Virus record (IMG/VR): IMGVR_UViG_3300037247_000336
Location: 1 to 45,956 of that record
Direction: 5' to 3' (one strand)
Origin: a virus
Length of the DNA stretch: 45,956 nucleotides
The notes below the pieces were generated by a model, which saw only the letters and a program-made list of their open reading frames with translations, was not told where the DNA came from and did no database searches. Positions 1 through 45,956 of this stretch are shown piece by piece. The position numbers and the translations under genes are program-made. How positions within the stretch are numbered: the first letter of the stretch is position 1; each line of letters opens with the position of its first letter.

Positions 1-127
1 AGCACGGAAGATACCCAGAAAGAGATTCGGAGAACTCAAGGCACCCTCAACGACATTATCACAGCTCGTACTGGCATGACTAAGAAGAAGCTGCAAGGAC
101 TTATCGCTCGGCGAGACCGGGTGTTCA
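1..127. repeat. Terminal overlap, left copy (circular contig)
   Basis: Bases 1-127 are identical to 45830-45956. The reading frame of the ClpP-like gene continues across the joint without a break. I infer the overlap is an assembly artefact of a circular or circularly permuted genome, because 127 is a common largest k-mer in de Bruijn assemblers. A true 127-bp terminal repeat is the alternative. Confidence 0.9.
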
Positions 128-177
128 CTCCCGATGAAGCCCTTGAACTGAATCTCATCGACGGAGTAATAGAGTAA
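1..177 (+). CDS. ClpP-like serine protease, C-terminal part (gene begins at 45419)
   Basis: This is the C-terminal part of the ClpP/SppA-type protease that starts at 45419. The frame reads STEDTQKEIRRTQG and ends in a GLID-like tail (FTPDEALELNLIDGVIE) at the TAA of 175-177. Joined over the repeat, the protein is 195 aa. The ClpP triad is visible: Ser103 in CMSMGA, His126 in GLHEL, and Asp176 in ARRDR, where ClpP has its active-site Asp before the EA..xGLID motif. The stop overlaps the next start (TAATG). Confidence 0.9.
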   Translation, partial: STEDTQKEIRRTQGTLNDIITARTGMTKKKLQGLIARRDRVFTPDEALELNLIDGVIE

Positions 178-413
178 TGGCAAACACTAGCAGCACCACA
201 GTCCCCACCAATGGGGGTACGTCCACCATCCCAAGCAGCGTCACATGGTCTTCATCAACGTCGGAGTTCCGCAAGTCCGTCAATGAGATAGAAGGCAGGA
301 CTTGGTATGAGCTGGATGTATCCCAAGCCGACATCATCGTCATCCTCCATGACGGCAAGCGAGTGGAGATGGATAAGAAGGACTTTCTCCAGAGGATAGG
401 TCTCGAATGGTAA
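177..413 (+). CDS. Hypothetical protein ending in GLEW
   Basis: A 78-aa protein translationally coupled to the ClpP-like gene by TAATG. The first 30 residues are rich in Ser/Thr and low in complexity. The rest (about 31-78) is a compact acidic/basic domain with YELDVSQADIIVILHDGKR. It contains no cysteine, yet ends RIGLEW-stop, which matches the terminal signature of the neighbouring zinc-ribbon family. It may be a metal-free relative or a chance match. Its final ATGG holds the next start. Function unknown. Confidence 0.75.
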   Translation: MANTSSTTVPTNGGTSTIPSSVTWSSSTSEFRKSVNEIEGRTWYELDVSQADIIVILHDGKRVEMDKKDFLQRIGLEW

Positions 414-625
414 TGTATAGAGATGATACGATTCTGCTGAAGTATCTAGCTGCCTATGATGGTAACTGGCACAGTAGAATCGAAGAGGACTGCGACCGAT
501 GTGGAGACCTCTGTACCGACCCGTACCGAAAGCTCTCTATTGAGAGGTGGATTAGTATAGCTCCGCGTGGGGCCAGACCCTTTTTCTGCACTGATTGTGC
601 CCGTCACTATGGGTTGGTGTGGTAA
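407..625 (+). CDS. Zinc-ribbon micro-protein, copy 1 (CxxC...CxxCAR..GLVW)
   Basis: 72 aa from ATG 407 (70 aa from the in-frame ATG at 413). Ligand pairs are C29/C32 (CDRC) and C61/C64 (CTDC), followed by ARHYGLVW-stop. C36 is an extra cysteine. This is a member of the 20-copy family in this genome. ATG 407 lies inside the last Trp codon and stop of the preceding gene. Four-cysteine spacing implies one bound zinc (inference). The role is unknown; nucleic-acid or protein binding is likely. Confidence 0.85.
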   Translation: MVMYRDDTILLKYLAAYDGNWHSRIEEDCDRCGDLCTDPYRKLSIERWISIAPRGARPFFCTDCARHYGLVW

Positions 626-849
626 TGGACAATTCCAAAACACTAAGGGAATATGTTGCGCTGTACGGCAGCTATACGCTCGCGCAAGACGCGCCGCATC
701 AATTCACCTGCGACCGATGCAAAGAGAACCCTTGGCCAGAGGAGAAGCTACTCCTATGGATGACACCTAAACACTTTATTCCTGGGCCTATGGGTAACGG
801 GCCATATCTCTGTCCGGATTGTGCTAGGCATTTTGGATTGGCGTGGTAA
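625..849 (+). CDS. Zinc-ribbon micro-protein, copy 2
   Basis: 74 aa, starting at the ATG that overlaps the stop of copy 1 (TGGTAATG). An ATG 30 bases upstream is in frame but lies inside copy 1. Ligands are C29/C32 (CDRC) and C63/C66 (CPDC), then ARHFGLAW-stop. The N-terminal pair sits at the same residue numbers as in copy 1, so the two probably arose by tandem duplication. The next gene begins directly after the stop (TAAGTG). Confidence 0.88.
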   Translation: MDNSKTLREYVALYGSYTLAQDAPHQFTCDRCKENPWPEEKLLLWMTPKHFIPGPMGNGPYLCPDCARHFGLAW

Positions 850-1593
850 GTGGCGACGGTCTTCAAATCGTTCATCACCCAGGTCATCAAGCCCGGTTAC
901 TTCTATATCAAGCCCCTCTTGCCGCGCAAAGGCAAGCTGTTGCTGGCTGCTGACCCCAAAGCCTTCAAGTCCATGCTGGCGTTGAACATCGCGTACTCTC
1001 TCTGCGAAGGCTCCCTGGTGATGGATACCTTTCCAGTGAGTGGGCCGAAGAGGGTGCTACTGATAGAGCAGGAGGTCGGCCCTGAACGCCTCATCAAGCG
1101 CCTCACGGACATCCACGGCGCACGTAAGGGAGTGCGTGTGCTCGACAACTTTTGGATAACCAGCCGTGACCTGGACTGCCGCCTCGACACCAAGTCGGGC
1201 CGTGGCTTGATAGCCAGTCACATTGAAGAGTCCAAGCCTCACGTGGTCATCTTCGACCCGCTCGCCAACTTCCACCACATCGACGAGAACTCCAACTCAG
1301 AGATGAAAGTCCTCCTATCGGAGCTGACCCAAATGCAGGAGACTTATGACTTCGCCTCCATCATCATCCACCACATGGGTAAGACCAGCGAGCACCGTAC
1401 TCTCTCGTCACCTGAGCGCCTACGCGGGGCAGGCGTTCTCTTCGCTGACGTTGATAGTCTGGCCGTGATATGGAAGCCGGACTTCCGGCAGTTCAACAAT
1501 ATCAGCATCCGATTCGCCACGCGCTCCCCCATAGACCAGGACTTTCTAAAGCTGGAATTCCAAAAGAAGGAAGGTACATTCAAGAGGGTCTAA
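850..1593 (+). CDS. RepA/AAA_25-like replicative ATPase
   Basis: 247 aa from a GTG start that abuts the previous stop. RecA-fold ATPase of the RepA/AAA_25 type, which in phages acts as a replicative helicase or loader. The Walker A region at 33-41 (AADPKAFKS) has the PKxFKS form often seen in phage RepA-like ATPases rather than the GxxxxGKS form. Walker B is VVIFDP (132-137). IIIHHMGK at 171-178 matches the sensor strand of the family. It lies directly upstream of the DNA polymerase, separated only by a zinc-ribbon gene. No primase domain is present. Confidence 0.85.
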   Translation: MATVFKSFITQVIKPGYFYIKPLLPRKGKLLLAADPKAFKSMLALNIAYSLCEGSLVMDTFPVSGPKRVLLIEQEVGPERLIKRLTDIHGARKGVRVLDNFWITSRDLDCRLDTKSGRGLIASHIEESKPHVVIFDPLANFHHIDENSNSEMKVLLSELTQMQETYDFASIIIHHMGKTSEHRTLSSPERLRGAGVLFADVDSLAVIWKPDFRQFNNISIRFATRSPIDQDFLKLEFQKKEGTFKRV

Positions 1594-1733
1594 TGGCATA
1601 TAATCCAGGCCGCGTAAGCACAACCTATTATTGCTACGACTGTAAAACAATTAAGTTCGTATGCAAGTGGTACGAGGAAGCGTTTGGCGACCTGTGTGAT
1701 GATTGCGCCCGGAAGCGTGGATTATTGTGGTAG
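1593..1733 (+). CDS. Zinc-ribbon micro-protein, copy 3 (short form)
   Basis: 46 aa, one of the shortest members. ATG 1593 overlaps the ATPase stop (TAATG). Ligands are C14/C17 (CYDC) and C35/C38 (CDDC), then ARKRGLLW-stop. C24 is extra. An in-frame upstream ATG at 1470 lies inside the ATPase and is rejected. The short form shows that about 30 residues between and around the pairs are enough for the fold. It sits between helicase-like ATPase and polymerase genes. Confidence 0.88.
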   Translation: MAYNPGRVSTTYYCYDCKTIKFVCKWYEEAFGDLCDDCARKRGLLW

Positions 1734-1741
1734 ACCTAGTC

Positions 1742-3940
1742 ATGCCGCTGGCTACCAAGGCGGGAGGCACAGGCCAGCCAGCCACATGTAAGGGCTGTCC
1801 ACTGTACGATATCGGCAAGGGTTTCGTGCTAGAGCCTGCTCCGGTCTGGTCGAAGATAAAGATGGCTATTATAGGCGAGGCCCCCGGCACCAACGAGGTA
1901 CTACAAGGCAAGCCATTCGTTGGCAAGGCGGGGTGGTGGCTGCTCCGCAACATTCTAAATCCGGCAGGTCTGAAGAGAGAGGAGGTCTATCTTGACAATA
2001 CTTTGCGCTGCTTGCCCCCTAAGAACAAGCAAGGTGAAGCGTACCCGGTGGGAGTTGATAAAGCTCAGGCTGAAATGCATTGTCGCCAGTACGACAGAAC
2101 CATACCCGCCTCCGTGCCTATCATGCTGGTTGGCGGCAAGGCGCTTGGACAGAGATTAGGGCTGAAAGGCATATCGGATTGGCATGGGCATGTCACCTTC
2201 CAAGGCGGGCAACTGGTTGGTTGTACGTTTCATCCCTCGGCTGTGATGAGACAGCCGAACCTACTGCCTGTCGCCATACGTGAGCACTACAACCTGCTCA
2301 CAGCCCATGCCAATCCATCCATCTTGAAGCATCCCAAAGTCCGGAGGGGTGGCCTAGTCGATGGGCCGGGGCCGATGGTGTTTGACTTGGAGTGGGATAG
2401 AAAGACGAAAGAAATTAGCTGTGTGGGGGTAGCCTATGAAGCGGCAGAAGCATACTCAACCTACGATGTGGAATATGGCAGGCAAGTGTTGGCCGACCGG
2501 CTTGCTCGTTCTGAGTTACTCATTGGTCACAATATCATTGATGCCGATTTCCCTGTTCTCGGTAAGCATCCTACTAGCTACCATCCCGATTGCGTATTTG
2601 ATACTAAGGTGGTTGCTCATCTCATCCACGCCCATCTCGCCAACCTCAGTCTCCTTGGACTACGTTCGCTGGTCTCGTACTATAGACCGACGACAGGTTG
2701 GAAGGAGGCCAAGGATGATTTGCTTGAATATAACGGGCGGGACTGCGCCTACAACTTCTACCTCTACGAGCAGCTCAAGGCCGACCTCACCGCCACCAAC
2801 CAGTGGCACTTAGTAGAGAAGCAGCAGCGACTGGCTAGGCTGGCTGTGCTGATGAGGGAGCGGGGAGTTGACATCGACCTGAGAGCAGTCAGGCGTTACC
2901 ACAAGGAGTGGAAGGGCAATAAGCAGTTGCTGAAGGATGACTTTCCGTTCAACCCGAACTCGCCGAAGCAGGTCATAGAGTTCTTCAAAGAGGAAGGCAT
3001 CTCGCTACGAGACACCAAGGAAGTGACCGTCAAGAGGCAGGCTGACCGGCACCCGTTGATGGAGCAGTTGGCTGACTATAAGGAGCTAGGCGTCAAGCCC
3101 ATCACGACCTGGTTCCCGCTAGGCAAGAGTAAGGTACATCCGACCTTCAATGTGACCGGGACAGATGTGGCGCGGTTCAGCTCGTCAGAGCCGAACTTCC
3201 AGAACATCCCGCCATCTCTGCGCCGGATGATAGTGGCGCTGGAAGGCATGGTCATTGTGGGACTGGACTTCTCGCAGATTGAGAACAGGTGTGTGGCGTG
3301 GCTGGCGGGCGATAAGCAGATGTTGGCTGACTTCGCTAGTGGTATGGACTTTCACCGGCTCTCAGCGAGCCGAATCTACAACAAGAGGTGTGATGATGTC
3401 ACAAACAAAGAACGCTATGAAGGCAAGAAGACTATCCATGCGTCTAATTATGGAGAGCTTCCTGCAAATCTCGCTGAGAGACTGTTTGGCAACCGTAAAG
3501 GCGACTCGCTCCGAGCTGCTGAACGGTTACAGAGTGCGTATTTTTCTGTCTATCCGGCCATTAGAGAATGGCAGACTAGGGTCAGCGACGGTCTTGAGCA
3601 AGGAAGTATCACTCTAGTTAATCCGTTCGGGAGAGTGAGGTACATCTATGGACAGGATGCTCATACACGGAAGAAGAAGGGCTGTCACTACTACGGGTGC
3701 TCTACTGCTGCTGACATTGTCAATCAGCGGGTTCTGGATATATGGCAAGAAGAAGCGCTCGTTCCTATCCTTATCGTACATGACGAACTTGTGTATTGCC
3801 TACCTGTTGGTACGGCAACAGCTACAATCTCACGTCTCAAAGATATTATGACGCAGCCTGTCAAGGAGATGGATGGGTTGGTAGTGCCTGTGAAGGCAAA
3901 GGTTGGTGCGAACTATGGCGACTTACGAGATTCTAGATAA
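1742..3940 (+). CDS. DNA polymerase I family (PolA) with N-terminal family-4-type uracil-DNA glycosylase domain
   Basis: 732 aa from ATG 1742; GTG 1727, nested in the end of copy 3, is an alternative start. Residues 16-185 are a UDG family 4-like domain: Fe-S cysteines C16, C19, C90, C114; GEAPG at 45-49; PFVGKAG; and HPS at 164-166. Residues 212-345 are a 3'-5' exonuclease (D215/E217, GHNIIDADF 262-270, Y330/D334). Residues 360-732 are the polymerase: motif A DFSQIE 509-514, motif B around KKTIHASNYG 562-571, motif C HDE 680-682. The O-helix reads R558-x3-K562-x3-H566-x3-Y570, so His stands where E. coli Pol I has Phe762. This is the replicative polymerase. Confidence 0.93.
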   Translation: MPLATKAGGTGQPATCKGCPLYDIGKGFVLEPAPVWSKIKMAIIGEAPGTNEVLQGKPFVGKAGWWLLRNILNPAGLKREEVYLDNTLRCLPPKNKQGEAYPVGVDKAQAEMHCRQYDRTIPASVPIMLVGGKALGQRLGLKGISDWHGHVTFQGGQLVGCTFHPSAVMRQPNLLPVAIREHYNLLTAHANPSILKHPKVRRGGLVDGPGPMVFDLEWDRKTKEISCVGVAYEAAEAYSTYDVEYGRQVLADRLARSELLIGHNIIDADFPVLGKHPTSYHPDCVFDTKVVAHLIHAHLANLSLLGLRSLVSYYRPTTGWKEAKDDLLEYNGRDCAYNFYLYEQLKADLTATNQWHLVEKQQRLARLAVLMRERGVDIDLRAVRRYHKEWKGNKQLLKDDFPFNPNSPKQVIEFFKEEGISLRDTKEVTVKRQADRHPLMEQLADYKELGVKPITTWFPLGKSKVHPTFNVTGTDVARFSSSEPNFQNIPPSLRRMIVALEGMVIVGLDFSQIENRCVAWLAGDKQMLADFASGMDFHRLSASRIYNKRCDDVTNKERYEGKKTIHASNYGELPANLAERLFGNRKGDSLRAAERLQSAYFSVYPAIREWQTRVSDGLEQGSITLVNPFGRVRYIYGQDAHTRKKKGCHYYGCSTAADIVNQRVLDIWQEEALVPILIVHDELVYCLPVGTATATISRLKDIMTQPVKEMDGLVVPVKAKVGANYGDLRDSR

Positions 3941-4082
3941 TCGGCCTTGTACTTTATGCACCGAATGCACGGAGGGAGCCCATCACTCGGCAGAGGGAGA
4001 AGTTTATCACGTCATCAAGGATGGTGGTGAGGACACAAATATGTGCGTGGACTGTCTTAGGGAGAAGGGTTTGCTTTGGTGA
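3915..4082 (+). CDS. Zinc-ribbon micro-protein, copy 4
   Basis: 55 aa in a different frame, starting 26 bases before the polymerase stop. Ligands are C12/C15 (CTLC, with C18 adjacent) and C44/C47 (CVDC), then LREKGLLW-stop. It is the last plus-strand gene before the convergent late block. Its last 26 bases overlap the 3' end of the minus-strand gene 4057-4269. The family signature makes it a confident call despite its size. Confidence 0.85.
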   Translation: MATYEILDNRPCTLCTECTEGAHHSAEGEVYHVIKDGGEDTNMCVDCLREKGLLW

Positions 4083-4269
4083 TGTGGTCGATGATGAGTT
4101 CGCGCAGCTCGCTTATCTCGCGATAGATGTGGGGGATGTGGTTCTTGATGACGTGGTTGCACAGGACTTCTACCTTGGTGAATCGGGCGGAGAGCTTCAT
4201 GGCCACGCCTAGAACTGTGATGATGTTGACGGCGACTGCCGTGCCGATGACTATGGTTTCGATGCTCAT
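4057..4269 (-). CDS. Small membrane protein, last gene of the late block
   Basis: 70 aa. Residues 4-28 form one hydrophobic segment (ETIVIGTAVAVNIITVLGVA), followed by a charged, helical C-terminal half with REISELRELIIDHI suggesting a coiled coil. It overlaps the upstream 985-aa gene by 4 bases (ATGA) and is the final gene of the minus-strand operon. The layout resembles small phage holin/spanin-like or Rz-type membrane proteins, but no family is recognised. Confidence 0.7.
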   Translation of the reverse strand: MSIETIVIGTAVAVNIITVLGVAMKLSARFTKVEVLCNHVIKNHIPHIYREISELRELIIDHITKANPSP

Positions 4270-7223
4270 GGGAGTTCGCCTACCGCGTTTAGGGTGCGGG
4301 AGAAGGTGCGCTCGGTCTTACGCTTAGCTGACTTACCCGCCAGATTGAGGTAATAGTCTAGCCACTGTTCGAGTTGCTTGGGGCGCTGGGCACGGAAGAA
4401 TGGATTGGTGTCGAGGCCAGCCACGGAGAGCGCGAAGTATTCGCCGCGCTTACGGATGTAGAATCGCTTGACTCGGTCGTCCAGCATGTCGGTCGGCACT
4501 ACTACGCCGATGCCGTCTCGCGTGCGAAGGTCGATGCTGGCGGAGAACTCGACTAGGTTAGGAGTGCGGCCTGTGCGGACACGCATGAAGTCGAGGAAGC
4601 GCTCGGTGGCGTTGAGGTCTTTGACTGTTACGATGCTGCCGAAAGAGCGAGGCACGTCGAGGTCGGTGAACATGAGTTTCTTGAGGGAGGATTCCTCGCC
4701 GCCTGGGCGCAACCTGGCTCGGCCTGTGATGCCGGGGAATAGGGTCAAGCCAGGTATGAATGTGCCTTCTTCTGTGAAGGGCTCCTCTCTGTGGTCAGTC
4801 ATCATATCATTCAGAATAGCGAACATTGCGCGGCCAGGAAATAGGTTTTGAAAGACTCGGTCGGTGTCCCTAGCAATAGTCCTCATATTGACAGGCTTGC
4901 CGGGCTGGAGAATTTGGAGTGGGAGAGGGCCAAGCAGCCCACCGCCGAGGAAAGTCAGACCACTAACTTCTAGAGCTGCCGTTGCTTTCTCGAAGTCTCC
5001 TTTAGTCAGTGCGGTTAGGAAGACAATGTCGGTGAACGGAGAGGGTAGGATAGTCTGGCGGCCACTGGCAGGGTCAGTATATTTGACGCCAAAGCCGCTA
5101 AAGTCAAGGTTGTCATAGAAGAGTTTGTCAACTGCGAGTATCATCCCGGCTCCTGACAGTTGCCGGGCCATCGCTTGGGCTAGGATGTCGAGGGGCATCA
5201 GCCCGGTCTGCACGCCGCGTCGAACCGTCTGGACAGTTCCTAGGACGGGTATGAACTCGGCCATGAACTCTGCCCATGCGGCACCGAAGCGGATGAAGGG
5301 CGAGATGAAGAGTTGGGCAGCGGGGTGGTCAGCTATGGCTGTGAAGCGAGCGCCACGGGGCACGATGAAAGCGGCTCTGTTGGCGAAGTCTACCACACGG
5401 GCCTGAGTGCCTGCTGGTAGGTCGGCTAGGAAGTTGCGAACGAAGAGTTCCCTCTCAACTCCGCTGACCCCCACTTTTTGGGCGGCAGCATAAGCCTCGT
5501 CGAAGAGCTTAACGCGAGCTGCATAGCGTCGGAAGAAACTGTCCACCACACCCTTTCCTTTCAATCCCCCGAACAGCACGATGTCTAGAACTCTCTCCGG
5601 CATGGATAGGGCGGGGTCTCGGCCCACAGCCTCACCAGCCACGAAGATGCCTCTGGTGTTGGCCTTCGCAAACTCTTGGACAAGTTTCTTGTTGCGAACA
5701 GAGTTGATGACGGCGCTGAGCCTAGTGGCTTTGGTTACGTTCCCCAAGAGCACATCGACTGAGTCGGCCACGCCGCGAGCAGCAAGGTCAGTACCGGCGT
5801 GCAGGACGTTGCCGATGCTGTCCTGGGCGAGAGAGAGATAGCCGAAGAGGTTGTTGCGGAAAGTGAGAATGGCAGGCTTGAAGTTCTTGCCAGTAATAGG
5901 AAGGGCCATAGCTTCCTTGAGAGTCTGGAGTGGGCTGGGCGAGGTACTGTTGCGTAGAGCAAGGACGGACTCTTTCCCGAAAGCATTAAGTTCGTTGGCC
6001 ACGCCCCGTATGTGATTGAAGGAATCGAAGCGCAGTTGGCCATCACGGAGGGCATCGCGCAGTCGGTTGTTGTTGGCGAGGAGCTTGCGGAAGGTGTCGA
6101 TGTTGAAGCCCTCCACTCCTAGTTTGACTTGAGAGATGGGTTTCTTGAACTTACGAGCTAGCTCCTCACGGCCTTTCTGCCGGGCCTTGCCCTTCAGTGG
6201 CCCTGCTAGTAGGCTGATGACTCGCCTATCGACCGCCGCGACGTAGGACAGCTCTTCCAAGAGGACTTGCTGCAACTCCGGCCCGACCAACTCCATCTCC
6301 TCACCGATAGCTTTCTTCTGAAAAGAGTTGCGGGCGGCACCAGACAGTCGCTGGCCCCTCAGCCCCAACTCGGCCTCGCGTGCCACGATGCGAGCGTCCA
6401 CACGCACCATGATGTCGTCGGTAGCCGCGTTGAAAGTGTCGGCGGTCTTGAGAAGGCGACGGCGAACTTGAGGCACGATGTTGCGGAGGAACTGGCCGGT
6501 GTTGAGTTTGTTAAGGCCGAGCTGGATGGACTTGCGGAACTTGGAGGCGTCCGGCGTGAAGACCTTAGTGAGTCCGGCTATGGCAGGACGGGTGACGGCA
6601 CCGAACACGCCGAACTCAGCGGCTGTGGCGAGGCGGCTTGAGATGGAGACGGGGTCGTTGCGGTCTACGAAGAACGGAGAGAGCCCGGCAGTCACGCCTT
6701 CCACAGCACCCTCGGCTGCGAAGTTGAAAGCGGAGGCGGCGCGGCTGGTGGCTTTAGGCAGGCCCCTGAGAATGACGGACTTGCCGAAGCGCCCTAGCCC
6801 GAACCCACCTAGCTGAAAGACTGCGTCGAAGGCAGAAGCAGTCAGTCGTTTCTCCGCCTCATCAGGAGAGATGGTGGGCTGGAAGCCAGCTCCCTCCGGT
6901 ATGAGACCGAGCTTCTCACGGCCTAGCCCCACACCCACCGCTATGCCTTCGCCGAGGGCCTGCATGCCACGAAAGGTGCGGGCTGGGAAGTCAAGGATGT
7001 CAGCTCCCACCTCTAGCAACCCTTCGCCAATCACGTCAATGAACCGCTCGACCGGGCCGGGCTTGGAGGCGGCGACGCGAGCCAGCAAATCATCCAGAGT
7101 GAGGAGGTCACGGCGTTGCGGCAGGGGTGGGCCTGCGCCACGGATGAGAGCTACGCGCTCTTGGAAACTAGAGACTGGCCGCTTACTACCGAGCCTCGCT
7201 TGGAGTTCGGCGAGGGTAGGCAT
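4266..7223 (-). CDS. Large virion (DNA-ejection-type) protein, 985 aa
   Basis: 985 aa, the largest gene. It has alternating Ala/Gly-rich helices and hydrophobic stretches, for example near residues 125-160 and 655-715. The stretch with NRAAFIVPRGARFTAIADHP followed by PFIRF resembles segments of large polyvalent/ejected phage proteins. It lies last among the tail and ejection genes, where podoviruses keep their internal virion proteins (T7 gp15/gp16-like position). I infer it is packaged and ejected with the DNA. No catalytic motif was identified. Confidence 0.75.
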   Translation of the reverse strand: MPTLAELQARLGSKRPVSSFQERVALIRGAGPPLPQRRDLLTLDDLLARVAASKPGPVERFIDVIGEGLLEVGADILDFPARTFRGMQALGEGIAVGVGLGREKLGLIPEGAGFQPTISPDEAEKRLTASAFDAVFQLGGFGLGRFGKSVILRGLPKATSRAASAFNFAAEGAVEGVTAGLSPFFVDRNDPVSISSRLATAAEFGVFGAVTRPAIAGLTKVFTPDASKFRKSIQLGLNKLNTGQFLRNIVPQVRRRLLKTADTFNAATDDIMVRVDARIVAREAELGLRGQRLSGAARNSFQKKAIGEEMELVGPELQQVLLEELSYVAAVDRRVISLLAGPLKGKARQKGREELARKFKKPISQVKLGVEGFNIDTFRKLLANNNRLRDALRDGQLRFDSFNHIRGVANELNAFGKESVLALRNSTSPSPLQTLKEAMALPITGKNFKPAILTFRNNLFGYLSLAQDSIGNVLHAGTDLAARGVADSVDVLLGNVTKATRLSAVINSVRNKKLVQEFAKANTRGIFVAGEAVGRDPALSMPERVLDIVLFGGLKGKGVVDSFFRRYAARVKLFDEAYAAAQKVGVSGVERELFVRNFLADLPAGTQARVVDFANRAAFIVPRGARFTAIADHPAAQLFISPFIRFGAAWAEFMAEFIPVLGTVQTVRRGVQTGLMPLDILAQAMARQLSGAGMILAVDKLFYDNLDFSGFGVKYTDPASGRQTILPSPFTDIVFLTALTKGDFEKATAALEVSGLTFLGGGLLGPLPLQILQPGKPVNMRTIARDTDRVFQNLFPGRAMFAILNDMMTDHREEPFTEEGTFIPGLTLFPGITGRARLRPGGEESSLKKLMFTDLDVPRSFGSIVTVKDLNATERFLDFMRVRTGRTPNLVEFSASIDLRTRDGIGVVVPTDMLDDRVKRFYIRKRGEYFALSVAGLDTNPFFRAQRPKQLEQWLDYYLNLAGKSAKRKTERTFSRTLNAVGELP

Positions 7224-8533
7224 TACGGCTTTTCCTTCTTGAGAAGGTTCAATTCGTCTAGTACGTCGATGAGTTTTTGTTTAGCATCACCAGTGAGTCT
7301 GTTGATGGAGTCTCGCAGAGATTCCTTTTCGGGGTCAGCAGCGGGGGCAGCACCAGGAATGCCTTTGACGCGAATATCACTATTAGCTAACAACTGGAGC
7401 ATCGCAGTGACCTTCTCTGGTGTGTCTAGCACATCGCCTGTCAGTTCAGCGACCCACTCTCCCGGACTTATCTCACGGAATAGGCCCTTGAAGTCTTCGT
7501 CTCGTAGCTGTTCGTCTGTCGGTTTCTCGATAGGGATGGCTGTTGCACCTACGAAGTCTTGTGCGCCAGTCCCTGGTGGGAGATTGAAGGGAGCGCGGGC
7601 GGCAGTCTCTTGAATTTGGAATCCTTGAAGGAGAAGCTGTCCAATCGCACGTGCCTCGTCAGCAGTGTAGAGTCCTTGTCCCCGACGGCGAATAAAGAGG
7701 CTGGAGATTTTCGCCGGGTCATTGTCTCCATCTTCGATAAGAGCATTGAACTTGTTGTTGAGTTGCTCGCGTCGGAGGTCGGGGTCGCTTTTGATTGTGG
7801 CCTTGAATCGTTCAAAAGACTTCTTCAGCTCAGTAGCCAATACGGCGTCTTGGGTACGGGAGGGCGCGGATGGGACTTTGATGTCAGGTTGCCCAGGAAC
7901 CTTAACGGCGTAAGCAGGCAACACTTTATTTGGGTCGTCGATGGTGAAGAATTGTATCTTCCCGTCGACAATCTTCGTAATCGCAGGTAGCCCCTTCTCT
8001 TTCGCCGCATCGAATTCCTCTGGACTGGAGACTTTATAGCCTTGAGCCTTCAGTGTTTGTGCGACGTTGCGGCTGAGCTGCGCGTACATGTTCTGGATTT
8101 TGAGAGGGAAGGTGTCCTGTTCTTGCTGAAAACGAATCTCATCCCGTGTCGCATTCATCTTAGCAATTTCCAGCAGGTCTCCCTGACGAAGTTCGGTAGT
8201 CGCACGGGCCGCTGTCCGTCCACGTATGTCCTCTAGCTCTGCCTGCTGTAGTTCCTCTTGCTGCTGGCGTTGGCGTTGCTGTATTCTGAATTGGAAGGGG
8301 GCAGCCACCCCACCGGCCAGTGCTTGGCCGGGAGTACGGGCACCGGCACCGGCAGACAAGCCGAGCAGACCAGCGACTAGGATGTTGGCCAGTAGGCCCC
8401 GCTCAGGCAGCAGTTTGCCGCCGAACACGCCAGGCTGACGAGGAGCTTGGGCCTCTAGGACGGGGAAGTCAGGTTGGTTGAGTGTCTCGGCCCCGGACAG
8501 GGGCACTTGAGCTAGTTGGAACTGGTCAGGCAT
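7223..8533 (-). CDS. Hypothetical virion protein, ejection-type (436 aa)
   Basis: 436 aa, sharing one base with the start of the 985-aa gene (stop/start overlap). The N-terminus is Pro/Gln rich. Residues 45-75 are hydrophobic with Gly/Ala (NILVAGLLGLSAGAGA), followed by a long Gln/Glu-rich helix (RIQQRQRQQQEELQQAELED). The C-terminal third is acidic and helical. A hydrophobic patch next to a coiled coil, within this gene cluster, suits an internal or ejection protein. Family not recognised. Confidence 0.7.
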   Translation of the reverse strand: MPDQFQLAQVPLSGAETLNQPDFPVLEAQAPRQPGVFGGKLLPERGLLANILVAGLLGLSAGAGARTPGQALAGGVAAPFQFRIQQRQRQQQEELQQAELEDIRGRTAARATTELRQGDLLEIAKMNATRDEIRFQQEQDTFPLKIQNMYAQLSRNVAQTLKAQGYKVSSPEEFDAAKEKGLPAITKIVDGKIQFFTIDDPNKVLPAYAVKVPGQPDIKVPSAPSRTQDAVLATELKKSFERFKATIKSDPDLRREQLNNKFNALIEDGDNDPAKISSLFIRRRGQGLYTADEARAIGQLLLQGFQIQETAARAPFNLPPGTGAQDFVGATAIPIEKPTDEQLRDEDFKGLFREISPGEWVAELTGDVLDTPEKVTAMLQLLANSDIRVKGIPGAAPAADPEKESLRDSINRLTGDAKQKLIDVLDELNLLKKEKP

Positions 8534-8534
8534 A

Positions 8535-8909
8535 TTAGGACTCCATAAAGAACTTCAATGGGCTGGTCTCTGCCGTCTCGTCGTCGGGCAGGGCTTGGCG
8601 GAGGAACTTCACTAGGAAGGCTGCCATTGTGGTGGGGAATTGGTAAGCGCGCATAAGGTCAAGTAGTGTGCTGTCACCAGAGAGATGATAGCGAGACTTA
8701 CCCAGAGCTTTGATTTTGAGGTCAAACAGAAGCGCCTGATAACCGTCAATGTGACTATCGAACACACGAATCCCGCTGTCAGTGCGCGGATGGCGAACTG
8801 ACCATGCTTTGAGCAAGCCTGGATTGCGTGTCTGATATGCTTCACTGTCTGGACTATGATAGCCGGTGTGCTTGGCTATGGCGTCTGCTAGTGCCTCTAA
8901 GCGGCGCAT
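8535..8909 (-). CDS. Lysozyme/transglycosylase-like virion protein
   Basis: 124 aa from ATG at 8909; the frame is open further upstream but that part lies in the preceding gene. The pattern IAKHTGYHSPDSEAYQTRNPG, then an F-x-S-x2-DGYQAL block, a TLLDLMRAYQ helix and a final VKFLRQ helix follows the layout of phage proteins with NPGNL, aGyaAL and tl.e.i..y segments (structural peptidoglycan-degrading type). A role in local wall opening during ejection is inferred. No catalytic residue is proven. It follows the 244-aa gene by 2 bases. Confidence 0.65.
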   Translation of the reverse strand: MRRLEALADAIAKHTGYHSPDSEAYQTRNPGLLKAWSVRHPRTDSGIRVFDSHIDGYQALLFDLKIKALGKSRYHLSGDSTLLDLMRAYQFPTTMAAFLVKFLRQALPDDETAETSPLKFFMES

Positions 8910-8911
8910 GG

Positions 8912-9646
8912 CTACTCTCGTAGGGTATCGAACATTTGGCGCAGCATGATGTGGGCCAGGAAGGACTGATGAATCATGGCGGCCCACTCTCGTCCTTCGC
9001 GCTGGTAGGTGGCCGCGAATTGAGGATGCTGGTAGAGGTGGGTCTGGATGTAGTGAGCTGTGTAGCTGTCGTAGAGAGTGTAGGCGACCCAACAAGCTAG
9101 GATAGCTGAACTGCCAATCGCCGCTCCTGCTCCAATCAGAGAGTTGAGGAGGCCCCCGCCCTGCCCACGCTGTGCTAAAGCGGCTGCTCCACCAACAGCC
9201 TGACCGGAGATGGCTGCCGGGTTGAGGAGTGCTGCATTGCCCTGCAAGATAGAGCTTGCGTTGAAGATGCTGGCCAGTCTGCGCTGCCCACCTTCGATAC
9301 TGATTTGGCGCTGAGCACCAGCTAGGGCCTCTGCTTCTGCCGCTTCGACACCGCCTAGCAAGGCAATGGTTGCTCCGCCGGGGAGTTGACGGCCTCCGAG
9401 GATAGCGGCGCGTGACTGTATCTGCTGACGAGCCACATCGAAGCGACCTGTAGTTTCCTCGAAGGCTTGCGTGCGGAGAGCCGCCTCTTCGCCTGGCAAG
9501 AAGCCGGTGAATTCAGGGTCGAATACGAATGACAGCCGCTGCTTGAGAAAGTCTAGCAGACCGCGTTGGGCACCTAACTGTTGCTGGAAGATACCAAATA
9601 GCTGTTGTGAGATTTGCCTTAGTAATGCCCTGTCTTTTTTTCCCAT
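8912..9646 (-). CDS. Internal virion/ejection protein (T7 gp14-like position)
   Basis: 244 aa. It has an N-terminal Gln-rich helix, a central Ala/Gly-rich region with many short helices (residues 80-170), a Gly-rich hinge, and then a hydrophobic patch (GAGAAIGSSAILACWVAY) followed by an aromatic tail. This composition is common for small podovirus internal proteins that insert in the host envelope. It lies between the tail protein genes and the lysozyme-like and large internal proteins. Assignment is by context and composition. Confidence 0.65.
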   Translation of the reverse strand: MGKKDRALLRQISQQLFGIFQQQLGAQRGLLDFLKQRLSFVFDPEFTGFLPGEEAALRTQAFEETTGRFDVARQQIQSRAAILGGRQLPGGATIALLGGVEAAEAEALAGAQRQISIEGGQRRLASIFNASSILQGNAALLNPAAISGQAVGGAAALAQRGQGGGLLNSLIGAGAAIGSSAILACWVAYTLYDSYTAHYIQTHLYQHPQFAATYQREGREWAAMIHQSFLAHIMLRQMFDTLRE

Positions 9647-9648
9647 GA

Positions 9649-10179
9649 TTAACTGTTCTCTACCTCAAGTAAGGCTGAGTTTAAGTCTCCTGTACTATCG
9701 CCGCCACCGACCCCACCGCCTCCGATGCTATCAACCACCGTCACGTCACCACCACCATCGGCAGGTGTAGTGATGGTACCAAGGATGAGAATGCCAGAAG
9801 CCTCTAATAGATTGAGCGCGTCCGTTGTAGCGAAAAAGCAAGAGTCCGGCGTTCCATCTCTATCACTATCTAAGAAGTAAATGGTGTAGGCAGTCGAGAA
9901 TGAGAGATTGCCGATAGTAGCTGCCTGATATGAAACCTTCGGGATGTCGGGCCAATGCACCACAAAAGTAGCTACGTCTATGGCAGCTACGGAACCGTCG
10001 TCACGCGCTGTTAGAAGTTGCGATGGCTGGATGACGTAGCTTCTGTCGGTCAACTGTGTAGTGATTGCGTCGTCGAGCAACTGCTGAAAGTTTGATGTGG
10101 GAAATTCGCCTCTGGCATCAGGTGTGGTGAAGCTGTCGAGCCGAGCTATTTCACGTCCTCGGATTAGTTCGAGAGGCAT
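9649..10179 (-). CDS. Tail-associated structural protein
   Basis: 176 aa. The N-terminal half is beta-rich (SYVIQPSQLLTARDDGSV; YQAATIGNLSFSTAYTIYFL), a pattern often seen in phage tail or baseplate-adjacent proteins. The last 40 residues are a Gly-rich linker (GGGGVGGGDS). It lies between the gp12-like tail protein and the internal virion proteins. Function is inferred from context only. Confidence 0.7.
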   Translation of the reverse strand: MPLELIRGREIARLDSFTTPDARGEFPTSNFQQLLDDAITTQLTDRSYVIQPSQLLTARDDGSVAAIDVATFVVHWPDIPKVSYQAATIGNLSFSTAYTIYFLDSDRDGTPDSCFFATTDALNLLEASGILILGTITTPADGGGDVTVVDSIGGGGVGGGDSTGDLNSALLEVENS

Positions 10180-10180
10180 C

Positions 10181-11959
10181 TTACTTAGCTACCAACGTCA
10201 AGGAATAGAGTTGTGTTCCATTGTCCTCGGCAGGCAATGACAACTGCACCTGCAAGTGACGCGCCATCTCCCTGACGTAGTACCGCAGAGACCGGGCAGT
10301 GTCTGATGCGCCTAGCAACGGCGGGTCGTTCACTTTGTCTAGTATCAGCTTGTACTCCAATCCCACTTCGTTGAGCCTCACGCCTACTGCATAGTCTGTG
10401 TTGCCTGAACTTCGCTCCAGAATGATAGCTTCCACCTCGCGTAGTCCAGCAGGCGGTGCGATGACAAACGACCCGAAACTCATACTCATGGCATAGGCTG
10501 TGCCGTCGTCAGTGAACACTGTAACGGAACGCTTCAAGATAGTGGTAGCCCGGCCCAGCACCAGGTCAAAATTACCCGCCGACGTTTCGACCGAACCTAG
10601 AGTTTTAAGCCCTCCGATTATGAGGGCCTTCGGACTCCATACCTCGTCTACCAAGGCCATCTTATAGAAGAAACTATTACCGTCACTCACGTAGAGATTG
10701 TTGTCAGTAGCCTCATCTCGATGTAAGGTCAGTTCGACGGATGCTGGGTCGATAGCCGCGAGTAGGTCGGAGATAGGGTTCCCTATCTCCCGTATCTCTT
10801 CCGGTGCAATCGACAGCAACTCACGTGACGAGGTGAAGATGAATGCTCGGTCTTCCGTCCCTGCAATGGCCCGATTGCTCTTGATGCCCAGCCGTTTCTG
10901 CCAGGGCATCGCAAAGAAGGATGTCTGGTCGATGCCACGAATCACAAACAGGTCACTCTCCGTGAATACCAGAAGCCCCACGGCGAAAGGGAATAGGGCG
11001 GTTACTTTGCCGGGAAAGTTGAAGAAGTTGAGAGCTGACCATGCCTCCTCCGGTACACCATTGAGTATCTCTCCGCCTCCACTATAGTAGACTATGTTGT
11101 CTACTGAGCCCCACATGCGGCCTGTGTGGAACACCACGTTGTCTATGGCATCAGTAGGCGGGTCGTTGAGGCCAGCGAGAGGAGCCTTCAGAGTGCCAAG
11201 CGCCGAGTCTGCTACTTCATCGCCAAAAGTCCAGGTGCCGCTGCCGGGGTTCGTGAGTGTTCCCAACTTGAAGAAAATTCCTCCGCCGTCCGCATTGCGA
11301 TAAACTTCAATCTCATCTACCTGACCATCAGACCCGAAGTTGCCAGTCACGTTAATCTTCTTGCTGGTGAACGGGTTGGTACACGCCGAGGCTGTGGACG
11401 CTGTACTGATGTGACCAGTGCTAGTGTTCTTGTAGACGAAACGGTATTCATATCCTCGTGCGGCTGTCAGTGACCCTGCGACTTGTGCCGTGGTTGGCGT
11501 GTCGGTTGGAGCAACGATGCCCCACCGAGTCTGGTTTGTGCCGTCCCACTTTTGTTCTTCGCCTGTCTTGCCGTTGGCGAAGTAGAGCATGCTGCCAACG
11601 GGCGCGAAGGAAAACGGCGTAGCAAAAGTCGATGGCGTATAGAAAGTAGTGAGGGAGCTTGCCTCCGCGTCAATGGCTCGCAGCGTGTTTGTCGCATCAA
11701 CTACTAGCTGGAGAGTGTCGTCCAGTTGTCGGAACGAAAAGAACCGCTGGGCTTTCTCGCCCGCCGCTAAGTCAGTACTAATTAAGGCCTCATACCCGGC
11801 GCGGCGTTTGACAGTGTGCTGTGGAGTAATCTCACAGTTGAGACCATCTAGCAAGGCCGAGGGGTTGCCACCTGGCAGGGAGAATGGCGAACGATTCGAC
11901 CAGAGCCCGATAGAAAAGTTGCTAATGTAGATAGGCTCAATGGGAACTATCGGAGGCAT
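10181..11959 (-). CDS. Tail tubular/nozzle protein (T7 gp12-like)
   Basis: 592 aa, beta-rich throughout. The start (IGLWSNRSPF, NPSALLDGLNCEITPQHTVKRRAGY) is typical of podovirus tail proteins of the gp12/tail-tube-B type, a beta-propeller nozzle. It is located just after the tailspike gene and one gene from the gp11-like protein, the usual order. It probably forms the distal tail tube through which DNA exits. The call rests on the N-terminal pattern, size and order. Confidence 0.75.
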   Translation of the reverse strand: MPPIVPIEPIYISNFSIGLWSNRSPFSLPGGNPSALLDGLNCEITPQHTVKRRAGYEALISTDLAAGEKAQRFFSFRQLDDTLQLVVDATNTLRAIDAEASSLTTFYTPSTFATPFSFAPVGSMLYFANGKTGEEQKWDGTNQTRWGIVAPTDTPTTAQVAGSLTAARGYEYRFVYKNTSTGHISTASTASACTNPFTSKKINVTGNFGSDGQVDEIEVYRNADGGGIFFKLGTLTNPGSGTWTFGDEVADSALGTLKAPLAGLNDPPTDAIDNVVFHTGRMWGSVDNIVYYSGGGEILNGVPEEAWSALNFFNFPGKVTALFPFAVGLLVFTESDLFVIRGIDQTSFFAMPWQKRLGIKSNRAIAGTEDRAFIFTSSRELLSIAPEEIREIGNPISDLLAAIDPASVELTLHRDEATDNNLYVSDGNSFFYKMALVDEVWSPKALIIGGLKTLGSVETSAGNFDLVLGRATTILKRSVTVFTDDGTAYAMSMSFGSFVIAPPAGLREVEAIILERSSGNTDYAVGVRLNEVGLEYKLILDKVNDPPLLGASDTARSLRYYVREMARHLQVQLSLPAEDNGTQLYSLTLVAK

Positions 11960-13900
11960 TTAGTTAGCTTCAGAGGAGATGTTTTGTAAGGGTAGTGAAA
12001 CGAGCGCATAGATACGAGCTTGTCCCGCCGTAGCATTGGCGTGGTTATCACCAGTCAAATCCATTTGAAGTTCAACTGTCGCAGCAGCCACCGCCATGTA
12101 GGGCGCAAACTTGTCAGTGGCATCAAAGAGTAGAGCGCCTTTGCCTCCGCTTGCCGTGGCATCGTGCAGTTCATAGCGGGTTCCAGTAGAGAAGAAGTCG
12201 TCGTCCAATGTCAGGTCATTGGCCGCCCCGCCATTCGTACCGACTGAAGCAACTGCGGCTGAGATGGAACCACCTGACCACCCAGTCACTACTGTACCTA
12301 CAACATCGTGAATCATAGTATTGGCTGGAAGCGTCCAGAGGGCGAATGTGTCCGCTGTAGCCCCAGCGGTCATATCGCCAAAGTCTACTACCTTCAAAAT
12401 CCAATGCGGCACGTTGGAGGCAGACCCTTCAAGTGGCGTGATGAAGGAGGTTCCTGTCACCACCAAAGCACTATCTATAGTTGTTTGTTTGTCAGATTGA
12501 CCAACAACAAGAGTGTCACTAGTGTTTAGCGATAGCCCGTGGACATCCGCGTTATCGGCGGCATTGCGGAAGTATATCGCTCGATTATTCCATATCCGCC
12601 AGCGTTCGGGCGGGCTCCCCGCCGCATTCAAATGTTCTACAAACTGACCACTACCAAAGCCGTTCGAGCTAATAGTCGTCATCGTCCCGCCGCTAGACGT
12701 AGCCACGAGTCCACGGATAGTATTGTCATTTGTATCGTTAAACGTAAGTGCGATGGATGTCCCTGCGCCAAATTCTTCTACTGTGAGGTTGGTAAAGGTA
12801 TTCCATCCAACCCCATTCGCAGCGGTAGGGGTGGCACTGTTAAAGGCAATTCCATCAAAACCGCCTGTAATACCGATACGTATATTGTCGAAGCGGTTAG
12901 TGTCCGCATTTTTCACAAAATCAATAGCGTATGGGTCGCCCGGCACATCCAAGAGGACTGAATCAAATGTGTTGAGGGTAACTACCGCATTAGAAGAGGC
13001 CCCATCTAGTTCAATCCCGACGGTAAAAGTAAAAATTTCAATGTCGCGGAATTGGTTGTGCGTCACGTTATCGATAGTACCTGTCGCCTCAGTGGCTCGA
13101 AGTCGTATGGCAATGCTAGTAGTGCCGCCGCGCACGAGTCGCAAGTTATTGAAAGAGCCCTGCTGGTGAGAGTGGACATCCAAACCGATTACACTAGCTA
13201 AAGAATTGCCGTCGAGAGTACAATTCGAGAGCCCCCCACGAACAGAATCTACTACAGTAGTAACAATGTTGACACCTGCACCTGTAGCGCGAATGACTGT
13301 ACTTTCTCCCGCACCAATTACCTGCACGTTCGACCGCAGAGTAATGGATTCGCTATAGATGCCGGGAGGGGCGTAGACAATCCCCCCGCCAGCTCCCAAC
13401 GCTGTCTCTGACGTGGTAGAAGTAGGCAGGTCGTCGATAGCCGCTTGAATCGTGGTGAATTTAGTACCGTCTACTACCCTGACGTTATTCAGAATGGGAA
13501 CTGCGAGATTAAAGTCGGCGACTGCTTGGGCAGCGACAGGATTACTAAGGATGGGGTCGGCAAAGGCAGGGTCTACGATGGTAGGCGTCATGGTGTCGAG
13601 GTCAATCGGCGAAGCGCCACTGAATACCCAACGCTCCGGCCCAAACACTCTCGCCCCATTAGAGTCGAATACCGTGGTCAGATAGAAAGTGCCTGTGGGT
13701 GTAAGTTCGTCGTTGGCGAGGATGGTGAACGCGGAAGGCATATCGCCGCTGGAGTCCAAGGTGGCTGACACTCTCGTAGGAGCCACCTGCCCACCAGCAA
13801 TTATCATAGCGTCATGCGACAGCACGAACTCAATCGTGCCGCCATTGACGACCGTGCCTACGGCATCCTGGAAGGAGCCATTCTCTAGGGTCTTACTCAC
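11960..13900 (-). CDS. Tailspike/tail fibre with right-handed beta-helix (pectate-lyase-3-like)
   Basis: 646 aa from a GTG start. Residues 140-205 carry the pectate lyase_3 entry pattern (TTIQAAIDDLP, GGGIVYAPPGIYSESITL, NVQVIGAG). Repeated short strands with Asn ladders (about 205-420) follow, as expected for a parallel beta-helix. The C-terminal 170 residues look like a separate receptor-binding or trimerisation domain. It is likely a polysaccharide-binding or degrading spike; catalytic residues cannot be named. Its start overlaps the stop of the 45-aa membrane protein by 8 bases. Confidence 0.85.
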   Translation of the reverse strand: MSKTLENGSFQDAVGTVVNGGTIEFVLSHDAMIIAGGQVAPTRVSATLDSSGDMPSAFTILANDELTPTGTFYLTTVFDSNGARVFGPERWVFSGASPIDLDTMTPTIVDPAFADPILSNPVAAQAVADFNLAVPILNNVRVVDGTKFTTIQAAIDDLPTSTTSETALGAGGGIVYAPPGIYSESITLRSNVQVIGAGESTVIRATGAGVNIVTTVVDSVRGGLSNCTLDGNSLASVIGLDVHSHQQGSFNNLRLVRGGTTSIAIRLRATEATGTIDNVTHNQFRDIEIFTFTVGIELDGASSNAVVTLNTFDSVLLDVPGDPYAIDFVKNADTNRFDNIRIGITGGFDGIAFNSATPTAANGVGWNTFTNLTVEEFGAGTSIALTFNDTNDNTIRGLVATSSGGTMTTISSNGFGSGQFVEHLNAAGSPPERWRIWNNRAIYFRNAADNADVHGLSLNTSDTLVVGQSDKQTTIDSALVVTGTSFITPLEGSASNVPHWILKVVDFGDMTAGATADTFALWTLPANTMIHDVVGTVVTGWSGGSISAAVASVGTNGGAANDLTLDDDFFSTGTRYELHDATASGGKGALLFDATDKFAPYMAVAAATVELQMDLTGDNHANATAGQARIYALVSLPLQNISSEAN

Positions 13901-14030
13901 GCTTAGCCTTCTTCATTCGTTCGAGTTTGTCGTGCTCCCACTTCAAGTCCTCGTAGCCACCTCGGATAATAGCTAGAATGAGCAACACCCAAAGCCCTCC
14001 GAGGACTGCAAGCATGATTTGAAGGAACAT
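13893..14030 (-). CDS. Small single-span membrane protein (45 aa)
   Basis: 45 aa. The N-terminus is a hydrophobic span (MLAVLGGLWVLLILAII, residues 6-22), followed by a charged tail ending KWEHDKLERMKKAKRE. It starts 5 bases downstream of the gp11-like gene's stop and overlaps the tailspike GTG start (GTGAGTAA). It fits the size of phage holin-like or Rz-type helper peptides. Function unknown. Confidence 0.65.
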   Translation of the reverse strand: MFLQIMLAVLGGLWVLLILAIIRGGYEDLKWEHDKLERMKKAKRE

Positions 14031-14034
14031 AGCA

Positions 14035-14724
14035 TTATCCTATCATTATGGGGCGGCCAGGGAAGAAGCCTTCATGTTGTAGCTCAGCCTCATCCTTCGC
14101 AGTCGCCCGGCCTATGTCTCTGAGAAACTTCCGGTACTCTGTCTCGGCCCGCGTGTCATCAGCCATCTTGTATGCCATCGCTAGGAAGCCCTGCTGATAA
14201 ACCCACGCCAAGTCATCAGGTATCGGCGACCAATCGCCCGTCAGCGCCGTCTTTGTGACTGGCTTCTTCTGATAGACTATGTATGCACGCCACACTACGG
14301 TAGCGGGCACTTTCCAGAAACGGAGCGTAGTGGTAGTGGTCGCTTCTTTAAGGATGCAAACTTTGTCAGGATTGTCGCGGAGGCTTTCTTTAGGTAGGTC
14401 TTGGACAGCTTCAATCTCACGGGTGGGTTTGAGTTGTGGAGACGTAGAGGTGTTGTCCTCATCTTCTAGTACGCACGACTCTAGCCACGACATGTCTGTG
14501 ACTGTCTCGGCGTAGTCCTGAGTGCCATCTATTGTGATGAAGGAGGTAAGTTCGGCGCGGTTGAACTTCCACTTGTGGGGCGGGGACAGTATCTCCTGAA
14601 TGACACTGTTGCATATTGTCAAGGCAGGCTCATTGGAGAACCCACCTATCCCAACGATAGGGACTAGCTTAGTGAACGTCCGTGCCCAATCCACTGTCTC
14701 CTGTAGGGTCTTGGTAGTCGCCAT
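14035..14724 (-). CDS. Tail adaptor protein (T7 gp11-like, tail tube A)
   Basis: 229 aa. It has the pattern of podovirus adaptor proteins: an N-terminal helix, ALTICNSVIQEILSPPHKWKFNR, then a beta-domain starting FITIDGTQDY, and C-terminal helices (PDDLAWVYQQGFLAMAYKMA; EYRKFLRDI). The W-x-W/F-NR followed by T-x-G-x-Q-DY segment is characteristic of this group in my experience. It connects portal to nozzle. It lies between capsid-proximal genes and the spike. Confidence 0.75.
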   Translation of the reverse strand: MATTKTLQETVDWARTFTKLVPIVGIGGFSNEPALTICNSVIQEILSPPHKWKFNRAELTSFITIDGTQDYAETVTDMSWLESCVLEDEDNTSTSPQLKPTREIEAVQDLPKESLRDNPDKVCILKEATTTTTLRFWKVPATVVWRAYIVYQKKPVTKTALTGDWSPIPDDLAWVYQQGFLAMAYKMADDTRAETEYRKFLRDIGRATAKDEAELQHEGFFPGRPIMIG

Positions 14725-14734
14725 CGACTACCTC

Positions 14735-15076
14735 CTACCCTACGATGTAGGGCGCTCTGGTCGGAACGCGAATGAGACGGTCGTACTCAGGGTGGGAGGG
14801 AGAGCACTCCATGCCACACAACTGGCAAACGCCACGACGAATACCATCACTGTTGGTCATCCACGCCATACGACTGGTATTGTCTTCGCGCAGATGCCCA
14901 CAAGCAGCATATTTCATCTCGTCATTGCGCCGCTTCTGAGCAATCTTCTCCCGCATTCGTAGGCGAGATTCTTCTTTCGACCTGAGAGTAGCCTCGTCCA
15001 CGATGGGAGAGCGGGCAGCTTTGACCAGCGATTCAAGCTGGTCGGGGGTCATTACAACGGCGTGTTCATCAGCCAT
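14735..15076 (-). CDS. Hypothetical protein with C-terminal zinc-knuckle-like cysteines
   Basis: 113 aa. The N-terminal 50 residues form a charged helix (KEESRLRMREKIAQKRRNDE). The C-terminal part contains C59-G-H and CQLCGMEC with SPSHPEYD, which could bind one zinc. It is not a member of the GLLW family (no terminal Trp). It is in the head-tail region; role unknown. Confidence 0.7.
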   Translation of the reverse strand: MADEHAVVMTPDQLESLVKAARSPIVDEATLRSKEESRLRMREKIAQKRRNDEMKYAACGHLREDNTSRMAWMTNSDGIRRGVCQLCGMECSPSHPEYDRLIRVPTRAPYIVG

Positions 15077-15265
15077 TTAGTTCTCCTCTTCTGATTCTTT
15101 AGGTTTGACAACTTCAAGAACGACTGGTTCTCCTGGATAGGGGAACTGTCCCTCGTCGAGTAGCCGGGTTAGAATGGATAGAACAGACATCACTTCAAGG
15201 CCGGACAGTTCACACTGCTCGACACCAAGAGTATAGCCATCTGTTGAGATTACCAACCGACGCAT
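15077..15265 (-). CDS. Hypothetical small acidic protein
   Basis: 62 aa. It reads as one small alpha/beta unit (RRLVISTDGYTLGVEQCELSG; VMSVLSILTRLLDEGQ) with an acidic tail KESEEEN. The stop directly abuts the ATG of the next gene (15076). No family recognised. A good ribosome site (AGGAGG) precedes the start. Confidence 0.7.
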   Translation of the reverse strand: MRRLVISTDGYTLGVEQCELSGLEVMSVLSILTRLLDEGQFPYPGEPVVLEVVKPKESEEEN

Positions 15266-15277
15266 CGGGGCCTCCTT

Positions 15278-16042
15278 TTAGCGGACTTTCAGTGTGTTGT
15301 CGCTATCCTGAACCACGACCGCGTGGGCAGTCCCATCAAAGTCCTTAAAGTAAATCAGGACAGCGTCTTTTGCTGTCAAGCTGACGCTGAACAAGGCTGC
15401 TCCGGTCAAACGACAATCTGTTGCGTCGATGATGCAGCTATTGACGGTGGTGGTTGTGGCGCTCTCGCAGCGGATGAACGCCTTGAGAGGCTTGGCCGCC
15501 GCTAGCGCGGACTCTGAGTCATTGACGATTTGCACGCCCCACGGCCCGTTGGTCACGACGCCAGCACCAATCACACGGATGCGAGCACCAACCTGAGTGG
15601 TCAGGGTGCCGGTGCCTTCCGTGTTGTCAGAGATGACTTCAACGCCACGGATGGTGCCGATAGTTTTACCTTTGGCTAGGGCTTGTAGAGTGGCTCCCAT
15701 AATGGTGCCACTGGATGAGGCTTCACGGTTGGCAGCGCGGGCATCAAAGCCCTGGACAGTGCCGGTCATGGAGGCTACGCCATTCTCGCCGCTGGCGCGA
15801 AGTGCAGTGTTCGTGCCAGTCAGGACGTTGGCAGTCTGCTTACAGGTCACATCCATCGTGCGTGCGCCACCAGCCAGCGAGCGGGTATTGTCGTCCACCC
15901 GAACGAGGTTGTTGGCGGCACTGGATTTGTGCCCCTTAACGTAAAATGCTTTCTGAGCCCCGAAGGCTCCGGTGAGGTAGACACCGAAAGCCGGTTTCTC
16001 GAACTTAAAGTGCCTGCCTTTACTTGTAGATGCTACGGACAT
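15278..16042 (-). CDS. Virion structural protein (head region)
   Basis: 254 aa, rich in Ala, Thr, Gly and Val with short beta strands (KTIGTIRGVEVISDN; TLTTQVGARIRVIGAG). The pattern of many small beta segments between the capsid gene and tail adaptor suggests a head decoration or stabilising protein. No family is recognised. A 5-bp hairpin (16058-16077) precedes it in the transcript. Confidence 0.65.
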   Translation of the reverse strand: MSVASTSKGRHFKFEKPAFGVYLTGAFGAQKAFYVKGHKSSAANNLVRVDDNTRSLAGGARTMDVTCKQTANVLTGTNTALRASGENGVASMTGTVQGFDARAANREASSSGTIMGATLQALAKGKTIGTIRGVEVISDNTEGTGTLTTQVGARIRVIGAGVVTNGPWGVQIVNDSESALAAAKPLKAFIRCESATTTTVNSCIIDATDCRLTGAALFSVSLTAKDAVLIYFKDFDGTAHAVVVQDSDNTLKVR

Positions 16043-16098
16043 TGAGATACTCCTATAGGGTCAGAGTCTACCGACCCAGGTAGTTAGTTAGATTTGTA

Positions 16099-16629
16099 CT
16101 ACAGGGCTTCGGCTTCAAGGTAGTCGCAGATAGCGAAGCTACCCGAATCCGACGCCGAGAACTGACCAGTCACGGTGAAGGGAATCTCCGCAGCCGGGTC
16201 AACGCTAGTCGGGAATGCATTAAGCACCGCATAGGTTGTAATGGCTGAGTTGAGAATGCTGAGACCCACACCATGCAGGTCTTGTTCGGTCTTGTCAGTC
16301 TGGAGGATTGCTTCGATGTACCAAGCAGCGTCCTCGCTATCAACAGCCTGAGTTGCCGACTGTTCAATCGTGGTGTTGGAGCCGATGGTGGACGACTTGC
16401 CATGGTCGAGACGGACGGTGAAGTTGGTGGTAGTTCCACCAGTCACACGCCCACCCGCCTTGACGCGGAACAACCGTGCTCCATCCACAGACTGTGGAGG
16501 CAGCAATAGTTGCAAACGAACAGCGGTAGATTGACCGTCAGCAAACTGAAACTCTGCTGTAGACGAAGCGCCTTGGCCAGAGTTGCCACCGAACTGCTGA
16601 GCAACAGCAAATGTGTTAGCATTAGGCAT
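16099..16629 (-). CDS. Virion structural protein
   Basis: 176 aa, a beta-rich sandwich-like sequence (STAVRLQLLLPPQSVDGARL; TTNFTVRLDHGKSSTIGSN; PFTVTGQFSASDSGSFAI). It lies two genes after the major capsid protein. This composition is common in decoration or head-fibre proteins. No specific family. Confidence 0.68.
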   Translation of the reverse strand: MPNANTFAVAQQFGGNSGQGASSTAEFQFADGQSTAVRLQLLLPPQSVDGARLFRVKAGGRVTGGTTTNFTVRLDHGKSSTIGSNTTIEQSATQAVDSEDAAWYIEAILQTDKTEQDLHGVGLSILNSAITTYAVLNAFPTSVDPAAEIPFTVTGQFSASDSGSFAICDYLEAEAL

Positions 16630-16640
16630 TTATGTTTCTC

Positions 16641-17141
16641 CTATTTGAAGTCTGACACATGATAGTGCCAATACTTGTTCCAGTCAGCCGGTGTATAGCC
16701 GTAATGTGTGCGGACTATCTCACTGACTTGACTGAAGGTGATGGCCCTCCGCTTCAGTAGATGCAGAAGAACCGTGCGCCAACCGCGACGCTCCTTACAG
16801 GGGAGGTCGGCTCGGTCGGTTGTGATGATGCTCCACTCAGGCAAGAACCCGGTATTGAATGCCACCAGGTAGCGTTTGCCACGAGTGTCGTGTGAGTAGA
16901 AGCCAGCTACGGCAGGGTCGTTGAAGCTGGTCTCCATGACCACACTATGGATGTATTTGCGGACGTAATTGAAGAGAGCGACGTGCGTCATGCCACGACC
17001 CAGGCGGCGTTCGCACTCTTTCCAATCGTCCTGCTCAGGTAGGCGGTGCTGAGCAAGTTGGCGGTCAGTGTCCTCAAAGCTCCTTGCGAGAGCTTCGCGG
17101 CCAGCGATTCGCTTAACTTGCTCAGTTGTGCCTACGAGCAT
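16641..17141 (-). CDS. Hypothetical protein between capsid and structural genes
   Basis: 166 aa, a mixed alpha/beta sequence with many aromatic and basic residues. VALFNYVRKYIHSVV and HYGYTPADWNKYWHYHVSDF are prominent. The position just after the capsid gene suggests a head-tail completion factor or non-structural helper. It is less repetitive than its structural neighbours. No family recognised. Confidence 0.7.
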   Translation of the reverse strand: MLVGTTEQVKRIAGREALARSFEDTDRQLAQHRLPEQDDWKECERRLGRGMTHVALFNYVRKYIHSVVMETSFNDPAVAGFYSHDTRGKRYLVAFNTGFLPEWSIITTDRADLPCKERRGWRTVLLHLLKRRAITFSQVSEIVRTHYGYTPADWNKYWHYHVSDFK

Positions 17142-17157
17142 GGTGGCAAACTACGAA

Positions 17158-18138
17158 CTAGGTGATGCTGGTTTCGGAGCGAATCTGACGTAGACGAATC
17201 GTCGAACCCGGCGGTCTAAGAGCAGTGAACCGGAAGTTGTATGCGATTGACGCACCGATGACACCAGCAGGGTCGGCGACAGTCGGCGACCAACGCTTGA
17301 CGGACAGACGGAAGTTCCGGTCTTGCGGAATCTCAGTCGAGCCAAGCGAAACGGTGAAGACTGCGTCCTGACCGATGACGTAGGTATGATAGCCGACTTT
17401 TGCCCCGGAGGGGAAGGCGGCGGTTGAGCCAGTGGTGGTAGTCTCAATGAAACGAACACCAGCAAACTCAGTCACACGAAAGCCCTGAATGCCACGTTGC
17501 AACTCACGGGCACCCGACTCACTGCGCTTCAACACGTCTCCGACACTACCAGCGGTATTGTCGTTCAACAGGTCAAAGGCTGCGAAGGGGTGGATGATTC
17601 CCATGAAGAGCCCACCCGAACCGGGACGAACATCGTCCGAGCGCAAGTCCATTTCGGCCTGTCTGACGATTGAGCCGGACATGAACTCGTTGTCGGACAA
17701 GTCAATCCGTCCGCCAGTTTGGGAGGCGGTAGTCTCGAACTCTGACCGAGCCAGGGTATTAGCCGTGAGAGCGGCACGATAGCCCATCTCGGCAGCGGAG
17801 TTCTCCACGATGGGGTCGATGGCAGTCTCGTCCAGAATGTCCGAGAAGGACATAAAGTCAAAGTACTGTTCGACCGTCGCGGAACGGTTGACGGTGGTGG
17901 GGGCGATTCCCACTCCAACGGTGCCTTCAGAACCAGGCGTAGTGTTGGCAGCCAACAGACTGTATGAGAACATCTGAATGGTCTTGCCGCTGCGGTTAGG
18001 CAGCTTACGCCGAGAGGTGGCGGCAACGAAGGGCAGGTTAGCCTTCAGGTTTTCAACTGCGACTTTGTCATACCATACAGTAGCCAGGTGAGTCAGGCTA
18101 GCAGTACCAGTTTGAACAGAAGCAGGCTGATAAGCCAT
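17158..18138 (-). CDS. Major capsid protein (HK97 fold, N4 gp56-like)
   Basis: 326 aa. The N-terminal part (TVWYDKVAVENLKANLPFVA, then SGKTIQMFSYSLL, then TPGSEGTVGVG) follows the N4 gp56 family of HK97-fold capsid proteins, where a YDK..LE...P.L.F segment is followed by GKT-x-F. It follows the scaffold gene and matches the usual length of about 320-400 aa. A perfect 8-bp inverted repeat lies just upstream of its start. Confidence 0.88.
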   Translation of the reverse strand: MAYQPASVQTGTASLTHLATVWYDKVAVENLKANLPFVAATSRRKLPNRSGKTIQMFSYSLLAANTTPGSEGTVGVGIAPTTVNRSATVEQYFDFMSFSDILDETAIDPIVENSAAEMGYRAALTANTLARSEFETTASQTGGRIDLSDNEFMSGSIVRQAEMDLRSDDVRPGSGGLFMGIIHPFAAFDLLNDNTAGSVGDVLKRSESGARELQRGIQGFRVTEFAGVRFIETTTTGSTAAFPSGAKVGYHTYVIGQDAVFTVSLGSTEIPQDRNFRLSVKRWSPTVADPAGVIGASIAYNFRFTALRPPGSTIRLRQIRSETSIT

Positions 18139-18142
18139 TTGG

Positions 18143-18177
18143 TTAAACCTCTATGATAGAGTAATAGCTAGGTTTAA
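18143..18177 (-). promoter_or_regulatory. Inverted repeat between scaffold and capsid genes
   Basis: TTAAACCT (18143-18150) and AGGTTTAA (18170-18177) form a perfect 8-bp stem with a 19-base loop. It covers the stop codon of the scaffold gene and ends a few bases before the capsid start. With no T-run it is not a classical terminator. It could stabilise or process the capsid message or adjust the scaffold:capsid ratio (inference). Confidence 0.5.
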
Positions 18178-19022
18178 GCGGCGGGTTGACGTTGGCGTTG
18201 CATCTCGCGGACAATGCGCTCACGAGCTGTTTCCAAGTCGCCTTCGAGCAACTTATTCACGTCAGGCAACGCCCCCGCTTGCTCAGCTTCTGGTACAGGC
18301 TTTTGACCTGCATCAGCGCCGGACAAGCCGGTTTGTGTGCGTTTCACCTTCGTAACCGTCCCCTCAGCTTGCGGCTTAGGTTCCGGTTTAGGGGCAGCGG
18401 GCAGCTCAAGCAATGCGCCGTCGAGTGCCTGCTGATATGCGTAAGAGAGGTTCTGCTGTGTTACCGGCAGTTCCTCATCTTCCAAAATTCCAAGTAGAGC
18501 ATCCGAGTTCGCCTTGCTAGGCAGAAACTCCGGCGTAGCGCTTATGAATGATTGCGCGCCAGCCTGCTCTTCCATCGCGGAGCTAATCTCGCCGACCTTC
18601 TCAGAGGTTGCTCTCAGGTCAGCGAGTTTGATTCCCGTGCTAGCCTCGAACAAGCGACCAAACACCTTGCTGGGATTAACGCTCAACCCGGACGCGAAGT
18701 CTAGGTCATCCTGTGCCGATACCTGGATGGGCTCGGCGTAGGGTCGCTCAGGCTCATTCACGCGCTCTCGCTTCTGAGGTCGAACGCGGGGCTTGGCTCG
18801 TTGCAGCTTTCTAATCTCTTTGGTAGCATTGGTCTGAGCCTCGACCAACTTGTCAATCAACTCGGCCTCGGTGTCAGCTTCAAACTTCTGGACACCACTA
18901 CCATCGCCGAGGTCAATCTCTTTGACGAACTTCTTAGGCTCGTCCGCTGGGAGTGCCGCAGCAGCTTTCTCCACCTGAGCATCAAACACGTCCAATTCAG
19001 AACTCAATCCGAAATCCGACAT
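18174..19022 (-). CDS. Capsid scaffolding protein
   Basis: 282 aa, highly charged and helical, without cysteine. It has an acidic N-terminal half, a basic segment RAKPRVRPQKRERV, a Pro/Lys/Glu linker (PAAPKPEPKPQAEG) and a C-terminal basic helix (RIVREMQRQRQPAA). This arrangement and its place immediately before the major capsid gene are standard for scaffolds, whose basic C-terminal helix binds the capsid protein. Confidence 0.82.
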   Translation of the reverse strand: MSDFGLSSELDVFDAQVEKAAAALPADEPKKFVKEIDLGDGSGVQKFEADTEAELIDKLVEAQTNATKEIRKLQRAKPRVRPQKRERVNEPERPYAEPIQVSAQDDLDFASGLSVNPSKVFGRLFEASTGIKLADLRATSEKVGEISSAMEEQAGAQSFISATPEFLPSKANSDALLGILEDEELPVTQQNLSYAYQQALDGALLELPAAPKPEPKPQAEGTVTKVKRTQTGLSGADAGQKPVPEAEQAGALPDVNKLLEGDLETARERIVREMQRQRQPAA

Positions 19023-19070
19023 CTTATCTCCTTATCAATCCGATAGGTTTGTTCTTAACGCCAAATCATA

Positions 19071-19087
19071 TGGCCAAGTCTTGGCCA
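19071..19087. promoter_or_regulatory. Perfect 17-nt palindrome in the scaffold leader
   Basis: TGGCCAAGTCTTGGCCA is a perfect inverted repeat with a one-base centre, 49 bases upstream of the scaffold ATG and about 95 bases downstream of the capsid promoter. A one-base centre favours a DNA operator over an RNA hairpin. No repressor candidate is identified. Confidence 0.5.
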
Positions 19088-19180
19088 AAGTGGTGTACGA
19101 CCGAATACTCTAAATGCCAAGTTGTAAATCTTCCACCTCATCTAGTGTCCTCCAAATGGGGAGAGCAACCGCCTACTAAG

Positions 19181-19528
19181 TTAGTATACCACATCTTTGG
19201 GGCCTGTGTCAAGTCCTTCGTCAGCGCCCGGCAGTGGGGTCTTTGTGGCGGCTAAGGGAACTTCACGGGCGACCCTAATTGCTTCATTTACATCAAGTTG
19301 GAAGCGGTGGAAGAACGCCCGGTAGGCATTGGCCCGCTTTTGGTAGGCCACGATGACCTGGGGGTCGGAGCTGGTGGAGTTGAAGAGGTTGGCTTCGGAC
19401 TCGGCTACGATGGTCTCCATCATGTCTAGGAGTACGTCCCAACCCGGTGAGAAAGTCAAGTCATAGAGGTATTTGCCTCGCTCGAACAGTTTGATTAGCT
19501 CTTTATCCTGCTGACTCTGCGGCTCCAC
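19181..19528 (-). CDS. Hypothetical protein between portal and scaffold
   Basis: 115 aa, helical (LIKLFERGKYLYDLTFSPGW; MMETIVAESEANLF; AYRAFFHRFQLDVNEAIRVA). It overlaps the portal gene's end by 26 bases. The small helical proteins here in podoviruses are often head assembly helpers; no motif confirms this. The capsid promoter lies inside its 3' end (19183-19212). Confidence 0.75.
   Translation of the reverse strand: MEPQSQQDKELIKLFERGKYLYDLTFSPGWDVLLDMMETIVAESEANLFNSTSSDPQVIVAYQKRANAYRAFFHRFQLDVNEAIRVAREVPLAATKTPLPGADEGLDTGPKDVVY
19183..19212 (-). promoter_or_regulatory. Sigma70 promoter for scaffold and capsid genes
   Basis: On the minus strand TTGACA (19212-19207) is followed by an 18-base spacer and TATACT (19188-19183) with TGG just upstream of the -10. 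The site lies in the last codons of the 115-aa gene. It would start a transcript about 150 bases before the scaffold ATG, giving extra expression of scaffold and capsid. Confidence 0.8.
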
Positions 19529-21521
19529 GTGCGCCCTCCTCTTCGATTATCGCTTTCAGAATGTCTCTTCCAGCTTGGCCTTCCAGCTTCTTCTCAGCGT
19601 CGTCAGCCTTTAGCTGAGCCTTCTGCTGGGCCAGGGCCTGCTGGGCCACGGCGGGAGTACTCATCAGCCGTCGCTGCTGCTCTTGAGGCGTCATGGCCAC
19701 TATCACGTCGGTCTTGTTCGGCCAGCCACTCACGTCGAAGACCATATTGACCAGCTCGGCAAAGTTCACCTTGCGGCCCTGCTCGGCAAGCGCGGCGATG
19801 ACCGGCTCATTGGTGATGAATTGGAACAGCAAAGGCAGAGACTGAGCCATGCTGGAACGGGCTTGGAGTTTGCCCGCCGCCAGTATCTCGAACTCGAACC
19901 GGCCATTCAGGATGTCAAGAGCATCGCCCTCGTACTGGATGGCCAGCTCCTCGCTGAGGACGCGCTGGATTTGGCTTGGCACCAGGCGGGTGCGGTTCAT
20001 CTCGGTAAAGGCTCGTAGGACGGGCACATAGACTTGGTCGGCCAAGTTCTCGATGAAGTATTGGATGCGCGTGCCCGCGCCAGCCGACAATGCATTGATG
20101 CCTGTGGCGGTGCGCCCGAAGGTTGAACCACTGGACGGGATGGTGCCCTGCACGACAAGCTCGTTGGCTCCGGTGCGGCGCTGGGCTCGCTTGTCGCTGG
20201 CGTCTATCTCCGCGAATGATTCAGGTACGGCGGGCTTCCGGTCAATGGGAGTCACGCCGTCTTTCTGGTCGCTGTCGATGACTCCGCCGGGGCGAACACG
20301 GATTTGCTGAGTGGGGGTATTGGCTCCACGGACGCGGATGAACATGCCGTTCATCATCAGGGACAAGTCATCGAGCCGGGCATTGATGACGCCCTGTTGG
20401 AGACGCTGTTCGGGGCCAATCAGTTGGGTGACGCCGATGCCATAGAATTGGTTGGGTACGTCGCTGTAGACAGTGGAGACGAAGGGGATGACGTTGAATT
20501 CGTTGCGTTCTGACCGGAGCACCAGCTTGCGCTGAAGGACAGTCACTACTCTATCCTTCGACCAGTATTCCAGCACCTCCAATGGGTGTTCTAGGGGGTT
20601 GACCGACGTGTCTTCCTCGACCTTGGCAGGCTCGAACTCCTTGGTGAAGGAGGCCAGAGAGCCGCCCGTGGTCTGGCTCGCCAGGGAGTGGATAGCTTCC
20701 TCCTTCGGAGGGAAGAAGAAACTGACTAGCCGCTTCTGGTCAGGGATGTCATAGCCTTCCACATCGCGTAGCGCGTCAAGCTGCCGAATGGTCATGTAGG
20801 CTTGGTGGATGGCGTACTTGGCTTTACGAACGTCAGGCAGACGTAGGCCAGGGTCAACGAATACGTGGCGGAGGTCAAGCGCCTCGAAGGTCGGACGGTT
20901 GATAACCTCGTCCTCGACGACTATCTCCAAGTCATCCGTATCGGGAGTCTCGATTTGCTGGGGGCGGCCTGTGAGGGGGTCTTCAATAGAAGGCGGCTCA
21001 CCTACTCTGCGGACGCGAACCTTGGGCTTGGTCTCTGTGAGCCAGCCCCACTTGCCGATGCCAGTGCCATAGAGGAGGGCGCTCTTGGCCAGCAGGCGGA
21101 TTTGCTCGCGGAAGAAGGTCTGGTCGAGTTCCCAACCCAGGATGCCATCGTTGGCGCGGGCGGCTTGCATGCTAGTGCCGGGCCGAGGGCGGCTCATAAA
21201 GGGCGGAAGCTGGAGGAAGAGGGTGTTAATGACCTGGGGCAGCAGCGACTCGATGTGCTCGTAGACCAGGGGAACGCCGAGGTGGGCGCGAGGGACTGTG
21301 GTGCCTTCCCAGAAAGCCATCGGCACCCGGAAGAGGTAAAGGTCGTCGTAGCGGTTGAAACGCCACATGAACATGTTGGCCCATGCTTCAGCCTTCTTCA
21401 TATCCCCCACCACTAACCTGAGAGCAGTCAGGTCTTCAGGTTCTTGGCGCGGGAAGAGGCTTTGGGCCTCGACCGGCTGAATGTCGCGGAGGGCTTCGGG
21501 TTGGTCTTGTAGGAACGCCAT
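19503..21521 (-). CDS. Portal protein
   Basis: 672 aa, a size typical of podovirus head-tail connectors. It has an N-terminal helical region (KKAEAWANMFMWRFNRYDDL), EHIESLLPQVINTLFLQLPP and LLAKSALLYGTGIGKWGW, all common in large phage portals. The C-terminal 60 residues are Gln/Ala rich coiled coil (QEQQRRLMSTPAVAQQALAQ). It follows TerL with a one-base overlap, which supports the assignment. Confidence 0.85.
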   Translation of the reverse strand: MAFLQDQPEALRDIQPVEAQSLFPRQEPEDLTALRLVVGDMKKAEAWANMFMWRFNRYDDLYLFRVPMAFWEGTTVPRAHLGVPLVYEHIESLLPQVINTLFLQLPPFMSRPRPGTSMQAARANDGILGWELDQTFFREQIRLLAKSALLYGTGIGKWGWLTETKPKVRVRRVGEPPSIEDPLTGRPQQIETPDTDDLEIVVEDEVINRPTFEALDLRHVFVDPGLRLPDVRKAKYAIHQAYMTIRQLDALRDVEGYDIPDQKRLVSFFFPPKEEAIHSLASQTTGGSLASFTKEFEPAKVEEDTSVNPLEHPLEVLEYWSKDRVVTVLQRKLVLRSERNEFNVIPFVSTVYSDVPNQFYGIGVTQLIGPEQRLQQGVINARLDDLSLMMNGMFIRVRGANTPTQQIRVRPGGVIDSDQKDGVTPIDRKPAVPESFAEIDASDKRAQRRTGANELVVQGTIPSSGSTFGRTATGINALSAGAGTRIQYFIENLADQVYVPVLRAFTEMNRTRLVPSQIQRVLSEELAIQYEGDALDILNGRFEFEILAAGKLQARSSMAQSLPLLFQFITNEPVIAALAEQGRKVNFAELVNMVFDVSGWPNKTDVIVAMTPQEQQRRLMSTPAVAQQALAQQKAQLKADDAEKKLEGQAGRDILKAIIEEEGARGAAESAG

Positions 21522-23068
21522 TATCCTATTAGCCCTCCGCCGAGTTCAGAACCTAGCTCCCACGAGTAGTGGGGCGTGGAGATGACCTCGACTTCTTCGT
21601 CACGATAAGGGACTTCGACCTTGGAACGATAGTTCTCGACCAACATGGCGATGGCGTCGGGGATGTCGTCGTGGACGAACTTGGGGAAGCGGGCGAACTC
21701 TTCGATGAGGGCATCCTGGTGCGTCATGCCGTTGATGAAGTAGAGTTTATTCTGACGTAGGAGCCCTTCGAGAGCGCCGATGCGGGACTCCTTGGAGTTC
21801 TTCTTATAGCTCAACTTGAGCCATTGGATGGGCAGGTGGATGCGAAGCTCACGAGCCTTTGCCTCCAGGGCGGGCAAGAGGAGCCGAGCGCCGCCTGCCT
21901 CTTCGATGCCGATGAACACGGGCTTGTATTTGCGGGCTGTAGCGATGATGGCGTTGACCAGCTCGTGGGGCAGGTAGCGGCCACGCACGATGTCAAGGAC
22001 GAACAAACGGCCCTCCCAATCAAAGGCTCCTACAGCCCCGACTGTGTAGTCGGCGCGGATGCCGGTAGAGAAGCCTAAGTCCCAGCAGACGAAGGTGCGG
22101 AAGTCCAGGTCTTTGTCCTTGTCGGGCTTGGGCATACCGGAGAAAGGCATGAAGTGGTCGCGCATCAGCTTCTCAGGGAACTGGTGGGATTCGCCAGGGA
22201 TGGGGTTGTTGAGATACTGGCAGTTGAACAGATAGGGATTCTCCTTCTGTAGAGTCTTCAACTTGGCGAGCGTGAAGCGTTCAGGGAACAGGATGTCATA
22301 CTCGACCTCTGCTCCGGTCAGCTTAGTCTTGCGCCAGGCAGGCCGCATGTGGACGCGCCAGGATTCTGGGTCATTGTCCATGATGTGGCCATAGAGGTCG
22401 CTGAAGTCGTAGCGGGTGCCTATCACGTCGCGGTAGCCATCCGGCTCAAGAATAGGCGTGGTGTAGTGGAAGGCTTGGATGGTCTTCTCTATCTGGTCTT
22501 TGGTAGTCACATTGTTTTCGTGTACTAGGTCGTCGCACTTGATGATGTCGTAGTGGGAACCGGCTTTGACGGAGTCGATGGTGGAGATGGAGACGGTAGG
22601 CTCACGGAGGCGGAGGTTAGTGCGAGCTAGGGTAGTCATGCCGTCCACGCTGCCAAAGTCGCCGACTTTACGCTTAGGACAATGTTCAGGGAACAACTCG
22701 CGGAAGAGCTGGTTGTACTGGAAGTGGTATTTAATCTCTTTGTTCATCCGCTGAGCCAACTCACGAGTGCCAGACATAACGAGGATACGAGTATTAGGGA
22801 AACAAAGAATCCACTGAATAATGTCGCACATGTCGAGGCTCGTCTTGAAGTGTCCTCTAGGGTCAAGTAGCAGTCGTTGCTTGACATCGTCTTGGTCTGC
22901 GAAGGGCTTGGTCGGGTCTTTGTGAACGAAAAGGTCGCACACTGGCTGGTGGACGTGCGGCACGAGGTCATAGCCTAGTATCTCCTTAGCGAGCCAGTAG
23001 AGGTCAGTCTGAGCGCGCAGCCGCCACTCTTGCCGTTTCTGTTCAAGCCTAGTCTGCTCTTTCGTCAA
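21521..23068 (-). CDS. terL: Terminase large subunit
   Basis: 515 aa. Walker A is DPRGHFKTS (69-77), Walker B is DIIKCDD (174-180), and the RNase H-fold nuclease has Asp330 in CWDLGFS, Glu389/390 in IGIEE and the HDDIPDA block (466-472). It cuts and pumps DNA into the capsid. It is followed by the portal and preceded, three genes upstream, by the small subunit; the intervening genes are membrane and basic proteins. The start overlaps the previous gene by 20 bases. Confidence 0.95.
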   Translation of the reverse strand: MTKEQTRLEQKRQEWRLRAQTDLYWLAKEILGYDLVPHVHQPVCDLFVHKDPTKPFADQDDVKQRLLLDPRGHFKTSLDMCDIIQWILCFPNTRILVMSGTRELAQRMNKEIKYHFQYNQLFRELFPEHCPKRKVGDFGSVDGMTTLARTNLRLREPTVSISTIDSVKAGSHYDIIKCDDLVHENNVTTKDQIEKTIQAFHYTTPILEPDGYRDVIGTRYDFSDLYGHIMDNDPESWRVHMRPAWRKTKLTGAEVEYDILFPERFTLAKLKTLQKENPYLFNCQYLNNPIPGESHQFPEKLMRDHFMPFSGMPKPDKDKDLDFRTFVCWDLGFSTGIRADYTVGAVGAFDWEGRLFVLDIVRGRYLPHELVNAIIATARKYKPVFIGIEEAGGARLLLPALEAKARELRIHLPIQWLKLSYKKNSKESRIGALEGLLRQNKLYFINGMTHQDALIEEFARFPKFVHDDIPDAIAMLVENYRSKVEVPYRDEEVEVISTPHYSWELGSELGGGLIG

Positions 23069-23369
23069 AGTGCCTCACGAACCACCGCAGTCCGAGACCT
23101 GCAAGTGTCATGCTTCCAGCCCATACCAATAAGTCAATATAGGACTTTCCTACCCAGCCCCCTTGCCATACGTCATAGGCTTCCCGTGAAAAGGTAATAA
23201 ACAGAGCGACTATCCCAGGCACAACCCAGCGCCACGGCCCTACTGGGAGCTTCCAGGCTGGCTTGTAACGGCCTAGAAGCCAAAAGCCATAGATAGACAG
23301 GCCAATGGCCCACGGAGCCCAGCCCAGATGGATGAAGGAACGCTCAAGGATGTGCTTAACGAGTTCCAT
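23049..23369 (-). CDS. Three-span membrane protein (holin-like)
   Basis: 106 aa with three hydrophobic segments at about 15-33, 48-62 and 80-95, many Trp residues, and a charged end (RHFDERAD). It sits between the 3TM holin-like gene and TerL. Size and topology fit a holin or antiholin, but no holin signature can be confirmed. Confidence 0.7.
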   Translation of the reverse strand: MELVKHILERSFIHLGWAPWAIGLSIYGFWLLGRYKPAWKLPVGPWRWVVPGIVALFITFSREAYDVWQGGWVGKSYIDLLVWAGSMTLAGLGLRWFVRHFDERAD

Positions 23370-23811
23370 TCTTCAACCTTGCCAACTTCTCCTGACCGCG
23401 TTGCCATGCTGTAATGCCGATGGCCGCGCCTAGTATCATCACGACTTCGGTAGGTAGGATGATGGAGGGCACTTCAGGAAACCAGGGGTTGATGATGAAG
23501 TTTGAGATGACATAGGCAGCCAGGGTGTAGCCGAGCATGGGTCGCCAGCCACGTTGGAACCAGTTACCAAACTGAAGTTCCGTTTGTATTGTCTTGTTGA
23601 CGTCGGCGATGCGAGCCGCGTCCGTCACAAGCATTTCCTTCTCGAAGGCCAGCAGTAACTCCCGCATGCGCGCTTCGGCAGCGGGGTCTTTGAGCAGGCC
23701 CTGTTCCTTGAAGGAGGATTCTAGGGCACTAGCGATGCCTGCAAAGGGCGTGTACTTGGCGGCAGCTAAGCCGCCTAGCCCGACACCTTTAAGTAGTTTC
23801 TTCCACTTCAT
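23356..23811 (-). CDS. Holin, 3TM type
   Basis: 151 aa. An N-terminal cationic/Gly-rich segment (KKLLKGVGLGGLAAAKY) precedes a charged helix. The core ELQFGNWFQRGWRPMLGYTL, followed by two hydrophobic spans (to residue 135), matches the RxxRP-x-GY motif of phage Holin_3TMs proteins. Expected role: forming lesions in the inner membrane so that the lytic enzymes encoded on the other strand can reach the wall. Confidence 0.72.
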   Translation of the reverse strand: MKWKKLLKGVGLGGLAAAKYTPFAGIASALESSFKEQGLLKDPAAEARMRELLLAFEKEMLVTDAARIADVNKTIQTELQFGNWFQRGWRPMLGYTLAAYVISNFIINPWFPEVPSIILPTEVVMILGAAIGITAWQRGQEKLARLKNGTR

Positions 23812-24020
23812 TAGCGTCTCCTGCGGGCTTCGCTAAGGGCGATGGCCACGGCCCGGCTGCGCTTACGTACTTTTGGGCCTGCGCTGGAGCGTAGGGTGCG
23901 GCGCTTGAACTCTCCGAGCACACGGCCAATCTTGCGGCGGGCACGTGGGCCTTTGGGCGTGCTAAGGATGCGGCGGACTCCGGCGCGCTTACGACGTTCA
24001 CTTGGGGTATGACTAGGCAT
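23811..24020 (-). CDS. Small basic protein, DUF6496-like
   Basis: 69 aa, strongly basic. The C-terminal half RVLGEFKRRTLRSSAGPKV followed by SRAVAIALSEARRR fits the DUF6496 pattern (VMxEFKxGTLxSGSGxKVxxRxQAIAIAxSEA) found widely in phages. Function is unknown; its charge suggests nucleic-acid contact. A longer open frame on the same strand is a shadow. The stop shares one base with the holin start. Confidence 0.78.
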   Translation of the reverse strand: MPSHTPSERRKRAGVRRILSTPKGPRARRKIGRVLGEFKRRTLRSSAGPKVRKRSRAVAIALSEARRRR

Positions 24021-24414
24021 CTTCTCTCTCCGATAACTCCTGTAGTGCTGTTATATCTGCTTTGTCTACGCCGCCTTCTCGCTTGTCTATTACGCCTAGC
24101 ATTTGGGCGGCTAGTTTGGTGGCCTGGAACCGGACGCTGCCGGTCTCCTGCATGCTCTCGCGGATGGCCAGCCATATCTCCGAGATAGTCACTGGCTTGG
24201 CACCATCGAACTTGCTGATGACTGCGACGATGGGAGCACGTGCCAGGTTGCGGCGGCCAATGCTGACGGCTGATTTCTCGTCTTTACAGTCATAGGCGAC
24301 CGAGGCGGCCTCGATGGGGTTGCGGTCGTTCGTCAAGTAGGTATCGAGGAAGACCTGCTCCCGCTGCGTGCAGGCTTTGTATTCGGGTTCGAGTTTAAGT
24401 TCGCCAATAGTCAT
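24013..24414 (-). CDS. terS: Terminase small subunit
   Basis: 133 aa. N-terminal helix-turn-helix region: QREQVFLDTYLTNDRNPIEA, AASVAYDCKDEKSAVSIG and RRNLARAPIVAVI correspond to the xxxFxxxYLxxxxNxxxAAxxAGY ... AxxxLxxPxVxxxI pattern of phage TerS. It is located upstream of TerL in the same operon. It recognises the packaging site and stimulates TerL. Confidence 0.82.
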   Translation of the reverse strand: MTIGELKLEPEYKACTQREQVFLDTYLTNDRNPIEAASVAYDCKDEKSAVSIGRRNLARAPIVAVISKFDGAKPVTISEIWLAIRESMQETGSVRFQATKLAAQMLGVIDKREGGVDKADITALQELSEREDA

Positions 24415-24544
24415 ATGCTGTACTCAGCCATAGAGGAATCGTCTTCAGGGAATCACGAACTAGCACGCTGACCCAACTGGAGGTGATTGCAGCGGCAGCC
24501 GGGCCCTCGCTCCAACTCCAAATGTGAGCTATCGGGGCAGGCAT
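24395..24544 (-). CDS. Possible small ORF filling the gap before TerS
   Basis: A 49-aa frame whose ATG lies 16 bases inside the end of the preceding gene and whose stop lies 20 bases inside terS. The protein is Trp/Ser/Ala rich (AHIWSWSEGPAAAAITSSWV). It covers an otherwise empty 114-base gap. There is no recognisable domain and no clear ribosome site, so the gap may instead be leader sequence. Confidence 0.35.
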   Translation of the reverse strand: MPAPIAHIWSWSEGPAAAAITSSWVSVLVRDSLKTIPLWLSTAYDYWRT

Positions 24545-24777
24545 AGTTCAATGGCCAACCCTATCTGACGTTGACTCGCATCGGGGACAAGATTCAGCAG
24601 CATTCGCAGGGCCTGGGCACGCTTGGCCTCGCCTGACTTTGCCCCGCCTTTCCGTTCTGCCTCAGCAGTTGCTTGGTGTGCCGCTGCTAATAGGCGGTCA
24701 GACAGGCCATAGGCAAAGGGCTTATAGCCGAGTTTGGCCAGCAAGAATAACAGAAACTGGATAAGTCGTGCTTTCAT
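24529..24777 (-). CDS. Hypothetical protein with N-terminal amphipathic helix
   Basis: 82 aa from ATG 24777, which overlaps the preceding stop (TAATG); the longer upstream frame is inside the fibre-like gene. Residues 4-20 are hydrophobic (LIQFLLFLLAKLGYKPF), then a charged Ala/Lys helix. Possibly membrane associated. Family not recognised. Confidence 0.65.
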   Translation of the reverse strand: MKARLIQFLLFLLAKLGYKPFAYGLSDRLLAAAHQATAEAERKGGAKSGEAKRAQALRMLLNLVPDASQRQIGLAIELCLPR

Positions 24778-26405
24778 TAGGTCGGGTTCACCTGTGCGAT
24801 TGGGTCGCCTGCCGCTGTTGAGATGGCGGCGGTAAAGGCGGCGGTGGTGTCGTCCTCTTCGTAGACTGTCAAGGTGCCACCTGAAATATCGGCCCGGTTG
24901 CGAAGGACACGTAGAGCGTCGCGCCATGTGCGGCTGGTTGTGGTATCGCCGCCTGTATCTGTGCCGAGGTCGAGGCGACGGTCTAGACAAGCGTCGGCGA
25001 TGTTGAGGAGTTCGGCAGCAGCAATAGCGCCATCAATCACACCACCAGTACCAATGGTGGCGACGGAGCCGTCTACGTTGCCTGTAACGTCTGTGACATT
25101 CTGGTCTTCCGCGAAGCGAGCGACATCGCTTAGAGTGACTGCCCCACTTGCGTTGTCGGTGACAGTGAAGAGCCCACGAATCGTTACGGTGGAGGTTGCG
25201 GAGCAGTTCGCGTTGATGACGAGCTGCCCACGGCCTTCAAGAGACATGGTGTAGGAGCCTGTCCCAGCGCCCATGTTCTGAATCTCAATCCCACCACTAT
25301 AGTTTCGGAAACCGAGATTCGAGGAGTTTAACGCGCCGCCAAAGTCCCACGCGGGCGTAGCAGTTCCAGCAATCGCCGAGTGACAGCGGTCTGTGAAGTA
25401 GTCTCCCGCTTCAGCGATTGTTTGTGTCCCTGCGATGCCACACTCCATAAGATGGGTGTCTTTGATATGTGACACGGCGTTCAGGATACACTTATCGAAG
25501 ATTTGGATAGTACCAGTGCCGGAGGCTACGCCAGAGACGCTCGCACCTATGAAGACACTCCCTGCGATGTCTTTACCGTTTAGTACAAGAGTCCAATTCC
25601 GTCCGTTGAATGACTGGTTGTTCTGTGCAGCTCCAAGCGTGATAGAACTACCAGGAGCGAGCTCGAACCGTTCGATATTGAGTGAGGCGGCTAGTGTATT
25701 TGCATCGGCAATACTGTCTACGGGATTTTCAACCGTACCATTTTCAAAGTCTGTAGTGCCCGCTGTGCCGTCAACGGTGTCAATCCAAATCGCGCCGTTT
25801 GCGTAGCCTTGGAATTCTTGAATACCCCGGAGTCTACGGCCAGCAGAGCTAGCGATGTTATGGGTAGCTCCAGTAAGGACTCTATCCCAAACGGCTTGAG
25901 CGATTTCCACACCCGCATCGGCAGCAATCTTCGCGGCGGTGATGGCGTCGGTGGCGATTTGTGCGGCAGCGATAGTACCTGAGGTATTGTCAAGGTCGAT
26001 TCCTGCCTCTCCCGCCGCTGTCACGTCGAGGTCACGGCCTGCTGTGGTAGGCTTGAGGTAGCCCACGGCTGAAGCAGCGAAGATGTCGTCGTAGGGTTCC
26101 TCTTCTACTATCTGGAAATCATGGCGGACAGCTAAGGCCCCGGCCACATGAACGTATAATACAAGCTGGCCTACTGTATCTGTGTCGGTTGCGTCCAGTT
26201 CACAGTTGTAGAATCCATCAGCATCAGAGGCAGCAGCAGTGACATCAGTCTTCTGCACGGCTCCTTGTCCATTCTTTGAAAGCAACACGTCAGCCCGGTT
26301 GATAGTTAGAGCGGCTTCTTCCGTGTCGCCGTCAGTAGAATCTACGAAGGGCCCAATCAATACATCAACTGCCGTTGACTGTCTTAATAGTCCGCCGAAA
26401 CCCAT
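24777..26405 (-). CDS. Appendage/fibre-like virion protein
   Basis: 542 aa. The first 100 residues (VLIGPFVDSTDGDTEEAALT, DADGFYNCELDATDTDTVGQ) form a small beta domain frequent in phage fibre proteins. Ala/Thr/Gly-rich repeats and beta-helix-like strands follow. It is grouped with a LamG protein and two small beta proteins at the 5' end of the late operon, forming a second receptor-binding or decoration module distinct from the tailspike. Confidence 0.72.
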   Translation of the reverse strand: MGFGGLLRQSTAVDVLIGPFVDSTDGDTEEAALTINRADVLLSKNGQGAVQKTDVTAAASDADGFYNCELDATDTDTVGQLVLYVHVAGALAVRHDFQIVEEEPYDDIFAASAVGYLKPTTAGRDLDVTAAGEAGIDLDNTSGTIAAAQIATDAITAAKIAADAGVEIAQAVWDRVLTGATHNIASSAGRRLRGIQEFQGYANGAIWIDTVDGTAGTTDFENGTVENPVDSIADANTLAASLNIERFELAPGSSITLGAAQNNQSFNGRNWTLVLNGKDIAGSVFIGASVSGVASGTGTIQIFDKCILNAVSHIKDTHLMECGIAGTQTIAEAGDYFTDRCHSAIAGTATPAWDFGGALNSSNLGFRNYSGGIEIQNMGAGTGSYTMSLEGRGQLVINANCSATSTVTIRGLFTVTDNASGAVTLSDVARFAEDQNVTDVTGNVDGSVATIGTGGVIDGAIAAAELLNIADACLDRRLDLGTDTGGDTTTSRTWRDALRVLRNRADISGGTLTVYEEDDTTAAFTAAISTAAGDPIAQVNPT

Positions 26406-27149
26406 TTAGAAATTCCTTTGTCTGTGATGATAAACAACTGGAATAGAAATCCCAGCAGGTGGGACTGCCGCAGTATCGAATCCTGTGATTACTTGGGTGG
26501 GATAAATCATGGCTGAATGAGCAGCTACTGCTGTTCCTGTAACCGTCATATCACTTCCGCTCATTAGGTCTATTTCCGGGCTTGTGCGTCCAATGATAGG
26601 CCAATATCTTACTAGACTTGCTGGACGAACAAACCGGGGAGAATATCCCAAAGCCAGAATTGCAACTTCAGCATCAGTTAGGCTTGCCGTCCAAACAGCC
26701 GCCTCCCAGATGCGTCCATCAAGACCAAAGCGCTGTCCTGCACCACCAACTACATCCTGCAAGCCGATGAAGAAACGGTTAATTCCGGTTGTTGCTACGC
26801 TGCCAGTGCTGGTTCCCTTGTTACCACCGTCCAGATACACCCGACGGTCAGTGCTGGTTGCAAAGACGGCACAGCCATGATGGTCGCCTGCGCTGACATT
26901 GGCAGTGGTAGAGGCAGCCGCTGAACCTACCCCCGGATTAACGACCAAGGCACGAATAGCACCGGTTGCCAAGAACTCTAATACTGCGTAATCGCCACTA
27001 GAAGCAGAGTCGGTGCAGCCAGCTATAGTGCTTTCGACAGAAATATTATCTGCATTGAACCAGCCGCAGATTGTGAAAGGCATGTCGGCAGAGGGAGCAG
27101 TTTCATTCCTTAGAAAGTCTCCTGTAGTACCATCAAAATCTCTTGCCAC
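26406..27149 (-). CDS. LamG/concanavalin-like lectin domain protein
   Basis: 247 aa. The order DFDGTTGDF ... PFTICGWFNAD ... RRVYLDGGNKG ... GLDGRIWEAAVWTASLTDAE is the standard LamG_3/concanavalin A-like jelly-roll signature. It probably binds glycans on the host surface or decorates the capsid. It lies between fibre-like proteins; the stop is followed immediately by the next ATG. Confidence 0.85.
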   Translation of the reverse strand: MARDFDGTTGDFLRNETAPSADMPFTICGWFNADNISVESTIAGCTDSASSGDYAVLEFLATGAIRALVVNPGVGSAAASTTANVSAGDHHGCAVFATSTDRRVYLDGGNKGTSTGSVATTGINRFFIGLQDVVGGAGQRFGLDGRIWEAAVWTASLTDAEVAILALGYSPRFVRPASLVRYWPIIGRTSPEIDLMSGSDMTVTGTAVAAHSAMIYPTQVITGFDTAAVPPAGISIPVVYHHRQRNF

Positions 27150-27643
27150 TAGGTTTCCTTTATTTCAATGAAGCGAAGTTCACCATCGCCGGTTGCATCA
27201 TCGTTAGCAGCGTCTCGCGTGACCTTCATGCGGAAGCCCTCACCTACGGCTACTGAATCCATGTCAGCTCCATCAGTGAAAGTGATGCTAACAATATCTA
27301 CAAGTCCAGTAGTACCTGGAACAGTAGTGTTGTCCACGCTATTGACAGCCGCAAAACTATCCCCGTCTATATCTAGCTGCTGGTCGCCAATCCGCTCGAA
27401 GGCCACATCCCAATCAATGGTGCCCGACGTGGCTGAGGTTAGGGCGTAGTGGAGAAAGACTGTCAAGCCGGTGGTGGCTGCGTAGGAGCGGGGCATGACG
27501 GCGCTGAACACAGCACTCTCGTTTGTCGTGGCATCGAAGTCTAAGACTGGATGCAGATTGCGAGTGTCTAGCGTAGCAAAATCTGACGCGACAGGTTCGT
27601 TGTCCTGTGGACGGAAGATTAGAAGGGTATCGCCAGAAGCCAT
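27149..27643 (-). CDS. Beta-rich virion protein
   Basis: 164 aa. The N-terminus (LLIFRPQDNEPVASDFATLD, RNLHPVLDFDATTNESAVF) and later strands (GLTVFLHYALTSATSGTIDW; GEGFRMKVTRD) suggest a beta-sandwich as seen in phage appendage proteins. It shares one base with the LamG gene start. No enzymatic motif. Confidence 0.72.
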   Translation of the reverse strand: MASGDTLLIFRPQDNEPVASDFATLDTRNLHPVLDFDATTNESAVFSAVMPRSYAATTGLTVFLHYALTSATSGTIDWDVAFERIGDQQLDIDGDSFAAVNSVDNTTVPGTTGLVDIVSITFTDGADMDSVAVGEGFRMKVTRDAANDDATGDGELRFIEIKET

Positions 27644-27652
27644 TAGTTCTCC

Positions 27653-27931
27653 TTAGTGGTAGATGTAGAGAGTGCCGCTTCCTAGCACGGTAGTCTTAAA
27701 GTTCTTCCAGAGAGCGGGTGGGTCGAAGTCGAAGTTCTGTGATTGGTTGTTCGCTTCGGACTGCCCCTCTAGAAGGACATTGGCATCGTCACCGTCAGTG
27801 ATTTTGAAGTCGTCGCCGGAAGTGACGGGGTTGAACCAGTAGACCTTCTTGACCCAGATGGGGCGGGCAAGGGAGGTCACGGAGGCTTGGGTGCCAGTGA
27901 TGACCATAGGGTTGACAGTTATGTCAGTCAT
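27653..27931 (-). CDS. Small beta-rich virion protein
   Basis: 92 aa. All-beta appearance (ARPIWVKKVYWFNPVTSGDD; ALWKNFKTTVLGSGTLYIYH), ending in a short strand. Small proteins like this accompany fibre modules and may trimerise. Family not recognised. Confidence 0.7.
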   Translation of the reverse strand: MTDITVNPMVITGTQASVTSLARPIWVKKVYWFNPVTSGDDFKITDGDDANVLLEGQSEANNQSQNFDFDPPALWKNFKTTVLGSGTLYIYH

Positions 27932-27934
27932 GTA

Positions 27935-28132
27935 TTACTCCTTGTGAAACAAAGGTGCTATGAAATCTGGTCTTGTCACTAATTCGGTTCCTTCTATGTC
28001 AGTGTCCTTGACGATGACTCTACAGGTGAGACAGACTAGGGGGCTGAGATTCTTCAAGTCTAAAGGCTGCTCGCAGTAGCGAATGGACGCAACGAGACCA
28101 TTACAGTTCTTGTGGACAATCATTCTATTCAT
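27935..28132 (-). CDS. Small zinc-ribbon-like protein, first gene of the late operon
   Basis: 65 aa. Cysteines C10, C20, C34 and C37 (KNC...RYC...CLTC) could bind zinc. It ends DFIAPLFHKE and lacks the terminal Trp signature. As the first reading frame behind the late promoter (28322-28351) it has an AAGGAGATG-type ribosome site. Function unknown. Confidence 0.7.
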   Translation of the reverse strand: MNRMIVHKNCNGLVASIRYCEQPLDLKNLSPLVCLTCRVIVKDTDIEGTELVTRPDFIAPLFHKE

Positions 28133-28321
28133 CTCCTTTCAGAAAACATGGGCTGCTGCTTGACTACGCTATTTCACCAACGGCTGTCGGCTTACGCATA
28201 TAGCTGGACGCAGAGAGGAACCACTCACGGGTGGTGTCGTACCCAGCGCGGCGCAGTAGGCGGGAGCAACAGCCCAAAACTCGCACCCTGCCAGTGGAGA
28301 CGGCAAACAGCGCCTAGAAGT
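28133..28321 (-). other. Long untranslated leader of the late operon
   Basis: About 185 bases lie between the late promoter and the first late gene with no convincing reading frame. Weak hairpins are present, for example ACCAC/GTGGT around 28218-28240. No known riboswitch pattern is recognised. Confidence 0.4.
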
Positions 28322-28351
28322 AGTATAGCATACCGGGGCAGGGGCTGTCAA
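28322..28351 (-). promoter_or_regulatory. Late operon promoter
   Basis: On the minus strand TTGACA (28351-28346), 18-base spacer, TATACT (28327-28322). It matches the capsid promoter at 19183-19212 in both hexamers and spacer length. It would drive the whole minus-strand virion block. Confidence 0.82.
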
Positions 28352-28393
28352 GGGGCTAGGAGACCAGCAGGAGACTCACTGGAGACTCCCTGC

Positions 28394-28432
28394 AAAGGGC
28401 CCTTTTACATCAACCCCCCTACCCCCCTTCCC
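28394..28432. repeat. Palindrome and G-rich tracts upstream of the late promoter
   Basis: AAAGGGCCCTTT (28394-28405) is a perfect 12-bp palindrome. It is followed on the plus strand by C6, C6 and C3 tracts (28414-28432), that is G3, G6 and G6 on the late-gene strand. A quadruplex would need a long loop to a fourth tract in the palindrome. Role unknown. Confidence 0.4.
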
Positions 28433-28433
28433 G

Positions 28434-28520
28434 ATGTAACGCAATGTGCGGTACACCCCTATGTTATTGATTCTATGAAACTTAAATGTAACGCACTTGT
28501 AAACATGCAACTGAGTTGCA
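28434..28520. repeat. Short direct repeats and 15-nt palindrome in the control region
   Basis: ATGTAACGCA occurs at 28434-28443 and again at 28486-28495. TGCAACTGAGTTGCA at 28506-28520 is a perfect palindrome with a one-base centre. The stretch is AT-rich compared with the genome. Operator or origin elements are plausible. Confidence 0.5.
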
Positions 28521-28530
28521 ACTGCTTATT

Positions 28531-28595
28531 TGGAATTAGTCTAAGTATAATTCTAAATTGCGTACAATGGAATTAGTTTTAGAATAATTCTAAAT
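28531..28595. repeat. Two 28-bp operator-like direct repeats
   Basis: 28531-28558 and 28568-28595 match at 25 of 28 positions with a 9-base gap (37-bp period, close to 3.5 helical turns). The second copy contains the perfect palindrome TTAGAATAATTCTAA; the first has a weakened version. The arrangement resembles paired operators or iterons in front of the divergent operons. Confidence 0.6.
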
Positions 28596-28647
28596 AAGGA
28601 GACAGGCTGGCTATAGGTAGGCTGCCTACATATAAGGAACAGACAAG

Positions 28648-28677
28648 AAAAAGCCCGGTCTGTACTAGCACCGGGCT
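28648..28677 (-). terminator. Rho-independent terminator of the small minus-strand genes
   Basis: On the minus strand AGCCCGGT (28677-28670) and ACCGGGCT (28659-28652) form an 8-bp GC-rich stem with a 10-base loop; five T residues overlap and follow its base. It lies just beyond the stop of the 54-aa gene (28683). Confidence 0.8.
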
Positions 28678-28682
28678 ATAGA

Positions 28683-28847
28683 CTAGGTAGGTAGCTCAGT
28701 CAACCGTGAGTCCGGCATCGTCGCACCGCGCCAGCATCCGCACGCCAGCTTATACTCCCCCGCGTGCTTTCCCTTGACCGCACGCCGCACAACCGCTTGC
28801 ATCTGGTGAGTCCAACACATCAACCGCAATTTCATTTCATAGGCCAT
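28683..28847 (-). CDS. Small protein with C/H cluster (54 aa)
   Basis: 54 aa: ATG 28847 preceded by AGGAGAG. Cys11, His14, Cys36 and Cys38 (MCWTHQ ... LACGCWR) could form a metal site; the protein is basic. It is not a member of the terminal-Trp family. It lies downstream of the 83-aa gene and immediately upstream of a rho-independent terminator, so the two form a short early operon. Confidence 0.72.
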   Translation of the reverse strand: MAYEMKLRLMCWTHQMQAVVRRAVKGKHAGEYKLACGCWRGATMPDSRLTELPT

Positions 28848-28902
28848 TATCACTCTCCTAGCACTTCAGCCGACGCACCGTATAGATGCGCCGGATGCTG
28901 GG

Positions 28903-29154
28903 CTACTCGGAGTCTTTCCAAGCCAACTTATCACGGTTGACTTCGATAAACTCTTCGATGGACTTGCTCGCAGCAAGCAAGCGCGTCCACTGTTGCGCGT
29001 ACAGCGTCACAGGGAAACGGCTATTCAAGCCGTACACTGAGACGCCACCTTTAGCCGCCACCTTGAATCGAATGTTACTCTTGGCGGCCAGTTTCTCCCG
29101 CAACTTCTCGTTCTCCCGTTCCAACCTTTGCATCTTCTGTTCTGCGTTAGTCAC
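28903..29154 (-). CDS. Small conserved-looking phage protein with coiled coil
   Basis: 83 aa. The N-terminal 25 residues are a charged coiled coil (EQKMQRLERENEKLREKLAA). The rest (KVAAKGGVSVYGLNSRFPVT, LYAQQW, IEEFIEVNRDKLA) has the look of a small conserved phage protein with a GxVSVYGLxRFPVTLY-type core that I recognise only as a pattern, not by function. It is driven by the minus-strand promoter at 29192-29219. Confidence 0.78.
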   Translation of the reverse strand: MTNAEQKMQRLERENEKLREKLAAKSNIRFKVAAKGGVSVYGLNSRFPVTLYAQQWTRLLAASKSIEEFIEVNRDKLAWKDSE

Positions 29155-29191
29155 TGTGTCACCTTCCGTCGAGTAGATTTACAACAAGCGT

Positions 29192-29219
29192 AGCTTACCA
29201 TAAGATTCTAGTGAGTCAA
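29192..29219 (-). promoter_or_regulatory. Promoter of the small minus-strand operon
   Basis: Minus strand TTGACT (29219-29214), 16-base spacer, TAAGCT (29197-29192) with TGG before the -10. It lies about 40 bases upstream of the 83-aa gene start and faces away from the plus-strand promoter at 29394. Confidence 0.7.
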
Positions 29220-29254
29220 GCATAATCGTATGAGTCATTTAGCTCACCCACTAT

Positions 29255-29382
29255 GGCCCTCAACGTGCTAGGCGTGCATCTATTGCTCCGGTCAGTCAAC
29301 GGCCATCGAATTGCTTGCCCAAGCATTTGCCATACCAAATCACAAACGGCCACTGAAATGCTTGCCGAGCACGTTGATGGCC
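29255..29382. repeat. Nested inverted and direct repeats between divergent promoters
   Basis: 29255-29269 and 29368-29382 are 15-base inverted repeats matching at 14 positions. Inside them, 29299-29319 and 29346-29366 are direct repeats matching at 18 of 21, and AAGCATTT (29321-29328) mirrors AAATGCTT (29356-29363). There is no reading frame here. It looks like an operator array or a replication origin. Confidence 0.6.
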
Positions 29383-29393
29383 GAAGAAAACAC

Positions 29394-29421
29394 TTGACAA
29401 ACGATTTTTTTCTGGTAAAGT
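29394..29421 (+). promoter_or_regulatory. Strong promoter in front of the large RNA candidate
   Basis: TTGACA (29394-29399), 16-base spacer, TAAAGT (29416-29421), with a T-run in the spacer and TGG before the -10. The predicted start is near 29428, right at the first hairpin of the non-coding region. Confidence 0.82.
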
Positions 29422-29427
29422 CGGAAA

Positions 29428-30130
29428 AGCCGCGAGAGAAAACGCGGCGAGAGAGATAGGGCCATAACCGGAAACATCTGATAGGCTAAGGGTAGCAAGC
29501 GAGGTGAAAGCTACTCAAGTAAGCTATGCTAGTGACCTAGCCTCACTATCACAGACACCGGCACGGTAGCCGTACTCCAGCAGGCAGCCTACCCACCCTA
29601 CTCCAACAAGCTAAGCTAGTGTGGTAGCCGTGGACAGACTGACCGGACGACCTACTGAACATCCTCAAGTTAGACTGTTGCACCCTCACTCCGAGAGTAG
29701 CCAACAACTTCAAGGCTGTGCAACGCATGCTACGGGTAGGCCCAAACCTGAGCGCCACTTAATCAGCTATGTCTAGCTCAGCACACCACAAGACGGGCTA
29801 GCCGAGTATAGCATCCCGCAAGCTACCTAACAGGTAGCAAGCACGCCTTAGTAGAGCACTCCGCAAGTGAGGCGAACTGACTAAGGCAAGAGCAGGGATA
29901 GGCTAGGCGCTGGTAAAGAGATTCTCTTAGAGATGCCGAGCGCCCCATGAGTCAAGGCTAGTGCATACTGTGGGTTCCGTGGCTGTCCGAGAGAACCGAT
30001 AAGGTCACTCCAGTCACATGAATTTAGAGGGCTACGGTCAGTGGTATCCGCCGCTGAAAGAGCTAACCTGCTGGGTTAGACACCGATGGCCCTCACTATC
30101 TCCTCACCTAGAGTGAGGACAGCAGGACTA
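29428..30130 (+). ncRNA. Candidate large structured non-coding RNA (about 690 nt)
   Basis: No plausible gene lies here in any frame. The sequence behind the promoter is packed with perfect short helices: GCCGCG 29429-29434/29443-29448; GTAGC 29492-29496/29510-29514; GCTAG 29528-29532/29537-29541; GTTGCAC 29677-29683/29718-29724; GCTACCT 29822-29828/29832-29838; GCCTTAGT 29845-29852/29880-29887; GGCGCT 29906-29911/29939-29944 enclosing AAGAG/CTCTT; GGTTC 29973-29977/29993-29997; GAGGGC 30027-30032/30089-30094 enclosing CTAACC/GGTTAG; CCTCAC 30102-30107/30113-30118. Size and style resemble the large phage RNAs GOLLD and ROOL; homology to either is unproven. The 3' end is not defined. Confidence 0.72.
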
Positions 30131-30151
30131 TACCAAGAGAGGAGATTAGGT

Positions 30152-30361
30152 ATGACAAGTAAGGATTTCAGTATACTCGCCAAAGCCTTCAGAGCGAGAC
30201 GTGACTGTGCTTGTGATGAGATTGAGGCCATCCAACGAGCCACAGACATTTGCATGGATGTGCTTAAAGTCTTAAACCCCCGCTTCAATAGGGGTAAGTT
30301 TATGAACACCATCAGAGGCAACAAGGCGTTCAGCAGATACGATGGGGTCGAGAGGTACTAA
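30152..30361 (+). CDS. Hypothetical small helical protein
   Basis: 69 aa from ATG 30152 with ribosome site GAGGAGA 8 bases upstream; an in-frame ATG at 30086 lies in the RNA candidate and is rejected. Helical, with RRDCACDEIEAIQRATDICM and LNPRFNRGKFMNTI. It is the first gene of the plus-strand accessory block. Family not recognised. Confidence 0.8.
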   Translation: MTSKDFSILAKAFRARRDCACDEIEAIQRATDICMDVLKVLNPRFNRGKFMNTIRGNKAFSRYDGVERY

Positions 30362-30362
30362 C

Positions 30363-30515
30363 ATGCTTGACTTTGAGGGTATGCTTCAGCGTGAGCTAGA
30401 CAGGCAGCGCCGCCTAGCTACGGAGCTAGATGATGAGCTGCTATTCATCGAACATCACAAGAGTGACCAAGAGTTTCTACGTCAATGCGGCATAGCATGG
30501 CCGCTAAGGAGCTAA
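30363..30515 (+). CDS. Small charged protein (50 aa)
   Basis: 50 aa; ATG one base after the previous stop. Almost entirely charged helix (MLQRELDRQRRLATELDDEL, then IEHHKSDQEFLRQ). Ends CGIAWPLRS. Likely coiled coil; no family. Confidence 0.65.
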   Translation: MLDFEGMLQRELDRQRRLATELDDELLFIEHHKSDQEFLRQCGIAWPLRS

Positions 30516-30518
30516 CCA

Positions 30519-30731
30519 ATGTGGGAAGCGATATTCATAGGCATAGTGATGTTCATGCTTGGCTATCTGGCGTCTAACATCAGACTCACAGCCCAACGCA
30601 TCCAAGTCCTTGCGCTGGTGAAAGAGGCGAAGGACGTACTCGGTATGGCTAAGGTTCTCGACCAACTAGAGAAGCGCAAGCCATCTGACCGGAGCAAGGG
30701 TGATGGGATAGACCATCCGTTCGGGCCATGA
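30519..30731 (+). CDS. Single-span membrane protein (70 aa)
   Basis: 70 aa. Residues 3-20 form a membrane span (EAIFIGIVMFMLGYLAS), followed by a helical cytoplasmic part (VLALVKEAKDVLGMAKVLDQ) and a charged tail. One of several one-span peptides in this block. Confidence 0.72.
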   Translation: MWEAIFIGIVMFMLGYLASNIRLTAQRIQVLALVKEAKDVLGMAKVLDQLEKRKPSDRSKGDGIDHPFGP

Positions 30732-30841
30732 GTGAAGGAGTACGCTCGTTACTGCGCTATCTAGTGGTGTACGTTGGAGTTACCGTCGCTATACTAGGAT
30801 GGGTATGGATGATAGCCCTCGTCATGGCCTATGGTAACTAG
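30728..30841 (+). CDS. Tiny membrane peptide (37 aa)
   Basis: 37 aa overlapping the previous stop by 4 bases (ATGA). One hydrophobic span covers residues 11-33 (YLVVYVGVTVAILGWVWMIA). Ends AYGN. Coupled translation supports it. Confidence 0.6.
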   Translation: MSEGVRSLLRYLVVYVGVTVAILGWVWMIALVMAYGN

Positions 30842-30851
30842 GAGGTAAGTG

Positions 30852-31244
30852 ATGGAAGTCGTGCTTTTCAAGGGCATACGTGACGACCAGACCAGAGCCA
30901 GGCAGGTTAGAGCTGGCCGCTTCTACACCACTGACAGGCAGGATGCAGGTGATTACGGGGATGTGGTTGAGTGTCGAGTGGTAGAGTTCAAGCGCCTATA
31001 CTCTGCGTCCAACCCTATCGCTCTCGCCCAAGAGTGGGGCGAGCGTATAGCTTTGAGTAAGATGCAAGCCATGCGTGATGCCCTGCCACGTGACCCCCAA
31101 CGTAAGACAGTCAGCCACAAGAAGAGATGGGCCGCTTATCACGCCTGCTTCTATGTGCTCGACAAGGCACTAGCTAAGGAAGCACGTCATCGTGGCTACG
31201 ACGGTATCCACTACAAGTGGTGGCGTACCTACGCTAAGCTATGA
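30852..31244 (+). CDS. Putative ADP-ribosyltransferase-fold protein
   Basis: 130 aa from ATG 30852 with AGGAGG 6 bases upstream (GTG 30849 is too close). The succession VVLFKGIRDD, then GRFYTTDRQDAGDYG, VVEFKRLYSA, and near the end ARHRGYDGIHYKWW resembles the compact ADP-ribosyltransferase-like domains of phage proteins, where a LY(H/R)G strand, a YFT...A..YG helix and a GYDGI strand frame the NAD site. Function is inferred from this pattern only; a host-directed modification early in infection would fit the position. Confidence 0.55.
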   Translation: MEVVLFKGIRDDQTRARQVRAGRFYTTDRQDAGDYGDVVECRVVEFKRLYSASNPIALAQEWGERIALSKMQAMRDALPRDPQRKTVSHKKRWAAYHACFYVLDKALAKEARHRGYDGIHYKWWRTYAKL

Positions 31245-31447
31245 TAGAGATAGTCCAACGCAGGGCAGTATCTGTGGGCTACGACGACAAGCATATCGAC
31301 ACCTGGTGCCTTGATGCCCCTATGACAGTAAATGGAGAGCCATTAAGTGGGTATCTATATCTTGTCAAGGGTCTGGTTGAGGATAAATCGGGGATAGGCT
31401 GGTGGTGGTGTGAGGCATGTCTGAGGAAGAGAGGCGTGCTATGGTAG
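31241..31447 (+). CDS. Zinc-ribbon micro-protein, copy 5 (degenerate first pair)
   Basis: 68 aa, overlapping the previous stop by 4 bases (ATGA). The first pair is reduced to C23 (TWCLDA), while C57/C60 (CEAC) and LRKRGVLW-stop are kept. The central part is aromatic and beta-like. Its terminal ATGG is the start codon of the next small frame. Loss of one ligand pair suggests either a different metal geometry or decay. Confidence 0.82.
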   Translation: MIEIVQRRAVSVGYDDKHIDTWCLDAPMTVNGEPLSGYLYLVKGLVEDKSGIGWWWCEACLRKRGVLW

Positions 31448-31539
31448 GCCGACCGAACTATCCCTCGACCCGCCGCAAGTACAGGCGTCGCCGTAACACT
31501 GGCGGTTCGCCAGCCGAAGGCCCAGACACCCGCATCTAG
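31441..31539 (+). CDS. Tiny basic protein, possibly interrupted by an amber codon
   Basis: 32 aa starting in the ATGG of copy 5, with GAGAGG upstream. Very basic (RRKYRRRRNT). The same frame stays open for 34 more codons after the TAG (to 31644) and reads like protein (RDYIEGILSWDDRCRLGKLY). Two hairpins follow the TAG at 31557-31573 and 31576-31606. It is either a short gene, a nonsense-mutated longer one, or a readthrough case. Confidence 0.5.
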   Translation: MVGRPNYPSTRRKYRRRRNTGGSPAEGPDTRI

Positions 31540-31575
31540 CGCGACTACATCGAAGGCATCCTAAGTTGGGATGAC

Positions 31576-31606
31576 CGCTGCCGCTTAGGTAAGCTGTACG
31601 GCAGCG
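31576..31606 (+). promoter_or_regulatory. Strong hairpin after the tiny basic gene
   Basis: CGCTGCCG (31576-31583) pairs perfectly with CGGCAGCG (31599-31606); GCTT/AAGC can pair inside. It lies 37 bases after a TAG codon and 21 bases before the next start. No T-run, so it is not a classical terminator. Confidence 0.5.
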
Positions 31607-31627
31607 GCACCCTCAAGAGGAGAGACA

Positions 31628-31804
31628 ATGCTGACACAACCTGACTATGACAGGATAGCTGAAGCACTCAACCGTGCTATGCACCGCACGCCAAGCGCCG
31701 GTAAGTTCCACGTCGGAGAGGCCGTGAAGGTACTGGCCTATGAGTTCAGCGCGGCTGACGTTCGGTTTGACATCGCCCGCTTCGTTGAATACTGCCTCAA
31801 GTAA
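31628..31804 (+). CDS. Hypothetical small protein (58 aa)
   Basis: 58 aa; ribosome site AGGAGAG 5 bases upstream. Helical with alternating charged and hydrophobic residues (YDRIAEALNRAMHR; HVGEAVKVLAYEFSAADVRF). Possibly a small DNA-binding helical bundle; no family recognised. Confidence 0.72.
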   Translation: MLTQPDYDRIAEALNRAMHRTPSAGKFHVGEAVKVLAYEFSAADVRFDIARFVEYCLK

Positions 31805-31816
31805 GGAGAGACAACC

Positions 31817-32101
31817 ATGCGTTATATCAGAGGAACCAAGTGTAAGGACGGAGACAAGCTCGACCTTAACACGCCAGTCGCAGAGCTGGAGGCTGGCTGT
31901 CTTATCCACAACCTGCCCTTCAAGAGCAAGGTCATTACATTCATGGGCTTAGAGACCACCCTCTACTGGTGCCTCCAATGTGACGAGAAGAGCATGCTCG
32001 GCACAGCTATAGTGTGCAGGGGAGAGAGTGAGAGCTTCCGGAAGGTAATGAAGGAGAGCCAACCTCGAAACAAAGGAGTTACCAATGGTAACAATACGTG
32101 A
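31817..32101 (+). CDS. Zinc-binding small protein, second type (CxxH...YWCxxC)
   Basis: 94 aa. C28-x2-H31 (GCLIHNLPF) and C52-x2-C55 (YWCLQCDEKS) form a likely zinc site. The same CxxH-x2-P/L ... LYWCxxCD plan is found in the next gene, showing a second small paralogous group. The C-terminal tail is charged. It overlaps the next start by 17 bases. Confidence 0.75.
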   Translation: MRYIRGTKCKDGDKLDLNTPVAELEAGCLIHNLPFKSKVITFMGLETTLYWCLQCDEKSMLGTAIVCRGESESFRKVMKESQPRNKGVTNGNNT

Positions 32102-32324
32102 GCTGACGAAGAAGTGCAGCGTTCACGGCACCCCACTCGCAAGCAAGCCGGTCGATGGCACGAAGGGCCAGATGGTAGGCCGTCTTTACTGGTGCCCCCT
32201 TTGCGATTGCTCCGGTCAGACCTCTGACGTAGCTGCCCTAACAGTGGTGCCAGAGATAGCAAGGCAGATAGCGAAGCGTGCCGACAAGATGAAGCGTATC
32301 AAGAAGTATGGACTCAAAGCGTGA
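32085..32324 (+). CDS. Zinc-binding small protein, second type
   Basis: 79 aa. C11-x2-H14 (KCSVHGTPLASK) and C37-x2-C40 (RLYWCPLCD) parallel the gene before it. The C-terminal half is a basic helix (IARQIAKRADKMKRIKKYG) suited to nucleic-acid binding. No terminal Trp. Confidence 0.78.
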   Translation: MVTIRELTKKCSVHGTPLASKPVDGTKGQMVGRLYWCPLCDCSGQTSDVAALTVVPEIARQIAKRADKMKRIKKYGLKA

Positions 32325-32332
32325 GGTGATAC

Positions 32333-32710
32333 ATGGGACACAACGCCAGTAACAAAGCACCAGGCAAGGCACACCGAGGGCACATCGCTGACTCTGCTCG
32401 GTGCATCAACAAGAAACAGGCACGTAAGGAGAGGCTTGGCACTCGCATGGCTGCTCGCCGCACACTCTGTCCTACCTGCTCCGGTCAGTTCAACCGATGC
32501 GAGTGGAAGCGTCACTCCCAACGCTGTAATCCCAAGAGAGGAAGTATGATACGATTCACACACGGCATAGAGACTGACGAACACGGCAAGCAGCACGATA
32601 TGACTCGTGCTGAGCTGGATGCCCTTGCTGAGACGTGCTCCACTGGTAAGGTGTGTATCCCTAAGAAGGCGGTGATACATGAAGATAGAAGACTGTCCTC
32701 TTTGTCCTAA
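32333..32710 (+). CDS. Basic protein with C2HC-type zinc finger
   Basis: 125 aa. Residues 44-64 hold CPTC followed by CEWKRHSQRC: C-x2-C-x-n-H-x3-C, a C2HC-like finger. The N-terminal half is very basic (INKKQARKERLGTRMAARR). The last 50 residues are less constrained and the gene overlaps the next by 32 bases. Likely a nucleic-acid-binding early protein. Confidence 0.72.
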   Translation: MGHNASNKAPGKAHRGHIADSARCINKKQARKERLGTRMAARRTLCPTCSGQFNRCEWKRHSQRCNPKRGSMIRFTHGIETDEHGKQHDMTRAELDALAETCSTGKVCIPKKAVIHEDRRLSSLS

Positions 32711-32876
32711 GCACCAGACCCCACTCAAACACGAGCGATTAGAGCAGCATACAGTAGTGTGGTGTGCTGACTGTCGTGAAGAGGAGGGGGGTAGAGGTGG
32801 AGAGGTATGGATGGGCCACATAGCTAATGAGGTGACACATGAAGAAAAGACCATTGTTTCTCGACGAGATAGATAG
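32679..32876 (+). CDS. Zinc-binding small protein, second type
   Basis: 65 aa. C6/C9 (CPLC), H12 and C29/C32 (WCADC) with HQTPLKHERLEQHTVVWC between them; related in plan to 31817-32101 and 32085-32324. Ribosome site GGTGAT lies 4 bases upstream of the ATG. The tail (EEEGGRGGEV) is acidic. It overlaps the following gene by 38 bases. Confidence 0.65.
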   Translation: MKIEDCPLCPKHQTPLKHERLEQHTVVWCADCREEEGGRGGEVWMGHIANEVTHEEKTIVSRRDR

Positions 32877-33033
32877 GTCGTGTCCTATCTCACAGGCATC
32901 TATGATGAAGGCTCTGATGGATGCCAAGCTACCTAAGAGGAGCTGGCTACGTCGTATGTGGTGGAGACTGACTGGTCGTGGCCCCCGCTACTATGTGAAT
33001 GGCAAGGAGTGTAGACATGAAGAATCGAACTGA
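32839..33033 (+). CDS. Mini-protein carrying a Walker B block like that of the MoxR ATPase
   Basis: 64 aa. Residues 4-34 (RPLFLDEIDRSCPISQASMM, then KALMDAKLPK) closely resemble residues 117-145 of the MoxR-like ATPase at 34610 (RILFLDEIDRIQPIAQSGML). No Walker A or other AAA+ part is present. The rest is basic and Trp rich (RSWLRRMWWRLTGRG). It may be a relic of duplication or a subunit mimic. Start has GGTGAC upstream. Confidence 0.65.
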   Translation: MKKRPLFLDEIDRSCPISQASMMKALMDAKLPKRSWLRRMWWRLTGRGPRYYVNGKECRHEESN

Positions 33034-33121
33034 AGTAGGTATCTTCGTCGGTGTCCTGCTACTACTAGGCATGACCATCCTTGAGTTCGCCCGCCTAGCT
33101 GTGCTGGCCTCCAACTTCTAG
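33017..33121 (+). CDS. Tiny membrane peptide (34 aa)
   Basis: 34 aa; one span at residues 7-24 (VGIFVGVLLLLGMTILEF). It starts inside the previous gene's end and stops 2 bases before the next ATG. Confidence 0.55.
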   Translation: MKNRTEVGIFVGVLLLLGMTILEFARLAVLASNF

Positions 33122-33123
33122 CC

Positions 33124-33324
33124 ATGAGGGATGAGGCAACTATAACCTTGTGGCCCGGCTGGGAGGGACAGTGTTGGGTAAGTATAATGCGGGAGCATAA
33201 GACTGGGCATAGAGATGGGCAACAACATGACCCGCCAGGTTACTCAGTACCACACTCTCTCACGAAACGAGGACACCATATCTATTGTTCCACTTGCTGT
33301 CGTGCGCGCGGTTGGTTATGGTAG
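33124..33324 (+). CDS. Zinc-ribbon micro-protein, copy 6 (degenerate first pair)
   Basis: 66 aa. C55/C58 (CSTC) with CRARGWLW-stop are conserved; the first pair is reduced to C17, but His-rich residues (H25, H29, H35, H44) could supply ligands. Positioned head to tail with copies 7 and 8. A perfect hairpin follows the stop (33334-33350). Confidence 0.78.
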   Translation: MRDEATITLWPGWEGQCWVSIMREHKTGHRDGQQHDPPGYSVPHSLTKRGHHIYCSTCCRARGWLW

Positions 33325-33333
33325 CCAGTAGGA

Positions 33334-33350
33334 GCGCCCCCAAAGGGCGC
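33334..33350 (+). promoter_or_regulatory. GC hairpin between zinc-ribbon genes
   Basis: GCGCCC (33334-33339), loop CCAAA, GGGCGC (33345-33350). No T-run follows. It could slow transcription or protect the message between copies 6 and 7. Confidence 0.45.
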
Positions 33351-33361
33351 GGTGCAGAAGG

Positions 33362-33553
33362 ATGGCTATGATAAAGCTAGACGCACTTACCTGTGCGAAG
33401 ATAGCTCGTCAGCTTGAAGGACATAAGTTCTTTAAGAGAGAGGAAAGTGGCTGTGATGTGTGTCAGAGACTAGTTTCTTTTGTACTTGAACAGAGACTAC
33501 ACCTCTGGTTCTTGTGTGAGTACCATGCGAGGGAGATAGGTATGCTGTGGTAA
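33362..33553 (+). CDS. Zinc-ribbon micro-protein, copy 7 (CxxH form)
   Basis: 63 aa. Ligands C31/C34 (CDVC) and C52/H55 (CEYH), then AREIGMLW-stop. The N-terminal helix contains LTCAKIARQLEGHKFF. Its last bases CTGTGGTAA contain the GTG start of copy 8. Confidence 0.86.
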   Translation: MAMIKLDALTCAKIARQLEGHKFFKREESGCDVCQRLVSFVLEQRLHLWFLCEYHAREIGMLW

Positions 33554-33717
33554 GCAAAGATAGCGAAGTTGGTCTATCCAGGGTATTTTACGAGGGGTTC
33601 CCATGCCTTGCTTGTCGAGAATATCTAGTGGTGGGACATATGTATTATCAAGTAACTAGAGATCCGAGCCACTATCTCTGCATCGACTGTGCCCGTGAGC
33701 AGGGACTAATATGGTGA
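33547..33717 (+). CDS. Zinc-ribbon micro-protein, copy 8 (GTG start)
   Basis: 56 aa from GTG 33547, nested in the Trp-stop of copy 7; no ATG gives the full domain. Ligands C20/C23 (CLAC) and C45/C48 (CIDC), then AREQGLIW-stop. The family signature and tight nesting make the unusual start credible. Confidence 0.82.
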   Translation: MVSKDSEVGLSRVFYEGFPCLACREYLVVGHMYYQVTRDPSHYLCIDCAREQGLIW

Positions 33718-33738
33718 GTACCCCACAGCTCTCGCCTT

Positions 33739-33776
33739 CTTACCCTTTGGTGGGTAAGATGCTTTCTATCACCAAA
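33739..33776 (+). promoter_or_regulatory. Two mutually exclusive hairpins before copy 9
   Basis: CTTACCC (33739-33745) can pair with GGGTAAG (33752-33758), or the overlapping TTTGGTG (33746-33752) can pair with CACCAAA (33770-33776). Both stems are perfect 7-mers and cannot form together. This could be an attenuator-like switch or chance. Confidence 0.4.
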
Positions 33777-33830
33777 AGGTTGCCTACTTTCTAAGTTTAT
33801 TTCATCGCTATTGATTCCAAAGGAGTTACG

Positions 33831-34004
33831 ATGAGTGTGCCCGACAGTGTGGTGTTGGAGTTTCTTGCACGCTATGATTGGAAGTTTAATCTCGTTGAGG
33901 TTAAAGCTATTTGTGACTGGTGTGAGTGGCGAGAGAGAGGGCTAAGAGTACACATGCCTGACCTATGTGAAGGCTGCGCAAAGAGGATAGGACTACTGTG
34001 GTAA
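33831..34004 (+). CDS. Zinc-ribbon micro-protein, copy 9
   Basis: 57 aa from ATG 33831 with AAAGGAG 5 bases upstream, one of the few family members with its own strong ribosome site. Ligands C28/C31 (CDWC) and C46/C49 (CEGC), then AKRIGLLW-stop. Confidence 0.87.
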   Translation: MSVPDSVVLEFLARYDWKFNLVEVKAICDWCEWRERGLRVHMPDLCEGCAKRIGLLW

Positions 34005-34014
34005 GGAGACTCCG

Positions 34015-34179
34015 ATGAACCATGACTGGCTGTTGTTTCTCATACTAGGCCACCTGTTGCTAGTGGACGGAGAGCGTAAGCTGAAGAAGAAAGATTGGAC
34101 TGCCGGGCTAGATATGTTGTTTGCTCTAGCCTGCCTAGTCGTAGGTGTACTACACCTTTTCGGAGCTATCCATGACTGA
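34015..34179 (+). CDS. Small membrane protein, two spans (54 aa)
   Basis: 54 aa. Hydrophobic stretches at 5-16 (WLLFLILGHLLL) and 32-50 (MLFALACLVVGVLHLFGA) are separated by a basic loop (GERKLKKKD). AAGGAG precedes the start. Its end overlaps the next ATG by 8 bases. Confidence 0.65.
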   Translation: MNHDWLLFLILGHLLLVDGERKLKKKDWTAGLDMLFALACLVVGVLHLFGAIHD

Positions 34180-34381
34180 CTGTGCCATGCCGACCTGCTT
34201 CACGCCTGCCGTGCCCCGCTCTCAGTGGTGCTCTGCCCACTCATTGATGCGTCAGCGAGTGCGTGCATACATGACCGAGGCAGAGAGCGACACGACTAGC
34301 AAGCCCACCCTGCCCACCACTGACACCCGCATCCACATCCTCTCCACTCTACGTGAGTGGCTCACGCGTATCCGCCAATGA
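34172..34381 (+). CDS. Small C3H zinc-binding protein
   Basis: 69 aa from ATG 34172; the upstream in-frame ATG lies within the membrane protein gene. C4-x4-C9-x10-C20-x2-H23 (CAMPTCFTPAVPRSQWCSAH) is a compact metal site of a type frequent in small phage proteins. The remainder is a Thr/Arg-rich helix. The stop overlaps the next start (ATGA). Confidence 0.75.
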   Translation: MTDCAMPTCFTPAVPRSQWCSAHSLMRQRVRAYMTEAESDTTSKPTLPTTDTRIHILSTLREWLTRIRQ

Positions 34382-34590
34382 CCGCCGCTCACAAAGAGCT
34401 AATGCTCCGGTACATTAAACAGTGCTCAGGAGAAGTAGAGATTAGGGGTGACTGCGACGTGTGCTGGGCAGAACGGCCAAGCGCCAGGCAAACATTGGAA
34501 AGCTACCTTGATGATGGAGAAGGGAGCCTCACTAGGCTTACTCCTATCTTATGTCCTGACCACGGCAGAGAGCTAGGTGTAGTATGGTAA
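34378..34590 (+). CDS. Zinc-ribbon micro-protein, copy 10 (CxxH form)
   Basis: 70 aa from ATG 34378, coupled by ATGA. Ligands C26/C29 (CDVC) and C59/H62 (CPDH), then GRELGVVW-stop. Directly precedes the MoxR-like ATPase gene. Confidence 0.86.
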   Translation: MTAAHKELMLRYIKQCSGEVEIRGDCDVCWAERPSARQTLESYLDDGEGSLTRLTPILCPDHGRELGVVW

Positions 34591-34609
34591 CTCTAAAGGA
34601 GAGGTGACG

Positions 34610-35698
34610 ATGGCAACGACGAAGAAGAAACAACCAGAGACACTCACCACGCACAACCTGTACCAAACCACGGTGTCAGGCTATCAGGCGGTGGTCGAGC
34701 GGATGATTACCAATCTGCCGCCTGCCAAGTGCCCCGCCATGATAGCCATTGGGGCGGTGGGCATCGGCAAGACAGAGGCGGTCTACTCTCTGTTCCACAA
34801 CCTGAAGGAGAAGGGTGTCGTTAAGTCCCTTAGTGTCAGGCATTTGAGCCAAGTCCATCCACTCGACACAGGTGGTGTCGGCATTGACCCGGAGACTCGC
34901 ACCATGTACTTCGCCAAGCCGCCATTGGTGGATGACGTGATGGGTAAGCCCGGCCCGCGCATCCTGTTCCTTGATGAGATTGACCGCATCCAACCCATTG
35001 CACAGTCGGGCATGCTCCAGGTCTTGAGCGAGAAGAAGCTCAACGGCTTCGACTTGGAGGATACCTACGTCATCGGAGCGGGCAACGCATGGCACGCGCA
35101 GTACACCTTCGAGATGGACAAAGCCTTTGCCTCTCGCCCCATCATCATGCACATTGAAACGTCCGTCAGTTCGTGGCTGCATTGGGCGCTCGACCACGGA
35201 GTCCACGAGTCAGTCATCACCGCCATCCAGTTAGCCCCGGACATCCTGAACCAGCATGATGACTTCAAGGACACTGACCTACTGAAGGTAGCTGACCCCC
35301 GTGCATGGACAAACTTCTCTCATGCCCTGAACCACAAAGCAGCAGGCCCTCCTGACGCAGCCATGTTCGTTGGCGAGAACGCAGGCCGCAAGTACCAACG
35401 CTACTACCAATTCCGCAACGACTACAGCGAGCTAATCGACCAGCTTCTCAACGGCAAGCCCGTCGAAACCGACGACCCCAACCTCCTACTCGCTGTCTAT
35501 CTCACCGCCGCCGGTCAAGTGACCAAGATACCCCAAGCCTACAAGTTCCTCACTCTAGCCAAGAAGCAGATAGGTGACGAGAAGAGCTACATCGTAGGCC
35601 GCCTGCTCACGTACCGCATCCCAACCACGGAGCTACTGAAGGACGAGAAGATTAAGAAGTTGCACCATCTGTTCCTTGAGAAGTACAAAGGAGAGTAA
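34610..35698 (+). CDS. MoxR-like AAA+ ATPase
   Basis: 362 aa from ATG 34610 (AAGGAGAGG upstream; GTG 34604 is the alternative). Walker A GAVGIGKT (48-55), Walker B ILFLDEID (118-125), followed by RIQPIAQSGMLQVLSE and a sensor region (VIGAGNAWHAQYTF). MoxR ATPases act as chaperone or remodelling engines with a von Willebrand A-type partner, which is encoded two genes downstream. Confidence 0.9.
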   Translation: MATTKKKQPETLTTHNLYQTTVSGYQAVVERMITNLPPAKCPAMIAIGAVGIGKTEAVYSLFHNLKEKGVVKSLSVRHLSQVHPLDTGGVGIDPETRTMYFAKPPLVDDVMGKPGPRILFLDEIDRIQPIAQSGMLQVLSEKKLNGFDLEDTYVIGAGNAWHAQYTFEMDKAFASRPIIMHIETSVSSWLHWALDHGVHESVITAIQLAPDILNQHDDFKDTDLLKVADPRAWTNFSHALNHKAAGPPDAAMFVGENAGRKYQRYYQFRNDYSELIDQLLNGKPVETDDPNLLLAVYLTAAGQVTKIPQAYKFLTLAKKQIGDEKSYIVGRLLTYRIPTTELLKDEKIKKLHHLFLEKYKGE

Positions 35699-35699
35699 G

Positions 35700-35819
35700 A
35701 TGATTGATACTGTGATGGCTTGGTGCGGCATCATCCTAGTCGTGATGCTAACGGCGTTAGTGGTAGGTTTGTTGATGCTTTTGTCGAAGATGCTTTGGAA
35801 AGCATGGAGAGATATATGA
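35700..35819 (+). CDS. Tiny membrane peptide (39 aa)
   Basis: 39 aa sharing bases with neither neighbour upstream and overlapping the next ATG by 4 bases (ATGA). One span: residues 10-29 (GIILVVMLTALVVGLLMLL), basic C-terminus. It sits between the MoxR ATPase and its VWA partner, so it could anchor that pair to the membrane (inference). Confidence 0.6.
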   Translation: MIDTVMAWCGIILVVMLTALVVGLLMLLSKMLWKAWRDI

Positions 35820-37003
35820 ATCACGAACTGATGGAGCAGATTAAGAAGTGGCGTCGGGGAGTGTGTAAGGCTATACCTGCCTTCGATGCCATCCTCTACG
35901 CTGCCACCTATGAAGAGGATGAGTCCGTTGGCACCATTGGCATCAACAACAACACCCTCAAGATTAGGGTCAACCCCAAGTTCACCGCCACTCAGAAGGA
36001 AGCCGACAACACCTTCATCCTAGCTCACGAGGCAGCCCACTTTCTATGCGACCACCTTCGCCGGGGCCAGGCCATGAAGCGTCAAGAGGGTGACGACTAC
36101 CGGCATGACCTCTATTCGACAGCCGCTGAGCATGCCGTCAATGCCTTGGTCGAGAGTCTGTCCAGCTGGCGCACCCCGTCCGGTGGAGTCGAGCCCAAAG
36201 AAGGATGGAAGATGCTCTCCACTGAGGAGATATACAAGGAGTTGAAGAAAGACCCGGCCAACAAGCTCCCGCCCGTGCTGTGCCTGTGCGGCGGGGATGG
36301 GAAGGACGGGGATGGCAAGCCCCAGACAGGCGTGGCTCAGATGATAGCTGAACAGGCGAGAGAGGCAGCCACCAAGACTCTTCAAGAAGGCACAGGTGGT
36401 CAACCACCTGGCGACCAAGTAGGTGAGCTACGTCAGCTACTCCTTGACAGGATGGGCCTGACCAAGCCACCTGATTGGCGGCGTCAACTAGCCCGCTACT
36501 TGACCGCGCTCGACACCAACTGCAAGCACTTCGACGTGCGCTCCATCTACCGCCGTGCCATGTGCGACGGGCGCAACATGGTGCTGCCCAACCTAGCCAG
36601 CGACACCATAGCCCGTAGGTTCGCCCTGTCCCTCGATAACAGTGGCTCCGTGTGCGACGAGATGTTCTCCCAAATACTAGGCACCGTCCACTCCGCCACT
36701 CAACAGCTAGGCTTCAAGGAACTCTACGTCTATCACTTCACCTGTGCCATCATCAAGCGCCTCCGCCTGACTACAGCCAGTCAAATCAAGAAGATAACTC
36801 GTGAAGGCAGCGGCGGCACGGACATCCACGAAGTAGACAGGCAAGCCAAGCAAGACGCTTGCATGTTCAACATCATAGTCACCGACGGCTACGTCGAGTG
36901 GCTCTCCCGCTATGCCGTGCCTACCCTAGTAGTCCTGACCGTCGAGGATGTGCAGCCACCACCCAAAGTCCATAACCTAATCGGGGTGGTGTATGTCTTG
37001 TAA
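35816..37003 (+). CDS. VWA-like putative metallopeptidase (MoxR partner)
   Basis: 395 aa from ATG 35816 (ATGA coupling; GGAGAG upstream). Residues 71-75 are HEAAH with H80 nearby, a zinc-metallopeptidase motif. Residues 274-278 (DNSGS) form a VWA metal-ion site, and DGYVEWL follows near the end. A Gly/Asp/Pro-rich linker (160-200) separates the two halves. This is the DUF2201-type architecture commonly paired with MoxR ATPases in phages and bacteria. Confidence 0.85.
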   Translation: MNHELMEQIKKWRRGVCKAIPAFDAILYAATYEEDESVGTIGINNNTLKIRVNPKFTATQKEADNTFILAHEAAHFLCDHLRRGQAMKRQEGDDYRHDLYSTAAEHAVNALVESLSSWRTPSGGVEPKEGWKMLSTEEIYKELKKDPANKLPPVLCLCGGDGKDGDGKPQTGVAQMIAEQAREAATKTLQEGTGGQPPGDQVGELRQLLLDRMGLTKPPDWRRQLARYLTALDTNCKHFDVRSIYRRAMCDGRNMVLPNLASDTIARRFALSLDNSGSVCDEMFSQILGTVHSATQQLGFKELYVYHFTCAIIKRLRLTTASQIKKITREGSGGTDIHEVDRQAKQDACMFNIIVTDGYVEWLSRYAVPTLVVLTVEDVQPPPKVHNLIGVVYVL

Positions 37004-37223
37004 AGATGGGCCGTGGAAGATAGAAGCCGTAGGCACAGTCCATCAAAGATGGCTTACCTATGCGGGCAGGTCTCAACATCCAGCTCATTGTTTCTGGTGT
37101 AAAGCACAGCAAACGGATCCTAATTCTCTACTCATTAGTGTACGATACGAGAGCGATTTCAATTTCAGGGCGGCGGGGTGGTTTTGTGAGTCGTGTGCCA
37201 GAGAGAGGAATTTGATATGGTGA
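36993..37223 (+). CDS. Zinc-ribbon micro-protein, copy 11
   Basis: 76 aa overlapping the VWA gene end by 11 bases. Ligands C33/C36 (CFWC) and C65/C68 (CESC), then ARERNLIW-stop; Asn replaces the usual Gly. Its ATATGGTGA end contains the start codon of copy 12. Confidence 0.87.
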   Translation: MSCKDGPWKIEAVGTVHQRWLTYAGRSQHPAHCFWCKAQQTDPNSLLISVRYESDFNFRAAGWFCESCARERNLIW

Positions 37224-37426
37224 AAGAGACTGTCTATACAAGTCTCCCTAATGATAGGATTTTCCGAGCCAAGCTTCGGCCAGGTGAAAGGCTCGATGTG
37301 TGGATTTGCTCTCAGTGTCAGCAGGACAAGACTTACACATTCTCCTACCAGCTCAGAAAGCCAGTGAGTTGGGAGAAAAGCTGGTGGTGTGAGGATTGTG
37401 TGCGAAAGGCAGGCTTGATATGGTAG
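37217..37426 (+). CDS. Zinc-ribbon micro-protein, copy 12
   Basis: 69 aa from the ATG nested in the end of copy 11. Ligands C31/C34 (CSQC) and C58/C61 (CEDC), then VRKAGLIW-stop. A sigma70 promoter begins two bases after its stop. Confidence 0.87.
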   Translation: MVKETVYTSLPNDRIFRAKLRPGERLDVWICSQCQQDKTYTFSYQLRKPVSWEKSWWCEDCVRKAGLIW

Positions 37427-37427
37427 C

Positions 37428-37456
37428 TTGACATTCTATTCATAGTGTGCTATACT
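37428..37456 (+). promoter_or_regulatory. Promoter of the RecB/Cas4-like gene (leaderless)
   Basis: TTGACA (37428-37433), 17-base spacer, TATACT (37451-37456). The ATG at 37463 falls where transcription should start (7 bases after the -10), so the message is predicted to be leaderless or nearly so. Confidence 0.82.
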
Positions 37457-37462
37457 GCCACT

Positions 37463-38269
37463 ATGAATCTGGACTTCTCCAGGTACGACAGCTTCCACCG
37501 CAACATGGAGAAGTACCGCATACACTACGAGCTGAACCTCTCCCCTGCCATTCCTAACTACTACCTCCAGCGTGGCATAGCCTTCCATCTCATGCTAGAG
37601 TACCACACCAAAGGCAGGAAGGCAGGTGAGATAGACCTGCTTGTGGCGAGAGAGGTACAAGATGCTAAAGCTATTACTGCTGCTAAGAGGATGTTTGCCC
37701 ATTGGCTACAACGCTATAACCCTAGGGGCCCCACCACCCTCGCCAGCGAACCGGAGTTTAGGCAGCAACTTCCCAACTCCCCCCACTATATCTGTGGTAA
37801 GATAGACCAGATACTAGAGATAGACGGACGCCAATGGGTCGGCGAAGTAAAAACTACTAACGTCCGCAACACCTTCGCCAAAGTCAGCGCCCAATGGACA
37901 ACGCGCAAGCAAGCCGAGTTCGAGTTGATAGGTGCCCAAGCTCTAGGTTACAAACCATTGGGCTTGCTTGTGCGTACTGTCGTAGAGTCCTCACCGCCTG
38001 TGATATGGGAGCTGGTCGTCAAGCGCACCGAGTACCAGCTAGAGCTGATGCGGCTGGCTGTCCACCAGACCTGCGAGATGATAGAGTTCATGCGTCGCAC
38101 CTTCGGCATAGACCAGCCGTGGCCCCACTCTGAGAACTCGTGGCCGTGCATGAACAAGGAGAAGTGTGAATATGGAAAAATCTGTGGCATCAGCAGACCG
38201 GAGCAAGATACTAGCGGCTTCAAGCAGCGCGAAGAGCATCTCACAATCCTTCGTAGTACTCCAGACTAG
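37463..38269 (+). CDS. PD-(D/E)XK nuclease, RecB/Cas4-like
   Basis: 268 aa from ATG 37463. His42 in GIAFH, Asp115 in GKIDQI and Glu128/Lys130 in GEVKT form the RecB-family nuclease core. A C-terminal CMNKEKCEYGKIC cluster gives three cysteines as in Fe-S Cas4/AddB-like nucleases; a fourth may be C111. It probably works with the Sak4-like ATPase and DEDD exonuclease in replication or recombination. A GTG/ATG 18 bases upstream overlaps the promoter and is rejected. Confidence 0.85.
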   Translation: MNLDFSRYDSFHRNMEKYRIHYELNLSPAIPNYYLQRGIAFHLMLEYHTKGRKAGEIDLLVAREVQDAKAITAAKRMFAHWLQRYNPRGPTTLASEPEFRQQLPNSPHYICGKIDQILEIDGRQWVGEVKTTNVRNTFAKVSAQWTTRKQAEFELIGAQALGYKPLGLLVRTVVESSPPVIWELVVKRTEYQLELMRLAVHQTCEMIEFMRRTFGIDQPWPHSENSWPCMNKEKCEYGKICGISRPEQDTSGFKQREEHLTILRSTPD

Positions 38270-38288
38270 CAATGAGCCTGTCAGAGGA

Positions 38289-38420
38289 ATGGTGTGGCAA
38301 GCTCAATGCTGCAAGCGTGCCGTGCCTTATCCATTCTCTTACATACAACTCTTAGATGACAACCTAGAGTATCCGTGGCTTTGCATGGACTGTGCTCGCA
38401 AGCATGGCCTGATATGGTGA
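38289..38420 (+). CDS. Zinc-ribbon micro-protein, copy 13 (shortest)
   Basis: 43 aa from ATG 38289 with AGAGGA just upstream; the frame is open to 38166, but that would overlap the nuclease gene by 100 bases. First pair is the adjacent C7/C8, second C32/C35 (CMDC), then ARKHGLIW-stop. The first site may use C7 or C8 plus another ligand. Confidence 0.75.
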   Translation: MVWQAQCCKRAVPYPFSYIQLLDDNLEYPWLCMDCARKHGLIW

Positions 38421-38423
38421 CGT

Positions 38424-38621
38424 ATGCTAGACATTGAGAGGTGGGTCAAGTGGGCGGGAGAGAGAGGCTTTAGGATTGTCGGCCCCGACGGCTTATCCCA
38501 ATGTGATATTTGTGTCAAAGCGCAACGGGGCAATAGTTGGATGGTCGTGGGGGGGTGGAGCTCGGGCATAGACGTTACGGTTTGCAAAGAGCACGCTCAG
38601 GAGTACGGATTGATATGGTGA
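38424..38621 (+). CDS. Zinc-ribbon micro-protein, copy 14 (CxxH form)
   Basis: 65 aa, 3 bases after copy 13. Ligands C27/C30 (CDIC) and C54/H57 (CKEH), then AQEYGLIW-stop. N-terminal amphipathic helix IERWVKWAGERG. A promoter starts one base after the stop. Confidence 0.86.
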   Translation: MLDIERWVKWAGERGFRIVGPDGLSQCDICVKAQRGNSWMVVGGWSSGIDVTVCKEHAQEYGLIW

Positions 38622-38622
38622 C

Positions 38623-38651
38623 TTGACTTTCACCCCCACTTGTGGTATAAT
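38623..38651 (+). promoter_or_regulatory. Promoter of the Sak4-like gene
   Basis: TTGACT (38623-38628), 17-base spacer, TATAAT (38646-38651) with TGG before the -10 (extended -10). The gene starts at 38672 behind AAGGAGA. Confidence 0.85.
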
Positions 38652-38671
38652 GTCTCCGAATCTAAGGAGAC

Positions 38672-39412
38672 ATGATGGACAAGCTAATCATACCACAGGC
38701 CAGCGGAGCAGTGGGCACCCCATTCTCACTGACCATCAAGAACACCAGCCAGTTAGACCAGGCGCACGCTCATATCCTCTTGTTCGGAGAGACCAAGAGC
38801 GGCAAGACCACCTGTGCCACCAGTATCGTCGAGCCAGAACTCATCCGTGTGGTCAGTACCCAACCTGAAGAGCAGCTAGCCCACCTCAAGAAGCTAGGCA
38901 TAGACTACGTGCGTGTTCGGACAGCGAGAGAGGTAGACCACGTACTTGATGCGCCTCGCCAGTTCTTCTCCGGCGAGTGGAACACCCTCATCATAGATGA
39001 CTACACAGAACTCATCAACTTCTATGAGACGCGCTTCCGTGGGGAGATAAAGGATGGCCGTCAGGTCTATAAGGCTATCAAAGACCACGCACGGAACTCT
39101 CTTGAAGCTCTGCTCGAAGGCGACTACCACCTGATAGTGACCGCCCTCGAACGCTCACTCGAAGATGACTTCAAGTTGCCGTGGATTAAGCCCGACCTCC
39201 CCCCCTCCACTATGTCTCTCATAACAAGCAAGTTCTCATTCATCTTCTACTGCCTCGGCTCGCCCAACTTCAAGCTCCGCACCCGCCGTGACAATTCACG
39301 TCGTATCTTCGCAGGCAACAGACTACCAAAGGACAAGACCAATGCCTTCTCAGACGAAGAAACCTCCGACCTCAAGCAGCTCTGGTCTAAGTACCAAGCA
39401 GCCATACGTTAA
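38672..39412 (+). CDS. Sak4-like RecA-fold ATPase
   Basis: 246 aa. Walker A GETKSGKTT (39-47), Walker B NTLIIDD (104-110), then a conserved-looking HLIVTALE sensor strand (about 153-160). This single-domain RecA-fold layout is typical of phage Sak4/AAA_24 proteins, which act in single-strand annealing and recombination. Its own strong promoter, and a nuclease gene upstream, support a recombination role. Confidence 0.85.
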   Translation: MMDKLIIPQASGAVGTPFSLTIKNTSQLDQAHAHILLFGETKSGKTTCATSIVEPELIRVVSTQPEEQLAHLKKLGIDYVRVRTAREVDHVLDAPRQFFSGEWNTLIIDDYTELINFYETRFRGEIKDGRQVYKAIKDHARNSLEALLEGDYHLIVTALERSLEDDFKLPWIKPDLPPSTMSLITSKFSFIFYCLGSPNFKLRTRRDNSRRIFAGNRLPKDKTNAFSDEETSDLKQLWSKYQAAIR

Positions 39413-39611
39413 GTTACTACGTGCTTTTCGTGACACTCCAACGTATTGTGAATTCTGTAACCGGCACGACCAGCGGTGTTATTGGGTTACACAAGACCCC
39501 GCCGTGAACCTCCGCTCAATGTGTATGAGTTTCGGAGGGGATTCATGGCCTGGGACTAATTGTGTAAGAGCTTGTCAAGACTGTGCGCGAGAGATGGGAC
39601 TGCTATGGTAG
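39342..39611 (+). CDS. Zinc-ribbon micro-protein, copy 15
   Basis: 89 aa from ATG 39342, which has AAAGGA upstream and lies 71 bases inside the Sak4-like gene in another frame; no start exists after that gene's stop. Ligands C36/C39 (CEFC) and C78/C81 (CQDC), then AREMGLLW-stop. Extra cysteines at 46, 61 and 74 are unusual. The end CTATGGTAG holds the start of copy 16. Confidence 0.82.
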   Translation: MPSQTKKPPTSSSSGLSTKQPYVKLLRAFRDTPTYCEFCNRHDQRCYWVTQDPAVNLRSMCMSFGGDSWPGTNCVRACQDCAREMGLLW

Positions 39612-39781
39612 AGACAGCTTACGCCTCCCTTTACACACAAGAAGATTGGGGGTGTTGGAAATGTGAGCGCAAGTATCCGTGGCCTGCTACCTACTACTCG
39701 GAAGACGACGTAGAGATTAAGCAGTTGAGGCATGGGTGGTGTTGTGTTCCTTGCGCCCATGAGCTAGGACTCCTATGGTAA
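39605..39781 (+). CDS. Zinc-ribbon micro-protein, copy 16
   Basis: 58 aa from the ATG nested in copy 15's end. Ligands C17/C20 (CWKC) and C47/C50 (CVPC; C46 precedes), then AHELGLLW-stop, with His in place of Arg. Its own CTATGGTAA end contains the start of the RlpA-like gene. Confidence 0.87.
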   Translation: MVETAYASLYTQEDWGCWKCERKYPWPATYYSEDDVEIKQLRHGWCCVPCAHELGLLW

Positions 39782-40191
39782 GGTGGTTGGTACTGCTGCT
39801 CATGCTACTGCCGCACACTAGCGGCACACTACCACCCATCGAAGAACCTAAGTGGAAGGAGATAGACAATGGCATTGCGAGCTGGTATGGTGGGTGGTAT
39901 ATTGGGCGGCGTACTGCAAGCGGCACCATCTATACTGGACAAGGCTATACGGTGGCTCATAAGACTTTGCGTTTTGGTAGTCTTGTTCGGGTTCGTACTC
40001 ATGGGGATTCTACTATGGCAGTTGTGGCTGTTGTGACAGACCGAGGCCCCTACTGCCAGCACCCTGGCTCGTACTACTACTCGTGCAAGCAGCGCCGCAT
40101 AGTGGATGTGAGTGAGAGGGTAGCAGAGGAGCTAGGATTCAAGAAACAAGGAGTCGCTTATGTCAGTCTGGAAATACTTGACGTTGATTAG
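39775..40191 (+). CDS. RlpA-like lytic transglycosylase (exported)
   Basis: 138 aa. N-terminal signal peptide (RWLVLLLMLLPHTSG, 3-17). The double-psi barrel pattern of RlpA follows: GIASWYG (33-39), GRRTASG (44-50), AHKTLRFGSLVRV (61-73), TDRGPY (88-93) with the probable catalytic Asp89, RIVDVSERVAEELG (108-121). C94 and C104 may form a disulfide. It cleaves glycan strands in the periplasm during lysis (inference). Start is nested in copy 16. Confidence 0.85.
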   Translation: MVRWLVLLLMLLPHTSGTLPPIEEPKWKEIDNGIASWYGGWYIGRRTASGTIYTGQGYTVAHKTLRFGSLVRVRTHGDSTMAVVAVVTDRGPYCQHPGSYYYSCKQRRIVDVSERVAEELGFKKQGVAYVSLEILDVD

Positions 40192-40567
40192 TTGTCTCGT
40201 CCTGGCTATGGGGGTGGTGGCGCAAGACGAACCGAGAGAGAGCCACATGCAAGACACAGGCAGAAGCCATAAGAAGTGGGTGCCCTTCGATACCGTGCTG
40301 CGGGACATTGGCATCTGGCGCGACGATGGCGTGCATGAGTATCCCTGCCAGATACTAGACTGGAACATCATGGCCGACCCCCATCCTGTTCTCAAGGTTA
40401 TGCTTCCCCCCTCCAACATCTTCAGTCCTATCCGCATCTCCTTCATGCTAACTTGGAGAGGAGAACGCCCGAAATACTGGATGGGTATTAACGGAGTGAG
40501 TAAATACAAATGCAAATTTCGCATCAAGAACGAGGTAGTTCAGATACGCCTAGAAGTCTACGAGTAA
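40160..40567 (+). CDS. Exported hypothetical protein
   Basis: 135 aa with a clear signal peptide (VWKYLTLISCLVLAMGVVAQ, 3-22); the LISC segment resembles a lipobox but is early. The mature part is beta-rich with aromatic residues (WRDDGVHEYPCQILDWNIMA; FSPIRISFMLTWRGERP). It overlaps the RlpA-like gene by 32 bases, so it may assist lysis or modify the envelope. Confidence 0.72.
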   Translation: MSVWKYLTLISCLVLAMGVVAQDEPRESHMQDTGRSHKKWVPFDTVLRDIGIWRDDGVHEYPCQILDWNIMADPHPVLKVMLPPSNIFSPIRISFMLTWRGERPKYWMGINGVSKYKCKFRIKNEVVQIRLEVYE

Positions 40568-40716
40568 AGCGTCGCCTGGAATTGAAGGACATGGACTGCG
40601 ATCGATGTAACACGCGATTCCATGAGCCGCGTTGGTGGATTCTGGGCGAGGACATAGACATGCCAGGTGACGCCTGGTGCCGAGAGTGCTGCCAACGAGA
40701 GGGACTCCTATGGTAA
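40510..40716 (+). CDS. Zinc-ribbon micro-protein, copy 17
   Basis: 68 aa from ATG 40510 (58 bases inside the previous gene; ATG 40591 just before the first Cys is an alternative). Ligands C30/C33 (CDRC) and C57/C60 (CREC), then CQREGLLW-stop. Basic N-terminus. CTATGGTAA end holds the next start. Confidence 0.84.
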   Translation: MQISHQERGSSDTPRSLRVKRRLELKDMDCDRCNTRFHEPRWWILGEDIDMPGDAWCRECCQREGLLW

Positions 40717-40970
40717 AGTATAGAGAGCTGCAACCAGGCGAGCGAGTTCGTCTACTCTGGATTGACTCCGACAGCACATCAGAGTGGCAGAACTCTACAG
40801 AGTTTGACAAGATGGGCGAGCGTCCCCTCGTCCACATCGAAGCCACCGTCTACAAGCGCATCAAGAACGGCGTGCTCATCTACAACGCCAAGTCCGAGGA
40901 CGGCGAACAGTACGGCGGCTGTTGGTTCATCCCCCGCGTCTGCATCAAGACCATTGAGAGATTACCATGA
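40710..40970 (+). CDS. Hypothetical beta-rich protein
   Basis: 86 aa starting in the ATGG of copy 17. Beta strands (YRELQPGERVRLLWIDSDST; VHIEATVYKRIKNGVLIYNA; YGGCWFIPRVCIKTIERL) suggest a small barrel. It overlaps the next start by 4 bases. No family recognised. Confidence 0.75.
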   Translation: MVKYRELQPGERVRLLWIDSDSTSEWQNSTEFDKMGERPLVHIEATVYKRIKNGVLIYNAKSEDGEQYGGCWFIPRVCIKTIERLP

Positions 40971-41176
40971 AGGCGCGGAAGAAGGGACTCCTGAATTATC
41001 TGTCCACCTTCAATGGTGAATGGCGGCTAACTAGTGATGTCGACTGTGACGTATGCGCGCCACTTGACGTTGTCGAGATGAATTGGTTTATCTCTGAGAG
41101 GAGAAAGGGTCGGCAAGACATAGCTCGTCCGTGGTTTTGCGAAGCTCATGCCAGAGAGTTCAATTTACTTTGGTGA
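40967..41176 (+). CDS. Zinc-ribbon micro-protein, copy 18 (CxxH form)
   Basis: 69 aa, coupled by ATGA. Ligands C27/C30 (CDVC) and C58/H61 (CEAH), then AREFNLLW-stop; Asn replaces Gly as in copy 11. A promoter begins 7 bases after the stop. Confidence 0.86.
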   Translation: MKARKKGLLNYLSTFNGEWRLTSDVDCDVCAPLDVVEMNWFISERRKGRQDIARPWFCEAHAREFNLLW

Positions 41177-41183
41177 AAAGAGC

Positions 41184-41212
41184 TTGACTTTCCCGTGCTC
41201 GTGTGGTAAAAT
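41184..41212 (+). promoter_or_regulatory. Promoter before the 142-aa gene
   Basis: TTGACT (41184-41189), 17-base spacer, TAAAAT (41207-41212) with TGG before the -10. The leader of about 34 bases contains AGGAG ahead of ATG 41253. Confidence 0.82.
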
Positions 41213-41252
41213 GCCCTCGTAAGTCGAACACAAAACGAGGAGACAACAACGC

Positions 41253-41681
41253 ATGAACACGCTAGTTAGCAATATCAGAGTCGAGGATGTGCCCAAGCCG
41301 GAAGCCTTTGCATTCAAGGCGCTCGGCAGGATAGGCGAGGTCGAATCACGAGAGGTCAGGAACGGCTACACACAGGTAACTATCCCTCTGGCCTATCGGC
41401 TGAAGGACACTGACCAGTCTGACCGCACCTTCTACGCTCGTATCAACATCAAGCCCGAATGGTTGGAGCCTGGCTTCACCGCCACCACCACCAACGAACA
41501 GATTAGCTACAACATCAACGTCAAGAAGTTGATGCGCGGTCTGTTCACTGGTGCTGGCATCACCGAAGGCCCGATGGACTTCAACGCCTTGCAAGGTCTG
41601 ATGGTAGGCTTCGGTACGAAGCTCCAGAAGGACGACACCTCACGGCTCGAAGTCAGTTACTTCTTCACCCCTCGTACATAG
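41253..41681 (+). CDS. Hypothetical protein, possibly ssDNA-binding
   Basis: 142 aa, beta-rich (YTQVTIPLAYRLKDTDQSDR; TFYARINIKPEWLEPGF; RLEVSYFFTPRT) with a helical middle. It has its own strong promoter and lies near recombination genes, where phages often encode a single-strand DNA-binding protein. The acidic C-terminal tip of SSB proteins is absent, so this is only a suggestion. Confidence 0.72.
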   Translation: MNTLVSNIRVEDVPKPEAFAFKALGRIGEVESREVRNGYTQVTIPLAYRLKDTDQSDRTFYARINIKPEWLEPGFTATTTNEQISYNINVKKLMRGLFTGAGITEGPMDFNALQGLMVGFGTKLQKDDTSRLEVSYFFTPRT

Positions 41682-41729
41682 GAATATAACCTCCTGAACG
41701 GAGGCTCCTGTGCATAGAGAGTGAAGGAC

Positions 41730-41764
41730 AGCCCCTGTCAGTGACCTGAGAGCAGGCAGGGGCT
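41730..41764 (+). promoter_or_regulatory. Long hairpin upstream of the second RNA candidate
   Basis: AGCCCCTGTC (41730-41739) pairs with GGCAGGGGCT (41755-41764): ten pairs including one G-U, 15-base loop. It lies 48 bases after the 142-aa gene. No T-run is seen, so termination is possible but not classical. Confidence 0.5.
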
Positions 41765-41765
41765 T

Positions 41766-41773
41766 GCTATAAT
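41766..41773 (+). promoter_or_regulatory. Extended -10 promoter candidate
   Basis: TGCTATAAT: TATAAT at 41768-41773 preceded by TG-N. No good -35 exists at 16-18 bases. The predicted start, near 41780, coincides with the 5' end of the closing helix of the RNA candidate. Confidence 0.5.
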
Positions 41774-41778
41774 AGGTA

Positions 41779-41945
41779 TGACTAGCAGGGTAGCCCCCTC
41801 AAGTGGCCACTGAGACGTGAGTATGCCCTCTGGCCGGACAGAATAAAGGGGCAAAATGCTAGTCAGAGCTTATGAGGGCCTAGTCGAAAGGCGTACAGCG
41901 ACGCGACTAGTGAGCTACTGATGTCCTAGGTTGAGGTAGCGATAC
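41779..41945 (+). ncRNA. Candidate small structured RNA
   Basis: Non-coding. TGACTAGCA (41779-41787) pairs perfectly with TGCTAGTCA (41857-41865), enclosing GCCCC (41793-41797)/GGGGC (41848-41852). Two further stems follow: CTAGTCG 41880-41886/CGACTAG 41904-41910 and GCTAC 41914-41918/GTAGC 41936-41940. The 41682-41993 gap holds no supportable gene. Function unknown. Confidence 0.6.
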
Positions 41946-41993
41946 TATATGGCAACGCTGGTGGCCCCCACATATTGAGAGAGAGGATGCAGA

Positions 41994-42242
41994 GTGGCAG
42001 GTAATGAACAGAGACTGTGGCTGGTAGTGCTGTTGGATAGTCTCGCGCATCTCCATGAGCCTGACCGGAGCACGTGGATTAAGTCGCGGGACTTCCAGAA
42101 CATCAGTCGTTGGTCAGGCGTAAGTCCCAAAGTGGCGGCCCAACTGACTGCGAGGCGGGCCAAGTCAGCCCTCCGCATCCTCCGCTCTCACCAGAACCTA
42201 GACAAGATACTTAACCAGCTGCAAGGAGACGAAGATGGCTAA
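41994..42242 (+). CDS. Hypothetical small helical protein (82 aa)
   Basis: 82 aa from a GTG start behind GAGAGAGGA. Helical and charged: LWLVVLLDSLAHLHEPDRST, FQNISRWSGVSPKVAAQLTA, RILRSHQNLDKILNQLQG. The middle could be a helix-turn-helix (WSGVSPKVAAQL), suggesting DNA binding; not verified. Confidence 0.7.
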   Translation: MAGNEQRLWLVVLLDSLAHLHEPDRSTWIKSRDFQNISRWSGVSPKVAAQLTARRAKSALRILRSHQNLDKILNQLQGDEDG

Positions 42243-42384
42243 ACCACTGACACTACTAGAGTCCGTACTCGTACAGATTCTAGTCCAGACTATCAATGTT
42301 GAGTTGCCTGACGACTATCAGGTAGAGATACTCATGCGGACAGGACTGACTAAGCAGCAAGCAAACAAAGCATTAGGGAGATAA
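42235..42384 (+). CDS. Small protein (49 aa)
   Basis: 49 aa overlapping the previous gene by 8 bases, with AAGGAGA upstream. N-terminal hydrophobic helix (LLESVLVQILVQTINV), C-terminal helix TGLTKQQANKALGR. No family. Confidence 0.65.
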   Translation: MAKPLTLLESVLVQILVQTINVELPDDYQVEILMRTGLTKQQANKALGR

Positions 42385-42385
42385 C

Positions 42386-42529
42386 ATGGATAAGGCACCG
42401 CTCGACGTTATTATCGGATATGTAGCTTCATTGGAACGGCGTATCGCCGACCTCCAACAGACTGTTATTGAACTGGTAAGAGAAAACAAGGAGCTAACAC
42501 AATGTCTAAGCGACAGCAAGAAGAAGTAA
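42386..42529 (+). CDS. Small coiled-coil protein (47 aa)
   Basis: 47 aa; one base gap from the previous stop. Residues 12-40 form a heptad-like helix (ASLERRIADLQQTVIELVRE). Its end overlaps the exonuclease start by 28 bases. Confidence 0.62.
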   Translation: MDKAPLDVIIGYVASLERRIADLQQTVIELVRENKELTQCLSDSKKK

Positions 42530-43104
42530 TCTCTATAGCGACCTTCGACATAGAGACGAGTAACTTGAGTGCCGACTTCGGTCGAGTGCTCTGTGCGGTG
42601 GTGAAGCAGGTAGGCAAGAAGCCCCTCGTATTCCGAGGCGACTCCTACGTCGCATGGAAGAAGGGCAATAAGTATGATGATTCAGGGCTGGTGAAGGACA
42701 TCATCGAGGAGCTGAACAAGCATGACGTGCTCATAGCGCACAATGGGCTGCGGTTCGACCGGCCCTTCCTCAACACCCGCGCCTTCAGTGGGCTATCAGG
42801 AGGCACTGGCGGAGTGATAGTCAATCCGCGCTGTAAGATGATTGACCCCGTGACGATAGCGCGCAAGCACCTGCGCTTCTCGTGGAACAGCCTGGCCCGT
42901 ATCCTCCAGCACTTCGGCTTGGGTTCCAAATCCAGCGTTGAAGGACATATGTGGCTGCGTGCCCTGCTGGCCACTGGCAAGGAGCAGCGCAAGGCGATGG
43001 ACGAGGTAGTGGAGCACTGCATCGTAGACGTAGTGAAGCTCGAACAGTTAGTAGGCAAACTGAGGAAGTTCATCCCCAGAATTGACGAGTACGGTTCCAA
43101 GTAG
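42502..43104 (+). CDS. DEDD-family 3'-5' exonuclease
   Basis: 200 aa. Exo I TFDIETS (D16, E18), Exo II IAHNGLRFDRPFL (D86), Exo III EHCIVDVVKLE (D176) give the DnaQ-type metal site; the residue four before D176 is His172 where DEDDy enzymes have Tyr. Single-domain exonuclease, separate from the one in the polymerase. Probable role in recombination, repair or host DNA degradation. Confidence 0.85.
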   Translation: MSKRQQEEVISIATFDIETSNLSADFGRVLCAVVKQVGKKPLVFRGDSYVAWKKGNKYDDSGLVKDIIEELNKHDVLIAHNGLRFDRPFLNTRAFSGLSGGTGGVIVNPRCKMIDPVTIARKHLRFSWNSLARILQHFGLGSKSSVEGHMWLRALLATGKEQRKAMDEVVEHCIVDVVKLEQLVGKLRKFIPRIDEYGSK

Positions 43105-43115
43105 AGGAGACAGGC

Positions 43116-43340
43116 ATGGCGTTGAAGAGATGGTTAGAGTTGGTATGCGACATCTGCACAACTACCAAGACGGTAGAGCTAACGGGTCAGGAGCAGAAGG
43201 TCAAGGAGCAGGTGGTGGGCTGGTACAACATCGTCGCTGACACGGAGCAGGGGCCGGAGACGTACCTAGTATGCTCCGGCAAGTGCTTGAAGGAAGTAGG
43301 TGACGTGGCTATGAAGGCCACCATCGAGAGGAAGGGCTAA
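43116..43340 (+). CDS. Small zinc-ribbon protein (CDIC...CSGKC)
   Basis: 74 aa with C11/C14 (CDIC) and C53/C57 (CSGKC) ligands, GAGGAGAC upstream. It looks like a ribbon in which the second half is VCSGKCLKEVG. It lacks the terminal Trp, so it is separate from the 20-copy family although similar in size. It shares one base with the next start (TAATG). Confidence 0.78.
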   Translation: MALKRWLELVCDICTTTKTVELTGQEQKVKEQVVGWYNIVADTEQGPETYLVCSGKCLKEVGDVAMKATIERKG

Positions 43341-43663
43341 TGTGGCGTAAGAAGAGCGACCGCGTGAACCTTGACAAGCTCTATCCACAGCTAGCCCTGG
43401 CGCTGGAGAAGGCGGCGGTGATACATGACCTACTGTTCGCCAAGCCTCTCATCGTCACGAGTGGCAACGACGGCAGGCATAGCCGCACCAGCCGTCACTA
43501 CCGTAACATGGCCATTGACATACGCTCATGGGACAAGTCCGAGCTAGGCCAGTTAACGTTCCATGTGATACTAGCGCACTTGGCAAAGGAGTATGACCTT
43601 GCAATCTTCGACGAAAGGAATCGAGATAAAGCTCCCCACTGGCATCTTGAAATCGCAGACTAA
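43340..43663 (+). CDS. M15-family peptidase (endolysin)
   Basis: 107 aa. H53 (SRHY), D60 (AIDIR) and H102 (HWHLE) are the expected zinc ligands of M15 D-Ala-D-Ala carboxypeptidase-like endolysins, with VTSGNDGRHS preceding. No signal peptide, so it depends on a holin. It cuts peptide crosslinks in the cell wall. It shares one base with the previous stop. Confidence 0.85.
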   Translation: MWRKKSDRVNLDKLYPQLALALEKAAVIHDLLFAKPLIVTSGNDGRHSRTSRHYRNMAIDIRSWDKSELGQLTFHVILAHLAKEYDLAIFDERNRDKAPHWHLEIAD

Positions 43664-43787
43664 AGAACTCGAAATAGTTGACCCCCTTAACTGTGACGTG
43701 TGCCGATGGGAAGGGCCTATGCCGTACAAGCACTATGATATGTGGCTGTGCGAGGCGCATGCTCAAGAACATGGATTCTTGTGGTAA
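43593..43787 (+). CDS. Zinc-ribbon micro-protein, copy 19 (CxxH form)
   Basis: 64 aa from ATG 43593, inside the endolysin gene in another frame (71-base overlap). Ligands C34/C37 (CDVC) and C53/H56 (CEAH), then AQEHGFLW-stop. GGAG ribosome site precedes the start by 3 bases. Confidence 0.83.
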   Translation: MTLQSSTKGIEIKLPTGILKSQTKELEIVDPLNCDVCRWEGPMPYKHYDMWLCEAHAQEHGFLW

Positions 43788-43799
43788 GGAGAGACAGAC

Positions 43800-44120
43800 A
43801 TGGCAGTAGCGTGGCATGACCGCATCAAGGAGTGGGAAGCTCTCGGCGACAAGGCGTGCCAAGAGCAGGGCCGTATCCTGCTGGTGAACAATCAGATGAC
43901 AGGCGAACGTATTATCTCTGACGAGCAGACAGGCGACTTCGAGAAGGACATGAAGCTCATTGTCAAGGCTCTAGGTGCTACTAGAACTGTGAGCAAGGAG
44001 CTAATGTATCCGACGCACTGCCTCTACAACACGCCCCATCATGCGCTGTGGGATGCCAAGAAGGTCGAGCACGTGCGGCTGTGCGTTGACCACGCACGCA
44101 AGGACGGCTGGCTATGGTAG
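43800..44120 (+). CDS. Zinc-ribbon micro-protein, copy 20 (long, degenerate first pair)
   Basis: 106 aa, the longest member; AAGGAGAG upstream. C95/H98 (CVDH) with ARKDGWLW-stop are intact. The first pair is C74 plus possibly H80/H81 (THCLYNTPHH). An N-terminal helical domain of about 65 residues is added (HDRIKEWEALGDKACQEQGR). Its CTATGGTAG end contains the next start. Confidence 0.82.
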   Translation: MAVAWHDRIKEWEALGDKACQEQGRILLVNNQMTGERIISDEQTGDFEKDMKLIVKALGATRTVSKELMYPTHCLYNTPHHALWDAKKVEHVRLCVDHARKDGWLW

Positions 44121-44344
44121 AGTCAATCACACTCAAGCTAGCTCGTCATCTGCATGACAGGCACCATCCTGTTCAGGCGTGGGACTCCTGCGTTCAAGGC
44201 TGCCGGGACTTCTACTCCCTGATGGCTGACTCCGCCATCCTTTACCTCAAGCAGCAGGGTCATATGAAGCAGACACTAGGCGACCAGCTACGCCAGCGGC
44301 AGTTGGACGACAAGCTGGCCGCGCAAATGGAAGGAGGCGAATGA
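44114..44344 (+). CDS. Hypothetical small protein
   Basis: 76 aa starting in the ATGG of copy 20. Helical (ITLKLARHLHDRHHPV; LGDQLRQRQLDDKLAAQMEG) with two cysteines (CVQGC). No family recognised. Its end contains the AAGGAGG site for the next gene. Confidence 0.75.
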   Translation: MVESITLKLARHLHDRHHPVQAWDSCVQGCRDFYSLMADSAILYLKQQGHMKQTLGDQLRQRQLDDKLAAQMEGGE

Positions 44345-44841
44345 TGAGATTAGGACTAGACATAGATGATGTCATATGTGACTTCACCGCAGGGATATTC
44401 CGTGTGGCGGGAGTCCCTCTGGAGGAGAGCCGTCGAGTTCACAGCTATGACTATAAGGAAGTGTTGAAGTTTAACAACATTTGGGAGCGAGTTAAGGACG
44501 ACGAGGATTTTTGGTTGTCTTTGCCTGTACTCGACAGCCATATCCCATCGTGTTGCGGGGCCTTTGTCTCGTCTCGCTACTGCTCGCCAGAAATCACGAT
44601 GCGGTGGCTCAAGGAACACAATCTTTCTAAACTGCCGTTGTACCAAACGAAGGACAAGCTACAGACCCTTCGTGATTTAAACCTCCAAGGTTTAGTAGAT
44701 GATAAGGCTGAGGTATTCTTGCAAGTACGAGAGGAGTTCCCATTGTCGTTTCTAGTATCACGTCCTTGGAACCGGCACATCTCGACACCGAATAGGATTT
44801 ACAGACTAGAAGAATTAGAATGGAGGACACCACGTGCGTAG
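44344..44841 (+). CDS. HAD-superfamily phosphatase (5'-nucleotidase-like)
   Basis: 165 aa from ATG 44344 (AAGGAGG with 6 bases spacing; ATG 44341 is an alternative). Motif I LGLDIDDVICDF gives D6 and D8, the nucleophile pair of HAD phosphatases. SSRYCSPE acts as motif II region and VDDKAE as motif IV. Length fits NT5C-like deoxynucleotidases. It probably adjusts nucleotide pools. Confidence 0.82.
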   Translation: MRLGLDIDDVICDFTAGIFRVAGVPLEESRRVHSYDYKEVLKFNNIWERVKDDEDFWLSLPVLDSHIPSCCGAFVSSRYCSPEITMRWLKEHNLSKLPLYQTKDKLQTLRDLNLQGLVDDKAEVFLQVREEFPLSFLVSRPWNRHISTPNRIYRLEELEWRTPRA

Positions 44842-45016
44842 AGTCACATGGGTACGTTACAATCACTGGTTGCGAGGGTCTACATATCACCCATATCTTA
44901 GTAACCCAAGGCTGGTCTATCAGTCGGTAGCCTATACGCGGCAGCCGATGCAGCGCACTGAATACTATATGCCGTGGGGCACAGTGACAGTTGATGAGCT
45001 ACATAGGATGGACTAA
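44834..45016 (+). CDS. Small aromatic/basic protein (60 aa)
   Basis: 60 aa from GTG 44834 overlapping the previous stop by 8 bases (GTGCGTAG). Rich in Tyr, Trp and Arg (VTWVRYNHWLRGSTYHPYLS). Ends in the TAATG overlap of the next gene. Unknown role. Confidence 0.65.
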   Translation: MRRVTWVRYNHWLRGSTYHPYLSNPRLVYQSVAYTRQPMQRTEYYMPWGTVTVDELHRMD

Positions 45017-45441
45017 TGGAAGGTAGGAAGGACGACACAGGAAAAGCTCGGTTCGACCTATTGCCGGTTAAGCCGCTGTTCAAGGTGGCCGAGGTCTATA
45101 CCATCGGAGCCAAGAAGTATGACGACAGGAATTGGGAGAAGGGCATCAAGTGGGGCCGCATCTTCGCTGCCATGCTGCGCCATGCGTGGAACTGGTGGTG
45201 CGGGGAGAAGCTAGACCCCGAAGATGGCCAGCACCACCTGGCGAGTGTGGCCTGGTGCGCCCTCACACTGATGGAATTTGAAGAGACTCATCCAGAGCTT
45301 GACGACCGTCCGGTACAGAAGGGTGGGGGTAGCTTCGAGGTTGAGGATATGGAAACGTTCAATCCTCATCATCACATATCGAGAGAGGCCGTAGAGTTTA
45401 GAGAAAAAGGAGATGAGAATGCCGAGATACAAACGTCATAG
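45016..45441 (+). CDS. dATP/dGTP diphosphohydrolase-like protein (DUF5664)
   Basis: 141 aa. RFDLLPVKPLFKVAEVYTIG, AKKYDDRNWEKGIKWGR, MLRHAWNWW and DPEDGQHHLASVAWCALTLM are the hallmarks of this MazG-related all-helical family in phages. It hydrolyses dNTPs to dNMPs and so shapes the nucleotide pool with the HAD phosphatase nearby. The C-terminal 35 residues are a tail outside the domain and contain the ribosome site of the ClpP-like gene. Confidence 0.85.
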   Translation: MEGRKDDTGKARFDLLPVKPLFKVAEVYTIGAKKYDDRNWEKGIKWGRIFAAMLRHAWNWWCGEKLDPEDGQHHLASVAWCALTLMEFEETHPELDDRPVQKGGGSFEVEDMETFNPHHHISREAVEFREKGDENAEIQTS

Positions 45442-45956
45442 CAGACGCCCGACCAATCCCTCGATGCCTATTCACGAGATGATAGACCGCTCGGCCATTG
45501 ACCGCCGTGAGGTCTATATCACCGGAGTCATCAACCCCGAAGTCCAGTACTATCTGACTCGCATCCTCTCTTTCTTGGCAGAGGACTCGAAGAAGCCTAT
45601 CAACATCATCCTCAACACTCCAGGCGGATTAGTGGCTGACGGGCTGGCTATCTTTGACCTACTCAAGAGTATAACTACGACCCGTAAGACTCCCATCAAC
45701 ATCATCGCCACGGGTCAGTGCATGAGTATGGGGGCCATCATCCTCCAAGCCGCGACCAAGCGATTCGCCACAGCCCACTGCTCGCTCGGTCTGCACGAAC
45801 TCTCGGCTGCAAATGTCGGCTCGTTCTCCAGCACGGAAGATACCCAGAAAGAGATTCGGAGAACTCAAGGCACCCTCAACGACATTATCACAGCTCGTAC
45901 TGGCATGACTAAGAAGAAGCTGCAAGGACTTATCGCTCGGCGAGACCGGGTGTTCA
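45419..45956 (+). CDS. ClpP-like serine protease, N-terminal part (continues at position 1)
   Basis: The frame opens at ATG 45419 (AAAGGAG upstream), 23 bases inside the previous gene, and runs off the contig; it continues over the repeat to 177. N-terminal basic extension (PRYKRHSRRPTN), then REVYITGVINPE, ILNTPGG (64-70), catalytic Ser103 in GQCMSMGA and His126. In phages ClpP-fold proteases often process capsids, but this one sits in the early block on the strand opposite the capsid. Confidence 0.92.
   Translation, partial: MPRYKRHSRRPTNPSMPIHEMIDRSAIDRREVYITGVINPEVQYYLTRILSFLAEDSKKPINIILNTPGGLVADGLAIFDLLKSITTTRKTPINIIATGQCMSMGAIILQAATKRFATAHCSLGLHELSAANVGSFSSTEDTQKEIRRTQGTLNDIITARTGMTKKKLQGLIARRDRVF
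45830..45956. repeat. Terminal overlap, right copy (circular contig)
   Basis: Identical to positions 1-127; see the left copy. It should be counted once, which gives a unit genome of 45,829 bp. Confidence 0.9.

Follow-up and report, generated by a model that had tools for sequence, protein, structure and literature searches.

Why a phage genome of 46 kb carries 20 small genes that all end in a pair of zinc ligands followed by tryptophan is the question raised by the DNA analysed here, a stretch of 45,956 nucleotides from IMG/VR virus record IMGVR_UViG_3300037247_000336 (hereafter the window). Exactly 20 genes on its plus strand, and none on the late strand, end in C-x2-[CH]-x7-8-W-stop, and searching all six frames for C..[CH] close to a terminal Trp returned the same 20, with nothing from the family on the minus strand, as the preliminary description of this DNA had reported. 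All 20 frames were confirmed at the coordinates given below; they encode 43-106 aa, the terminal residue is Trp in 20/20, and a profile of the copies found exactly 20 matches in its own genome, each at E 1e-8 or better. Together they occupy 4,040 nt, 8.8% of the genome, in line with the earlier estimate of about 9%. The copies, a core gene with the same kind of tail and three predicted promoters are as follows.

177..413, plus strand, core GLEW gene; tail without zinc ligands, of the same kind, ending ...KKDFLQRIGLEW (R-I-G-L-E-W)
407..625, plus strand, family copy 1, 72 aa, CTDCARHYGLVW; start within the Trp codon of the preceding GLEW gene
625..849, plus strand, family copy 2, 74 aa, CPDCARHFGLAW
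1593..1733, plus strand, family copy 3, 46 aa, CDDCARKRGLLW; overlaps the polA start
3915..4082, plus strand, family copy 4, 55 aa, CVDCLREKGLLW; its start overlaps the polA end
31241..31447, plus strand, family copy 5, 68 aa, CEACLRKRGVLW; first CxxC not strict
33124..33324, plus strand, family copy 6, 66 aa, CSTCCRARGWLW; first CxxC not strict; weakest profile match
33362..33553, plus strand, family copy 7, 63 aa, CEYHAREIGMLW
33547..33717, plus strand, family copy 8, 56 aa, CIDCAREQGLIW; GTG start within the copy 7 Trp codon
33831..34004, plus strand, family copy 9, 57 aa, CEGCAKRIGLLW
34378..34590, plus strand, family copy 10, 70 aa, CPDHGRELGVVW
36993..37223, plus strand, family copy 11, 76 aa, CESCARERNLIW
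37217..37426, plus strand, family copy 12, 69 aa, CEDCVRKAGLIW; ATG within the copy 11 Trp codon
37428..37456, plus strand, predicted sigma-70-like extended -10 promoter, 1 nt past copy 12
38289..38420, plus strand, family copy 13, 43 aa, CMDCARKHGLIW; CC replaces CxxC
38424..38621, plus strand, family copy 14, 65 aa, CKEHAQEYGLIW
38623..38651, plus strand, predicted sigma-70-like extended -10 promoter, 1 nt past copy 14
39342..39611, plus strand, family copy 15, 89 aa, CQDCAREMGLLW; start overlaps the AAA/Sak4-like gene
39605..39781, plus strand, family copy 16, 58 aa, CVPCAHELGLLW; ATG within the copy 15 Trp codon; its own Trp codon contains the lysis gene start
40510..40716, plus strand, family copy 17, 68 aa, CRECCQREGLLW; same slot in every relative covering the region
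40967..41176, plus strand, family copy 18, 69 aa, CEAHAREFNLLW
41184..41212, plus strand, predicted sigma-70-like promoter, 7 nt past copy 18
43593..43787, plus strand, family copy 19, 64 aa, CEAHAQEHGFLW
43800..44120, plus strand, family copy 20, 106 aa, CVDHARKDGWLW; without the first CxxC; long conserved N-terminal extension

The second ligand pair is kept in all 20 copies, and the split between 14 CxxC and six CxxH agrees on recount; from the sequences, the two forms appear to be alternative ligand pairs, as had been proposed. The first CxxC is strict in 16 of the 20, and not in the seventeen to which both pairs had been credited. The copies had also been described as interleaved singly, whereas at least 12 of the 20 lie in tandem pairs or clusters and several overlap one another. 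Their placement among replication (UDG-PolA), lysis (DPBB) and recombination-type (Sak4-like AAA, exonuclease) genes is real, with such genes directly adjoining family copies. The broader picture of an expanded coding family on the early strand, with a constant C-terminal element and a divergent body, is upheld.

When the final residue was removed from the family profile, 109 Trp-ending matches at E<=1e-4 were obtained in six related contigs, every copy being recovered, and the top match not ending in Trp reached only E=0.058. Because the profile without its last column still yields Trp-ending matches, the invariant Trp is no artefact of Trp-based searching. It is nearly, not absolutely, terminal, since one divergent ortholog, present in two contigs, carries the motif and then runs six residues beyond Trp (...LLCTACAEKAGLAWKVEDAY). 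About 25-27 copies are found in two related contigs of complete size and 7-18 in partial contigs. Four tail patterns were searched against IMG/VR and one tail pattern against 84,980 species genomes, and the family was not found in other IMG/VR contigs, in GTDB genomes or in isolated phages, so that in the collections searched its carriers are a handful of uncultured relatives forming one phage clade. Distant DNA-polymerase relatives (L020-L022), which have the polymerase alone in common, and the terminase relative Tunturi_3 hold no family copies. An Acidobacteria match (L034) and contigs L045-L049 were rejected as carriers, being chance matches in other reading contexts.

Searches of Pfam, PHROG and NCBIfam gave nothing above cut-off, the matches being weak and their families inconsistent between copies, so the family is not an already named domain. 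It resembles ClpX-type C4 and treble-clef mini-domains (zf-C4_ClpX, zf_Tbcl_2, DUF7685) in its CxxC...CxxC arrangement, a hydrophobic residue preceding the second pair and a short helix after that pair, but all these Pfam matches fall under the gathering cut-off, with one member at E=0.0017. Mimicry of the ClpX zinc domain was also considered and rejected, as direct comparison of profiles over the CxxC-x(~18)-CxxC domain gave a probability of 5%. An AlphaFold2 model has a compact helix/zinc-knuckle fold (pLDDT 90.2, pTM 0.76; an earlier structure model was weak, at pLDDT 71), and Foldseek with both models returned no match at E<1. Each copy is predicted to be a compact mini-domain, presumably held by zinc in view of its ligands, in which a helix, a first CxxC knuckle, a second helix and a second CxxC/CxxH knuckle opening a short helix lead to an ordered C-terminal Trp. 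The "zinc ribbon" label given previously is too specific for this helical, treble-clef-like arrangement without structural match.

The C-terminal end is ordered in the confident model (mean pLDDT 95 for residues 61-70 and 88 for residues 71-72), so the Trp may belong to the fold instead of being a loose tail for docking; such order agrees with a Trp packed against the domain no less well than with a tail free to dock. In SSB/gp2.5-type proteins, a C-terminal aromatic residue on an acidic disordered tail docks in a partner pocket. The phage family likewise has an invariant aromatic residue, Trp, at its extreme end, but it lacks an acidic disordered tail, and its end is predicted to be an ordered portion of the zinc domain. 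These observations bear on a rather unlikely alternative, in which, much as had been proposed, the copies form an adaptor repertoire, the free carboxylate of the terminal Trp docking in one common machine of phage or host, such as the MoxR AAA+/vWA pair of the phage itself, and the bodies bringing different clients. It would account for Trp at the extreme end of every clear member and for the R-I-G-L-E-W ending of the core protein, which is kept in five contigs and gave no match in a PHROG search; a gene pair made up of MoxR, at 34604-35698, and a metallopeptidase-vWA gene, at 35720-37003, lies on the same strand in the same region, and an unrelated zinc family of phage G, described below, also joins a constant C-terminal tail to a divergent body. 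Against it are the ordered end, which would be seen if the residue packs against its own domain, and the ortholog continuing past Trp, and the presence of MoxR and vWA genes in all relatives covering the region means that they offer no independent contrast.

The Trp codon is subject to a second constraint, missed in the preliminary description, in that the next frame often starts within it. In 50 of 100 copies, the register that starts inside the Trp codon holds an open frame of at least 50 codons (40 ATG, 8 GTG), with ATGGTRA as the overlap junction; the lysis gene starts in this way, as does polA in relatives. We therefore considered whether the Trp is invariant at the DNA level, TGG-TRR providing the ATGGTRA overlap of start and stop by which the next gene is translationally coupled, with the proteins secondary. 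The excess of ATG overlaps is in keeping with this (40 against 13 expected by codon usage, p=2e-15; where no gene follows, 23 against 10, p=3e-5), but 42 copies retain Trp without a downstream gene at that place, third positions in the tail vary freely, all three stop codons occur, and the Cys/His ligands, Arg, Gly and Leu are kept as amino acids (tail pN/pS 0.23), and we give this explanation very little credence.

Selection on the proteins is evident from ortholog comparisons. In 20 hand-picked cross-contig ortholog pairs, pN/pS was 0.387 for the body and 0.226 for the tail, against 0.123 for neighbouring core genes, and over 68 ortholog pairs the median was 0.35, almost all pairs lying far below 1; the frames are thus under purifying selection, which the codon-substitution check proposed with the preliminary description was to decide. 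The best match occupies the same genomic slot for at least 77 of the 109 copies, where chance alone would give 11; copy number per slot varies, and most copies are slot-specific orthologs that have diverged far faster than neighbouring genes. The family expansion predates the split of the known relatives, and the bodies diverge several times faster than neighbouring genes, with the zinc knuckle and the G-L-L-W end remaining fixed. In the closest pair, copy 1 and its ortholog in contig G005 (orthologs are found in others also), 14 nonsynonymous and 0 synonymous changes are clustered around the first knuckle, a marginal departure from neutrality (p=0.036) in one pair chosen after seeing the data. 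Several bodies, e.g. those of copies 13 and 20, are plainly constrained rather than diversifying. The best reading is of a repertoire that is ancient, yet still diversifying. It would be surprising if the copies were near-neutral or selfish gap-filling cassettes, spread by tandem duplication and of little use to the phage: the units are short, tandem copies share the 7-nt ATGGTRA junction (22 cases) and copy number varies from slot to slot, but pN/pS is far under 1 in almost all pairs, the recognised members include no degraded copies, orthologs in the same slot of different phages imply long retention, and a share of 9% is costly for a small genome.

The frames are coding and constrained, and the copies are held in gaps between early genes, often translationally overlapped. 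We tentatively favour, at somewhat less than even confidence, the reading that this lineage-specific paralogous family is a battery of early protein-binding effectors, for host takeover or counter-defence, each copy having its own partner. The setting among early replication, recombination and lysis genes and the sigma-70-like promoters just after three copies are counted in its support, and early expression is probable from strand and neighbouring genes. The copies would share the constant C-terminal end as a scaffold, and possibly as a point of contact, and specificity would reside in the rapidly changing surface that surrounds the first knuckle and the N-terminal helix; with a fixed scaffold and a changing surface, the set would therefore work as an effector battery. 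Each copy would act on its own host or phage partner, and individual slots would gain or lose copies as the hosts encountered by the phage change. Fold and family searches gave no match providing a functional hint. The predicted charge, near-neutral to acidic (median -1.4; pI below 7 in 13 of 20), favours protein over nucleic-acid targets. It stands against the clearly unlikely view that the copies are small sequence-specific transcription factors or DNA/RNA-binding proteins, a common role of zinc-knuckle proteins and one suggested for the zinc-ribbon expansion of phage G (PMC7824862). Profile matches to C2H2 fingers among PDB sequences would agree with that view, but they are driven by Cys/His spacing and the matched chains are multi-finger proteins, and a C2H2 finger identity was rejected.

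The zinc-ribbon expansion of Bacillus phage G comprises about 35 copies (e.g. YP_009015343.1/gp32; PMC7824862). As here, a small CxxC zinc protein has tens of paralogs within a single phage lineage, and a divergent body is joined to a strongly conserved C-terminal tail, of WKENDRYLAKIL type in 32/32 copies inspected. The likeness of these large lineage-specific expansions is in design, not descent: the top phage G match (E=0.0097) lies outside its expanded family, and hhalign gave a probability of 8%. The phage G copies differ in lying mostly in one tandem array (352-371 kb), in their length (92-223 aa) and in end residues other than Trp, and the genome is that of a 498-kb jumbo phage against 46 kb here. 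An association of MoxR/vWA with zinc expansion was looked for in phage G and set aside: a MoxR-like gene is present there, and a vWA search, without match, was uninformative. T4 tifA, which encodes a small host-antagonising protein, and other amplified counter-defence genes also expand in copy number, by recombination at short homologies (PMC9391042), but as recent identical amplifications under selection, in contrast to the old, slot-specific and highly diverged copies here.

The resemblance to phage G suggests that such a family is no curiosity but a strategy used repeatedly. It is unlikely, though conceivable, that phages have at least twice independently evolved mini zinc repertoires with variable body and constant tail, which plug clients into one common machine; if so, these would be a viral analogue of exchangeable adaptor families, and the GLEW core protein would be another client of that machine. 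In the window, about 9% of a 46-kb genome is devoted to one undescribed family, for which the collections searched yielded no relative beyond a single phage clade. If the copies are early effectors, a single genome would supply a scaffold of 60 residues in 20 natural versions that differ in target, and the family would offer a ready-made route to host processes or defences that are important to phages.

All 20 frames named in the preliminary description were re-read and found to be open, each encoding 43-106 amino acids with Trp as the last residue, and when all six frames of the window were scanned for C-x2-[CH] close to a final Trp, the plus strand gave exactly these 20 members and the minus strand none. 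The preliminary observation is thus confirmed, with small corrections, and the summed length of the copies is 4,040 nt (8.8% of the genome). As a check independent of Trp, a profile was constructed from the copies minus the final residue and compared with all stop-to-stop frames of six contigs. There were 109 matches ending in Trp, all with E<=1e-4, and the best match not ending in Trp had E=0.058. The Trp-ending family is not due to chance, and the Trp is not a circular product of the search.

Searches with tail patterns and with the polymerase and terminase genes all led to the same few IMG/VR contigs.

Contigs related to the window and their family copies
3300043220_000028 (G001), 18 copies
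3300037247_000450 (G002), 25 copies
3300005253_000078 (G003), 27 copies; 99.98% identity with G004
3300037247_000622 (G005), 12 copies, partial contig
3300023284_000775 (L037), 7 copies in 15 kb

Since G001 shares stretches at 100% with the window (15,205 bp) and with G005 (8,507 bp), it may have been assembled as a chimera or have arisen by very recent recombination, and only its middle part was counted as independent evidence. No relative was found by scanning 84,980 species genomes, or when 50,697 phage records were queried by tblastn with two of the copies. The scans depend on an exact tail pattern and would overlook relatives whose tail differs. Other IMG/VR matches to a looser tail pattern were attributed to chance.

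Across 94 distinct copies the tail consensus reads [WYF]-L-C-x-[DE]-[CH]-A-R-E-x-G-L-[LI]-W, with Gly in 77, Arg in 68 and Trp in all 94, the copies having been gathered by the Trp pattern; free variation is seen at third codon positions and in the stop codon. The one real exception to the terminal Trp is an ortholog that reads ...LLCTACAEKAGLAWKVEDAY, having six residues (KVEDAY) after Trp, and is located directly upstream of the MoxR gene in two contigs. A scan of the window, G002 and L037 for KVEDAY gave no match.

Locations of the exception (oriented contigs)
G001, 19266-19514
G003, 13151-13408

The window carries a 127-bp direct repeat at both ends of its 45,956 bp and is therefore probably a complete phage genome.

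Features of the genome
minus strand: late genes (terminase, portal, capsid, connector, tail)
plus strand: replication, recombination and lysis genes
177-413: core protein of five contigs, no zinc ligands in its tail, ending KKDFLQRIGLEW (RIGLEW)
1703-3940: DNA polymerase A (Pfam UDG 53-187, DNA_pol_A 415-739)
4266-7223, minus strand: 985-aa late protein; identity 40-41% with two relatives, 75% with another
34604-37003, early region: MoxR-like AAA+ ATPase, then a single DUF2201 metallopeptidase-vWA protein (pair by Pfam)
42502-43104: 3'-5' exonuclease, a gene separate from DNA polymerase A

The N-terminal uracil-DNA-glycosylase superfamily domain of the polymerase is an unusual fusion. The MoxR plus metallopeptidase-vWA pair has been described in jumbo phages and proposed to aid virion assembly (PMC7824862). 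Capsid, portal and terminase are >90% identical across relatives, in contrast to the 985-aa protein, which is likely a receptor-binding or tail protein varying with host. The 177-413 protein is the best hint that a G-L-x-W end can act apart from a zinc domain, and being a single protein it may be a coincidence.

Neighbouring genes mostly show 85-96% protein identity between phages, with a pooled pN/pS of 0.123, whereas hand-picked cross-contig ortholog pairs of the copies gave 0.387 for the body and 0.226 for the last residues. From these ratios, the frames are coding and under constraint, which is tighter towards the C-terminus, and they change much faster than their neighbours. For at least 77 of the 109 copies the best match was the same-slot copy (11 expected), which means that the expansion is older than these phages, and slot occupancy differs between them (e.g., 1, 3, 1 and 2 copies after polA). 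The closest pair, the copy at 407 and its G005 counterpart, has 14 nonsynonymous and 0 synonymous differences, which cluster around the first knuckle, an excess that is suggestive only (p=0.036, pair chosen afterwards). Synonymous changes were also few in two further close pairs, which overlap neighbouring genes and were left out.

In up to half of the copies the Trp codon does double duty. Of 94 distinct copies, 22 begin within the preceding copy's Trp codon (ATGGTRA junction), and in 50 of 100 copies a frame in this register stays open for 50 codons or more (40 ATG and 8 GTG starts). The lysis gene is one such frame, as is polA in relatives. Codon usage predicts clearly fewer ATG codons here, even without a following gene (23 vs 10). 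Trp is kept in 42 copies without an overlapping gene, so at least part of the constraint acts on the protein. Directly 3' of copies 12 (37217), 14 (38424) and 18 (40967) there are strong sigma-70-like promoters, which suggest that transcription units end with these copies and that the region is read by host polymerase.

Modelling the copy at 407 with 26 family sequences gave a confident structure (pLDDT 90.2, pTM 0.76); with a broader alignment the model was weaker.

Predicted elements of the copy at 407 (residues)
7-16: helix
29-32: knuckle CDRC
39-50: helix
59-60: strand
62-67: second pair and helix, followed by an ordered end

No match was found when models were compared with solved and viral structures. 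The ordered end (pLDDT averaging 95 over residues 61-70 and 88 over 71-72) is as expected if Trp were packed on its own domain, and is also compatible with contact to a partner. The earlier interpretation is partly supported. We infer that family members would be early protein-binding effectors, most likely for host takeover or counter-defence; the main rival is a version in which the tails would dock to a common partner.

A comparative study of jumbo phages reported about 35 zinc ribbon copies in Bacillus phage G, proposed as transcription factors or structural DNA-binding proteins (PMC7824862). We confirmed this expansion with 37 matches in NC_023719.1, the majority within a single array at 352-371 kb. 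Profiles gave no homology between these zinc ribbons and the present family; like it, the phage G paralogs have bodies that diverge and a C-terminal tail that stays constant, strongly conserved and of YWKENDRYLAKIL-type. An expanded family of zinc mini-proteins in a phage thus already has a precedent, and what is without precedent within these searches is the present family, with the terminal Trp as its signature, the way it is distributed slot by slot, and its occurrence in a phage of 46 kb.

Follow-up and report, generated by a model that had tools for sequence, protein, structure and literature searches.

The DNA analysed here (the window) is the whole of a virus record 45,956 bases long, the first 127 of which are identical to the last 127 (1–127 and 45830–45956). 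Because the ends are identical, the genome is probably complete and either terminally repeated or circular, and the record most likely covers the entire genome, about 45.8 kb in length. The clade to which it belongs consists of tailed phages with genomes near 46 kb, and the collection searched contained no close named phage. The genes are arranged in two divergent blocks: a leftward block of structural genes, including terminase, portal and major head protein, and a rightward block of early or replication-type genes, which starts at 30152, passes over the record ends and reaches a PolA-type DNA polymerase (1703–3940). The region described here (29428–30130, about 690 bases) lies at the point of divergence, where the rightward unit begins. 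No tRNA genes were found in the 46-kb genome, this region included. A long AT-rich near-palindrome is also present between the divergent blocks (28522–28601), with an energy of −42.7 kcal/mol when folded with its flanks.

Directly ahead of the region, on the plus strand, the first-pass annotation had placed a strong promoter, TTGACA-N16-TAAAGT, and this assignment was borne out by both the sequence and its relatives. The element (29394–29421) is an extended −10 σ70-type promoter with TG before the −10 hexamer; TTGACA, the 16-nt spacing and TG-n-TAA are retained in 6/6 genomes and the spacer sequence is variable. Read directly from the sequences, the first hairpin of the region starts about 7–8 bases past the −10 element in all relatives, and at 29429, 8 bases past it, in the window. 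Upstream of the promoter is a repeat array (29255–29382), largely conserved in the alignment of the relatives, which contains an imperfect inverted repeat with 25-nt arms (29255–29279 and 29358–29382) and a 22-nt direct repeat (29298 and 29345). These repeats likely represent operator or regulator sites and lie outside the RNA.

At the other end, the region runs up to a ribosome-binding site (AGGAGA, 30140) and the first early ORF on the plus strand (30152–30361, 69 aa), for which the family search returned no match. We found no terminator-like site between 28800 and 30800. As a terminator is lacking and the RNA abuts the ribosome-binding site of the first gene, the RNA probably forms the 5′ portion of the early transcript, as a leader or a processed segment, and is probably not a gene of its own. 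The gene that follows varies: its product has 69 aa in the window and 54 aa in the relative L021, and is a membrane-like protein of 48–49 aa in the others. Since the RNA is retained next to different first genes, it is probably not a regulator of one particular gene.

Seventeen different short plus-strand ORFs (open for about 63–129 codons) were observed with a zinc-finger-like CxxC ... CxxC/H arrangement and a near-identical C-terminus, approximately CARxxGLLW followed by the stop codon. Their stops end at 625, 1733, 4082, 31447, 33553, 33717, 34004, 34590, 37223, 37426, 38420, 38621, 39611, 39781, 40716, 41176 and 43787. Six of the 17 were searched in Pfam and PHROGs, with no confident family match; the sequences suggest that the 17 belong to an expanded family of small early phage proteins whose C-terminal tail is fixed. 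The early unit also contains strong extended −10 σ70-like promoters on the plus strand at 37428, 38623, 41184 and 41746, the first three of which begin within a few bases of the stop codons of such ORFs.

Comparative evidence for a structured RNA

Using terminase as bait, we gathered six related records, in five of which (L021–L025) the region is present. It occupies the same site in six phage genomes of one clade, the window included, with 71–78% identity between lineages. Identity to the window is 78% for L022 and L024, 71% for L023 and 74% for L025, which is cut by the contig end. L021 is 100% identical over 1288 bases up to window position 29987 (near 2217 of L021, reverse strand), and about 90% identical thereafter, with an insertion of about 195 nt. 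This switch in identity falls inside domain D of the RNA and looks like a recombination point.

Folded as a single sequence, the window region gave −254.9 kcal/mol compared with −232.2 ± 7.3 kcal/mol in dinucleotide shuffles, and the resulting z of −3.1 is modest taken alone; the convincing evidence is comparative. The RNAalifold consensus of five distinct sequences, one of them truncated and with many pairs invariant, contains 147 pairs in 24 helices, with 35 two-sided compensations by the RNAalifold count. The first-pass annotation had reported at least 12 stems, a number that is an undercount. In an independent count, 96.9% of cells were paired and 36 pairs carried two-sided compensatory changes, compared with 17.4 ± 2.7 (0/500) in shuffles that ignore relatedness and for a structure derived from the same sequences. 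When the partners were slid by 1–3 columns, the number of two-sided pairs dropped to 3–5. Domain A (97.4% of cells paired) showed 14 two-sided pairs compared with 7.3 shuffled, and domain C (98.7% of cells paired) 8 compared with 2.0, each with 0/500.

As the pair shuffles ignore relatedness and the structure was taken from the same sequences, we added column shuffles within gap and conservation classes. These gave z values of −9.0 for domain A (with the 5′-terminal hairpin P1 included), −6.1 for domain C and −5.4 for domain D, and 0/100 shuffles reached the observed energy. Eight stretches of the terminase gene from the same phages, processed identically as a control, gave z values between −1.25 and +0.98 on the sense strand and between −1.7 and +1.5 on the other strand. 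The antisense strand of the RNA alignment also scores well, as helices do. Among pairs predicted on both strands, G-U cells exceed A-C cells (14 versus 5; 11 versus 1 in domains A and C), which assigns the RNA to the plus strand, in agreement with the promoter direction. Unpaired columns are invariant in 57% of cases in domain A and 65% in domain C, compared with 41% and 45% of four-fold codon sites in terminase, which suggests that loops and junctions are under sequence constraint.

No ORF of at least 50 codons is common to the homologues in any frame of the ~690-base region. Conserved coding frames, which the first-pass annotation had named as evidence against an RNA, are thus not shared by the homologues, and its description of a stretch with no convincing gene stands, as the region also holds no tRNA and no Rfam match. 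Compensatory changes are found throughout the collected homologues, and the covariation across five homologous loci strongly supports the proposal of a large structured RNA behind the promoter. Altogether, we consider it almost certain that the region encodes a real structured RNA.

Architecture and distribution of the RNA

The RNA begins with hairpin P1 (29429–29448), whose invariant 8-nt loop AGAGAAAA is exposed in ensemble folds. Two-sided changes occur at 5/6 of its stem pairs and four different stems surround the invariant loop, making P1 one of the clearest single helices. The loop motif GAGAGAAAA occurs once in the genome, with no second copy. Domain A (29458–29599) is multi-branched, closed by AGGG/CCCU, supported by covariation and marked by the invariant sequences CCGGAAACAUCUG and CACAGACACCGG. 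Domain B (29610–29782), defined by the alignment and by covariation, consists of a long closing helix (29610–29628 with 29766–29782) around a variable arm. Both sides of this helix change at 4/5 inner pairs, and its stem reads GUAGC/GCUAU, GUGGC/GCCAU, AUGGU/ACCAU, GUGAG/CUCAC and AUGGG/CCCAU in five genomes. Domain C (29786–29973) is the most conserved core, with covariation support and 57 pairs in 8 helices. It is followed by domain D (29974–30099), which carries variable arms, among them a helix (30027–30037 with 30083–30094) and a hairpin (30063–30079). The last conserved element in the alignment is the 3′ hairpin UCCUCAC-CUAGA-GUGAGGA (30101–30119), the stem of which reads CCCGC/GCGGG in L021 and CCCAC/GUGGG in L022. 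Directly 3′ of it lies the near-invariant linker GCAGGACUAUACCAA, whose start is 29–31 nt from the ribosome-binding site and start codon in 5/5 genomes that reach it, the window included. All of these elements are on the plus strand. With the first hairpin starting at 29429 and the last conserved one ending at 30119, the boundaries initially drawn at 29428 and 30130 are accurate to a few bases. The minimum-energy fold of the window also contains a long-range helix that would close the entire RNA (29458–29464 with 30084–30090); mismatches break it in L022 and L024, and we do not claim it. The tetranucleotide CTAG occurs at 11.4 per kb in 29428–30130, compared with 3.9 per kb in the remaining genome, i.e., about three times more densely.

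Across the clade the RNA measures about 640–930 nt (about 690 nt in the window), and the differences in length correspond to whole arms gained or lost, with the core retained. In L024 the arm of domain B lacks about 100 nt, domain D of L023 contains two replacement arms, and the ~195-nt insertion of L021 forms an extra self-complementary arm in domain D (−105 kcal/mol when folded with its flanks). On the predicted fold, these arm-sized insertions and deletions are the pattern of a structured core with an expandable periphery.

The first-pass annotation had offered two identities for the RNA, a divergent member of the GOLLD/ROOL group or a new class. A search with 4227 Rfam models gave no match at the gathering threshold in the region and two chance-level matches at a relaxed threshold, including no model match for group I or group II introns or for other catalytic RNAs in Rfam. 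A weak match to the Mu-gpT-DE model (E 0.003, below the gathering score) reflected mainly the shared ribosome-binding site and start codon and was rejected. The GOLLD model (RF02032) had no match at E ≤ 10 in the six genomes and none in cmscan, relaxed thresholds included. The ROOL model (RF03087) also had no match in a search whose control set likewise contained no positive, so that this negative leans on cmscan too. The search with GOLLD, ROOL and other covariance models thus came back empty, and, as there is also no tRNA nearby, a divergent GOLLD or ROOL is not supported, whereas the suggestion of a new class is.

We built two covariance models, R1 for domain A and R2 for domain C. Both were run against 24 sources, among them distant terminase relatives, the non-coding region of ICP1 and a region of phage K, and matched the six members only; a 15-bit R2 match in L030 squeezes the model into 75 nt and is not credible. 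The RNA was absent, by nhmmer and covariance model, from the terminase relatives L103–L113 (22–47% identity), the nearest of which, L103, is a fragment of 9 kb that would stop short of the RNA region. The whole records of ten distant relatives gave no match to the covariance models in a search that had no positive control, and the terminase scan of genome contigs yielded none. Motif scans of IMG/VR and GTDB genomes revealed no member beyond the clade, and a viral scan with the domain C pattern returned known members only. Matches from the first motif scan (L033, L035, L037 and L039) were judged to be chance by eye and BLAST, those from the second (L042–L102) by nhmmer, and those of a two-element pattern in viral contigs (L114–L123) and in bacterial or archaeal genomes (L124–L144) by nhmmer and inspection. 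On the strength of these scans, the RNA class is rare among the collections searched (IMG/VR and GTDB genomes).

Possible roles and comparison with known RNAs

Its place at the head of the early operon would have the RNA made in the first minutes of infection, a timing that points to host takeover or early expression. We tentatively favour, at slightly under even odds, a trans-acting function, in which the RNA would be released from the early transcript as a particle or RNP scaffold of the ornate-RNA type. This reading is favoured because size and complexity match those of OLE, GOLLD and ROOL, because unpaired nucleotides of the core are invariant and because the downstream gene is exchangeable. 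Its transcription would begin at +1 of the early promoter, with the rightward early transcript carrying it as the 5′ segment, and large amounts would presumably be produced as infection begins. It could then be released, or protected from the downstream mRNA, through nuclease processing, and serve in trans as a structural RNA or as the scaffold of an RNP, much like OLE, GOLLD and ROOL. Contacts would be made by the invariant loop and junction nucleotides, and the peripheral arms could vary freely. We found neither a partner protein nor a tRNA nor a known oligomer-interface motif. The fuller proposal, that this is a new ornate RNA class unrelated to GOLLD, ROOL and OLE whose members, as the first product of the early transcript, form a particle or RNP that aids takeover of the cell, is plausible and is put forward with slightly more reserve.

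The main rival, nearly as likely as a scaffold or particle and likewise at less than even odds, is a cis-acting leader of the early operon, which would act in processive antitermination, as do lambda nut, HK022 put and EAR, or in protecting or tuning the early mRNA, with P1 as the recognition site. Such a leader would account for an RNA that starts at +1 of the operon and reaches the first ribosome-binding site with no intervening terminator, for its retention while the downstream gene varies, and for the invariant loop and covarying stem of P1, as expected of a protein-bound element. However, terminator-like sites in the operon are not in excess (8 found on both strands, compared with 9.8 expected by chance) and several further strong-looking σ70-like promoters lie downstream, so that antitermination has no evident need. 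The single occurrence of the loop motif leaves the leftward operon without a second site. The invariant UCUCC is predicted to occlude the ribosome-binding site in the window and L023, but not consistently in the other genomes, and we rejected such occlusion. The RNA is also far larger than known elements of that type, lambda nut, HK022 put and EAR being several-fold to ten-fold smaller.

An early counter-defence or host-takeover decoy that binds a host enzyme, such as RNA polymerase, a nuclease, the ribosome or a defence protein, seems unlikely: a predicted first product of the early transcript, confined to one phage clade and with variable arms on a conserved core, is compatible with such a role, but the RNA has no likeness in Rfam to host, CRISPR or toxin-antitoxin RNAs at relaxed thresholds. 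Even less probable is a replication primer or origin transcript resembling ColE1 RNA II, in which case the upstream repeats would belong to the origin; repeats and inverted repeats do lie immediately ahead of the promoter, at the point of divergence, but they are equally consistent with an operator, and there is no clear GC-skew switch at that point. The least probable explanation is that an intergenic stretch or a degenerate coding sequence folds by chance, to which the modest single-sequence score might be ascribed; this is contradicted by the covariation, the coding controls, the conserved promoter and the absence of ORFs shared by the homologues.

Large structured phage RNAs are few. GOLLD is a homo-oligomeric nanocage, and the structures of GOLLD and ROOL have been solved, whereas their roles are, to our knowledge, still unknown. 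With hundreds of nucleotides, many covariation-supported helices, no ORF and a phage genome as its carrier, the RNA described here belongs to the same loose kind of large ornate phage RNAs, within which it would form a new class that differs by its position at an early promoter. Annotation that relies on Rfam overlooks RNAs of this kind in uncultivated phages. GOLLD is a large structured non-coding phage RNA of hundreds of nucleotides with a conserved part and a more variable remainder, and both GOLLD and ROOL are often located near tRNAs (PMC12286853). The present RNA resembles GOLLD in being a large phage RNA with such a division into conserved and variable parts; in contrast, the GOLLD model has no match here, the genome is without tRNAs and the RNA heads an early operon. 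ROOL is likewise phage-borne, with an ornate secondary structure and a length similar to that of this RNA (PMC12286853), but here its model has no match and there is no tRNA island. OLE RNA, of about 600 nt, is ornate and forms an RNP (PMC9723947). It is similar in size to our RNA, but it derives from extremophilic or anaerobic Gram-positive bacteria rather than phages, and the present RNA has no Rfam match. In Vibrio phage ICP1, an abundant RNA of about 800 nt is located between gp139 and gp140 (PMC7567579). This RNA is also ORF-less, of similar size, from a genome without tRNAs and without a family assignment; however, R1 and R2 do not match the ICP1 region, and the ICP1 RNA adjoins a lysis cluster instead of an early promoter. 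With lambda nut, HK022 put and EAR, the RNA shares its place at the head of an operon, between the promoter and the first gene without a terminator, and a hairpin with a conserved loop; it differs in having no Rfam match and no second site in the genome. As an RNA unrelated to GOLLD and ROOL and of the same size, whose start is defined and whose fold is supported by covariation, it would provide an independent case of a large structured phage RNA.
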